Source: Dirofilaria immitis
Lineage: Eukaryota > Nematoda > Chromadorea > Rhabditida > Onchocercidae
Assembly: GCA_024305405.1 (NCBI GenBank)
Contig: JAKNDB010000088.1
Location: 1,568,001 to 1,632,000, forward strand
Reading direction: 5' to 3'
Length of the DNA stretch: 64,000 nt
A program made the position numbers and the translations under genes. The notes below the pieces were generated by a model. That model was given only the letters and a program-made list of their open reading frames with translations, was not told the DNA's origin and made no database searches. Of the stretch, positions 1 through 64,000 are shown in pieces (position 1 is the stretch's first letter; each line of letters starts with the position of its first letter).

Positions 1-210
1 CGATTATTTGTTACAATTGCTTAATGATTCGGATTTTTTGACGAGAACGAAATGATATTTGTTGTCCTAAATTTTTCAAAATTTTATAATTATTCCATTA
101 TCTTTTTCAATTATAAGAAGATATTTGGTTGTTGATGGAAATAATCAATAAATTATCATATTCAAGATTCATTCTTATTCATCTGCCTCTTATCATCTGT
201 ATTTTTCCAG

Positions 211-1963
211 TATCATCCAGATGCAGTCAACAAATCAAGAGATGTTAATATGCAAGGGACGATTTATCTGGAAATCAAAGATGCATATGAAGTATTGAAA
301 GATAAGAAAAACGACAAGATTATGATTTGGGACTTACGAATACGTTCACATTTCATCCGACATACGGGAAACACAGTGAAACTACGGGTCAAAGCTTTAA
401 AAATGTGATTCATCAAATGTTAGTTTTACATCTATGATTAGTTTTATTTATAATTTTTTGATGCTATTTTATGGAATATTAATAACTATTATAGTTTCTT
501 TAATAAATTCGATAACCTATTAATGCAAATTTTATCTAATTAAAGTAATTTGACAAAGGTTACTATGAATCTCTGATATGAGGGAATTGGAAAAAAAAAC
601 GAAAAGCAATGGATTTTTATATTTTATATTAGGGATGAAAAATTTCAAAAAATATAAATCTATAATTCATTTATTTTTTGATAATCAATAAATATCATTA
701 ACATGAAATTTGATAATAATAATAATTGCTTTCTAAAGATTATTTCACATATTAAATCTGAAATATCAATTATTCTCCGTACTACATTTGAAATAATTTC
801 ATTGTGAAAAAATTTTTTACAAATATATTTTTATTATAATGCTTAATTTATGATATTATTTGCCAGTGTATTCTTATAAAAGACTGTATATTGTGATGCT
901 ATATATTATAGTTAAAATTTCATAAAGTATAATTAATATCAGGAAGACATAGATGATTTATGAAAATCTTATTTTATTAAATAAATATATATCCGTAACT
1001 TACTTTTTTCAGTTTTAGCTAACATTTCAATGAGATTAGATTTTTAGTTTTATGCAAGAACACCACAATATGATAATGATATTTGGTACGAATGGTATAG
1101 GAAACGACGTATGAATCAAATGGAAGCACGTTGGATTCGAAAGTGAATTATTTTTATATAATTTAGATGTACAGTTTCATTAGTAAAAAGTTTCATTTTA
1201 AGTTTATGATGAGAGCTATGTGAAAGATAAAATGTTAGAACACTAGAATAGAATCATTTTTGAATTAATAATTATTGAATTTTTATTTCTTTTCTCATAT
1301 TTTATATTCGGAAGAAGTTATGATGTTAATAAATTTTGGAATGATTTAAAAAGTTTTCCATTGTTGTAGGAAAAAATAGGCTCTATTTGGGAGTAATAGG
1401 TAAACATTTTCATCAATTTGAAAATGATTTTATGTTTCAGAAATACCGAAGATTATTGGCTGGGAACCGTAATGGTTGTTTTCGTGGCATCTTTTGTATT
1501 TTCGATGATTATACGTATACGGAGTGAACAGTAAGTTTTTCTTTGAAATTTTTGAAAAACTATTTTAAATATCAGAACAGAATGAACAGACAAAAGAGTA
1601 GACAAAATTTTTTAGATTTTTGGAGCTTTTAATATATAATCAATGAATGATTAGGTTTTAATATTTTTCGCAACATTTAGGATATCATATAAGAAAAATC
1701 TAGGATCTGATATCCTAAATAATCCTAATCATTCATTGATTTTTTTCCTTGCAAATTTTTTATTTGAAATGATTTAACTTACTACAAATTAGAAAATATG
1801 CTTGAAATTTATTGAAATCTGAGGAAATTTTTAAATTTTCAGTCGTCAACGAAAAGAATGGATTGGAAATTTGGCACGAAAAAATAATACACAAGAAACT
1901 GATGATAAAAATTTGAAGCGATATCCTGGAACAGTTCAAAAGAGAATAGTGTGGCTGCAATAG
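211..1963 (+). CDS. J-domain protein with C-terminal membrane segment (5' end outside window)
   Basis: Four exons read as 211-404, 1048-1142, 1441-1530 and 1843-1963 (TAG), all with GT-AG borders. The first visible exon opens with YHPD, the HPD motif by which J-domain co-chaperones stimulate Hsp70 ATPase, followed by the typical helix III/IV stretch IKDAYEVLKD. Helix I and II must lie upstream of the window. Exon 2 carries a basic, aromatic stretch (YEWYRKRR) and exon 3 one hydrophobic segment (GTVMVVFVASFVFSMII), so the protein is probably anchored in a membrane with a short basic tail. The layout resembles DNAJC4-type proteins, but I do not assign an orthologue. The frame breaks in the A run at 307-311: one more A restores the expected basic KKRQDYDL after the J-domain. 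The next gene has the same layout and may be a tandem paralogue. J-domain identity is firm; exon joins are inferred. Confidence 0.75.
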
Positions 1964-4209
1964 AAAGAAAAGAAAAAATTACTAAACCATAGAAAAGGGA
2001 AGCTAACGAATCGTTAGAGCAATTTTTTTTTCTGAATGTTTTTATTAGTATACTAATGTAATAGTATAGTTTGTATATATATATTAGCATGTTATTGTAC
2101 TCTTAAAGTTTTTTCTACTCTATTTAATTTACTTTCTAGAGAATGTACTGTTTTAGAAAATGACTACTGTATATTTAGTTTATTGATGTATTTTGATCTT
2201 CGGGTTTTATTTTTTATTAAAAAATCTTTTTCCTCTTCTTCTAGGAATTTGTATATTGCTGAAATAAGTAGCTATACCAGAAAATTTAATCATTATGATC
2301 GATCGTTTAAGAATAAATTTGCAAAATTATTCATCTTTCTATTTTTTTTCTTGTATTTTTCTGAATATCCCTCAGTTTCTGCATTTTTCACAATATCCTA
2401 CGGTTTTTTTGTCCTTCTGAATGCTTCCGTTTGTAATGCAATGAAATTTTGAATTTTTCATAATCTATAAAAATATATTAGATAGTATATACTCGTAGTT
2501 AAAATTATTCGAAAGATTCTGAACGATGCTAGCATTAATTAGCTTAGTTTGAATATGATTATCGTAATTGTAGAAGTTCGACATGAGAATATTTATTTTT
2601 AAATGAAAACATAGGATTTAAATTTTATTTCTTTTACTTTATAATTAGTTGATGATAAATTAAGGAATTTTAACAATAATATCACAATGCTAAAATAATA
2701 TTTAAATTTTAGTTTGATTTTATAACCTCATTTTATAATTTTTTCACTTTATGAAGAATATAGTTTCCATACATTTTAATTAGGAAATCCCAATAATTTT
2801 ATTATTTCGATTTATCAAAAATGTTTGCATCTGATTCCGGATATTTATTTAAATAGTAATTTAAGATGATGATGGAAATGAAACAATCAAGAATTAATTG
2901 ATTAATTAGAAAGTGACTAGAAATTTGGTTTAATTTTAAAAATTCAATAGAATTTTTGATATGCTAACCTTTTTTTCTTTTTTTCGACATTTGAGAATTC
3001 GTTTATACTGGTAATCTTATTATTATATTATATTTTTATGACAATTTTGAATTTGAACGGTTTTTTTCCGGCAATTTTGCTATCATTCTGTTCAACAATA
3101 TGTGATATTTTATTGCCTCTATAAAATGATTTAATTTCCATCATTAAATGAAATATTTTCAGGTTAATTTGTATAAATTGCCTTTTAAATAAATTTTATT
3201 GTTCGTTTTGATCTTTTAATTATTTATTGATAATTTTCATAATTTATTACTAAATCATAATAAACACACATTTTTTTTTTTTTTTTTACTATACCTTTAA
3301 CATATCTTGATTTTATACGTTTTTTTTTCTGATATTTCTTACTTTAAGATAACAAATATGTTCATTTATTACTAATTCTAATTGTTTTATAAAATTCATT
3401 CCTATAATCTTTCTGTATTTTTGAATTTTTTTAAATTTTTAATTATTTCTAATAAAATATCATTAGATTATATGGAAATTTTAATAAAATTTTTTCAATT
3501 AGTAAATTTCAAATTTTATTTTTTAAATCTTTTTTTTTGAAGAACATCTTTATTTTTAAATTTTCTTACTTCAATTATCTTATTTTTTTTTCTTTTCAAC
3601 TAAATTTCTGATTGCAGTTTCTTCAAGATGGCTTAATTTAGCATAATGATGAAAATATAAATAGAAAGGATCAATCCTAATTTTGTATTTTTATATATTC
3701 CAACTGAAAGTATATCTCTTTGATTCCGATCGTCGAAATGGGGTAAAATTTAAATCCATTAACAGAGATCTATGAGAGGTCAAGTCTGATACTAGTAAAT
3801 ACGGTAATTCTAGCTCTCAAAGTATATATTGTCATTGCTGCGATTAAAAAGTTCATAGTTGAATTTGAATTTTAGAACCTACTAATCTATCCGTTGTATG
3901 AGAACTGGGCTCTTTACGTTACATTAATTGATTGATTTCGTATGATGGCTAGCAAAGCTTATCTTGAAAATTGTTTTTTTTTTTATTATTCTTGCTACAA
4001 TTATCTTATGAATAATTATGATGATTAACTTTAATCAATTTTCTTTTTTTTTGAAAATTTCATAATCATAAATTATTTATATTTTTAAAATGCATAAATA
4101 TTACGCTTAATTTCTCATTTTTTTTTCTTTTCTTAGATTTCATCTCATGTATATATCAAAAATGGATTATGAATGACGAATAAAAGAAAGGATTTATTTG
4201 AACAATCGA
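1964..4209. other. AT-rich intergenic region, no gene seen
   Basis: This stretch between the two J-domain genes is dominated by poly-T and poly-A runs, including a run of 18 T near 3271. Short open frames exist but show no codon bias, no family motif and no credible splice context. A few moderately GC-richer bases around 3720-3960 have no recognisable content. Confidence 0.6.
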
Positions 4210-6048
4210 ATGTTTCAATTCATTTTTGCAATGTATTCTGGATACCGATTGATTCTCTTAAAACGAATCCTTCATTCATCTAATCGATTCATGCGACAAG
4301 CAATTAATTATCAAAAATTATTACGATATATTGGGTGTTAGTCGTAATGCAACACAACAAGAAATCAAAAATGCCTTCTATATGTTATCGAAAAAGTTAG
4401 AAAAATTTTCAAATAAATTTATATAAATTATAATAATTTATATTGATAATCGATTTATTAATAATTTTATCAATGAATTAAATGATTCGGATGTGATATC
4501 ATGATATCGTTGCATGTGTTTAATACTTATCATTAAATATTAATATGAATTAAATGTTGTATTATGATACATACATAGTATATTTACTATTTCTTATAAA
4601 ACTATAAGCAAGTAATAATTTCATTTCCATATCTATGATAAGTTGATATTATGATATTAGATTTTGAAGATTAGGTAAATTTGATATGAAAAAGTTATCG
4701 CAAAAATTTGTATATCATCTGATTTCAGTATCATCCGGATATTACTGGAAGCGCTGCTGAAAGTGCTCTTACGGAACGTTTTATTGCAATTAAGGAAGCG
4801 TATGATGTGCTTAAAGATGTAGAGAGTCGAAATGAATATGATGCATATCAAGCACAAACAAGTCACGATTACGGTCGACAAAATTACAATAGACAAAGCG
4901 CGGGATATACGTCATATGGTAGTTGGCGAAGTAATCGTTTTACCGGTAGCAATACCTATCGTACCAGTTGGCGATATGATGATGCTCATTTGAAGAGGGT
5001 TTGAAATTTTAAACTAGATTTAAACATTATTATAGTTTTTGATATCATTATTACGGTATTAAGACATTTTTAATATCATCAATAATCATCTTTACCGAAG
5101 AATATTGATGGAGAAATTTAGAGCAAAAGGGAAAGTAAAACACTTTAAGATCAATTAAGAGAATTTTTAAATAATTTAAATGAAGGATTTTAAGAAGTAA
5201 AGATTGGATAAACATGTTTTACTTGCTTATGTTTTTTCTTTCATTTTTTTAGATTTTAATCTATTCTTTTTTGTTTTGTAGGTTTTCGAAGAGTTACAAC
5301 GTCGTGCTGACGAATATGAAAAAGCTCAGAAAGAACGGGATGACAGATTTTGGGAAAAATTCTACCAGGCTGAGCGGGAACGATATAAACGGCGTCAACA
5401 AATGCCACCGAGGCCTAGTGTTAAACTTGCAATCGATAGGTATCATCATTTGCTTGCTATTTTATCTATAAAATGCAACCATTAATCTATTCTGGACGTC
5501 TTACTTGAGGATTCAAGCGAGATAGTTTTGGATTCGATTTTCTTAATCATTTTCAGAAATTTCATTTCAAGTATGTTTGATACATTGTCATATCAATAAT
5601 TCAACAAGAAGTTCTGATAATTTCGATGATTTTTGAATTTTTGAGAATAAACGGGGACTATTCTCATCCTATATACCTTTATATATCTAATTAAGATTTA
5701 CATATCTCAATTAAGATTTTTCTTTCAGTTGGCTTAGTGGACCATTACTTCCATATTTGCCTTACTTAAGTGCTGTTCTGATTATTTATATGATTGGATT
5801 CTTCATTCTTTCACTGTACAACATTGTTATGGGCAAGTAAGTTCTTTTTTCAGTTTCGTAAATTTCTAAATGCTTTTAAAGCGTTTAAAATCTAAAAGAA
5901 TGAGATGATAATGATTGATTACATACTTTTAAGGAAAATACCCGATGGTATAACTGAAGACTGTCAGCCACCAACAAATCTTAATGAAGCGAAAATTGAG
6001 GAATGTGAATTCGATGCGAAGAATTTGAAATATGACCAATCATACTAA
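4210..6048 (+). CDS. J-domain protein with single transmembrane segment
   Basis: Exons read as 4210-4395, 4729-4998, 5282-5439, 5729-5836 and 5934-6048 (TAA). Exon 1 encodes a basic, hydrophobic leader (ATG at 4210) that could be a mitochondrial presequence or signal anchor, then J-domain helix I/II (YYDILGVSRNATQQEIKNAF). Exon 2 opens with YHPD and continues with FIAIKEAYDVLKD, completing a canonical J-domain of about 65 residues. A Tyr/Ser/Arg/Asn-rich linker and a charged coiled-coil-like stretch (EYEKAQKERDDRFWEKF) follow. Exon 4 holds one membrane helix (YLSAVLIIYMIGFFILSLY); the C-terminus is short and acidic. The leader and the J-domain lie in different frames at the A run 4313-4317, where one A too many fits best, and the first exon-exon join would need one more A at 4391-4395. 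Alternatively the true start lies upstream. Role: Hsp70 recruitment at a membrane; compartment unknown. Confidence 0.75.
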
Positions 6049-7527
6049 TATTATAATTAGAATACATCTTTCAAAGGTTTCAATTTCAAATTTAAGATTT
6101 TTCTATGACAGCTATTATTTTTGTACAAATCTCAAGTTATTATTAATACAGTAAAATGGGAATTAATTCAAGATTTACTCAAAAATAACAAGAAAATAAT
6201 ATTGTTTTCCTTATAAATATCATTTTTTTGCCAACAATAAATATAGCTACTTAGTAACATTCTTATTTTTTCGAATTTTGAATTATTGAAAATATTTTTA
6301 ATAATTTTTAAAATTTCTTTTTGATTATTTTAGATATTCGATCGGAATATATCAGTTCAGAAATATTTGACTGTACGGCAATATGTTCAATTCAGAAGAA
6401 AGAAAAAGAGAAAAAGAATTATATTCTCATTTCACTTGTATGATTCAAAAAAAAAAAGATTCAATTTTTATTAAATATTCTTCTTTATAATCCAAAAAAG
6501 TTTGTATTCTATTAAATTATATGCTCCTCGCAATTATCAAACTGTTGTTATCTATAAATAATTTTATTTTTAGCAATTTCAAATATGGGCAATTAAATAT
6601 GATAAGATTCATTGTTTCATCTAGAAATTTTCAAATCAAAATTTAACTATCAAATACTTTTTATAGATTTAAGATTTTGAAATGTATATTTTTCTTGAAT
6701 TATTGTTGGGCCAAAAAAATGAAAGAATTAAACGATTTTAGCATTCGGATTAATTCAATAATCTACATATTAATAACTGAAATCATGATATTATGTATAA
6801 GTTATCGTATTTTTCGTATTGTATCATATACATTTACGTATCTTACATACATAAGTAACGTAATTCACGCGAAATTCCACGCCTCAAATGTCTTATATGT
6901 CGAGGTTTAAGACAGCGCTACTAATCTTGCAAGAATGAATTTTTGCGCTACTTCATTTAAGATTGAATCTCATAACGATTATGAATTACGGTGGTCAATT
7001 ATGCATAGCAGACTAGCCTGGTTTATGTTGCGAAGGCGGGCGAGCTAGTGAAGACGAGATCGAGAGTGGGATGTTGCGGTGAGGCAGGTGTATTAATGAA
7101 ATTATTTGGGTATAAGGTGAATATGAGAGAATAATGATGATATTAAGGATGGAAATAAAGATTATTATTGAAATTTTCATAGAAAACATATGAAAATAAT
7201 ATGATAGAATAATATATAGCATACTCATAATGTATTTGCTCACATATATTCACTGGAAAATAAAGCATTAATTCGGGAATGATCGGACGATGCAACTAAA
7301 TGTTATTCTTCATTTTATTTATTTTTTGTTGAGAATTATTTATGAGAAAATTAAATTTGATGAATTCGTGATCCGATATTAATTGATCAATCAATTAATG
7401 TTAGTTAATTTAGCAGTTGATCAATTAAATGCAAATAATTGATGTCTTTGATTATTCTTTGTTCGCTTGATTCATTTAGTTCACGAATTATTATTGATTA
7501 ATAAATGTTAATATTTTTAGGAATATA
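6049..7527. other. Intergenic region with a small GC-rich island
   Basis: No gene is supported. The stretch is AT-rich except for about 6860-7100, and mainly 7010-7090, where a G-rich plus strand (GCGAAGGCGGGCGAGC and following purine-rich bases) stands out against the roughly 25% GC background. I could not fold this into a tRNA, 5S rRNA or spliced-leader RNA by eye. The first ATG after it is the UBA2 start. Confidence 0.5.
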
Positions 7528-10500
7528 ATGACCTGGCAGAACAAACAATTTTTAGAAGTTTTACAATGTCCTATATTGGTTGTTGGAGTTGGTGGTATCG
7601 GTTGCGAATTATTAAAAATTTAGCCTTAACCGGTTTTTCCAACATCGAAATTGTAACTTTTGCATTTTTATGATAGCAAAGTTTTTATCCATATCTTTTT
7701 CATATCATTGGATTGATTTAAATTATTATCAGATATTGAGGTATTTAGATTGAAACTGATGAATTTCTAGACATATGTTTATCACATGATTAGGCAGAAT
7801 AAATGATATGTTTATTAAGTTAGGATAGTTTATCTAAATTTTCGGAAATTTATCGAAATTTTTATTTAGTTGTTCTAAACATTTCGAAATATGATAAACA
7901 TAAGAGTTGAATGATTTTTTTATTTTCCATGAATTGTATATTGTATTAACTACTGTAAAACTATCATTATCATTTTCAGATTGATTTGGATACAATTGAT
8001 GTAAGCAATTTGAATCGGCAATTCTTGTTTCGCCGTGAACATGTTGGTAAACCGAAAGCAATTATTGCCGCGGAAGCAGTTCGATCATTTGCTCCTAATG
8101 TAAGGATTGTGTGTCATCATGATTCGGTGCTAAAGTATGTTATTTATTTTCAAGAAGTATTTCTTAAATATGAAATCTATTATTTATACTATTCAGCGAT
8201 AGTTACATTTAGTAATCCATATAATTGTAAGAACAATTTAATGGCATAATCTGTTTTAAAAAATTTTATATACAGTTCTTTTCGCAGTACCAAATGTTTC
8301 GTAATTTTAAGGAATTTGTATTTGTTTGCGCAAAATTCAAAAATCCATATGATGTTTAGTTATCTATTATCATCATTCGCTGTCAGAATATATTATCTGT
8401 TTTAAAGCAGTATTTTTCTAGACATAACCATCGCTATGTAATCTAAATAGTAAACTGTAAGAATAATTTAACAGTGTTATCTGTTTTAAAAATTCTCGCA
8501 AATATCTGGCAATGCCGATTTATACTGTTTGTCAAAAATATTTGGTCTCAGAAATTCGTATAATGCTCTTTCCATGGTTTCAGGGAAGAATATGGTGTTG
8601 ACTTTTTCAAAAATTCACAGTGGTTCTTAGTGCACTGGACAACATAGGTATGTAAAATTATGACACTTAAAAGTTTCAAAAGAATTTAGAAATTTTTTCC
8701 TGCCTTGAAACAGTAATTTACATTTAACCCATTTGTTATTAAAAATAATTTTTTTTTTTAAACTTTTGTAATTTTTCTTGTTTCAGCTGCACGAAATCAC
8801 ATCAATCGCCTTTGCTTAGCAGCTCGAGTACCTTTAATTGAAAGTGGTTCTTCCGGTTATTTGGGACATGCAAGTTTACATTTTATGTTTATTTTATATA
8901 TTCATGAATATAATAATTAAGCTTCGTTTATTCTGAAATATTGTGGCATGAAAAATTGATTGAGATTGCTTTAATTCAGGTGCGCCTAATAATTCGTGAT
9001 TACACTGAATGTTATGAATGTAATCCAAAGACAGTGCAGAAAACATATCCTGGATGTACAATTCGTAACACACCATCGGAGCATATTCACTGCATTGTTT
9101 GGGCAAAACATCTTTTAAGTTCGCTTTTCCTCATTATTGAATAATTGATGTTGGTAATAGTTATATAGAAGTCTAAACGGCATAGAATAGTTTTTTTTTC
9201 TTTTTTTCATATTTGAATCACTGCATGATTATGCGTGATTTTAAGAATGATATTAAATAAAATATTAGATGAAATAAAACAATGAGTAAACTTCGTTTTC
9301 AGTCAACTTTTCGGTGAGCCGGATGATGAAGATGAAGTATCTCCAGATTTCACGGATGAAGAAAATTTAGAAGGTCAGAGCACAAATAATAATGATAGGA
9401 AGAATGGAAATTCCGCTCTTAATACAGGAGGGAAAATTGATGATGGTCCATTGATGCATGATAATGGTGGGCTTTTGAACAGAATCAATACGCGAAAATG
9501 GGCTGCTGAAAACGACTATGATCCAAAATCCTTTTCAGAAAAGTTTGTTTTAAAATAATTTCCTTAGCGACTTATGTGCTTGGTAGCGCGTCAAATTTTT
9601 GTGAGGCTTATTTGCCAGTTAAATAACAAATATTCGAATTTCTGTTTCATATTTCGATTATAATTGCGAACGTTGCAAAATATTTTTGAGGCTAATTTCC
9701 ATTTTCTATGTGATTTTAAGTCATATTTCAGTTCTTTCACGATGATATCAATTACCTTTTGAGTATGACAAATTTGTGGAAACAAAGAAGGAAACCATTT
9801 CCATTAGACTGGGATAATCTTCCGAATGAAAGTGAGTTTTAGTAGTAGCGCAAATATATTCCACAATTTCAAGTAGGCTGCATTTAGTTCTTATAGAAGG
9901 AATTAAAAATAGAAATGTAGTCGATTATTTCATAATGCAGAATCCATGGTTTTCTATTAATTATTTCAAAACGCGAAAATTCAAATTTTCGAATATAATT
10001 AAAGTGGGAAACTCGGAAAAATACAGAGAAGTACGCTACTTTCGAGAATTAGTGTAAGTTATTATTTTATAATTTAGAAATTTCATGCTGCACATATATT
10101 TAGATGCTAGTTCAAGCAATAACGAACCAGATGCGGAATTGTGGACAGTCATGCAATGTAACATCGAATTTGAAAAAGCAGTTTCTATATTATGCAAGCG
10201 AGTTAAGGATGGATCAGTGTTATCATGGGATAAGGTTATCTTCATTTCTTCTTTCCTTAAAATATATTGGAAAAAAGGCAGTTCTCTTTTTTTGTTTGTT
10301 AAATATGGTTATTCAGATTGTTTTCAATTTGTTTAAAAATGAAGCTCAGTACCAAATTTTGAGTTATACATATCTCTTTTTTTTAGGATGATGATCCAGC
10401 AATGCGTTTTGTAGCCGCGTGTGCTAATCTTCGTGCTCATATCTTCAGCATTCCTTTAAAAACGCTTTTCGATATAAAATGCAAGTTTTTAAAGAGAATT

Positions 10501-12155
10501 TTAGCTGATTTTGTTCTTGAAACTGTAGCAGGACTTTAATTTATATGTTAGTAAAGCTATTTAATAAAGTAAGTGAATAAGTTGGTGTATGTATTTTCGT
10601 TTAATCCGGAATAATTTCTAGAACTATTGGAATAATCATTTATCTACTTTGAAAAGGCGTTGAAAATTCGATCACTCTTGAAATTGACCTAGTGATAGGA
10701 GAAATGAAGTTCGGAGTATTCCATATGAAATTCTTGAAATCAAATCAATCATTTTATTTTATAGCGATGGCGGGCAATATTATACCTGCTATTGCTACTA
10801 CAAATGCTATAGTAGCGGGAATGATTGTTACTGAAGCACTAAAAGTTGTTTTCGGTACGAGAGACAAACTGCGAAATGTTAGTTTTTATTTGCTGTCGTG
10901 AAAATATAGCTTCACTAGATTCATTTTTTTCGAGCATCTTGACTTAGTTGGTTCATCTACCAATAAAAAAAAATCTCCATATTGCTAGATAATAATTTTG
11001 TTGTATATTACCAGTGAGGGTACATTCTAGACAAGCAAAGGGCTCGAAATTTATAAAAATAAAATATTGGTGTCTAGGTGTTAGGATTCATTATATTTGT
11101 AAAACTAGGAATTTTTATTGTTTATGCTTGATGAAAGTAGGTAAATTCCTTTTTTCAGATTTTTATAAAGCCAAAGCCAAATCCACGTGGCAAAATTTTG
11201 ATTGAGGAAGTGCCTTCTAAACCTAATCAACATTGTTATGTTTGTTCGGAACGACGAGAAATAACGCTGAAATTGAATGTTAAATTGACTACTGTTCATT
11301 CATTGGAAAATAAGTTTTTGAAGGAATTTTGCATATGGTGGCACCTGATGTTATGATTTCTTTAAGTGGAAATATCGTAATTTCAAGTGAAGAAGGTGAA
11401 ACTAAAGGTGAATATTAATTTTGCTTGTTTGTAAATAGCAATTTTTTCTTTCCTTTTCAAATCAATATTCAAAATCATCTGGAACGCTTTCTACAAACTT
11501 GCCAGTACATATCATATGAAAATAAAAAAACAATTATTTCGGCATCATTTATATTAGAATCTTATTATCTTCGTCGTCTAAAGCTTCTTCATTAGGTCAG
11601 TTATATCTTATTATGTGTTATTAGAATGCTACAATTTTGAAGACTCATACAAATGAATTTTTTTCAACCGTTTTTAGCTACTAGTGAACGAATTCTGGAA
11701 AAAGTTGGCGTTATTCATGGTTGCATCTTAGAGTGCGATGATTTTTGCAAAGGCTGGAACTTCGGATTCGTATCGAACACAGTAACGAACTGAAGTCTGA
11801 TGAATTTGTGATAGCAATGGATACTGATGCCGTTGCAATAAATGGTTAATTTGCTTTGCATTTTGTTTAAATCTGATGAAATTTGACAAGTTCCTCAATT
11901 CTCAGATATTTTAATAAATGTTTTGAAATGACGCCAAAACTTTTTAGTGGTTTGTTTTAGTAAAGAAAAAGTTTCTTTAGTCAAGAACGCGAAAAGTTTA
12001 TCTGTCGGGCACAGTTTCTTTTTTTTTTTCGAATATAAATTGATTTTTTTACAGGACAAGAAGATGGGAAACAAGGGCATAAAATAAAACGGCCATTATC
12101 TGATGCAATTGATGAATGTTCGCCGACAAAAATTCGAAAAATGATGGCGAAATAA
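7528..12155 (+). CDS. uba-2: SUMO-activating enzyme subunit 2 (UBA2/SAE2)
   Basis: UBA2 pairs with AOS1 as the SUMO E1: it adenylates the SUMO C-terminus, then carries SUMO as a thioester before transfer to UBC9. Thirteen exons (7528-7652, 7980-8134, 8584-8647, 8787-8869, 8980-9118, 9303-9542, 9732-9831, 10104-10234, 10387-10480, 10765-10877, 11159-11407, 11678-11844, 12055-12155) give about 588 residues, normal for the family. In order: the nucleotide-binding glycine loop [10 protein letters not shown], the [16 protein letters not shown] block, the catalytic cysteine in [11 protein letters not shown], zinc ligands CYEC and later [21 protein letters not shown], the ubiquitin-like domain (MVAPDV, SSEEGET) and a basic, nuclear-signal-like C-terminus. 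At least five exons lose frame by one base in an A or T run (near 7614, 8610, 9113, 11320, 11735; a sixth probable at the exon end 9542). The start follows a TTTTTAG acceptor, suggesting trans-splicing. Confidence 0.93.
8870..8979 (+). other. uba-2: GC-AG intron in uba-2
   Basis: Family conservation (GYLG, one residue, then V) fixes the exon end at GGACAT. The intron then begins GCAAGT, the strong consensus of GC-AG introns, and ends TTCAG before GTGCGC. A GT at the next possible position (AAGTTT) would put the following exon out of frame. Confidence 0.8.
10481..10764 (+). other. uba-2: Second GC-AG intron in uba-2
   Basis: The conserved stretch [19 protein letters not shown] is interrupted after the first base of the serine codon. 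The intron starts GCAAGT and ends TATAG, and joining the exons restores the conserved residues exactly. Confidence 0.85.
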
Positions 12156-14527
12156 ATTCATCTGAATTATATTCCTGAAAACTTGCATTATTTTATTATG
12201 TAACCTATCTTAACTTCCTGAGATTTTATTGGACTCTGTTGAACTTTCTGGGATTTTTATTTTGTTTCACACTTGTTAGAAGATTCTAGGACTGATACGC
12301 AATTAGTTAAAAGTTGAAGCAGAAAAATTTCTGAGACTCTATTTTATTATTCATTCTTGCTCCTTTGAAATTCCTTAGCGAATGTTTTGATATATTCTGT
12401 TTTTCATTTTTCTTTTGCTTGTTTTTTTTTCTGTGTTGGAATATTTTGACGTGATAAATTAACAAATCATGTAAATAAATTATTTGTATATTAAAATCTT
12501 ACCTCATTAAAAATACGAATTCACAATAATGAAATAGAAGGAGATTTGTCATTTATCATTATTCATTTATATCTTATTTCTATATTGATGTAATTTATCG
12601 TTTTCATGAATCCTCGATATTTTTGAACTTAGCATATCATTCTTTTGCGTCCTTTGATCTTTGATCTTTTATATCTCTATGGATACCTTTATGTGGTATC
12701 AGTAGTGATTTAAAATAAATATATTAAAGAAATAATTTGATTTCCTTATATTCCTCATAAATCAATTTTAATAATCTTGCTTTTTATCTATACTTATTCT
12801 CTAATGCAAGTGCATATATGTGACGCCACTATTTTAAATATCAATAACTGGAATACTGTAGTCATAATTAATTGAATTTAACATTATTTTCAATGAAGCA
12901 TTAAGTAATATTTCATTCCATCGTGATTTTTCGTCATTATCAATTATCACAGCATTAATCGAGTTGTAAATCATCAAGGATAATATACTGATTAAATTTC
13001 TAATCGCTTTATTTTTGTATTTTGCAATTATCTATTATGTCTTTAGCGGATGATCTGAAAATATATCATTCTACTATTCTTTATTTTTCCCCTATTTTTT
13101 TTTGCTCTTTCAAATTATAAATATTACTAACTTTATCGAAACACTAACACTTTCTATAATCCCGGTATATTTTCTTTTATTTATCAAGACAATATGATTG
13201 AACTGAAACATTGTATCGATTTATTTTCATTCTTCTGTTTCTTAATTATGCATATTTTTTAAAATATCCTTTAGTTGACTTATAAATTTTTATTTTCTCA
13301 ATTATTTCAATCATCCGAATAAAATGATTGAATCAATAATTATTGGTATTATTCAAGAATGATTTATAAATAATTCAAAAGTTCTGAAAGATTGATACAG
13401 CGCACATAGGCAACTTCATAAATGCTTATTCCTAGAAATATGTTAATTATGCGTATTGTAATAACATCATGCTATCGATAGGAAAGATAAAGTTTCAAAA
13501 TCTCTCATACCAAAACTTTCAAAATACATCTCGCTGATCATTAATACTTTCTTTTTTGAGTGGAAAAATTTGAATAGATATGTATGATGGAAGTGTTAAT
13601 ATCAATCTTGAATAATTCAACCATAATATGTTTATCAGCTGCATAGATTGTTTGTAAATGTTAAAATTTTTAAATTTTTCTAATTAAATTTGCAATATTT
13701 TCAATTTAATTCTGTATCAGATTTGATTTAACTTAATTTAATTCAATTCATATTAAAAATTTATCGCAATATATTTCAATTTAATCAATCAAACATTGAT
13801 ATACGGTAGATTGGAAAGAAAAAAATATATACGATTATTTATTTCGTAATTTTTGATTCGGTATGTGTTTGTACACTGCGCGAGAAACTTCGTAAACTTT
13901 TTTTCTTTTTAATTGGAATATTTATTTCCTTTCTAAAAATTCATTATTTACCGTACTTTTTAAAATATTTTTAATTATTGAAATTTCGAGATATAAAACG
14001 CTTAGTTAATTTAAAAGAGTAATTGAATCAAAATTGCTTAATTATATGATAATTTCTTCTAAATAATTATTTCGTTATAATTTAGCCCAAAATATATATT
14101 ATTGACAAGAGAAAATTTATTATTTTTTTCAAACGAAAAATTATTCCCATTCTCGAATTATTCTTAAAAGATAATCTCACAAGAAAAACAAATAAATGCT
14201 CTTTCAAGAAAAAAAGAAATTATTGCTATAAATCATTTAGAAAACAAAAACATTTATTAAGATATACAAATAATCATAATAAAATTTTATGCCATTCAAT
14301 GATATATTATTATTATTCCGATATTATATATATATATTATAAAATTTTCTTATTTTAATTATCTCCTTTTTGAATTCCTTTTTCTTCTGATAATTTAACA
14401 TTGTGAGGAATTTTTTTAAAAAAAAGACCACAAATTATTTTCAAGCAAATTCAATTTAAATTCGAAATAAAAAAATCTTTTTTCTAAATCTAAGATAAGA
14501 TATGAAAAGAAAAAGCTTATTTTCATT
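12156..14527. other. Intergenic region between convergent uba-2 and phosphatase genes
   Basis: AT-rich sequence with no coding signal. It contains the 3' ends of two tail-to-tail genes; AATAAA-like strings (for example ATGTAAATAAAT near 12470) could serve polyadenylation of uba-2. Nothing else is supported. Confidence 0.6.
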
Positions 14528-14719
14528 TTTACCTATTTTGACTTTTCATTTTTTCAGCATCATAAACTTCAATTGGATCATATGTTGTGATTTCTTTTTC
14601 ACCTGACAAAACTTCTTTTGAAATATAACCAGTTTCAGCTGACATATGTGTGTACGAATCAACAAATGTTTGTTGACCTTAAAATTTCGTAAAACAAAAA
14701 GAAAATTAATCGCAGTAGC

Positions 14720-14760
<41 letters not shown>

Positions 14761-15345
14761 TGAAAATTCTTTCTTATTAAATATGAATGATAAATTTAAA
14801 TACATATATAATAATCAATTCAAATGAAATGATACAATTATAATCAGATATTATTTTGTAAGACTTAAAATCGAAAAGCAATAATTGATTAATTATTAAT
14901 TAATTTATTATTATAAAATTACTAAGCAAATCGAAAAAAACGAAGGAATTTAAAAATTTAAAAGATATTGATTCTAAAATAACTACCACGTGCATCTGGT
15001 GTTACTGGATGAAGAATTAAAAAGCCAGCTTTCATATTTTTATCAATTATCATTATAGCTCCTTTATTATTCTAAAAGAAAATTTTCTCAATTTTTATAT
15101 AAATTTAAGTAATAATTTTTAGGATAAAATGAAAATGACAATAAATTATGTAATTAAATAATTTCAAAAAATTTTTTAAAAATAGAAAATTTCAATTAAA
15201 AGTAAAATTTTAGAATGTTAAAATATTATTTTAATTAAAATAAAACTTTCTCAACCTTTTCAAAATCATATCGTGGTGCACTAAAAATTGTTACCATTTT
15301 ACGCTTACAAAAAAGCCAAATCCGTTAACCATCATCTATAATGAA

Positions 15346-15387
<42 letters not shown>

Positions 15388-18300
15388 AAACGAAAATTTT
15401 CCGATATATTTTGTCAAATTAGAAAAGTTATTATATGAAAAAGTTGAAAAATTTACAACACAATTTTAATTTCAATTTTCCTTTATTTAATTCAATTTCT
15501 TTTAATTTTTGTTTTTTACTTAATATTCGATAATTTTTCAGCAAAAATAATTGAAAATCATTCTTATAAAATTAGCAAAAAAAAAGTTTTCCACCTATCA
15601 TTTATTTCAATTATACTTCTTGAAGGAATTAAACTTCAAAATTTTTTCACTTAAAAATTTATTCTCGAATAATTATGATAAGTTTAATAATAAAATTATT
15701 GCATACAAATTATCCATTTCATAATACACATATTAAAATATTTTATCGAAATGTACTAATAAATAAATTCAAAGTTTGCTAATTTAATACTTGATAAATC
15801 ATATTCATTAATTCATGTATCATAATAGAGTAGAGTATATTTTACTAATGAAAAAATTATGAATTCAATGATCATTTTTAAAATATTATTTATACATGAA
15901 GTGTTATCGTAATTTAAAATATTACCATATATATCGTTGAAATATTAGAATTCAAATTAAATTATTTATGAATGATATCGATAATATTAATATAAAATAA
16001 ATAATACCATAAAATGTTATCATATATTATTAACCTGATGAGCACGAACAATTATATCTAAATTTAATTTTTCACATGTTTTCAATACCGTATCTTCACC
16101 AAAGCATACACTAACACCACGAATAATATTTTTGACAAAACCAGTTAGATTAATAACTGGATCAGACCATAGTAGATCACATACTAACGGTGATTCTTCC
16201 ATTGTTTTAATCGGTCGTACTATCTAAACAAATTCGTCAAATTTCATTTCAATACTCGAGAATAAAATTTGGTTATTATAAATTACCAATATTTTATAAA
16301 ATAAATTTCACCATATTTTTTTGCATACAAGTGAAAAACATAATTCATTGATAAAAATGATTAAAATGTTTATCACTAAAATGTTGATAGTGATAATACT
16401 TGTGCTATAGATGATAAATGAATAGTAAACGAAAAATCATGATAATTTATTGCTAAAATGAAACACAAAAGATCATAGATTACTAGTTTGCTAATCATAA
16501 ATTTTTGATAAATGATAACAGTGCTTATTATCATTTATCAGAAATGATAATGATAAATAATGCTTGCATTATATACATATATAATAGACAAGTAATAAAT
16601 AAAAAATCATAGTAATCTATTACATCGATATAAAAAAATAAAAATCGTAGTTTACTAATTTGTTTTTATAAATTTTTTTGCATAATTATGTATTTATCAA
16701 ATGGATTAGATTTGTCAAATAAAAAAAAATATTCTAACACTTTTCTAATTTATATTAAAAATAAATTTCCATTGAATTAAATTGATCATTTAAAATTAAT
16801 TGATTGCTTATTTTAAATGAGTAGCTAATCAATTAATTAATTAATCAAAAAAAAACGAGTAACCATTACTTATTGTTTCATTTGAATAAAAAAAATTATC
16901 AAACAATCAATTGGGACAATTTTTTTCCTTGATAAATGATATTAAATATATATTGATTGAAAATTTTACAAACCTTTCTTATATCATCCAATGAATTTAA
17001 ATGTGGACTTAAACCACCATGCATGCATAAAATTCGCTTATGAATTAATGCTGCAATTGGTAGTAAATCGAAGATATCATTAAATAAATACCATAATTTA
17101 TTACCCAATTCTTCATCATAACGATCAATTAATTCTTGATAAAACCCATAATGTCGATTAATAAATGATGATTCATGATTACCACGTAATAAATAAAACT
17201 AAAAATTTTTAATTGAAAATTTAAAATTCATCAATGAATGAATAAATAATCATATAGTAAATAAAATGAAATTTTAATCAGATTTTCGTCATCCAAAAAA
17301 AAAATTACAAAATTGTTTAAATTTCAAAAAAATTGCCGATTAATTTTAATGTATAAAATTAAATTAAATTAAAAAAATTTAATTCTGATTTGGTGCATAA
17401 TTATATATTCATATACATATACATATACGCATTTATTTATTAATTTATAATATCATTTTTCTAATTATTTTTCAATTTCATTTTCATTGATTTATTATTT
17501 ATAATGCCATTTGTTTTAATGCTGCTGAAATAAATAAAAAGAGTTTTAAAAATTTAATGTAAATTTTTATTTTATATAATAAATAAAAGAATATTATAAA
17601 TAATTATAATGAGAATGAAAAAAAGAATAAAATGAAAAAAATGATGTTATTTAATTGATTTTTCTAACATAATTTTAATCATATATAAAATAGATAAATA
17701 TAAAATCGAAATTAATTTGAAAAAATAAAAATTTATGAAAGAATAAAATATCATAATTTTTATTTTGCATGAGGAAAGCTTTAAAAAATGTATAAAAATG
17801 TGAAAAAAAATGAAATTGTTATTTTAGTCTATCCTAACACAATTTTAATTTATAAAATTGAAATTAAATTTATTAAATTAAATTAGAAATCAAATTTCAA
17901 GAATATTATCGAATAGAAATTAAATTAAATGAGAAATATTATCAATGAATAAATAAATGGAAAAGAACCATTTTTGGAAAAATTAGTTTACATGCGAATA
18001 AGCAGCAAACACATTCTAATGAATTAGAACCGCGATCAACGTAATCACCGAGAAATAAAAACGATGCATTGTGATACCATTCCGAGTCTTATCACCGGTT
18101 ATCATAAATATTCGTTGTAAGTCATCGTACTGTATTTATCAATAATATTTAATCATTTAATATAATTATTTTTCTTATATAACAATAATTATTTTATTTC
18201 ATTGCTTTATCAAATTTTTAGTACTTAGATAATTACTTAGTAATAAATTATTATACTAAAATTATTTAGCAATATTTAGTCATAATTAATTATTATTTTT

Positions 18301-19707
18301 GCAGACTTTTCATAGAAATCAATAATAATGCGGTAATGATAATTTTCATTCTATTATTCCATCCAATTCGATTTCGAATATAATTAACGTAAATGATTAC
18401 TTTAAATATGTAATTCAATAAATTCTAATTTTTCATAATAAAAATTAAATAAAACGAAATATCTGAGTATAGAATCAAAAACAGTAGTACTAAAAATAAC
18501 ATCAATTACTAATTAATCTAATCTATTAGAAAAATTACTTAATTATAACTAAATTAATTAATGATAAGTATAAATGATTGTTTTTAATTCATTAACAGTA
18601 TTGATTAATTTAATCACCAAAAAAAGGGCGCAAATTTAATTGATATAAAATGCATTACCTGACCATGAATATCACCAACAATGATACATGGTAATGGTAT
18701 TTCAAGTAAAGATGGTTCATTCTGAATTATTGGCTTAATATCACTTAAAATTTCAATAAGTTCATTAGCATCATATTCGATTTCTAAAGAAAAAAATACT
18801 ATGTTTAAATAGAATTTATCAATTTCTGATATTATTAAAAATTTGAATAAGTTTTAATTAAAACATATTTTTATAAAATTTAACTTGTTTCTCTGTAAAA
18901 TATTCGATCTTTTTCTATTATTCAATATTTAATTGATTAAAATATATTTCATCTATTCTTTAAAATTTTTTTATGAAATAAATTAAATGATTGTACTTAT
19001 AAATACTTTTTTCTATTTTAAATGAAAGCAATAAAAATTTGCGAAATTATTCAAAATATACAAATCAGAGAGTAAATTTGAAATTAATCCCAATTTAACC
19101 ATAGCAATAGAATTTATAAAATTATTCAAAATATGCAAAATTAGATTCGTAAAATTGAATACTTATAAATAATTCATTAACAAAATTTTAATTAGGAGCC
19201 GATTAAGTTTATTTTTTTGTTAAATAAATAAACTTTTCTCATTCTCATTTTTGATTTTTCCTTATTATTATTATTATTACTTTTTTCTTTGTTTCGCATG
19301 ATACTAACCAATTTCACCCATAAGAAGTGTATGTTTATTGAAGAAATTTTCGTGTAATTTTCGTCGAGAAATAGCATTTCCATTTTTTTAATTCAGTTTT
19401 TTCATCATTTTTATTTTCGATTCGTTACGTTTTATTTCTTCTGATTTTTCCACCAATATTTGCATTTTCTTTCTTTTTGATTCGTCCATTTCTTGTGTCT
19501 CATCCACATTAACTTTATTAACATCTCGAATCAGCTCATCTTTGATAATATCATTTTTTGCTAATTTTTTATCAAATGTTTTAGTTCCTGATGTTTTTGC
19601 CACTCCAGAACGATTCTCTGCTACTGTAGCAATGGTCGGATCAGTTTTAACTTTTGCTAATTTTTTGATTTAGATTCATTTTCAATAGAATCTTTTGAAG
19701 TTTTCAT
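14528..19707 (-). CDS. PP1-like Ser/Thr protein phosphatase, divergent
   Basis: Eight exons on the minus strand: 19707-19309, 18783-18659, 18129-17969, 17198-16974, 16223-16035, 15335-15256, 15071-14987, 14677-14528 (TAA). The PPP-family metal and catalytic motifs are all present in order: [41 protein letters not shown], a conserved RGVS arginine and RAHQ. It matches PP1 better than PP2A or PP2B ([17 protein letters not shown]). Unusual points are a Lys/Glu-rich N-terminal extension of over 100 residues, a beta12-beta13 loop reading SAPRYDFEK where PP1 has SAPNYCGEF, and a tail with an E/K-rich end. Frame breaks of one missing base occur in runs near 19661, 18090 and 15310; an in-frame TAA near 19390 may reflect more missing A's between the extension and the catalytic core. 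It may be one of the nematode-expanded, often germline, PP1 relatives; substrate unknown. Confidence 0.88.
14719..14757. repeat. (AAT)n microsatellite
   Basis: About 13 tandem AAT units in the last intron of the phosphatase gene. A simple repeat with no other features. Confidence 0.95.
15344..15384. repeat. (AAT)n microsatellite
   Basis: A second run of about 13 AAT units, in the intron just upstream (on the minus strand) of the exon at 15335. It lies about 600 bases from the other AAT run in the same gene. Confidence 0.95.
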
Positions 19708-22700
19708 AATAATGAATTATTTTTATTTCTTTCGTATATAATCAGTTCAATGATAATCCTGCTACAATAATATAAATATCTGAATACAGTGTTTTTTTTG
19801 GACAATATATCTATTACTGATTTTAAGATTTTCAAGATTTATTAATTCATATTATCATTAAAGTTTTCACTAATTAAAATGTTAAACTTTTAAAAGGCGA
19901 TTTAGCCATTTTAATCAGTTGCCAAAAGAATTAATTGAACAATTAATCTCTAATTTGAGAAAGTTGTAATTTTTGATAAAAATTTATATGACAATAGTTG
20001 AGAATAAAATATAACTTATCGTTTAGAAAATGAAATTTAAATATTTTTTTTGAATGATTATCTCAGATAAAGTAAAAGAAATTTTCATTTGCTTCGACAA
20101 TTACGAATAAATAAATGGATCAAATAAATTGATTTTTAGTTTATAAACAATCCTATTTTGATAGTACTATTGCTAATGAAGATCGCTCATTTCGATCATA
20201 TTTTTTTAGACAGTTTCATTCTACCGTAGACGAATTTTATATTATCATAAAAATCATTTTTAGTTGAATGATCGCATCGATTCCGTAAATGTCCTCATAC
20301 TGACTGTATCTATCATAAATGATCGTACTTGAGTTCTATCTACTGTAGATGGTCTTATTCTGATTGTAGTCTACAGTAAATCAGCTAATACTAGTATCAA
20401 AAAATCATTTTCAATCAAATGATTTCAATGACTTCAACTACATAATACGGAATTATAATCCTCATTCTAATCATATTTACCGTAAATATCCTCATTCCTG
20501 ACCGTATCTATACAGATGATGGTATTCTAACTCTCTTTATCGCTAGATAATCTCTTTCTAATCATAATCTAATATAGATAAATTGATGCTATTATCACTT
20601 TCTATTGAATAATTTTACCGATCGCACTCACACGATACAAAAATAAGCTATCCGATATATTTCACTAATCAACCGCTTTACGTAATATAAAAAATTATGA
20701 AATGTTTTGCCAAATATTTTTCATTATTTTTAAAATTTTATTTTCACCTTGCATAATTATAAAATTTATTTATCAATTTTAAATATTTAAAACAAATTTT
20801 CATTTTTCGAATTATTTATTTAAAATTTGCTTCCATCTATTATTAGCATATAATGGATAGTAATTTTGTGATAAGAAAATAAAAATTCCATTTTTATTTT
20901 TATCTATCAATCATTTACTGCCATTATGAAAAGTTATTGAAAAAATTTTTTTTTAATCAAATATTGCTTATTATTTTAGAATTTAATTTTTTATTTTATA
21001 TAATATTAATAAGCTGAAAGTTATTCAATGATTTATCACAATACTCATTAAAGTACAAATAAAATATTATAGATTTAAATGCTATCAGTTATTGATTATG
21101 AACGCTAACGTAGTAGGAAACAATATTTTTATTTTTATTTTTTCAAATGAAATAATTCATGCATAGTACTTTTTCTTATTAATCTTTTTTCTATCAATAA
21201 AATGTTACTGATATAATGGCTTCCTAACTTATCATTTTAGCAATACAAATGTGTATGATAAAATTTTTCGATAAATTTAAATTTAAATTCTACTTATAAT
21301 TTAATGCTAAATTAAGTATAATAAGAGAAATAATTTATTAAAATAATCTTAATAGATTTAATTTAATCTTAATTACTATGCTATTAATTGCTCTTTCATC
21401 TCGAAATTATAAAGGTATGTGAAACTTGAATTTAAATTTTGATATAATTCATGCTAAATTCCAATGATAAAAATGCAACAAGTAGGTTAGTTTATTAAAG
21501 TGATTTGTAATAGATGTAATTAATTAAAAATGACAAAATTATTCTATCATTTTTAAATAAACAAAAAAGTTAAAGTGTATGTTTATTTTTCTATTTAAAA
21601 ATCATAATTCATAATAATAGAAGAAATTGAAATTCTATTAATTAAGTCAATTGATAAAACTATCACATAAATTTACAATTACATTTATAACTCCAAATCG
21701 CATAATAATACTTATTATATTTATACCTAATTAATTCCTATGTCAAAATTACTCTTTTCAAAATATGTTAAACATTGAATTTAACTTTTAATATAATCCA
21801 TGCTAAATTCTCTTCTTAGCAATGTAAATAATTCAAATTAATTTTAACTCATTTTGTAATTTTTTTTTCCTATATTTCTTCTTCATTAAAAGAACAATAA
21901 AGAATTTTTGCATTGCAAATAAATGAATTTGTCTTTTTACATGTAATCATTTGAAACACCTGCGCATTCCAAAATATTTTACAAAAAAGGAGGAAAAAGC
22001 CTAAGGCTTTTCATTTCTTTTTCAAAATTCAATTATATTTAAAAAAATTTTTTCCATCTGACACTGTTATCTCATTTGCTATTCAATTTCAATTTCATTG
22101 CATCGAACTTCTGATGAAGGAAAAAAAAAAGTTTGAACTAGGAATGTGAGAAAAATAAAACGAGTAAAAATTAAATGATTTTGAAAAAAAAAAAAAAAGG
22201 AAAAATGGTTAGCAACCAATTATTCGTTATGAAATAAATATTTAGCATGAAATCGGCAAAGACAGGTGAGATGGGAAAAAAAAGTAAAGTTGAAATGTTG
22301 GATAAGTTATGAAGTTGGTTCAATTCTCTTTTTCTTATTTTTGAAAAGTGCAAATATATCTAAGCTATAAAATATTATTAGACGGAAAACGATTTAAATT
22401 AGTTTTCTTGAAAATTTCATTTTTATATTTAGGTAATAGCAAAATTTCTTATAATCAAAAAGCAAAAAAAAAAAATTACTTTTATGATATATGACAGGTT
22501 TTGTTCTCAATGATTATTTGTATCATTTATTACAGTAACTGGAATAAATTTAAAAGATTTTTTTCGTTTCACTTTCAATGTATATATTTATTCAAATATT
22601 TTTCCAAATTATATTTTATTTTCATTTTTATGCAAATATTACAACTTGAAACATTTAATATTAAACTGTATTATTTAAAAAATATTTCTATATGATTTAA

Positions 22701-23509
22701 GTAAAAAAATTTTTAGAAATGTAAAAAAATTAAAAAATTTCGTATTTCAATAAATAAAAAATATTTTTACTCAAAAACAGAAATATTTTCATGATATATT
22801 AAATTATCGATGCATATAATAATTATCATTTATTCTAATTGAAATAAATTTATCAAATTTACTTATTTTTAGTTTTTGTTACATATTTTATTTTCAATTT
22901 ATTCCTGTATGTATTATATTTTTGCACTTCATTACAAATGTTTTCCATATAAAAATTAAATTTTTGTTTGATATAAATTTTTAAAAAAATTTAAAAAGAT
23001 AGAGATTACAGCAGGTACTTTGATAAATTGAATTCTCGAATAAAAGTCGAACATTAATTACATTGGCTAAACGTAATTTCTTAAAAAAATAAGAAAAAGG
23101 CTAAAATTTATTATCATTATTTCGTTTCATTTAATCATTTACTATCATTTATTATCATTATTTCGTTTCATTTAATCATTTACTTTTTCATACAAATGTT
23201 TCTTCATAAATTTTAAATATTAGTTCAGCAAAGTTTGGAGTGAAAAAACAAATTATTTCGGATTATAAATATGGAATAAATATTCTATTTTATAAAATAT
23301 TTTTGCTTTGTTACTGATAAATTGCAAAAATTACAATTTTAATTTTATTATTAGATAAAATTTTAATTTATTCAAAAAAACAAGTAAAGAAAGATTATTT
23401 CGAATTATCACAATAATTAATTATTCTATTTTATGAAGTGCTTTTCGATGAGTGATAAAAATAATAATTTAGATTTCAATATTAAGTAAAATTTTAATTT
23501 ATTCAAGAA
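19708..23509. other. Intergenic region between divergent phosphatase and TRPV genes
   Basis: A 3.8-kb AT-rich gap between two genes transcribed away from each other, so it should hold both promoters. Short patches around 20250-20600 repeat loosely related strings (ctgactgtatctat, tctaccgtagac, tactgtagatgg), perhaps a decayed minor repeat. A near-perfect 42-base tandem duplication lies at about 23107-23190. No coding signal. Confidence 0.55.
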
Positions 23510-26500
23510 ATGGGTAATCGTGAATCATCGACAAAAGAAGATGATGGTAAACCGAAGGAAAAAGATCAACCACGTTTGTATCAATATGTTGATATACATG
23601 GTGGTGGTGATTTGATACCTTTTATGTGGCAAGCTAAAAATAGCGGTGATTTTTCACAAATTAATGAATTGATCAATTCGAAGGTTTTTATTTAAATTTA
23701 TCTTTCTTATTATCTGCGATAAAATTAAACTTTAATTTAAAATCCATTTTAGTTTTTTTTCTCTTATAGCAAAATTTTATGACGGTATAAGTAATATAAA
23801 TGCAAAAGTTAAAAAGATTAATAAATTTATCATTTTAAACAGCACTAATAATAAAATCTGACAAAATTATTTTTTGAATCAAAGAACTGGAGTAAGAAGG
23901 AAGAAAATTTAAATATCAGTGATAAGAGCATTATCAACATTGGAAAATATTTCGTCTATAATAAATTTATGATAACAAAATATTTCAATACTAATAGATT
24001 TTCTCATTGATATCTTCTTTTTCCATTTAAATTTAAAAGTCGTAAAATATTCAGTAAATTGTTCTATATTTAATTTAATTTTAGATTAAAAATTTTAAAT
24101 CAGTAAGGAAATAATTGTTCTATATTTAATTTAATTTTAGATTAAAAATTTTAAATCAATAAGGAAATAATTGTTCTATATTTAATTTAATTTTAGATTA
24201 AAAATTTTATGTACAATTCGGGTAAAGGTAAAATGGTGGCAGTTTCTGAGTTGGTTAAAATTCGTAATAAAGAGCGTAATGCAATGTTAAGTGCATTGAA
24301 ACGTAAGAAAGGAAAAGGTAAAAGTGGACCAAATATTTTAGACGATTTCGATCAGGAAGGTGAAAATCAAGGAGATTTAAAAAGGTTTCATTTTTATATT
24401 AAATGTACAAAATGGCATATACATGAATAGCAATTAATGAATTTATTAGTAATATTTAATAAATAATAATTACATAAATTTGTAGAATGTAAAATGTAAT
24501 TATAATATAAAAGATGTATGGATATATACATATGTCTAAAAAGTAGTATTCCGTAAATATATATATGTATGTAAAATCAAACTATATGTAAATAAATTAA
24601 ACAATAAATACATAGAAAAGAGCAGCAGGATAAAATAATAAATAGGTTTTAAATTTCACCATTATTCTTATCATGATTATTTCAAATAGTTCATTATAAA
24701 TGTTATTACTACCAATTAATGGTAACTGCTATCTTGTAGCATTAAAACTTCTCGAAGGTGGTGGACGACGCGGTGATATGGATTCTAAATATCGTGATGT
24801 AGTTTGGAAATTAGACGAACGTGGTAATATGGGTGAGAATCTTGTTGGTTTATGCTTATTACAAGGAACCGCAATACATAATCATTTGGCTCGTCACTTA
24901 ATCAAAATGTATCCAAAGCTTGTCAACGATATTTTCATCAGTGAAAACTACTACGGTATAATTGAATGGAATCATTGCTATAGGATGAAAATAACAAAAA
25001 TTATCGATAATTTTTAGACGTTTACTTTCTTATTATTCAAAGAGAGACATTATAATCTTGCCTTTTTAACAAGTCATCATTTATAATTTTTATCATTATA
25101 CAATAAAATGTTCTTATTAACACTTAAATATTCTAGAAAATAAAAGAATAAAAAAAAGTTAAATAATTCGTATAATTGGCCCAGTAAATAATCTAGATAA
25201 CAAAATATTTAATATAGAAAAGAAAAAAACGACTATTTATATGCTTTCTTATTTTATTTTCTTTTCGTTTACTATTACTTTTTTGAATATTTCGGGAGAT
25301 ATTACAGGTTTGTCACCGTTACATCAGGCAATAATGAATGAAGATCCGGAAATGGTCAATTTTTATTACGAGAAGGTGCAAATATCAATCAACGCTGTTA
25401 TGGTGCATCATTTTGTCCCGATGATCAGAAAAGTAGTCGAACTGATTCATTGGAGCATGAATATGTGGAACTTAGTTTGAAAACATCTTATTCCGGGTTT
25501 GCTAAATGTTACTAATTTTAAGAAATGCCAGATATCCTCTCCAACGATTTCATCATCATGATTTGTCGAAAAATTTATTCCTTATTTTCGGGAAGGAACT
25601 TTCTTCGTTGTTTGTATTTTGTTGATTGGAGATTGATTCTTTATGCTATTGCGATTCAACTAAATCAGCGATAGGCTTTATTGTGCTATATCTTATTACA
25701 ATACAATATGGTATCGATTAAACGCACAATAGATAGTAAATGAATTAAAGAATAGCGATAGTCGTTTAAATATTAGCGATGTTGTCGTAATTCCCTTTCT
25801 GTTATTATCGATTCCCTTCCACTCTATCATTGCTATTGCTTCTGCTTCTACAACATTGCGGTTCACTTGAACTGTACTCCTTGGTGAACCGTCGCTTATG
25901 CTGTTAGACTGTCGAATAACCAACCACTCCTGTTGCCTTCGTATCATCTGCGAAATTGAATGCTCCTCCTCCCTTGATCCTCTTTGTTCCTTTAACATTC
26001 CTCATATAGCGATTTACATCGTTTGATTTCGCTAATGTTTCTCGTCTATTTCGTCTTGTCACATATAGTTTTTGGATTTTTGCCGATATCATCATTATCA
26101 TTCTATAATTATTTATAATAATTCCAATATTAGTAGGAATCAAAAAAATATGCCAAAATATAAATGATTTACAAAGCTAAAATATTCGATACACTTTATC
26201 AATAATCGTTAAATTATCATAATTATAATAATAAAATTGCAGGAATATAGGAAATAGTAAAAAAAAAAAAATTGTTTTTTGATGCCTTATAATCTTATAA
26301 AATAACATCTAGCCGCATATTCAAATGCAAAAATTTGTATATTTAGACGAATGTATTTTGGCGAATATCCATTATCATATGCAGCTTGCATTAATCAAAC
26401 GGATTGTTTCCGATTGTTAGTGGCCAAAAGGCTGATCTCAATCAGAAGGATACGAATGGAAATACGGTCTTACATCTTGCTGTAATCCATGAACAGCCAG

Positions 26501-29500
26501 TAAATAATTAAAATAATTTTATTACAATTTATGATTTAAATTTTACGATAATATATCATAAAATATTTTATAGAAAGACATATATGTTCCTATTTTGTAA
26601 ACGCAAAATTTCATATAAATTTTTTTGTAACTGTGAAATTTTCTTTTAAAATTTTCTTATTAATTTTGCTAATAATTTTTTTTTAAATTATTACTTTTAC
26701 GAGAAATTTTACGGAAACTATTATCAGGAAATGATCAAATTATCATATAAAATGGGTGCTAAGTTACAAATAGTTAACAAGCAAAATTTAACTCCTCTCA
26801 CTTTGGCTGCACATCTGGGAAAGAAAGAGGTAAGTATATAACAAATACTGTAAAATAATAATTATGCAAAAATTTTAGCTTAAATTTTTAAAAGTTTTTC
26901 ACTTGAAATCTTTTAATTTTTTCGTTCATGATTCCCTTGAAAAAATAATAAACAAGAAAATACTTTTTGCTTATAATTATCCAATTTCTGTTGCAAATTA
27001 AAAAAAAATAAAATGTCGTTAAAAGGATAAACTAAAAAAATAAATTATTTTTAAATTGGAAATTTTATTTTACAACTTATTTGAAGAGAATGACAAAAAC
27101 CTAATTTTACGAGCTTCAATTAAACTATTTTTGAACTCAAAAATTTTATTTTATAATTTGCTTGAAGAAAAAAGAAATAGTTTTGTTGTTTAAGTTTTTA
27201 TTAAATTGTTTCTAAATTTAAAACTTTTACTTTATAATTTATTTGCTTTCTTTCAAATCTTTGCTTATCTAATTATTTGATGAATTTTAGATCTTCGAAC
27301 AAATTTTAAAATTAGAGGCAGATGTTGTTTGGATTTACGGTAATGCAAGCAGTTACGCATATCCGTTAGCTCGTATTGATACAATAAGTCAAGAAACTGG
27401 AGAAATGAATGAAGACAGTGTACTATCACTTACCGTATACGGGGTAAGCATTATCGTATTTGCTCAGTAATGTATTCGTAATTCGCATAGCCTTTAATTA
27501 TGCATTTTTCTCTTATCTACTAAATTTTTGATCTAAGTCTCAAATCCTCTGACAGCAAGCAATACGTACCATGGATAATATTTGAATTTATATTCCCGTA
27601 GATGTTCATTGTGAAGGAGAAATTATTGTCAAGAAAATATTATTTCCTGTATCTAAGTTTATTTCATTTTTTGCTGTTTGTTGATCAATTATTTACTTAT
27701 TGATTGATCAGTTTGATTATATTTTTAATATTGTTGGCTTTTCTTTTCATTATTTTTGAAAAGAAACTAATCGTTCGTAAATAGCGAACATTTCAATTTA
27801 TATGATATTCCATTTTTTTCCTAAAATAATACATAATTTGAATTTCAGGAAACGACGAAACATTTAAATCTTCTCGATGGATTGTTAGAAGAGTTATTGG
27901 AGGCTAAATGGGAAGCATTTGGACGTCGATAGTAAGAGTAATTTTGGAAAGAATAAATAAAAACGATAAAATTTCTAAATCTTAACTTTAATAATATTAA
28001 GGAAATGGAATAGTAATATTAAGGGTATTATTCTGTTTTCATTAAATAATATTTATCAGCAAAACTTATAATATTTTTCTATATAGCTTAAAATTCCGAA
28101 TTAAATATTTAACAAATGTTATTTTTTAAAGTTTATACAAAACTGGATGAGTTTGATAATTGACACTTAATTTATGGTTAATTATATATGAATTATTATT
28201 GCAGTTTAACATTATCATTTTCTTGTTTTGTGATTTATTTCATATTTGTATTTATGGCATTTATGTGTCGACCTTTTTCGATGACAACAAAGGTTAAATT
28301 TTCCAAATGCTTAACATATTTATTTTTATATTAATCAAATATGCTTTTCATTTATTCCATTAGCTTATTTTAATCATTTATCATTGATGATATTATCAAA
28401 ATCAATGATTGAAGGTGATAACAAATGATCAAATTATTAGTCGAAATAATTCAATTCCATGCAATAATACATCATATGATAATGCATGTCCTAATGCTAC
28501 TTATACCGTATTCGATTATATGGTTCTTAAAGCTACAACGCTGCAATCATTTTCATCGTATGCTGCAAACGATCAAATTTCACTTACATTAAAAATTTTG
28601 GTATGCCAACCTTTTTCCTTATTTTTGGAATGTATTTAAAATTTTTCATCTACTTAATCGTATTTCTAACACCTATATTCAATTGATTATTTATTCAAAT
28701 GGAACAATTTTCCTTTTTTAAATCATTCTTTTTGCTATTAAAAAAAACCATAATTTAATTGATAAATTTAGGTAATACCAATTACAGAGAGATAAATTAT
28801 TCTGAAACTTATGTCGAAAATATTATTTTTTTAATTTTATCTTTTAAAAATGAGAAATTTTTGAAATTTTGCATTTAATAAATAGGATGTGTGAAAATTG
28901 AAAATAAAACATTATGCAAAAGTTTTCGACTACGCTACTGAATTAAAGTGATTGCAATCAATTATTCTAATTATTATTATTCGTTCTAATAAATTAGTTA
29001 ATAAAAATATCAATGATTTTTCAAATGCCTTTTTTTTTAAAAAAGAATTGAGCAGTGATTTTTTTTTCACAGAAAAAGTTTGGTATCATTCCGATCTTTG
29101 TCATCTGTGGCGATATACTAATGCAGGATGGCAACAATATGTTAGTTTTAAAACGATTTAAAAGGATATCTTTTTACACACAGAATTATTATTTCATGTT
29201 TCTCTTATTATTATTCGATTGGATCAATTTTCCACTTTAAGCAACTTTTGAATAAATTTGTTGAAGTTAGCAATTGATAGTAAAATACTCAAATGGATTT
29301 TTTGACTGACTGTTTCAATAAAGTGACAAAAAGAATTATAATATTAATAGTAATAATAATGCTGGAATATAATACTGAAATAAGTAATGATATATAATGA
29401 AGTAAGTAATGATATATAATGAAGTAGAAGAATGTAGTTCTAAAATAGATGAAATCTAAAAAACACATGTGTTAATTAATTCTGCAAAATAATTTATTCG

Positions 29501-32500
29501 ATTATGCAACTAATGTTTAATATAATATCCAATGAATCTAGTGTATAAGCTTAAAGTGGAATCATCATGATAAATATGCTAAAGTATCGCATGATATGCA
29601 ATTTATTTGAACTATTTAAATTTAGCTTCTTAATTAGAATTGCAACTTCTTGAATTATTTTCGAATTTTCGTGAATTTTGATTTATTTTTTTGGAATGAA
29701 ATAGGTTCGCTTAGTTGCTGAACAAACGGTACTATTAATGGCATTAGTGCAAATTGTATGTGATGCGATAGATATGAAAAATGTTGGTCGAAAACGTTGG
29801 TGGCGTGTTATGGTATTTTGATTATATTAAATAGCATAATTTCCTTTCATTTTTGTTTAATATTTATTTTAAAAAAATTATTTTTAAATATTTTTTGAAA
29901 AATTTCTGAATTAAATGAAAAAGTTAACTTTTGAATTTCGAAATTTCAAATTAAATTTTTGGCGTTTAAGTGTAAGTAAAAAAAAATTATATTGTAGAAA
30001 TCATTTCCGGCTAAAATTGCTTACAAAATTTCATTTATTTTTATCATATTAATTGTACCGATACGATTGGGCTGTGCATTATCAGCAACGATGCTTTTGC
30101 TGGATAATATTTTATCACTAATGATTGTCTTATTAACTGGTGCACATTTTTTATTTTACACAAGGTTTTTTTTTCATTTGAATTTTATTTAAATTTAAAC
30201 TTAAATAACAGTCAGTTTGGGACTACTTATTTTGTGTTAAGTTCTGGAAAAACTGAAAATTATTTTCATTTCTAGGATGACAAACATTCTGGAATAATAA
30301 TTTAATATTCGAGAATACAATTTGAATATATTTATATAGCAATTGTTGCCTTAACATTTAAGGGCTTTGAAATTTATTGGACCATTCGTTTTGATGATTT
30401 ATACCATACTTTCACGTGATATAAGTCGTTTTATGCTAATTTATTCGATATTTCTGATTGGATTCTCTCAATGTTCGTTAATTTCTAATTAAGATTTTTC
30501 GAAAAGTTTAAAAGTTGAAAAGCGAAAGTTACTTGAAAAACATTCAGCAAAAATTTTTTGCCGTGTACTTTGAATTTTTCTTATATTTTTAAAAACGATT
30601 TAAAAGCAAAAAAAAAATGATAGACGAAAAATTTTCACCATCTACTTATCATTTGTTTCGTACTATGCATTAGATAAGCTTTAAGCATCATAGGATTTAA
30701 AGCCTTAAGCATCATAGGATTTAAAGCCTTAAGCATCATAGGATGTCATAAGTCTAAAACTTTATAGAAATGAAGAATTTATAAGATATCTCTTGGCCTT
30801 CCTTTTGTTATTCTTTCCTATTTCCATTTATCAATACTTTATCATTTTTGATTGTTTTGTTATCATTTGAAATTCCATAATCTTATTATTACTAGAATAA
30901 TTTGTGATTAAATCAATATTTCTCCAAAAATTCAAAAATGCTTTATCTTAAATGAAATAATATTTCATTTCAGACTTATTATCTTATTTACTAAATAAAC
31001 AGTGTCTATTTCAATTTTTCATAAAATATTAATATTATCATTGTTAGCTAAAGTTTCATTTTCAATAAAATATTCCATTTTTAAGTTTTGAATTTTTAAC
31101 ATTTTTTTTCAAGCATTTTATGTAATTTTTGGAGCTTGCGAACGAGCAAGCAAAGCTAAATATGGTATTCATTCTACACGTTGGGAAAATATCTTAAATA
31201 CACCATTTGAAGCTATCATGAGATTATTCATTATGACCATCGGTGAATTTACCATTTTTATCGTTCGTTGAATACATGCGAGGAAAGAATGATGCAAATG
31301 ATTGGTAAGGTATGAATTTTGTAAGTTTAAAATTTGTGAAAATTCTTTTTAATAATAAAATTCAAAAAATATTATTACCTAAATTTACGATAAGCATTCA
31401 AATTTATTGCTTTAGAAAAGAAAAATGAAAATATTAGGAATACTTAAAATTCATAATAAATGAACTAGAAATATAAAATTTAATCATAAAATTTGAAAAT
31501 AATTAAAAGCGAAATTTTTAATTTATTTCATACTTTATATATTTATGCATCTGTGAGTATGTATATTATACATGTATGTATGTATATAAGAATGCATGGT
31601 CAATTAATCAAATATATATATTAATAAATTCATTTAACAATACTTTACATCTAAAATATTTGATGTTAGTTTCGGGTAAATTACTATTTTTATAATAGTC
31701 ATTAAATAATCAAGAAAGACGACGAATATATTTTTCGCAATTTAATTTGTATAGAAATTATTAATACATTTTAAATTAAAATGATATTTCTTTTTTCAAA
31801 TTTATAGTTTCTGTTCACTATATTTGAATTATTTATCAGTATTATGCAATTTAATCTATTAATTGCTATGATGACAAGAACTTATGAAACTATTTCAAGG
31901 ACATCAACCGAATGGAAAAGACAAGTTAGTTTTATCAGAAAATATTTTTCAAATGCATTTTTTTCAAATAATTAACAAATAATTACAATAAAATGAATCA
32001 TTATTGCAGATAGAAATTAATTAATAAATAGGATTTGATTACTGTAATCATTTACTAATCATTGATAAATTCAAGTGCTTCATTTCATTTAGTCTAGTAC
32101 AAAATTATCGTTGTGTAATATAAAAGTGTAGTTAATAAACAAAGAATTCCCAGATTTATTTTTATTTATTTTTAATCTCTGATTATTATACTAAAGGCGA
32201 TAAATTAAAGAATTTTTTATGAAATGATGAATTACAAAAAATTCCCAATATTGCATATTATCGATGATTATTAATTTTCGATTTCAACATTAATTTTAAT
32301 TGATTATCTTTTTTTCCTTTAATAGTGGGCTCAAGTAATTTTATTCTTGGAATTGTCATTGAAACCGAAAGAACGCCTTATTGCAATGCTGAAATATTCT
32401 CGTCCAATTGGTACGGATAAGACAAAACGTTCATTTGTTGTTGCCAGAAAGATTACGGTTTGTTAAATTTCTTTCAATTGTTATGAGTAAATTTGTAAAT

Positions 32501-33277
32501 AAACAAATAACAAAGTGAATAAATGCTGAATAAATTTGAAAACCAATAAATTTTTCCATCATATCGAAATTGCCCCATTTTAATTTCATCTTCTAGTCAT
32601 TTTGATTCCATGTTGACGATAATATGCTCTTAAATTCCATTTCAATTCTATTCCACAGATTCCATCCTGATTTTATTTTGGTCAATTATCTTGACTCTAT
32701 TTCCATAAATTTTTTCTTGATGTTACTCTTTGAATTTCGCCAAGATGAAATAGCTTTCATTTTGGCTTAGATTTGAGTTTGAAGTAATCCGTCTAGATTT
32801 CATTTTGATTATTCTCATAGATTTTCTATTCACTTCAGTACTAACTATCGGAATTAATGCTGATTTTCATTGTTCTATAATTTGTTCGCCAATCCTTCTA
32901 GAGTGATTCAATGTCACAAACTGAAAAGCAATTACTCGAACAACAAGAACGTGATTTACGTGAAGAAAAGCGAGCTTTGCTAAAAAGACGTTTAAAAGTG
33001 GGCTAATACTAATTTTTAATTTAAAAAAAAAGATACTTTTTATATTGTAGAAGAGAATTTTTAAAAAAAAACTTAAAAGTTTTGGAAGTACAAGAATTAA
33101 TATTTGCAAAATTTGGACTTATGTATTCTCTTTTGCAATTAATTCAAGTGTTATGATTAAATTTGATAAATTGTATTCATTTTACAGGATTTTGTGCATA
33201 CACCAGATGGTCGGAGACCATTGACATCATATTTGTCAACACCATCAAGAAATATGAATGGAGGAAGGATTGCATAA
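23510..33277 (+). CDS. osm-9: TRPV cation channel, OSM-9-like
   Basis: TRPV channels are tetrameric plasma-membrane cation channels; in C. elegans OSM-9 acts in ciliated sensory neurons for smell, touch and osmotic avoidance. Nineteen exons (first 23510-23683, last 33188-33277) give about 870 residues. The N-terminus (YQYVDIHGGGDLIP) precedes ankyrin repeats (LSPLHQAIMNEDPEMV, DTNGNTVLHLAVIHEQ, LTPLTLAAHLGKKE). Next come TM1 (FVIYFIFVFMAFMCRPFS), an outer loop with likely N-glycosylation sites (NNTS, NATY), TM2-TM5, the pore helix and selectivity region FIMTIGEFTIF, TM6 (FELFISIMQFNLLIAMMTRT) with the TRP-box-like stretch after it (EWKRQWAQVI), and a charged, probably coiled-coil tail. ATG 23510 follows ATTCAAG, a possible trans-splice acceptor. 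One-base losses break the frame at 25360, 26426, 29073 and 31255; the exon 2 to exon 3 junction is unresolved. OSM-9 rather than an OCR paralogue is my reading, not proven. Confidence 0.88.
24059..24209 (+). repeat. 56-bp tandem repeat carrying repeated 3' splice sites
   Basis: Units start at 24059, 24115 and 24171 with a period of 56 and almost no differences. Each contains AATTTAATTTTAG followed by ATTAAAAATTTTA, so potential acceptors end at 24084, 24140 and 24196. Only the last joins directly to the coding part of TRPV exon 2 (24197-24384) in frame with exon 1. Confidence 0.9.
25497..26346. other. GC-richer insert in a TRPV intron
   Basis: This intron contains about 25550-26130 of clearly higher GC than its surroundings, with minus-strand open frames of about 100 and 79 codons. 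I recognise no domain in them. A piece near 25610-25680 resembles sequence near 38505-38575 (both share a GATTGGA...CTTTTTGCTATT/CTTTATGCTATT...AGCTAGATTATAAATAGGC-like core), so this is most likely a dispersed repeat or transposon remnant rather than a gene within an intron. Confidence 0.45.
30683..30751. repeat. 24-bp tandem repeat, about 2.8 units
   Basis: AAGCATCATAGGATTTAAAG followed by CCTT is repeated at 30683, 30707 and 30731 with a period of 24. It lies in the TRPV intron before the pore-region exon. Confidence 0.9.
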
Positions 33278-33524
33278 TAAAAACGTTATGCACAAAGAAG
33301 CTCTACCAAAATTCTTGATATTCATCTGAATTTGTTTGTGGCAGAAATATATTAGAAAAAGTAACGATATTTTAGATTTTGTTTTCTTTAAAAATTTTCT
33401 CAAATTTAAATAAACGTTTTATTATCTTTTGCATGTCATATAATCGCTAAGATTTTCAAATCATATTAGCAAATATTATATCCAGACTTTACAATTCAAT
33501 TGAAATATTGAAATCTTAATTAAA

Positions 33525-35776
33525 TCATTTGTGACGAGCCTCTTTTTCCCACATTTGACTGACAATTTCGATATGTTGCCGAACGGATAAAGGTTGATTC
33601 ACCAATTCTTCTCCCACTCTATTAGTTATATGACACCCGAAATATGATAAACATTTGATGGCCTTATTACGCATATAATCCACTCTGACGATAAATAAGA
33701 TCGATATGCTGATGACAAATATTGAAATTGCACCATTTATCATTTCCTGTAATTTAAAAGATTGTATCACAGTATAGTCATAACTATTTTAAATGTGAAT
33801 GAAAAACATAACAAAAGATCTTAAAAAGTTTATTATGATCACTGCTTACTAGATTTGCCTTTTGCTCCCATCAAAGGCTTGATGTTTATTTTGATTAAAT
33901 GATAGCTATCATATTAAACAGACATTATTCACAATGCGAAATATTGCCTTCTTTTAATTTCATTGCAAGTACTGAATATTTTACGAATTCATACATGTGA
34001 TATGAACACTATTTTAACAATATCCTATTCTTAATTATAATTCAAAATAATTATTTACTTTGTAAATTGCAAAATGTAACAGATCAGGCGGGGAAAATGT
34101 AACAAGAAGAATATTCCAGATAGAATAAGGAGGAAATTGTGATATACATTATCGTCGCTATAAACATCGTTTTTGATGTTTTCATATTTTCACGGATTTG
34201 ATAACGTGATGATAACGTATCCATTGGTGTTTTCAAACGAAGTCTAAATTAATAAATAAATACTTTTATAGCGAATGTTGTTACAGAGCAAAAATGAAGT
34301 AAACTTTTAAACTATGAATTCTTGATTGTAAAAATTTAGAATCAAATTTGTTATATTACTTTTATTCGTTGTACTCTTAATTCGGTAAAAGTAAAGATTT
34401 CATCTCCTTAAAAATAATCTTTTCAGTAGAAGACATATTCTAACATCATTTTTTTCTTGCTGATAACGCGTGTTATGAGAAGCATAAAAATATGATAATT
34501 AATAATGGTGTTTCCAACGTCAAAGTCGAATAAAATACGTCAGTATTGAGGACAGATGAACAATAACTTTGTAGATATTTTTGCTTTCAAAGCCAGTCGA
34601 CACTATACGTTTGATGTCCAGTGCTATTTCGATCCACTGAAAAAATAAATTTTATTAATTTCAATCCAATATTTTTTAAGAAGTTGGACAATTAGAATTT
34701 ATTGTTCTATTACATAAAATGTTTTAAAATCTGTTGAAATATGATTCATAAATGAAAGATATTTCAAATTTATATAGAATTTAATGAATTAAAACCATCA
34801 AAGGCAAGAAAGCAAGCGCAATTGGATATTTCCATTTTTCGTATTGCTGATAGCAACACATAGCAATAAATCGTTCAACCGTAATTGCAACGAATGCGTA
34901 TCGAAAGGATTTCAGAAGCGCTAATCCAATCTCACTCAAAATTGAACATGTGGCAGATTTTTCCAAGAAGGAACAATGGTCCTAAAATCACAACTTATAT
35001 AAATATTTACTGCCATAACTAATTAATTATCCAATAAAAATCAATGAATTATGTTTATGGAAGCAAATTTCATTTCAATTTCAAAGCAATTACGAGACAG
35101 GCATAAAGCAAAATTTCATTCATCTAATTGAAACACGTTGAAGCAAAATGCAAAAAATACCTTATATGCTATCATGCGGTAAATAAAAGTGGATGATTGG
35201 TATATAGTTACAAGAGACCGAAAAAATAAAAGGCCAGTAAATTTATCAATAATATTCTCAAATTTATATGAAATATCTGAAAAAAAAAAAATATTTACAA
35301 ATTCAAAATGACGCACCTCTGATTTCTTTCTTTATAATCTGAATTTAACTGGTTACACATGACAATTTTTAAATTGTTATTAATTCAACCTCACAATAAG
35401 TTGCTTGGAAGTTATCAAATTACAACGAAATAAAAATTTTATCTGGAATCCGAATCGATTAATTGATTCATGACCGAAATCGAATCAATTACTATTTCAA
35501 ATAAATTTTGAAAAGTTTTACCTTCCTGACGATTATATTTGTGCAAACATATAGAATTAAAATGATTGCCATAGTACAGAGAATAAAGAGGAAATTTGAA
35601 TTGACTGGAAGGAAATATTCGTTTGCAAATGATATGCTTCAGCACAAAGTTTTTCAATTGTTCTATTCATTTCCTGCAGTAAAGAATATATCTTAATAAG
35701 ATGAGCAAAATTTGGAAATGGAATCGTACGAGCAAATACTGGCAGTTTAAAAAACTGACTTTAATATTCTGAACAT
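33525..35776 (-). CDS. SRA-superfamily chemoreceptor, copy A
   Basis: Six exons on the minus strand: 35776-35522, 35276-35161, 34981-34796, 34636-34445, 34243-34059, 33746-33525. It is a seven-helix receptor of the nematode SRA superfamily (Sra/Srab/Srb/Sre), recognised by VERFIAMCCYQQYEKW after TM3 and DTLSSRYQIRENMKTS before TM6. Exon 1 holds an N-terminus and TM1, exon 2 TM2, exon 3 TM3-4, exon 4 TM5, exon 5 TM6 and exon 6 TM7 with a short cytoplasmic tail. This copy keeps an ATG (MFRILK) that copies C and E lack. Compared with the other copies it has a T too many near 35750, and one base too few near 35580 (CC for CCC), 35232, 34595, 34490 and 34120. It lies tail to tail with the TRPV gene, 248 bases apart. 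Ligand unknown; the family acts in chemosensory cilia. Confidence 0.75.
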
Positions 35777-38700
35777 GATACTGAACAAATCATAAACATT
35801 ATATTTGTAAATATTGAATCCTTTCAGTGTATCATTAAAGTATAGATTTTCATGATACATGCAAAAATTAATGTGCAATTTTGAAAAAATTGGGAGAGAG
35901 AAAAACTGATTTCCAATGAGAATTTGAAATTGTCATGTGATTAAATTTGTTCAATAAGTACGCAATTTCATTTCACTTTCATATATCAAATTTCAATCTC
36001 AAAATTTTCAAATATTACAGCGATCGAATTGTTTAAAGTGATTATTATTTAAGTATTGTTGATTTTTAAGCATTTAGTTTCAACAAATGTGACAGTTTAA
36101 ACAAAAACAAAAGTGAAATTATCTTATGTGATATATGTGAAATTCATTAAGATTATTAAACTATAAGTTTAACTTTAACAAACATAAGATAGAATTTGCG
36201 CAGAATTGCTCATCGACGATATCAAATTTAAACTATCTTAATTCCTATGGGTAATTAATATGAGAAGTAATTTAGACTTTATTTGTCTGTACTATAATCA
36301 TATTACTATATTTATTTATTCATAACTTATTTCATAATTATTTAATATTTATTAGGAATAGTCACAATTTCTCAGCAACGATCATTCAATGCTTGTTGCT
36401 AATTAATCGAAAAACAAAAGCAATTTTTAAAGTTTCCTCTTTCAGTATTCGATTATTGCAAAAGTTCAATATTCACCGCATAATAAATTGTGATTGAATT
36501 TTATATATGATTTGATTATGAATTCATTTCATTTATGAATAATTATCACCGTTGCCTAACAACAAATTCTTTAAAAGCGATTACTTCCTAAGGTTATTAA
36601 AAACTGCAATTTCAAACGAAAAATCTTTAGCGAAAACTTATGATTATTAAGATGAAAATTGATATTATAGGGAAGAAAATGATCGTAAACGAGATGCTGT
36701 ATTTGATAATGTTATAAGTTATTGAAAAGAGACCTGAATAAAACTATCATAAAACTCTTGCTGATAAGTCATTAATCGATTGATTAAATTCGTGCAAATA
36801 ATTTATTTTAATAAATTTACACTTTGAAAAAATATTTCAGTTTTTCTTTATCGTTTGTTCCTAAAATTCCTATCCTAAATCTCATATCTAAATTGAAATT
36901 ACTAGTTACTTAAAATAAATCAAAAAAAAATTTTCCTCGTAAATTTGAAACTATTTCTTTTAATCCTCTGTGACTTTCCGACTATAATTTTTATTCATTT
37001 TTTAAAGATTCGAATATTTCTAATCGAATATCATTTATTTCCATCTTTTATTTGCAGTGATGATTGACAGTAATTACGATTGTAATAATAATTTGTAAGA
37101 AATAAAATTCTCATTAAAATTTGATGTGAAATTAAAAAAAAAGTAGTAATTAGCTGTAGTATATCGTTAGATAAGCAATAAATACAATTAGGTGATAAAA
37201 AGCAAGAATAATGATGCATTAAAAATTTGTTTTCGGAAATAAGTTTTAGATTCGAATTGCAGATCATTCTGAACGATAAAGCTAACTTACTTGATAGAGT
37301 ATTTGTGGCATAAGTAATTAGTTGTTGTCTTTGTAGCAGATATGACAATAATATTTTTATATGTCATCTGATTAAATTCTTTTTGTTAACTAAAGGATGC
37401 AACGATAAGTGACAAAATTTTATTATCTCCTAATATAAATGATATTTTCGCTGACGCATACAGTTTGAATGTCAACAAAATTTTAAAATTAGAATATGAA
37501 GAAACATTTCCAATGAAAGAAAGGAATTGCATTGAAAAACAATTTTCTGGAATCTAATTTATTACGTAAGTCTTTCATAGTTAAACATTCATAGTCATTG
37601 TATAGCAGTTTGAACTCAAACTTTCCATTATTATTCGTCACAAATGACATTTAGATAAAAATATGTAAATTAAGTTTTGTTTCAATTTTATTTGATCATA
37701 AAAACCAATAATTGAAGCAAAATGATAGCTATTTTTCATTTATTGAAATTACTCTTTGCATTCCTTTTAATGGAAAATGAATGTATGTTGAATATATAGC
37801 CATAGCAACAGAAAGTTTAACGATCATATCGACACAGAATTTACGATGAAAATTAATAATTAACAGAATTTTTTATGAAAATATAAATAATCTTTGAAAA
37901 TAGTAATTGCAAATAGCGATTAGCAATTGTATAACAGATACATGTGGTGAATAATTGATGATACATGTGGTGAATAACTGATGATGCTTACCTTTAATAA
38001 TTATAATTTTATTCTAAAAACTGAAATGCGTACGATAAGAGATGCGCAAAAATTGAAAAGGAAATGAATTAAAAAGATGATGAACAATTTATAAAGCCAA
38101 TATAAATAGGCATAATTCTTAATTAGTAACAAAATAGTAATCCTGCTAACATGAGCATTGGTGAAGATTTGGTTTTGGTATATTCGGAAGACAAATTGCA
38201 AATTTCCTCTCAAAACTGGTTCATTAAATCTAAATATCAAATTTGAAAAATCGAGCATTTCGAAAAGAAAAAGATTTGGTGCATTTTATTAATAGCAAAG
38301 AAGGGAGCAAATTTTGTTGATTAGTTTTGCAATTAATTAGCTTTGTCAAATTTCAGTGACCGAAATATCAAGGATATATTTAGCATCGAGCATATCAATA
38401 AATCAGGCTAAATAAGATCGATTCATTTTATGCGTTTCATTAATATTGTTGAGAATATTTTTTCTGCGACAAGGTTGGATTGAGGAATTGGTAAGGAGAA
38501 AATCTTATTGTTTGCTGCTTGATGATTGGAAAATACTTTTTGCTATTATGACTCAGCTAGATTATAAATAGGCTTTTTTTTTGGATTTATATGACATTTT
38601 AAATATAATTGCTTGGCTTCGTAAAGAAATTTCCGTTAGACATTTCCACTAATGCAATTCGTACTATTCCATCTTAATCTTTTTTGAACTTTATTTATTC

Positions 38701-39357
38701 TTGCCAATTTCCGCAGATCTCGAAGAATTTCCATTTCATCTATTAATACTATTTCTCCTATTGTTGACGTACGATCTTTGGAGTTTTGGGATTTTCATGT
38801 TCTCTTTGTGCTTGTTCCCTGATGCTTGCTATGTACTATCATTTCCACGTTTCCCAAAACGTATCGAATACTTGCAATGTTTCCATTCAATATTTAATAA
38901 TAAATCATTCTTTTGTAAGAGATTCTCGTGTTTCCTTATTATCTTAGTCAAGGATTCGCATGAATTATTTTTCTTCCACAAAATAGTGTGAACTGGATCG
39001 TCGCAAGATCAGAAATACCAATGAATCATATTGCGAAGTGACATTGGTGAGTTCCTGCTCTACTTATGATTTCAGCATCACTCTGACTGTCTCTGTCACT
39101 AATCCAAATGATGCCAAGAATTTTCGCTATAGTATCCTTGAGACCATCCTGTTTCCAAAGAAAATTGTTTCAGTGCTATACAAATCAACTGCATCGTTGC
39201 AAAAGTTTGGTTTGATTTATTGCGCCCAATTACATTGTTAAAAAAGTTTTCAGTTAACAAATATTATTTGTGGATTATTTTGGTGATATTCAGTCTACTA
39301 GTGATAATGTTTTAGGAGATTAGATAGGCTATGAAATCGTTATTGATATATCCGTAC
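35777..39357. other. Upstream flank of receptor copy A, degenerate duplicate of the copy B flank
   Basis: About 36240-37550 aligns by eye, in pieces and in the same order, with 43270-44400 (for example the strings around 36370 and 43390 with TTTCTCAGCAACGATCATTC, and around 37200 and 44080). This shows that copies A and B arose with their upstream DNA. A 22-base tandem duplication lies at 37938-37982. About 38450-39250 is GC-richer, repeat-like and partly retroelement-derived (see next entry). I see no intact gene. Confidence 0.6.
38990..39240 (-). mobile_element. Possible BEL/Pao retrotransposon fragment
   Basis: On the minus strand a short open stretch reads AKILGIIWISDRDS, resembling the conserved K-x-LG-x-x-W segment that follows reverse transcriptase in BEL/Pao elements. 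Nothing else of the element is clear. It ends about 120 bases left of the inverted-repeat boundary at 39358. Confidence 0.35.
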
Positions 39358-42300
39358 GAGCTTTTCAATCCGGATTTAGTAAACTTGCATGGAGTTTGAT
39401 CTTTGCTTATATTACAATCGCTTGTTTTTAAGTTACGGTATTATATAACATATGATACGATTATTATCATTGCACGTCATATAAATACTGAGGTTTTTAA
39501 AACATATTAACAAATATTATAGTAATATCAAATAGAGCAATGTATTCATAATTGCTGAATTCTCATATACTGCTTGCTTCTTCATTTTTTATTCAAAATA
39601 TCAGACAGTAATAAAATAATCAAACCGATGCGATGTAGAATATTTCGTGAATCTAGAAATGGATTTTTTAGAGATCTGGATTCCAAAAATGTTATAGATT
39701 AGAGAATTTGACAAATATTTCTTCCAGCGCCCTATACTGGGAATTTTCAGCTGCTATATTTCCTTCTGCAACTTATACTATATTGAAAATAATTTTCAAA
39801 AAAACCAATAACAAAGAATTATAATTTAGTGCTGCAAAAATTTTATTTGTGACGTTGAGAAATTAGAAGTTTCAAGAGAAATTCATTTGAAATTTGAATA
39901 AAAATTTTGCGAAGTTTTGTTACGACAGACTTTATTCTCCGAAACTGCAAAATATAAAATAATTGATCAATACCGATAATACAATTATTAGTTTCAATTT
40001 CTTTCTAAATTGCAACCAAGTCTTTTTGAACTTTTGGAGAAAATATTTAATAATACAATTTTTTATTGAATTCTCTCCGATCGTAGAAAAAGTTTGCAGT
40101 GACGCCTTATAATATTTTGAGCAATGGTCTATGACATGAAGGAAGATGATACATCAAAATCTGATTAGTTATAATTCTTTATTCTTCGCGTAACAGACGA
40201 TTTCTTTTTTGGGATATGAACTAAAATAATTTTATATTGCGAAATCGCTTGTTTATATCGAGATATTCAATAGCACTGACATCTTAATCATTTCTGTTAT
40301 ATTTATATTATAACATTTTCTAATTATATCGACATTACTAAATATGATATTCGAGGCATCTTACGGTATGTATATAATATGTGTGTAACGAAAAATCTAA
40401 TTTCGACTCTAAAAACATATATCAAAAGGTGATAGAATTGACAACACTTTAATTTTGAATAGTGACAATTTACAGTATTTAATTTTATTTTGTTTCTTAT
40501 CATTGATTCTGTTCATTTGAAAACAATATGCATTAATTTGTTAATTTTTTCGACTAGCTGTTTTTTGGAAGTAACATATTTAGTTGGCATAATTTTAAAA
40601 TTCCATATTTTAAAACAAAAACTTCTTAACAGAATGTATTTCCTATCAATCCTATGAAAATTGAAGTCATCTAAATCAATTCTCTACTGAATCTTTCAAT
40701 AATACAAAGTAATAGTTTGACAGAGGAAAAGTTCTTATTTCAAAAGGAAGTCAATATACAAAAGATTGTTATTGTTTTTACTTCAGAGACAATTTAAATT
40801 TGAATTAGTTTTTTTTTTTTTTTAACTCTTCTGTGAGATTTCACAATTTCAACTGAAATTTCGAGATCTCAATTAAATCAGCTACGAGCTTTTTATTCCA
40901 TATTTCATGGACAATTTCGATATGTTGCCGAATTGATAAAGATTGATTCATCGATTCATCTCCCACTTCATTGCTTATATGACACCCGAAATATGATAAA
41001 CATTTGATGGCCTTATTACGCATGTAATCCACTCTGATGATGAATAAAACTGGTATGTTGATGATAAATATTGCAATTGTAACATTTGTTATTTCCTGTA
41101 ATTGCAAGATGGAAAGTTTATTATGCAATGATAATCACTGCTTATTAGAAATGTTTTTTGTGCTTAGCATAGGCTTGATGTTTATTTCGATTGAATGATA
41201 GCTATCATATGAAACGGACATTGTCTACAATGCGAAACATTGCGTTCTTTTAGTTTCACTGCAAGCATTGAATATTTTACGAATTTGTACATCTGATATA
41301 AACAGTATTTTACCACTACTTTGTCCTTAATTATAATTTAAAGTAATTATTTACTTTGTAAACTGCAAAATGTAACAGATTAGCCGGGGAAAATATACTA
41401 GTAAGAATATTTCGAATAGATTGATGACGGAAATTGTGATATACATTATGGTTGCTATAAACATCGTTTTTGATGTTTTCATATTTTCTCGGATTTGATA
41501 ACGTGATGATAGCGTATCCACTCGTGTTTCCAAATGAAGTCTAAATTAAAAGAAATTTAATAACGATTATTATTACAAAGCAAAGATGAAGTAAACTTTT
41601 AAATCATTAATTTTTGATTGGAGAAAATTTAGAATCGAATTTGTTACATTATTTTTATTCGTTGTGCTCTTAATTCGGTAAAAGAAAAGATTCCTTAAAA
41701 ATAATCTTTTCAGTAGAAGACATATTCTAACATCATTTTTCTCTTGCTGATAACGCGTGTTATGAGAAGCAGAAAGAATATGACAATCAATGGCGGTATT
41801 TCCAAAGTCAAAGTCCAGAAAAATGTGTCACTGTTGAGGATAGATGAACAATAACTTTTGGGAATATATGGACTTTGAAAGCACGTCAACACTACATCCT
41901 TGATGTCCAGTGCCATTTCGATCCACTGAAAAATAAATTTTTTAATTTCAGTCCATGATTGTGTATCATCTTTCTTCATAAATGAGTGATATTTCAATGA
42001 TCTAATTTATAAAGAATTCAGTAAATTTCGATATGAGTGCTTCCAAATTGAATGCTTATAAATTTAACCGTCAAAGGCAAGAAAACAAGTGCAATTGGAT
42101 ATCTCCACTTTTCATAGTGTTGATAACAGCACATAGCAATAAATCGTTCAATCGTAATTGCAACGAATGCATATCGAAAGGATTTCTGAAGCGCTAATCC
42201 AAATTCGGTTAAAACTGAGCATATGACAGATTCCTCCAGGAATGAACATTGATTCTAAAATTCCAACTGAATAAATGTTTATTATCACATCTAATCAATT

Positions 42301-42846
42301 ACTTAATGGAAAATGAAAGCAAATTTCATTTCAATTTCAAAGCAATTACGAGACAGGCATAAAGCAAAATCTCATTCATCTAATTGAAACACGTTGAAGC
42401 AAAATGCAAAAATACCTTATATGTTATCATGCGGTAAATAAAAGTGGATGATCGGTATATAGTTACAAGAGACCGAAAAATAAAAAGGCCAGTAAATTTA
42501 TCAATAATATTCTCAAATTTATATGAAATATCTGAAAAAAAAGAAAATATTTACAAATTCAAAGTGATGCACCTCTGATTTCTATTTGAAATACTGCTTA
42601 AAAAGTTTTACCTTCCTGATACATATATTTGTACAAATATGCAGAATTAAAATGATTGTAATAATACTGAGAATAAGGAGGGAAAATTGAATCAACTGGA
42701 AAGAAATATTCGTTTGTAGATGGTACGCTTCATTACAAAGTTCTTCAATTGTTTTATTCATTTCCTGCAGAAAAGAGTATATCTTAACAAGATGAACAAA
42801 ATTTGGACATGGAATTGTATAGGTAAGTACTGAAAGTTTAAAAACC
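39358..42846. repeat. Left arm of inverted repeat 1 (partner 49781-53276)
   Basis: The arm begins GAGCTTTTCAATCCGG and its reverse complement ends at 53276. Identity continues through receptor copy B and stops at its start-codon region (42846 against 49781). The spacer is about 6.9 kb. The arms are nearly identical but not perfect: copies B and C differ at four residues in the TM5 exon, all transition-type changes, and in the length of several A/T runs. Confidence 0.92.
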
Positions 42847-42848
42847 AT
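40841..42848 (-). CDS. SRA-superfamily chemoreceptor, copy B
   Basis: Exons on the minus strand: 42848-42612, 42531-42416, 42254-42069, 41925-41732, 41540-41355, 41095-40841. It is the mirror copy of receptor C and carries the same family marks (IERFIAMCCYQHYEKWRYP, DTLSSRYQIRENMKTS). It alone among the B/C/E group has ATG (MVFKLSVL) at the position where C and E have TTG. The TM5 exon must splice at AAAATGAT|GTTAGA to join the LSSRYQ exon in frame, so the stop after LEYVFY is intronic. Relative to copy C it lacks one T in the second T run of the TM2 exon (near 42478), and its last exon has five A's where C has six, giving a longer tail (KKLVADLIEISKF). The TM6 exon ends one base out of phase unless its C run has one more base, as copies A and C also show. 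Confidence 0.78.
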
Positions 42849-42851
42849 TTT

Positions 42852-42967
42852 TAATATTGTGGAATGGTGTTGCTATGATCTACACAATCATTACATTGTA
42901 AACCAATTTTAATATTGTGGAATGGTGTTGCTATGATCTACACAATCATTACATTGTATTTGTGAAT
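42852..42967. repeat. 58-bp tandem duplication just upstream of receptor copy B
   Basis: TTTTAATATTGTGGAATGGT and the following bases up to CATTACATTGTA occur twice with a period of 58 (AATATTGTGG at 42853 and 42911). It lies immediately 5' of the copy B ATG, exactly where the copy B and copy C sequences stop matching. Confidence 0.9.
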
Positions 42968-45059
42968 TATTTCAGTGATGATGATGTTCTTAAACGTTTC
43001 ATTTCAACAAACGTGACAGAACGAAAGTGAAACTATCCAGTAAAAGAAATGTATTCACTATGATCGTCAAATTATAAGTTTAAATTAAATTGAGAACCTT
43101 GACCAGGGAAGGCAAAAATCATAATAATTATCGTTTATTCATCAAGAAGACTATATTATCTATTTTTTGTCAATATTTTAGAATAATAATTGACTTAGTG
43201 AATTATTCACTAGAACATGGTGAAACTGCGGAGACATCTCTCATCATCGATATGTATAATTCCAGTATGAATTAAGATGGGAAATGATTCCGACTTTATT
43301 TGTCCATTTATAACAATTAGCTTAGGTATAGTATTTATTTATTTCATAACTTATTTTATATTTATTTATTATTTATGCGGAATGGTCCCAATTTCTCAGC
43401 AACGATCATTCAATGCTTGTTGTTCATTAATCGAAAGACGAATACAATTTTCAAAGTTTCCTCTTTCAGTATTCGATTATTGCAAAAAGTTCAATATTCA
43501 CCGCATAATAAATTGTGATTGAATTTTATATATGATTTGATTATAAATTCATTTCATTTATGAATAATTATCACCGTTGCCTAACAACAAATTCTTTAAA
43601 AGCGATTACTTCCTAAAGTTATTAACAATTGCAATTTCAAAATATAATAAAATTAAAATCTTCATATATAAATTAGTATGGGATTTTCATCACCATTATA
43701 CAAATTTTATGCATAAAAATTCGAATCACCACTCTTACCATTTGGATAACTTACAATTTTATGTAAACCAAGATATAAACCACCATAATATGTTATCATT
43801 ATTTCTTGATACATCATAATTCTGTGCTAAAGAATGCTTTGGTGAAAATTTATGATTATTAAAATAAAAATTGATATTGTAAGATAAAATAAATGACCGA
43901 AAAGGATAGACTGTATTCGATAATAACATTGTTGTTGAATGTGCTGAGAGTTAAGACCTGAATCGAAATATTGTAAAATTGTAGTCGATAATTTAAGGAT
44001 TGACCAATTAAAAATGCGTAAATATTTTAAAATTAACCGCAGTTTATTGTGTTCCAATTGGGTGATGAAAAGCGGGAATAATGATGCATTAAAAATTTAC
44101 TTCGAAAATAAGTTTTGCTTTCGAATTGTAGATTATTCTGAGCGATTTACTTGATGGAGCACCTGTGTATAAAGATCAATTGTCGTCTTTGTAGCAGGTA
44201 TAACGATAACATTTTTTATATGTCATCTGATTAAATTGCTTTTGCTAATTATAGGAGGCGGAGACAATGACAGAGTTTTATGATCTCCTAATATAAATGA
44301 TATATTCGCTGATGCGTGCAGTTTGAATGTCAACAAAATTTTAAAATTAGAATATGAAGAAACATTTCCAATGAAAGAAAGGAATTGCATTGAAAAACAA
44401 TTTTCTTGGATCGAATTTTTACGACGTTATTTATAATCATTGTGTAATAGGTAGGCTACCAATTTTGCCATTATTAATCGTCATAAATGACATTTGAATT
44501 ATCCGGATTAATAATAAGTAAATTAAATTTTGTTTCAATCATCACCATTATACAAATTTTATGCATAAAATTCGAATCACCACTCTTACCATTTGGATAA
44601 CTTACAATTTTATGTACTCCAGGACAAACAATATCACTATTTCTTAATGACATAAACAAACGACATCACTATTTCTTAATGAATCATAATTCTGTGATAA
44701 GGAATACTTTGAAGATTTATATTATCTGATCGTAAGAGATTTTTAAAAAAAAACTAAGAGAACTCAATAATTGAAACAAAATGATAGCATCAATTTTTCA
44801 TTCATTGAAATTATTCCTCACATTCGGCTATAATGCAAAATGAATGCATGTCGTATAATAACATTAACAGAATGTTTAACGATTACATCGATGCATCAAA
44901 AGAATTTGCAATGATAATTAACTCGGAACGGACATTATCAAATTACCAAGACTAGCAAAGACTTTCTCAGAGTAACAACAACTGCATGCTTTTACCGATA
45001 TTTCACAGGTTCATATTCTGAAGTGATATGCATCTTGAATTGAAACAACGAAAAGAAAA
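42968..45059. other. Duplicated flank DNA and short inverted copy
   Basis: About 43270-44400 corresponds to the flank of copy A, and 43560-43800 is found inverted at 54690-54920. About 44405-44922 is an inverted copy of roughly 47900-48360, interrupted by a piece repeated from near 43690-43760. An 81-codon open frame at 43277-43522 (MGNDSDFICPFIT, hydrophobic) has relatives at about 36260 and about 55198 (minus), but those are interrupted, so I do not call a gene. Confidence 0.5.
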
Positions 45060-45160
45060 ACATTGCTTTTCTCCAAATTAAGATTCGCTCCAATCAAAGA
45101 TGTGAGCATACCACGACTGAAATTATTTGCAATACTCATTGATCTCCAAATTCGTTATAC
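45060..45160 (+). mobile_element. BEL/Pao retrotransposon fragment (protease/RNase H region)
   Basis: The plus strand encodes SKLRFAPIKDVSIPRLKLF, a close match to the S-K-x-x-(V/L)-AP-(L/I)-K-x-x-(T/S)-IPRLEL motif of BEL/Pao polyproteins. Only about 30 codons are recognisable; downstream sequence to 45400 is GC-rich but unrecognised. It sits about 140 bases right of where the inverted copy ending at 44922 breaks off. Confidence 0.7.
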
Positions 45161-45579
45161 AGCAATTCCAACTGACGTCGAATCATTCCAACGCGATGCT
45201 GTACCGCAATCCCGAACCGCTCTGAACTGTGACCGTCGGATCGAATCTGAGGCGTCATCCAGTAACTGATCCTGACTGGCCGTCGAATCACCACCGTCGA
45301 ATTGTTCCTCAAACTTGGGTAATTGAAATGCCATCACTCCTTTATATATTATTTGGCTTCTCCACTCTAAATGGGTTGATCTCATTTTGTTGGAATGAAT
45401 CGAGTGCTTTAATTGAGAACATCGTAATACTTCTTTATCCTTTTAGCTTACTGATTTCATAATTTTGGCGCAGTATTTTCTTTAATGTCCCTTTTAACAC
45501 TTTTATCTATATACTGCTATTTACATGTTTCGGCTTTCGCTGGCAACGTGTAAAATTTGGCAATTGTTGTTTGACTAAC
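45161..45579. other. GC-rich unassigned stretch
   Basis: About 45160-45330 is the GC-richest patch in the right half (strings such as CCGTCGAATCACCACCGTCG). It has open frames on both strands, including 76 codons on the minus strand (45385-45155). Position beside a BEL/Pao piece suggests more of that element, but no motif supports it. The missing 3' exons of the NRF gene would be expected here on the minus strand and I could not find them. Confidence 0.4.
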
Positions 45580-46981
45580 ATGCACTCCTTATACTGCCCA
45601 AATACAGTAACATGACCTCGAAGAATTCCCGAAGGTGGTATTTTGGCACTTGCATCAATCACTGCAAGCAGTGAAGCATTTTAAATATTTTTGATTGATA
45701 GATAATCTTGTTAATTTTATTTTATAGGAAGTGGTGTAAATTCATTGTTTTGCAGTTTCCGCTCTCTGTATTCAATTCGTGCTGCAATTATCTGATGTAA
45801 CGTTGAATTACACTTTCTGATAGGGTATTTACGGAGAGGCATTTAGTGATAAGGCGTTCGACAGAATAAATGTGATTAAAATAGTATTCACAGTGAGGAA
45901 AATCTAAGTTGAATGAAATATTAGCAGAAAAAAAAACTGCATAATTGTATAAAGAAAAGATAAACTGGCTTAATATATTTTTTTCAATTTTTTTGAGATT
46001 ATCCAACTATGCAAGTTATCAATTCCTAAAATTTATGTCTCTATTTTGAAACTTTTATCTCCACTTTCCTGTTCTATTAATACATATTTATCCTTTTGCA
46101 ATAAATAATTATAATATTCAAATGCTAAAGCCAACTTGGAAGCAACGCATTTTGTAAATAAGATTTTTGCCAGTTCGACATTTCGCGATCATTTTTTACA
46201 AAGTCATTGATGGTTTGTAGAGACAGTTTCATATCTTTTTGCATTCTGAAATATTTTACTTTCTGAAGGCATCCATCTTTTCTATTGAAAAATTGACCAA
46301 TAAATATTCAAAGCCATGCTAAAATATTTCATATCTGTTTATATTTTGACTTTCAATCTTTCGAAGTTTAAAAAAGGATAGAAAGTGACATGTAACGTAA
46401 GCATATAACGTAACGTATATTATGCATGCACATGCTATATAGCAATTGAAATCGGGTGCAGAAATCAATCAAAAACCTTCAATAATATCAATTTTATCGA
46501 CACCACGCAATAATTGATCCATTTCGGTGTAAATAAGTTTAATTAGAGTTTCCATTGCGAAATTCGGTAATATTTTTCGCGGCAATAGAAATGCTTTATT
46601 CTGAAAGATTTAATGAGGAAATTTCTGCTTTTATAATGAAGGAAGTATAATGCCGTAAACTATGAAACACACTTTAATGAGACTAAATGTATTTGCAAGA
46701 TATCTTATAAGGAACTTTAAAATCAATGAGAGGTTTTATTTTTAAGATACATCATCAGTTATTTAATTAGAGAACTTTTAGATATATTTTATGTTATGCT
46801 TTGGCTGACATTGCAATAATACTAACATTTATTGTTCGTTGATTATTTTTCTGAAACTTAGAAATATTATTCGGAATTAAACCGATACTTTCCATCTTGC
46901 TTTTTTGATTTCTGAGGTAATTGAAAACACCAGTGAGAAACTGATTGCCGACAATAGAACCAATATCGTCGATAATCTCAT
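45580..46981 (-). CDS. Secreted NRF-domain protein (nose-resistant-to-fluoxetine N-terminal domain), 3' end not found
   Basis: Exons on the minus strand: 46981-46827, 46600-46477, 46245-46136, 45661-45580. ATG 46981 begins a clear signal peptide (MRLSTILVLLSAISFSLVFS) after an ATTTCAG acceptor, suggesting trans-splicing. Exon 3 carries the first cysteine and helix (CKKDMKLSLQTINDFV) and exon 4 the family signature IDASAKIPPSGILRG...FGQYKECM, matching the W-x-x-x-x-(I/L)DAxGKxPSGIL-x-G-x-x-x-x-LG-x-Y-(D/E)EC pattern of NRF-6-like proteins. In the full-length family this lumenal domain precedes a multi-pass acyltransferase-3 domain involved in lipid/yolk uptake and drug sensitivity; no such domain is visible here. 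One A is missing in the runs near 46916 (after the signal peptide) and 46232. Exons 1-3 are repeated at 62970-63815. It is divergent from the MGQTTRK gene, 187 bases away. Confidence 0.72.
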
Positions 46982-47168
46982 TTTTGGATCTGAAATAATC
47001 AATGATCAACAGTTTTTTCTTTAAATTAATATCATTTTTTTAATTCAAAATTATTTTTGTTATGGCGTAGAAATGTTTAGTAATAAATTGGTTTGAATAC
47101 GTGAATATATAAATATGTTTGATTAGTTTCAAAATTAAAGTTATTAGTAAATAATAATAATAGAAAAA
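46982..47168. promoter_or_regulatory. Short intergenic space between divergent NRF and MGQTTRK genes
   Basis: Only 187 bases separate the two start codons, so this is probably a shared, bidirectional promoter. It is AT-rich, and both sides show acceptor-like ends. It is copied intact between 62784 and 62969. In the third copy of the MGQTTRK gene (53482) this space and the NRF gene are replaced by unrelated DNA. Confidence 0.5.
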
Positions 47169-47419
47169 ATGGGACAAACGACACGAAAACGTTGAGAAAG
47201 CAAAGAAAGAATCTTATCAATGGTTCTGCTTATCAAAACATTTTTAATGTCTTACCAAAACAGCGATATTTGCCAGAAGAATTACTGAGTAAATCATTTG
47301 CTGCAATCATTAAAGTATTTCATTCTAAAAAATCAGTTTCTGAATTGCTCAAATTATATATCACTGCTAAGGTAATAAAGATAACGCTTGCAGTTTTGGT
47401 ATACATGAATAATGACTAA
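47169..47419 (+). CDS. Unrecognised small gene, MGQTTRK copy 1 (first exon)
   Basis: ATG 47169 begins MGQTTRK; the frame then slips in the AAAA run at 47182-47185. With one more A it continues for about 70 residues in a basic, leucine-rich sequence (NLINGSAYQNIFNVLPKQ, RYLPEELLSKSFAAIIKVF, SVSELLKLYITAK) that ends at a GTAATA donor (47372). MGQ at the N-terminus could be myristoylated. In this copy the run at 47234 has four A's and the frame QNIFNVL stays open from further upstream; the other two copies have five A's. I do not recognise the family. No second exon could be identified before 48800. Three copies in the window with conserved sequence argue for a real exon, but recent duplication alone could explain the identity. 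Confidence 0.45.
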
Positions 47420-48815
47420 TTTAATAACTGTTAAATAATTATATAAAACTCTAATTTGTTCATTTACGATTACTGATAAAATAATTTAAAAATATTATTA
47501 ATTATGAGGAAAAATTCAATGCTCTTTTTCCATTACCATATTGAGTTGTATTTTCACAACAAATTTTTTTGATCAATTCCTGAACTATGAAGAGGTTTTT
47601 TAATATGACGTATTTTTATTCAGAATCATTCCAAAATTTCGGAATTTGATGCTTGAACAAAACTAATTGATTTCTTTGAAACTATTTAACAAATTTTGCA
47701 AATAAGGAAGAGTATCTGAAAAATTCTTTCTTTTTCTATTAGAAGTTCTCGGATTTCGAAATTTTGATATTTACATTAATAACAAATTTTGCAAGGAAAC
47801 ACGTATATTGCAAATTGTCTTCCAAAATATCAGAAACCAAAGCCTTCATCAACGCTCATGTTATCAAAATTGCTTATACAAGTTAATTATCATTGCAAAT
47901 TCTTTTGATGCATCGATGTAATCGTTAAACATTCTGTTAATGTTATTATACGACATGCATTCATTTTGCATTATAGCCGAATGTGAGGAATAATTTCAAT
48001 GAATGAAAAATTGATGCTATCATTTTGTTTCAATTATTGAGTTCTCTTAGTTTTTTTTTTTAAAAATCTCTTACGATCAGATCAAATTGAAACAAAATTT
48101 AATTTACTTATTATTAATCCGGATAATTCAAATGTCATTTATGACGATTAATAATGGCAAAATTGGTAGCCTACCTATTACACAATGATTATAACGTCGT
48201 AAAAAATTCGATCCCAGGAAATCTTAATACTTCGATACAGGCCTTAGCTCTCAGCACATTCAGCAACAATGGTATCAAGTTTCATCTTAATAATATAAAT
48301 CTTCAAAGTATTCCTTATCACAGAATTATGATTCATTAAGAAATAGTGATGTCGTTTGTTTATGTCATTAATAGAATTTTAGGAACAAACGACAAAGAAA
48401 TATTAGAATGTTTTTCAAAGTGTGAATTTTATAGTGAAGAATTCTTTTTTTTTTCTTTGTTTTGCATTGCAGCAAGGTACACAGAGTTTCAAATTCTTTA
48501 TCTTCACTTAATCTTCAATTATTGCCAAAGATAAATCCAAAGACACCAATGTCAAACTTGGATCATTAAACTTTAACATGATAGTACGTTAACGAACTCA
48601 GCAATTACAAGATCAATATACAAAAGAAAAAAATCTCCAATGATTTCAATTAAAACAATTTTAATGACGATAACACTTAAAGGTAAATGAGATTAAATAA
48701 AGTTCAACTGCTTTGATGAAGTATTATTCTTTACAATTTGATGTTGTACCCTGGTATGGTTGTGAATGTAAGAATAAAGAGGCTTCGTTATAGAGTGTGA
48801 ATTACAGCTTACATC
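47420..48815. other. Duplicated non-coding sequence
   Basis: Nearly identical to 53735-54686 (direct, up to about 48371) and to the second inverted repeat at 61139-62530. Parts also match 44405-44922 inverted. Short open frames (for example 48154-48339) are not maintained in the other copies. No gene is supported. Confidence 0.6.
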
Positions 48816-48860
48816 TTGCATTGTACAGTAAATGCGCACATGCAACATACACTTTTTCAT

Positions 48861-49022
48861 ATGAGATTTAACACAAAGAGATTACTAACTGCTGATTTTT
48901 GTGTTTTCTTCGCGATTTTAGTGATGGTCAAATTTTCTTTTATTCCGGGAATCTTTCACAATTTATTCGCAACAAATTTATTAAAAGAAATTATTTACGT
49001 GAATCAGTCAGTCGATCAATGA
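48861..49022 (+). CDS. Possible 53-residue membrane peptide, copy 1
   Basis: An ATG-initiated open frame (MRFNTKRLLTADFCVFFAIL...) with one hydrophobic segment resembling a signal peptide or single membrane helix, ending TGA at 49020-49022. An identical copy is at 61093-60932. A decayed relative near 36770-36860 has lost most of it. No known family; it could instead be the leader of an undetected gene or chance. Confidence 0.25.
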   Translation: MRFNTKRLLTADFCVFFAILVMVKFSFIPGIFHNLFATNLLKEIIYVNQSVDQ

Positions 49023-49778
49023 ACTATCGATGACAGTATTGCAGTACTTCGGTTTAGGTCTTGATTCTTCGCATATTCAACAGCTGTGGCATTATCGAAT
49101 TCAGCCTATCCCTCTCAGGTCACTTTTTTTTACAATATAAATTTTCGTCTTAACAATCATAAATCTTCACCAGATAATTCTTTAGCGGAAGATCATGATG
49201 CATCGTGAAACAGCGACGTTATATTACGATGACTCAGCTGCTTTTTGATCATAATCTGGGTTAGAGAAAGCTATAAGCAACCCAAATAATAATTCGAATT
49301 TTCTTATATGAAATTTTCTAATGGTGATGAAAATTCCATACTTATCTATGCAGATTTTAATTTTATTGTGTTTTGAAATTGCAATTGTTAATAACTTTAG
49401 GAAGTAATCGCTTTAAAGAATTCGTTGTCAGGCAGTGGTGATAATTACTTTATAAATGAATGCAATTTTTAATCAAATCATATATTAAATTCAATCGCAA
49501 TTTTCATCCGGCAAAGATTGAATTTATTGCAATAATCGTACTGAAAGAGGAAACTTGTCAAATTATGTATTTTTTTAATTGATTAACACTATGCATTGAA
49601 TAATCGTTGCTGAGAAATTACGGTTATTTTCTCGCTTTTTTATTCAAAATTGAATACTAATTTTTTGCATCTATCATAAAAATTTATACTTTAATGAAAT
49701 TTTGAAAAAATTCAATATTTAGAAATATAATGTTATGATCTGTGTATATCATAACAACGCAGCTTCAGAATATTAAAG

Positions 49779-51754
49779 TTGGTTTTTAAACTTTCAGTAC
49801 TTACCTATACAATTCCATGTCCAAATTTTGTTCATCTTGTTAAGATATACTCTTTTCTGCAGGAAATGAATAAAACAATTGAAGAACTTTGTAATGAAGC
49901 GTACCATCTACAAACGAATATTTCTTTCCAGTTGATTCAATTTTCCCTCCTTATTCTCAGTATTATTACAATCATTTTAATTCTGCATATTTGTACAAAT
50001 ATATGTATCAGGAAGGTAAAACTTTTTAAGCAGTATTTCAAATAGAAATCAGAGGTGCATCACTTTGAATTTGTAAATATTTTCTTTTTTTTTTCAGATA
50101 TTTCATATAAATTTGAGAATATTATTGATAAATTTACTGGCCTTTTTATTTTTTCGGTCTCTTGTAACTATATACCGATCATCCACTTTTATTTACCGCA
50201 TGATAACATATAAGGTATTTTTTGCATTTTGCTTCAACGTGTTTCAATTAGATGAATGAGATTTTGCTTTATGCCTGTCTCGTAATTGCTTTGAAATTGA
50301 AATGAAATTTGCTTTCATTTTCCATTAAGTAATTGATTAGATGTGATAATAAACATTTATTCAGTTGCAATTTTAGAATCAATGCTCCTTCCTGGAGGAA
50401 TCTGTCATATGCTCAGTTTTAACCGAATTTGGATTAGCGCTTCAGAAATCCTTTCGATATGCATTCGTTACAATTACGATTGAACGATTTATTGCTATGT
50501 GCTGTTATCAACACTATGAAAAGTGGAGATATCCAATTGCACTTGTTTTCTTGCCTTTGACGGTTAAATTTATAAGCATTCAATTTGGAAGCACTCATAT
50601 CGAAATTTACTCAATTCTTTATAAATTAGATCATTGAAATATCACTCATTTATGAAGAAAGATGATACACAATCATGGATTGAAATTAAAAAATTTATTT
50701 TTCAGTGGATCGAAATGGCACTGGGCATCAAGGATGTAGTGTTGACGTACTTTCAAAGTCCATATATTCCCAGAAGTTATTGTTCATCTATCCTCAACAG
50801 TGACACATTTTTCTGGACTTTGACTTTGGAAATACCGCCATTGATTGTCATATTCTTTCTGCTTCTCATAACACGCGTTATCAGCAAGAGAAAAATGATG
50901 TTAGAATATGTTTTCTACTGAAAAGATTATTTTTAAGGAATCTTTTCTTCTTATCGAATTAAGAGCACAACGAATAAAAATAATGTAACAAATTCGATTC
51001 TAAATTTTCTCCAATCAAAAATTAATGATTTAAAAGTTTACTTCATCTTTGCTTTGTAATAATAATCGTTATTAAATTTCTTTTAATTTAGACTTCATTT
51101 GGAAACACGAGTGGATACGCTATCATCACGTTATCAAATCCGAGAAAATATGAAAACATCAAAAACGATGTTTATAGCAACCATAATGTATATCACAATT
51201 TCCGTCATCAATCTATTCGAAATATTCTTACTAGTATATTTTCCCCGGCTAATCTGTTACATTTTGCAGTTTACAAAGTAAATAATTACTTTAAATTATA
51301 ATTAAGGACAAAGTAGTGGTAAAATACTGTTTATATCAGATGTACAAATTCGTAAAATATTCAATGCTTGCAGTGAAACTAAAAGAACGCAATGTTTCGC
51401 ATTGTAGACAATGTCCGTTTCATATGATAGCTATCATTCAATCGAAATAAACATCAAGCCTATGCTAAGCACAAAAACATTTCTAATAAGCAGTGATTAT
51501 CATTGCATAATAAACTTTCCATCTTGCAATTACAGGAAATAACAAATGTTACAATTGCAATATTTATCATCAACATACCAGTTTTATTCATCATCAGAGT
51601 GGATTACATGCGTAATAAGGCCATCAAATGTTTATCATATTTCGGGTGTCATATAAGCAATGAAGTGGGAGATGAATCGATGAATCAATCTTTATCAATT
51701 CGGCAACATATCGAAATTGTCCATGAAATATGGAATAAAAAAGCTCGTAGCTGA
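49779..51754 (+). CDS. SRA-superfamily chemoreceptor, copy C (most intact)
   Basis: Exons 49779-50015, 50098-50214, 50377-50562, 50706-50899, 51092-51277, 51537-51754. In this copy exons 1-4 are open and in phase: N-terminus with a likely N-glycosylation site (NIS), TM1 (LIQFSLLILSIITIILIL), TM2 (LRILLINLLAFLFF), TM3-4 with IERFIAMCCYQHYEKWRYP and TM5 (PPLIVIFFLLLITRVI). The LSSRYQIREN exon follows with TM6, then TM7 (VTIAIFIINIPVLFIIRV) and a tail ending ARS. The start is a problem: the position of ATG in copy B is TTG here, and the upstream ATG of copy A (MFRILK) is AGC. Exon 5 ends one base out of phase; one more C in the CCCC run near 51245 would give the end seen in copy D (HF-V/A-x-YK). 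Members of this superfamily sense environmental chemicals through G proteins. Confidence 0.8.
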
Positions 51755-53276
51755 TTTAATTGAGATCTCGAAATTTCAGTTGAAATTGTGAAATCTCACA
51801 GAAGAGTTAAAAAAATAAAAAAAAACTAATTCAAATTTAAATTGTCTGTGAAGTAAAAACAATAACAATCTTTTGTATATTGACTTCCTTTTGAAATAAG
51901 AACTTTTCCTCTGTCAAACTATTACTTTGTATTATTGAAAGATTCAGTAGAGAATTGATTTAGATGACTTCAATTTTCATAGGATTGATAGGAAATACAT
52001 TCTGTTAAGAAGTTTTTGTTTTAAAATATGGAATTTTAAAATTATGCCAACTAAATATGTTACTTCCAAAAAAACAGCTAGTCGAAAAAATTAACAAATT
52101 AATGCATATTGTTTTCAAATGAACAGAATCAATGATAAGAAACAAAATAAAATTAAATACTGTAAATTGTCACTATTCAAAATTAAAGTGTTGTCAATTC
52201 TATCACCTTTTGATATATGTTTTTAGAGTCGAAATTAGATTTTTCGTTACACACATATTATATACATACCGTAAGATGCCTCGAATATCATATTTAGTAA
52301 TGTCGATATAATTAGAAAATGTTATAATATAAATATAACAGAAATGATTAAGATGTCAGTGTTATTGAATATCTCGATATAAACAAGCGATTTCGCAATA
52401 TAAAATTATTTTAGTTCATATCCCAAAAAAGAAATCGTCTGTTACGCGAAGAATAAAGAATTATAACTAATCAGATTTTGATGTATCATCTTCCTTCATG
52501 TCATAGACCATTGCTCAAAATATTAAAGGCGTCACTGCAAACTTTTTCTACGATCGGAGAGAATTCAATAAAAAATTGTATTATTAAATATTTTCTCCAA
52601 AAGTTCAAAAAGACTTGCTTGCAATTTAGAAAGAAATTGAAACTAATAATTGTATTATCGGTATTGATCAATTATTTTATATTTTGCAGTTTCGGAGAAT
52701 AAAGTCTGTCGTAACAAAACTTCGCAAAATTTTTATTCAAATTTCAAATGAATTTCTCTTGAAACTTCTAATTTCTCAACGTCACAAATAAAATTTTTGC
52801 AGCACTAAATTATAATTCTTTGTTATTGGTTTTTTTGAAAATTATTTTCAATATAGTATAAGTTGCAGAAGGAAATATAGCAGCTGAAAATTCCCAGTAT
52901 AGGGCGCTGGAAGAAATATTTGTCAAATTCTCTAATCTATAACATTTTTGGAATCCAGATCTCTAAAAAATCCATTTCTAGATTCACGAAATATTCTACA
53001 TCGCATCGGTTTGATTATTTTATTACTGTCTGATATTTTGAATAAAAAATGAAGAAGCAAGCAGTATATGAGAATTCAGCAATTATGAATACATTGCTCT
53101 ATTTGATATTACTATAATATTTGTTAATATGTTTTAAAAACCTCAGTATTTATATGACGTGCAATGATAATAATCGTATCATATGTTATATAATACCGTA
53201 ACTTAAAAACAAGCGATTGTAATATAAGCAAAGATCAAACTCCATGCAAGTTTACTAAATCCGGATTGAAAAGCTC
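49781..53276. repeat. Right arm of inverted repeat 1 (partner 39358-42846)
   Basis: Reverse complement of the left arm throughout, ending ATTGAAAAGCTC at 53276. Its first 275 bases also belong to inverted repeat 2, so the two repeats interlock inside the first exon and first intron of receptor copy C. Confidence 0.92.
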
Positions 53277-53474
53277 CTATGAATAAATTCATCGTTGTCC
53301 TAGGTTATCGTGAAATCCGAAGCAAGTTTGGAAAAATAATTTTCGAAATAATTTAGAAAAATTTAAAACTTTTTTTCATCGATTAGTTTGTTTTCAAAAT
53401 GGATTACAATGTTATTAGTTGATCATTGTTAAAGACAAATTAAAATTTTCATTTCACATGATTGAATAATGAAT

Positions 53475-54686
53475 GGAAAAAATGGGACAAACGACACGAA
53501 AACGTTGAGAAAGCAAAGAAAGAATCTTATCAATGGTTCTGCTTATCAAAAACATTTTTAATGTCTTACCAAAACAGCGATATTTGCCAGAAGAATTACT
53601 GAGTAAATCATTTGCTGCAATCATTAAAGTATTTCATTCTAAAAAATCAGTTTCTGAATTGCTCAAATTATATATCACTGCTAAGGTAATAAAGATAACG
53701 CTTGCAGTTTTGGTATACATGAATAATGACTAATTTAATAACTGTTAAATAATTATATAAAACTCTAATTTGTTCATTTACGATTACTGATAAAATAATT
53801 TAAAAATATTATTAATTATGAGGAAAAATTCAATGCTCTTTTTCCATTACCATATTGAGTTGTATTTTCACAACAAATTTTTTTGATCAATTCCTGAACT
53901 ATGAAGAGGTTTTTTTAATATGACGTATTTTTATTCAGAATCATTCCAAAATTTCGGAATTTGATGCTTGAACAAAACTAATTGATTTCTTTGAAACTAT
54001 TTAACAAATTTTGCAAATAAGGAAGAGTATCTGAAAAATTCTTTCTTTTTCTATTAGAAGTTCTCGGATTTCGAAATTTTGATATTTACATTAATAACAA
54101 ATTTTGCAAGGAAACACGTATATTGCAAATTGTCTTCCAAAATATCAGAAACCAAAGCCTTCATCAACGCTCATGTTATCAAAATTGCTTATACAAGTTA
54201 ATTATCATTGCAAATTCTTTTGATGCATCGATGTAATCGTTAAACATTCTGTTAATGTTATTATACGACATGCATTCATTTTGCATTATAGCCGAATGTG
54301 AGGAATAATTTCAATGAATGAAAAAATTGATGCTATCATTTTGTTTCAATTATTGAGTTCTCTTAGTTTTTTTTTTTAAAAATCTCTTACGATCAGATCA
54401 AATTGAAACAAAATTTAATTTACTTATTATTAATCCGGATAATTCAAATGTCATTTATGACGATTAATAATGGCAAAATTGGTAGCCTACCTATTACACA
54501 ATGATTATAACGTCGTAAAAATTCGATCCCAGGAAATCTTAATACTTCGATACAGGCCTTAGCTCTCAGCACATTCAGCAACAATGGTATCAAGTTTCAT
54601 CTTAATAATATAAATCTTCAAAGTATTCCTTATCACAGAATTATGATTCATTAAGAAATAGTGATGTCGTTTGTTTATGTCATTAA
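53475..54686. repeat. Direct repeat of 47162-48371
   Basis: About 1.2 kb that is nearly identical to the segment starting GAAAAAATGGGACAAACGAC at 47162, differing mainly in lengths of A/T runs. It ends at GTTTATGTCATTAA, after which the two copies diverge. Confidence 0.92.
53482..53733 (+). CDS. Unrecognised small gene, MGQTTRK copy 2
   Basis: Same first exon as at 47169, with five A's at the run near 53547 so that the open frame reads MVLLIKNIFNVLPKQ instead of SAYQNIFNVLPKQ. Donor GTAATA follows ITAK (53684). Upstream DNA differs from the other two copies: the break is at about 53475, so this copy has no NRF neighbour and probably no original promoter. Confidence 0.4.
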
Positions 54687-55402
54687 GAAATAGTGATATT
54701 GTTTGTCCTGGAGTACATAAAATTGTAAGTTATCCAAATGGTAAGTGTGGTGATTCGAATTTTTATGCATAAAATTTGTATAATGGTGATGAAAATCCCA
54801 TACTAATTTATATATGAAGATTTTAATTTTATTATATTTTGAAATTGCAATTGTTAATAACTTTAGGAAGTAATCGCTTTTAAAGAATTTGTTGTTAGGC
54901 AACGGTGATAATTAATCATAAATGAAAGGAATTCATAATCAAATCATATATAAAATTTAATAACAATTTATTGTGCGGTGAATGTTGAACTTTTTGCAAT
55001 AATCGAATACTGAAAGAGAAAACTTTAAAATTGTATTCTTTTTTCGATTAACAACAAGCATTGAATGGTTGTTGCTGAAAAATTGTGACTGCTCTCCGTA
55101 AATAGTAGATAAATATAAAATAAGTTATGAAATAAGTAAATACCGAAGTTATTTGTTATAAATAGACAAATAAAGTCGGAATCATTTCCCATCTTAATTC
55201 TTACTGGAATTCATGTAGCTTTATTTGATGTCGATAATGAGCGATATCTGCGCAGTTTCACCGTATATTCATTTAAGTTAAGCTTGTAGTTTGATAATTA
55301 TAGTAAACAGTCTGTCACATTTCTTTCATCGGATAATTTCACTTTCGTTCTGTCACGTTTGTCGAAATAAAACTTTAAGGACATCAACATCACAAATACA
55401 AT
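54687..55402. other. Inverted pieces of the 43.3-44.6 kb flank
   Basis: 54690-54960 matches 43560-43800 and 44545-44640 in reverse, and 55000-55210 matches 43270-43440 in reverse with many differences. This is upstream flank for receptor copy D in the opposite orientation from A and B. No gene. Confidence 0.55.
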
Positions 55403-57675
55403 GTTATGATTGTGTAACTGCCAATATTTGCTCGTACGATTCCATGTCCAAATTTTGCTCATCTTATTAAGATATACTCTTTACTGCACGAAATGAATAG
55501 AACAATTGAAGAACTTTGTGCTGAAGCATATCATTTGCAAACGAATATTTCCTTCCAGTCAATTCAAATTTCCCTCTTTATTCTCTGTACTATGGCAATC
55601 ATTTTAATTCTATATGTTTGCACAAATATAATTGTCAGGAAGGTAAAACTTTTCAAAATTTATTTGAAATAGTAATTGATTCGATTTCGGTCATGAATCA
55701 ATTAATCGATTCGGATTCAGATAAAATTTTTATTTCGTTGTAATTTGATAACTTCCAAGCAACTTATTGTGAGGTTGAATTAATAACAATTTAAAAATTG
55801 TCATGTGTAACCAGTTAAATTCAGATTATAAGGAAAGAAATCAGAGGTGCGTCATTTTGAATTTGTAAATATTTTCTTTTTTTTTCAGATATTTCATATA
55901 AATTTGAGAATATTATTGATAAATTTACTGACCTTTTTCTTTTTCGGTCGCTTTTAACTCTTTACCGATCATCCACTTTCATTTACCGCATGTTAGCATA
56001 TAAGGTTTTTTTTTTTTTTTTTGTATTTTGCTTCAACGTGTTTCAATTAATAAAATATTTCTTCATATCTCTCTCTCAAATATTTTGAAATTGTAATGAA
56101 ATTTGCTTTCATTTTCCATTGAGTAATTAATTAGATGTGGTAATAAACATTTATTCAGTTGCAATTTTAGAATCAATGTTCCTTCCTGGAGGAATCTGTC
56201 ATATGCTCAGTTTTAACCGAATTTGGATTAGCGCTTCAGAAATCCTTTCGATATGCATTCGTTGCAATTACGATTGAACGATTTATTGCTATGTGCTGTT
56301 ATCAACACTATGAAAAGTGGAGATATCCAATTGCACTTGTTTTCTTGCCTTTTACGGTTAAATTTATAAGCATTCAATTTGGAAGCACTCATATCGAAAT
56401 TTACTGAATATTTTATAAATTAGATTATTGAAATATCATTCATTTATGGAGAAAGGCGGTACATAAGAATTAATCGTATTTCAACGGATTTCAGAACATC
56501 TAATGTAATAAAACAATAAATTCTAATTGTCCAACTCCATAAAAATTATGGATTGAAGTTAAAAAATTTTTTTCAGTGGATCGAAATGGCGCTGGACATC
56601 AAGGGTGTAGTGTTGACGTACTCTCAATATATTCCCAAAAGTTATTGTTCATCTGTTCTCAAAAGTGACAGATTTTATTCGACTTTGACTTTGGAACTGC
56701 CTCTGTTGATTATTATATTTTTATTCTTCTCATAACGCGCGTTATCAGCAAGAGAAAAATGATGTTAGAATATGTTTTCTATTGAAAAGATTATTTTTAA
56801 GGAGATGAAATCTTTACTTTTACCGAATTAAGAGTACAACGAATAAAAGTAATATAACAAATTCGATTCTAAATTTTTTACAATCAAGAATTCATAATTC
56901 AAAAGTTTACTTCATCTTTGCCCTGTAATTCGTTGCTAATTTCTTTTAATTTAGGCTCCATTTGGAAACACCAATGGACACGTTATCATCACGTTATCAA
57001 ATCCGAGAAAATATGAAAACATCAAAAACGATGTTTATAGCGACGATAATGTATATCACAAGTTCTGTCATCAATTTGGCAGGATTATTCGTATTGATAT
57101 ATTTCCCAGAAATATTCGATTTCTTGCATTTTGTAATCTACAAAGTAAATAATTATTTGAAATTATAAATAAGAATAAAATATTTGTTAAAATACTTTCA
57201 TACCATATCTATGAATTCGTACAATACTTAATATTTGTAGTGAAGTGAATAATGTCTGCTTCATATGACAGCCATTTTCAAACAATATCAAGCATTTGAT
57301 AAGCGCAAAAGCAGTTTTAATAAGCTATGTTCCATAATGATGTAAATTTGTTTTGTCATTTGTCGTTTACAATTAAAAAATTTTAAACTTTACTGTGATA
57401 TAATTTTTCAATTACAGGAAATAATAAATGGTACAACTGCAATATTTATCATTAGCTTATCGATTTTATTTGTCGTCAGAGTAGATTACTTGCATAATAA
57501 GGCCATTAAATGGCTATTGTATTTTGGGTGCCGCATCACTAGCAGAGTTGGAGATGAATTGATGAATCAACCTTTATCAGTTCGGCAACACATCGAAATT
57601 ATCCACGAAATGTGGGAAAAGAAGCTCATCACAAATGATTTAATTGGGATCATCGAAATTGCAATTGAATTGTGA
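55403..57675 (+). CDS. SRA-superfamily chemoreceptor, copy D
   Basis: Exons about 55418-55643, 55889-56006, 56171-56356, 56577-56763, 56955-57144, 57418-57675 (TGA). Same family marks as the other copies (IERFIAMCCYQHYEKW, DTLSSRYQIRENMKTS), but about one residue in five differs in exons 1 and 4-6, and exon 1 is closest to copy A (FARTIP). Exon 3 is almost identical to copy C, which suggests gene conversion. The TM6 exon here is fully in phase (FLHFVIYK then GTAAAT), and serves as the reference for the frame of the other copies. No ATG is found: a TAA precedes the first alignable codon (about 55418), so the first dozen codons are missing. One T is missing in the TM2 exon (near 55940) and in the TM5 exon (near 56722). 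Confidence 0.7.
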
Positions 57676-58255
57676 AATCTCACAAAAAGTTAAAAAAAAC
57701 TAGTTCCAATTTTAATCAAATTGTCTGTGAAAGAAAAACAAAACATTAACAATCTTTTGCATATTAACTTCTTTCAAAATCGGTTTACTGCATTTTTAAC
57801 TAAAGCTTTTCCTATGTCGGCTTCACGACTAGAATTGCGTCATCTTTAGCAATTTGCCCAATCATGAATGAAATTGTCTGTTTATGCGAACGATGTTGCT
57901 TAAAGATTTGAAATTAATTACATTTTGGCTATCATCATCCTTCATATCATAGACCATTGCTCAAAATACTGTAGCGATCATTGTAAACTTCTCTTTACGA
58001 TGAGATGAAAATCCGACAAAAAATTTGTATTGTTAAATATTTTTTTCAGAAAAGGTTCAAAAGGACTTCCTTGCAAGTAGAAGGAAATTGACACTAACAA
58101 TTGTATTATCGGTATCCATCAATTATTTTGTGTTTTGCAATTGCGGTGAATAAAGTCTGTCATAACAAAATTTCGTTACAGTTTTTATTCAAATTTCAAA
58201 CAAATTTCTATCAAACTTCCAATTTCTCAACATCACAAATAAAACTTTCATAACG
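57676..58255. other. 3' flank of receptor copy D
   Basis: Clearly related to 51755-52800, the flank of copy C, with scattered differences and deletions, ending abruptly at about 58255 where retrotransposon sequence begins. Confidence 0.6.
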
Positions 58256-59150
58256 CGTAAGCAAACATGATTATTTACAGTTTTAATAGAGAGAAGCCCA
58301 AGATAATCCAGACCAGTTTGCGCGTAAAGCTTCTTGATTGTTTAACTCTTGTTTCTGGGAGATTTGGCATGATCTGGCAATTTAGATGGTTTGGCTATCC
58401 AGTGTTTTGCGGTTTATGATGCGCTTCACCTCCATTTTTCCTCTGGGTATTTAAAATTTGTTCCTTATTTCTGCGAGGGAATGTCAATTCAAGCATGATA
58501 TAACGTTTCATGTTGTTGCCGTATGAAGAGTTCGCTGACTATATTTCCTCTTGACAAATAAATTAGATGTTTACTTGCATCGTCTAGCTCCGAATTCTCC
58601 AATCAAGATTTTGATCTCCATAATTTCTGATCATTGCGACATATATTCCATTTTTCCTTCCCTTCCTCATTAATTCCTTCGTACTGCGCTTGTCTGATCA
58701 ACACCCACTCCGCTAATTTAAAATCTTCCGATGTTAGTCGCTTCCCAACAACCAACATCGACTGTAACCATGCTATCTTTTTCTTTGTTGTTTGCTTGAC
58801 AAAAATTTGAGGGTCTAAATGGTGGTTTATATTAATTTCGACCATTTATTGAACCGACTTCCATCTACAAACGAAAACTGTGCCTCCTCCACTGTTTGAG
58901 TGAATAGCTTTGATACTTTTGCAACGATCTGTTCTTCGCTTTTTATTTTTTCCTCACATTCGTCAGTAAGTTGATATTCCACTGGGGCTATTTGCTTTCA
59001 AGTTCTTTTAACCACGATGGCTTTACACACCACAATTTATATCGTCTGAGCTCTAAAGGAACAAGTCCTTCGGTTATTATATCGACTGGGTTAGCATTAC
59101 TTGGAATATATTGAAATGAGAAATTTATCTTTCGCATCTCTTCAACTCGT
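58256..59150 (-). mobile_element. BEL/Pao LTR retrotransposon remnant (RNase H to integrase region)
   Basis: Read on the minus strand from 59150: a segment with IPSNANPVDIITEG...LWCVKPSWLKELE matches the P-S-x-x-NPAD-x-x-T-(K/R)-G...LW-x-GP-x-WL pattern between RNase H and integrase in BEL/Pao elements. Next comes a segment with RLTSEDFKLAEWVLIRQAQ, the usual integrase-proximal stretch. Further on are an H-x-x-x-x-H-like stretch of the integrase zinc region and a TGLDYLG motif that begins the integrase core. The frame is broken in several places and no LTRs or the DDE core are visible, so it is a dead fragment. It divides receptor copy D from the fragments of copy E. Confidence 0.82.
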
Positions 59151-59159
59151 TTCCGGATG

Positions 59160-60205
59160 AATTACATTACTTTTATTCGTTCTACTCTTAATTCGGTAAA
59201 AGTAAAGATTTAATCTCCTTAAAAATAATCTTTTCACTAGAAGACATATTCTAACATCATTTTTCTCTTGCTGATAACGCGCGTTATGAGAAGAATAAAA
59301 ATATAATAATCAACGGAGGCATTTTCAATGTCAAAGTCGAATAAAATGTGTCATTATTGTGAACGGATGGACAATAACTTTTGGGGATATATTGACTCTC
59401 GACCACTGAAAATATAAATTTTTTTAATTTCAATCCACTATTTTTTTAAGGAGTTGGACAATTAGAATTTATTGTTCTATTACATTAAATATTTTAAAAT
59501 TTGTTGAAATATGATTCATTTTTATGGATTATCCATCTCCATTTATTTCAAGGATCATCGAATCCATTTTTTTTTCAAAATTCATTGATTTTCATTGGAT
59601 AATTAATTAGATCTGACAGCAAGCATTTATATAAGTTCCGATTTTAGGATCAGTATTCCTTCCTGGAAAAATTTGCCACAATTTTGAATGATTTGAGATC
59701 AGCGCCACTGAGATGCCTTCAATACGCATTCGTTCCAATTGTGATTGAACGATTTGTTGCGATGTGCTGTTATCAGGTTATGATAAATGGAAATTTGCGC
59801 TTGTTTTCTTGCCTTTCCAAATATTCACAATCGAATTTATAAAACTATAACCTTTAATTTAAACCAAAACTCATTTAATTTATTGAATTCTGTGCTGCAT
59901 CTCTGATTTCTATTTGAAATACTGCTTAAAAGTTTTACCTTCCTGATACATATATTTGTACAAATATGCAGAATTAAAATGATTGTAATAATACTGAGAA
60001 TAAGGAGGGAAAATTGAATCAACTGGAAAGAAATATTCGTTTGTAGATGGTACGCTTCATTACAAAGTTCTTCAATTGTTTTATTCATTTCCTGCAGAAA
60101 AGAGTATATCTTAACAAGATGAACAAAATTTGGACATGGAATTGTATAGGTAAGTACTGAAAGTTTAAAAACCAACTTTAATATTCTGAAGCTGCGTTGT
60201 TATGA
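59160..60205 (-). pseudogene. SRA-superfamily chemoreceptor, copy E: scrambled fragments
   Basis: Three pieces of the same receptor lie out of order. The TM5 exon is on the minus strand at about 59410-59245, with an internal deletion removing the IEMALDIK part. The TM3-4 exon is on the plus strand at about 59645-59815, with damage in the CCYQ...YEKW region (CCYQVMING). The N-terminal/TM1 exon is on the minus strand at 60175-59938 and is identical to copy C. The LSSRYQ, TM2 and TM7 exons are absent. Exon 1 belongs to inverted repeat 2; the other two pieces lie just outside it. Inversion of the middle piece rules out a functional receptor. Confidence 0.8.
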
Positions 60206-60931
60206 TATACACAGATCATAACATTATATTTCTAAATATTGAATTTTTTCAAAATTTCATTAAAGTATAAATTTTTATGATAGATGCAAAAATTAGTATT
60301 CAATTTTGAATAAAAAGCGAGAAAATAACCGTAATTTCTCAGCAACGATTATTCAATGCATAGTGTTAATCAATTAAAAAAAATACATAATTTGACAAGT
60401 TTCCTCTTTCAGTACGATTATTGCAATAAATTCAATCTTTGCCGGATGAAAATTGCGATTGAATTTAATATATGATTTGATTAAAAATTGCATTCATTTA
60501 TAAAGTAATTATCACCACTGCCTGACAACGAATTCTTTAAAGCGATTACTTCCTAAAGTTATTAACAATTGCAATTTCAAAACACAATAAAATTAAAATC
60601 TGCATAGATAAGTATGGAATTTTCATCACCATTAGAAAATTTCATATAAGAAAATTCGAATTATTATTTGGGTTGCTTATAGCTTTCTCTAACCCAGATT
60701 ATGATCAAAAAAGCAGCTGAGTCATCGTAATATAACGTCGCTGTTTCACGATGCATCATGATCTTCCGCTAAAGAATTATCTGGTGAAGATTTATGATTG
60801 TTAAGACGAAAATTTATATTGTAAAAAAAAGTGACCTGAGAGGGATAGGCTGAATTCGATAATGCCACAGCTGTTGAATATGCGAAGAATCAAGACCTAA
60901 ACCGAAGTACTGCAATACTGTCATCGATAGT

Positions 60932-61093
60932 TCATTGATCGACTGACTGATTCACGTAAATAATTTCTTTTAATAAATTTGTTGCGAATAAATTGTGAAA
61001 GATTCCCGGAATAAAAGAAAATTTGACCATCACTAAAATCGCGAAGAAAACACAAAAATCAGCAGTTAGTAATCTCTTTGTGTTAAATCTCAT
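60932..61093 (-). CDS. Possible 53-residue membrane peptide, copy 2
   Basis: Inverted, identical copy of the frame at 48861-49022. Same caution: one hydrophobic segment, no family, possibly chance. Confidence 0.25.
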   Translation of the reverse strand: MRFNTKRLLTADFCVFFAILVMVKFSFIPGIFHNLFATNLLKEIIYVNQSVDQ

Positions 61094-61138
61094 ATGAAAA
61101 AGTGTATGTTGCATGTGCGCATTTACTGTACAATGCAA

Positions 61139-62531
61139 GATGTAAGCTGTAATTCACACTCTATAACGAAGCCTCTTTATTCTTACATTCACAACCATAC
61201 CAGGGTACAACATCAAATTGTAAAGAATAATACTTCATCAAAGCAGTTGAACTTTATTTAATCTCATTTACCTTTAAGTGTTATCGTCATTAAAATTGTT
61301 TTAATTGAAATCATTGGAGATTTTTTTCTTTTGTATATTGATCTTGTAATTGCTGAGTTCGTTAACGTACTATCATGTTAAAGTTTAATGATCCAAGTTT
61401 GACATTGGTGTCTTTGGATTTATCTTTGGCAATAATTGAAGATTAAGTGAAGATAAAGAATTTGAAACTCTGTGTACCTTGCTGCAATGCAAAACAAAGA
61501 AAAAAAAAGAATTCTTCACTATAAAATTCACACTTTGAAAAACATTCTAATATTTCTTTGTCGTTTGTTCCTAAAATTCTATTAATGACATAAACAAACG
61601 ACATCACTATTTCTTAATGAATCATAATTCTGTGATAAGGAATACTTTGAAGATTTATATTATTAAGATGAAACTTGATACCATTGTTGCTGAATGTGCT
61701 GAGAGCTAAGGCCTGTATCGAAGTATTAAGATTTCCTGGGATCGAATTTTTACGACGTTATAATCATTGTGTAATAGGTAGGCTACCAATTTTGCCATTA
61801 TTAATCGTCATAAATGACATTTGAATTATCCGGATTAATAATAAGTAAATTAAATTTTGTTTCAATTTGATCTGATCGTAAGAGATTTTTAAAAAAAAAA
61901 CTAAGAGAACTCAATAATTGAAACAAAATGATAGCATCAATTTTTTCATTCATTGAAATTATTCCTCACATTCGGCTATAATGCAAAATGAATGCATGTC
62001 GTATAATAACATTAACAGAATGTTTAACGATTACATCGATGCATCAAAAGAATTTGCAATGATAATTAACTTGTATAAGCAATTTTGATAACATGAGCGT
62101 TGATGAAGGCTTTGGTTTCTGATATTTTGGAAGACAATTTGCAATATACGTGTTTCCTTGCAAAATTTGTTATTAATGTAAATATCAAAATTTCGAAATC
62201 CGAGAACTTCTAATAGAAAAAGAAAGAATTTTTCAGATACTCTTCCTTATTTGCAAAATTTGTTAAATAGTTTCAAAGAAATCAATTAGTTTTGTTCAAG
62301 CATCAAATTCCGAAATTTTGGAATGATTCTGAATAAAAATACGTCATATTAAAAAACCTCTTCATAGTTCAGGAATTGATCAAAAAATTTGTTGTGAAAA
62401 TACAACTCAATATGGTAATGGAAAAAGAGCATTGAATTTTTCCTCATAATTAATAATATTTTTAAATTATTTTATCAGTAATCGTAAATGAACAAATTAG
62501 AGTTTTATATAATTATTTAACAGTTATTAAA
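61139..62531. other. Duplicated non-coding sequence
   Basis: Inverted counterpart of 47420-48815; nothing coding is supported. Confidence 0.6.
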
Positions 62532-62783
62532 TTAGTCATTATTCATGTATACCAAAACTGCAAGCGTTATCTTTATTACCTTAGCAGTGATATATAATTT
62601 GAGCAATTCAGAAACTGATTTTTTAGAATGAAATACTTTAATGATTGCAGCAAATGATTTACTCAGTAATTCTTCTGGCAAATATCGCTGTTTTGGTAAG
62701 ACATTAAAAATGTTTTTGATAAGCAGAACCATTGATAAGATTCTTTCTTTGCTTTCTCAACGTTTTCGTGTCGTTTGTCCCAT
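62532..62783 (-). CDS. Unrecognised small gene, MGQTTRK copy 3
   Basis: Inverted copy of the frame at 47169, ATG at 62783. It has five A's at the variable run, like copy 2. It retains the divergent NRF partner at 62970. Confidence 0.4.
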
Positions 62784-62969
62784 TTTTTCTATTATTATTA
62801 TTTACTAATAACTTTAATTTTGAAACTAATCAAACATATTTATATATTCACGTATTCAAACCAATTTATTACTAAACATTTCTACGCCATAACAAAAATA
62901 ATTTTGAATTAAAAAATGATATTAATTTAAAGAAAAAACTGTTGATCATTGATTATTTCAGATCCAAAA

Positions 62970-63815
62970 ATGAGATTATCGACGATATTGGTTCTATTGT
63001 CGGCAATCAGTTTCTCACTGGTGTTTTCAATTACCTCAGAAATCAAAAAAGCAAGATGGAAAGTATCGGTTTAATTCCGAATAATATTTCTAAGTTTCAG
63101 AAAAATAATCAACGAACAATAAATGTTAGTATTATTGCAATGTCAGCCAAAGCATAACATAAAATATATCTAAAAGTTCTCTAATTAAATAACTGATGAT
63201 GTATCTTAAAAATAAAACCTCTCATTGATTTTAAAGTTCCTTATAAGATATCTTGCAAATACATTTAGTCTCATTAAAGTGTGTTTCATAGTTTACGGCA
63301 TTATACTTCCTTCATTATAAAAGCAGAAATTTCCTCATTAAATCTTTCAGAATAAAGCATTTCTATTGCCGCGAAAAATATTACCGAATTTCGCAATGGA
63401 AACTCTAATTAAACTTATTTACACCGAAATGGATCAATTATTGCGTGGTGTCGATAAAATTGATATTATTGAAGGTTTTTGATTGATTTCTGCACCCGAT
63501 TTCAATTGCTATATAGCATGTGCATGCATAATATACGTTACGTTATATGCTTACGTTACATGTCACTTTCTATCCTTTTTTAAACTTCGAAAGATTGAAA
63601 GTCAAAATATAAACAGATATGAAATATTTTAGCATGGCTTTGAATATTTATTGGTCAATTTTTCAATAGAAAAGATGGATGCCTTCAGAAAGTAAAATAT
63701 TTCAGAATGCAAAAAGATATGAAACTGTCTCTACAAACCATCAATGACTTTGTAAAAAATGATCGCGAAATGTCGAACTGGCAAAAATCTTATTTACAAA
63801 ATGCGTTGCTTCCAA
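62970..63815 (+). CDS. Secreted NRF-domain protein, second copy (3' part beyond window)
   Basis: Exons 62970-63124, 63351-63474, 63706-63815, identical in layout to 46981-46136. ATG 62970 after ATTTCAG gives the same signal peptide; the A run that breaks the frame just after it is the same length in both copies, as is the one at the start of exon 3. The exon with the PPSGIL signature would fall near 64290, outside the window, so whether this copy continues into the rest of an NRF-6-like protein cannot be seen here. Confidence 0.68.
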
Positions 63816-64000
63816 GTTGGCTTTAGCATTTGAATATTATAATTATTTATTGCAAAAGGATAAATATGTATTAATAGAACAGGAAAGTGGAGATAAAAGT
63901 TTCAAAATAGAGACATAAATTTTAGGAATTGATAACTTGCATAGTTGGATAATCTCAAAAAATTGAAAAAATATATTAAGCCAGTTTATCTTTTCTTTAT

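Follow-up and report, generated by a model that had tools for sequence, protein, structure and literature searches.

Homopolymer consensus error is already known as an artefact of nanopore assemblies. In a benchmark of R9-type nanopore data (Wick et al. 2019; PMC6591954), wrong homopolymer lengths made up the majority of errors, after methylation motifs, according to the available portion of that article. For the filarial nematode Brugia malayi, the excerpted text of PMC6925183 describes an assembly from MinION reads only that retained 553,752 indels versus its reference after polishing; its mismatches were mostly indels and its coding sequences were shorter. The assembly GCA_024305405.1 of the heartworm, Dirofilaria immitis, is like the benchmark in that one-base run changes survived correction with the same reads. 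However, the benchmarked organism was a bacterium, whereas in heartworm the changes were almost purely losses and, given the A/T content, resulted in heavy coding damage. Similarly, the heartworm and Brugia assemblies are both filarial and MinION-only, but Nanopolish was applied to the latter, for which a reference was at hand for measurement.

The window analysed here is a stretch of 64,000 nucleotides, bases 1,568,001-1,632,000 of contig C18 (3,687,191 bases) of GCA_024305405.1. The genome that was searched comprised 65 contigs and 86.69 Mb, fewer contigs than the 110 published. For the nanopore assembly of D. immitis, the consulted sections of PMC9179477 give an N50 of 3687191, 110 contigs and 87,899,012 bases. 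In those of PMC12693587, GCA_024305405.1 is listed at 86,813,779 bases with an N50 of 4,253,153; contig C26 of the analysed genome is 4,253,153 bases long. GCA_024305405.1 is the nanopore-only assembly described in PMC9179477. As set out in the available methods of that paper, sequencing was performed on a MinION R9.4.1 flow cell with the basecaller Guppy 2.3.5, reads were assembled with Flye 2.8.3 (-nano-raw) and corrected by Pilon with mapped raw reads, genes were called by GeneMark-ES, and BUSCO completeness was stated as 93.9%; these methods name no short-read correction. When the text of PMC9179477 was searched for each of the words polish, Medaka and homopolymer, none was present. By its published methods, the source therefore consisted of nanopore reads without accurate-read polishing, as is expected for homopolymer consensus error of this type. 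The original prediction, made from the letters alone, had proposed long-read or pyrosequencing error; the former proved apt, the published platform being nanopore, and pyrosequencing drops out.

The original prediction held that one-base shortening of homopolymer runs breaks every conserved gene in positions 211-33277. Five conserved genes were recognised there:

211..1963, + strand, J-domain gene 1 (ends judged by eye; 5' part cut off by the window start)
4231..6048, + strand, J-domain gene 2 (ends judged by eye; aligned to Setaria P0009)
7528..12178, + strand, UBA2, SUMO-activating enzyme subunit 2 (13 coding exons from the ATG; aligned to P0001)
14529..19707, - strand, PP1-like phosphatase gene (ends judged by eye; aligned to P0244, P0246 and P0255)
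23510..33277, + strand, TRPV-type channel gene (aligned to P0121 and P0122)

Frameshifts were detected with a purpose-written protein-to-genome aligner in which introns and frameshifts were permitted. When E. coli dnaK was aligned to human HSC70 as a control (304/592 identities), this aligner called 0 frameshifts. Counts were taken from UBA2, the TRPV gene, the PP1-like gene and J-domain gene 2, which together cover 6,244 exonic bases. These four genes contained 14 one-base losses, or about 2.2 per kb of exon, together with 2 sites open to reading as either -2 or +1, and no clear +1. The excess of losses over gains was significant by sign test (14/14, p about 1e-4), also when both ambiguous sites were counted as gains (14 vs 2, p about 0.004). 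The claim that one extra base almost always restores the family sequence was thus borne out.

In UBA2, comparison with P0001 placed one-base losses near 7612, 8609, 9112, 9529, 11321, 11746 and 12135, with 0 gains. P0001, a second UBA2 record of D. immitis that comes from a different contig (15,145,155 bases), is complete, with the UAE_UbL domain present. Its residues 1-31 (two stops, one -2) were excluded from the calls because the aligner missed the matching exon about 500 bases upstream; P0001 includes this additional exon at about 6935-7030. According to P0001, the base missing at 11321 is a G, and that at 8609 is T or C. The read-through UBA2 was 97% identical to P0001, with a few ordinary amino-acid differences. 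This within-species comparison was made at the protein level and for UBA2 only, since no second D. immitis protein was named for TRPV or the PP1-like gene among the 120 matches listed for each. UBA2 is also listed as full-length in many relatives, as judged from protein records alone.

When J-domain gene 2 was aligned to Setaria P0009 (residues 1-262, of which 1-231 were aligned), one base was missing from the A run 4391-4395, and the A run 4313-4317 contained a site that could be either -2 or +1; this gene had been missing from the list of broken genes. J-domain gene 1 probably carries a one-base loss in the A run 307-311 (alignment to its paralogue, score 56), and the public model P0022, which covers it, contains a DnaJ domain. 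In the TRPV gene, one-base losses were found near 25360, 26426, 28591 and 31255, and a site near 24380 could be read as -2 or +1; the calls were identical with Acanthocheilonema P0121 and Cercopithifilaria P0122. For the PP1-like gene, counts were taken from the alignment to P0244. One-base losses in the runs 18057-18061 and 15309-15314 were called alike with P0244, P0246 and P0255, whereas P0250 backed the loss at 18057-18061 but not that at 15309-15314. A third break is likely at 19661-19666 by frame continuity alone, this N-terminal part lying outside the coverage of P0244, P0246, P0250 and P0255. When the phosphatase was aligned to P0250 and to human PP1, each alignment gave a different call at a single site (-2 and +2).

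All eight places originally listed are real features of the sequence; six stretches (307-311, 7614-7618, 19661-19666, 25360-25364, 26426-26429 and 31255-31259) are the runs described, and 11320 and 15310 fall at a break. Those at 7614, 11320, 15310, 25360, 26426 and 31255 proved to be one-base losses by frameshift-aware alignment to homologous proteins, and 307-311 and 19661-19666 are likely breaks on the evidence given above. Within 211-33277, damage to every conserved gene was thus supported for the five recognised there, J-domain gene 1 being a likely case. The NRF gene, which had been placed in this interval, actually lies at about 45504-45668. A search with the srab family found no match within the window, and the chemoreceptor-like fragments there were therefore not counted as srab.

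The losses lay at short A/T runs in almost every instance. Placement was judged by eye against the reference proteins; on this basis, 13 of the 14 fitted best in A/T runs of 4 to 6 bases (in one case possibly C), and the remaining one is probably in G. By written run length, nine losses fell in five-base runs, three in four-base runs, one in a six-base run and one in G. The predicted confinement to A, T or C runs was accordingly correct but for the probable G. Of the A/T runs written in the exons of the four genes, 43 were five, 4 six and 1 seven bases long. Given these numbers and the placement of the losses, it appears that true runs of six in these exons have mostly been written with five bases.

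Genes on other contigs were also examined. After recheck, seven genes (3,319 aligned codons) contained 7 losses and 0 gains. Three HSP70 genes (1,860 aligned codons) had 3, 1 and 1 losses, respectively, and four actin-family genes (1,459 aligned codons) had 1, 1, 0 and 0. Each of these losses was viewed in its context, and in every case supplying one missing base restored the family reading. The loss rate was roughly threefold lower than in the window. Five of the seven genes were affected, as expected for an error that occurs genome-wide, and two were clean; both of these are actin-family genes on contig C58, so that a claim of damage to every conserved gene does not extend to the whole genome. 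First-pass +1 calls in HSP70 (one on C21, two on C65) did not survive alignment to a closer reference or with a lower cost for a GC-AG intron. The myosin family was used for loci but, as no close reference was available, contributed nothing to the frameshift counts; tubulin was also left out. Mitochondrial COX1 was considered as a high-coverage control and abandoned, as the search yielded 6 partial matches on nuclear contigs, 5 of them with stops, and no intact gene. Single-base changes biased toward loss were therefore found both in the window and on other contigs, in keeping with nanopore homopolymer consensus error; the direction of the bias is an observation of the present analysis.

Duplicated DNA in the window provided an internal test that does not depend on protein references. 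Two arms of an inverted duplication were delineated:

45546..50063, no strand assigned, inverted duplication arm 1 (99.58% identical over 4522 columns to 59892-64403)
59892..64000, no strand assigned, inverted duplication arm 2 (continues beyond the window end to 64403 in L083)

Over the 4522 columns, BLASTN found 14 single-base gaps and 5 mismatches between the arms, and all 14 gaps were one-step differences in A/T run length. A BLASTN alignment over 4119 columns gave 2 mismatches with 14/14 gaps in runs, and MAFFT gave 4 mismatches with 12/14 gap columns in runs. In two further near-identical pairs there was a single mismatch per pair; one had 5 single-base gaps (4 in runs) and the other 4 (3 in runs). 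An inverted pair at 98.96% identity in the window had 21 mismatches; of its 10 single-base gaps, 5 lay in runs. An older window pair, about 82% identical, contained 238 mismatches, 21 single-base gaps (13 outside runs) and 27 longer gaps. Run-length noise with few substitutions is the expected trace of independent consensus errors in near-identical copies; the arm comparison is blind to errors common to both copies.

Could the breaks instead be real? Like a pseudogene, the window genes have broken frames that are open only piecewise, as would be seen, for instance, in a sex-linked region undergoing degeneration or in a dead duplicate whose intact copies lie elsewhere. For TRPV, a paralogue is present on contig C42, and identity to Brugia, Loa and O. 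volvulus is only 60-65% among the matches listed (a shorter O. flexuosa protein, also among these, reaches 77% over 76% of the query). Decay of TRPV was nevertheless rejected, as the window gene is highly conserved despite the C42 paralogue (779/863 residues identical to Acanthocheilonema P0121). With similarly few missense changes in UBA2, there was no sign of relaxed constraint. The genome search also found no second UBA2 locus that could hold an intact copy; the only other matches, weaker and short, lay on C65 (63% over 46 residues) and C10 (25%) and reflect chance or further members of the family. Moreover, unlike a pseudogene, heartworm UBA2 has a complete record from the same species, and P0001 suggests that an accurate D. 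immitis assembly would have an intact UBA2 at the window locus. The breaks, in addition, are single-base changes in short runs, and similar losses occur in HSP70 and actin genes on other contigs. We therefore regard real pseudogenes as very improbable.

True differences between the Portuguese worm and other heartworms would fit the few ordinary amino-acid differences between UBA2 and P0001. However, seven frame-breaking losses without a gain in one essential gene are beyond ordinary variation, and divergence in the older window pair was dominated by substitutions; this reading seems to us just as improbable as that of pseudogenes. It could also be supposed that the short runs are real and that programmed ribosomal frameshifting or RNA editing reads through them, given that most of the breaks lie in runs of A or T, on which slippage occurs most readily. 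Yet at the rate observed, across unrelated genes, slippage would have to be genome-wide; besides, P0001 provides a complete UBA2 from another contig, and run length differs between near-identical copies. Such read-through is the least probable of the three, and we give it almost no credence.

Taken together, the nanopore-only methods, the complete P0001, the same direction of error elsewhere and the run-length differences in duplicated DNA uphold the original proposal of consensus error, and the one-base losses are almost certainly consensus errors of the nanopore-only D. immitis assembly GCA_024305405.1. We infer that the cause lies at the level of the reads. The signal of an R9.4.1 pore changes little while a run of identical bases passes. 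The basecaller would then under-count A/T runs of about five or more, and the error may be common to most reads; in that event, Flye and Pilon, using the same reads, could not remove it. Runs would be written one base short, the frame of exons would change, and gene prediction would in turn fuse, skip or truncate exons.

Run lengths were also compared with expectations from a third-order Markov model fitted to the same sequence. In the window, A/T runs of six, eight and nine occurred at 0.72, 0.50 and 2.47 of expectation, respectively. In a sample from outside the window (169,427 bases, 37 stretches, 17 contigs), the values for six, seven, eight and nine were 0.78, 0.82, 0.69 and 0.95. Thus, the deficit at six to eight recurs outside the window, but the peak at nine does not. 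Phage sequence was tried as a natural run-length control and set aside as a poor yardstick, its distribution being different (six at 1.31 and seven at 0.47 of expectation). Flip-flop style callers are one design of basecaller. The alternation seen in the window (six and eight rare, nine common) could stem from a caller of this style; the odd-even pattern is unproven because the nine-base peak is absent outside the window. The available portion of PMC6591954 contains no passage on odd versus even run lengths. That the run-length spectrum might serve as a reference-free fingerprint of the basecaller is a speculative and rather doubtful idea; if true, unpolished nanopore assemblies and the proteins derived from them would be recognisable from sequence alone.

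The forecast that automated gene calls in this region would be damaged was confirmed in public records. P0022, a D. immitis UBA2 entry from a contig of exactly 3,687,191 bases, is a wrong fusion of three genes, namely both J-domain genes and UBA2; its UBA2 part skips a section, ends early and lacks the UAE_UbL domain. P0241, from the same contig, is a damaged phosphatase model. Both stand in public databases under the heartworm's name. As far as the consulted parts of these articles indicate, the heartworm assembly has served as a mapping reference (PMC11144916) and as protein evidence in the annotation of D. asiatica (PMC12546972), and was included in a survey of Wolbachia insertions (PMC12693587). 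Readings of gene loss, gene fusion or pseudogenes from GCA_024305405.1 need prior checking against an accurate assembly.

Two introns of UBA2, the gene for SUMO-activating enzyme subunit 2, appear to use GC-AG splice sites (window 8870-8979 and 10481-10764), and both were consistent with P0001, the complete UBA2 record from D. immitis. The Setaria digitata protein P0009 was annotated as a fusion of UBA2 with a J-domain gene resembling the second J-domain gene of the window; in it, the J-domain part precedes UBA2, which is the gene order at window 4231-12178. Either the prediction joined conserved neighbours, or a transcript is common to both genes.

Window 33501-64000, with L083, the sequence reaching beyond the window end, carried duplications nested within one another, some inverted and some direct. 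Examples of duplication pairs were as follows:
45546-50063 with 59892-64403
39358-42897 with 49729-53276
This set of repeats, which also holds an NRF domain, contained chemoreceptor-like fragments, with Srab/Sre Pfam matches in two of the four stretches tried (one of the two below cut-off). The arrangement may reflect either a genuine palindromic array or an effect of assembly.

Nuclear contigs of the assembly (C58, C64 and C26) carried COX1-like stretches, with stops in five of six matches:
C58:519462-520413
C64:1211108-1211437
C26:881535-881876
C26:1610144-1610332
These are probably mitochondrial or bacterial DNA copied into the nucleus.

The TRPV-type channel gene was accompanied by a related locus on another contig, C42:
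TRPV gene, window 23510-33277 (+)
related locus, C42:54313-61332
Among the matches listed, the window gene was closest to those of Acanthocheilonema, Cercopithifilaria, Elaeophora and Litomosoides (82-83%), with 77% for O. flexuosa (one shorter row) and 60-65% for Brugia, Loa and O. volvulus. A lineage-specific loss of one of the two TRPV paralogues is possible.
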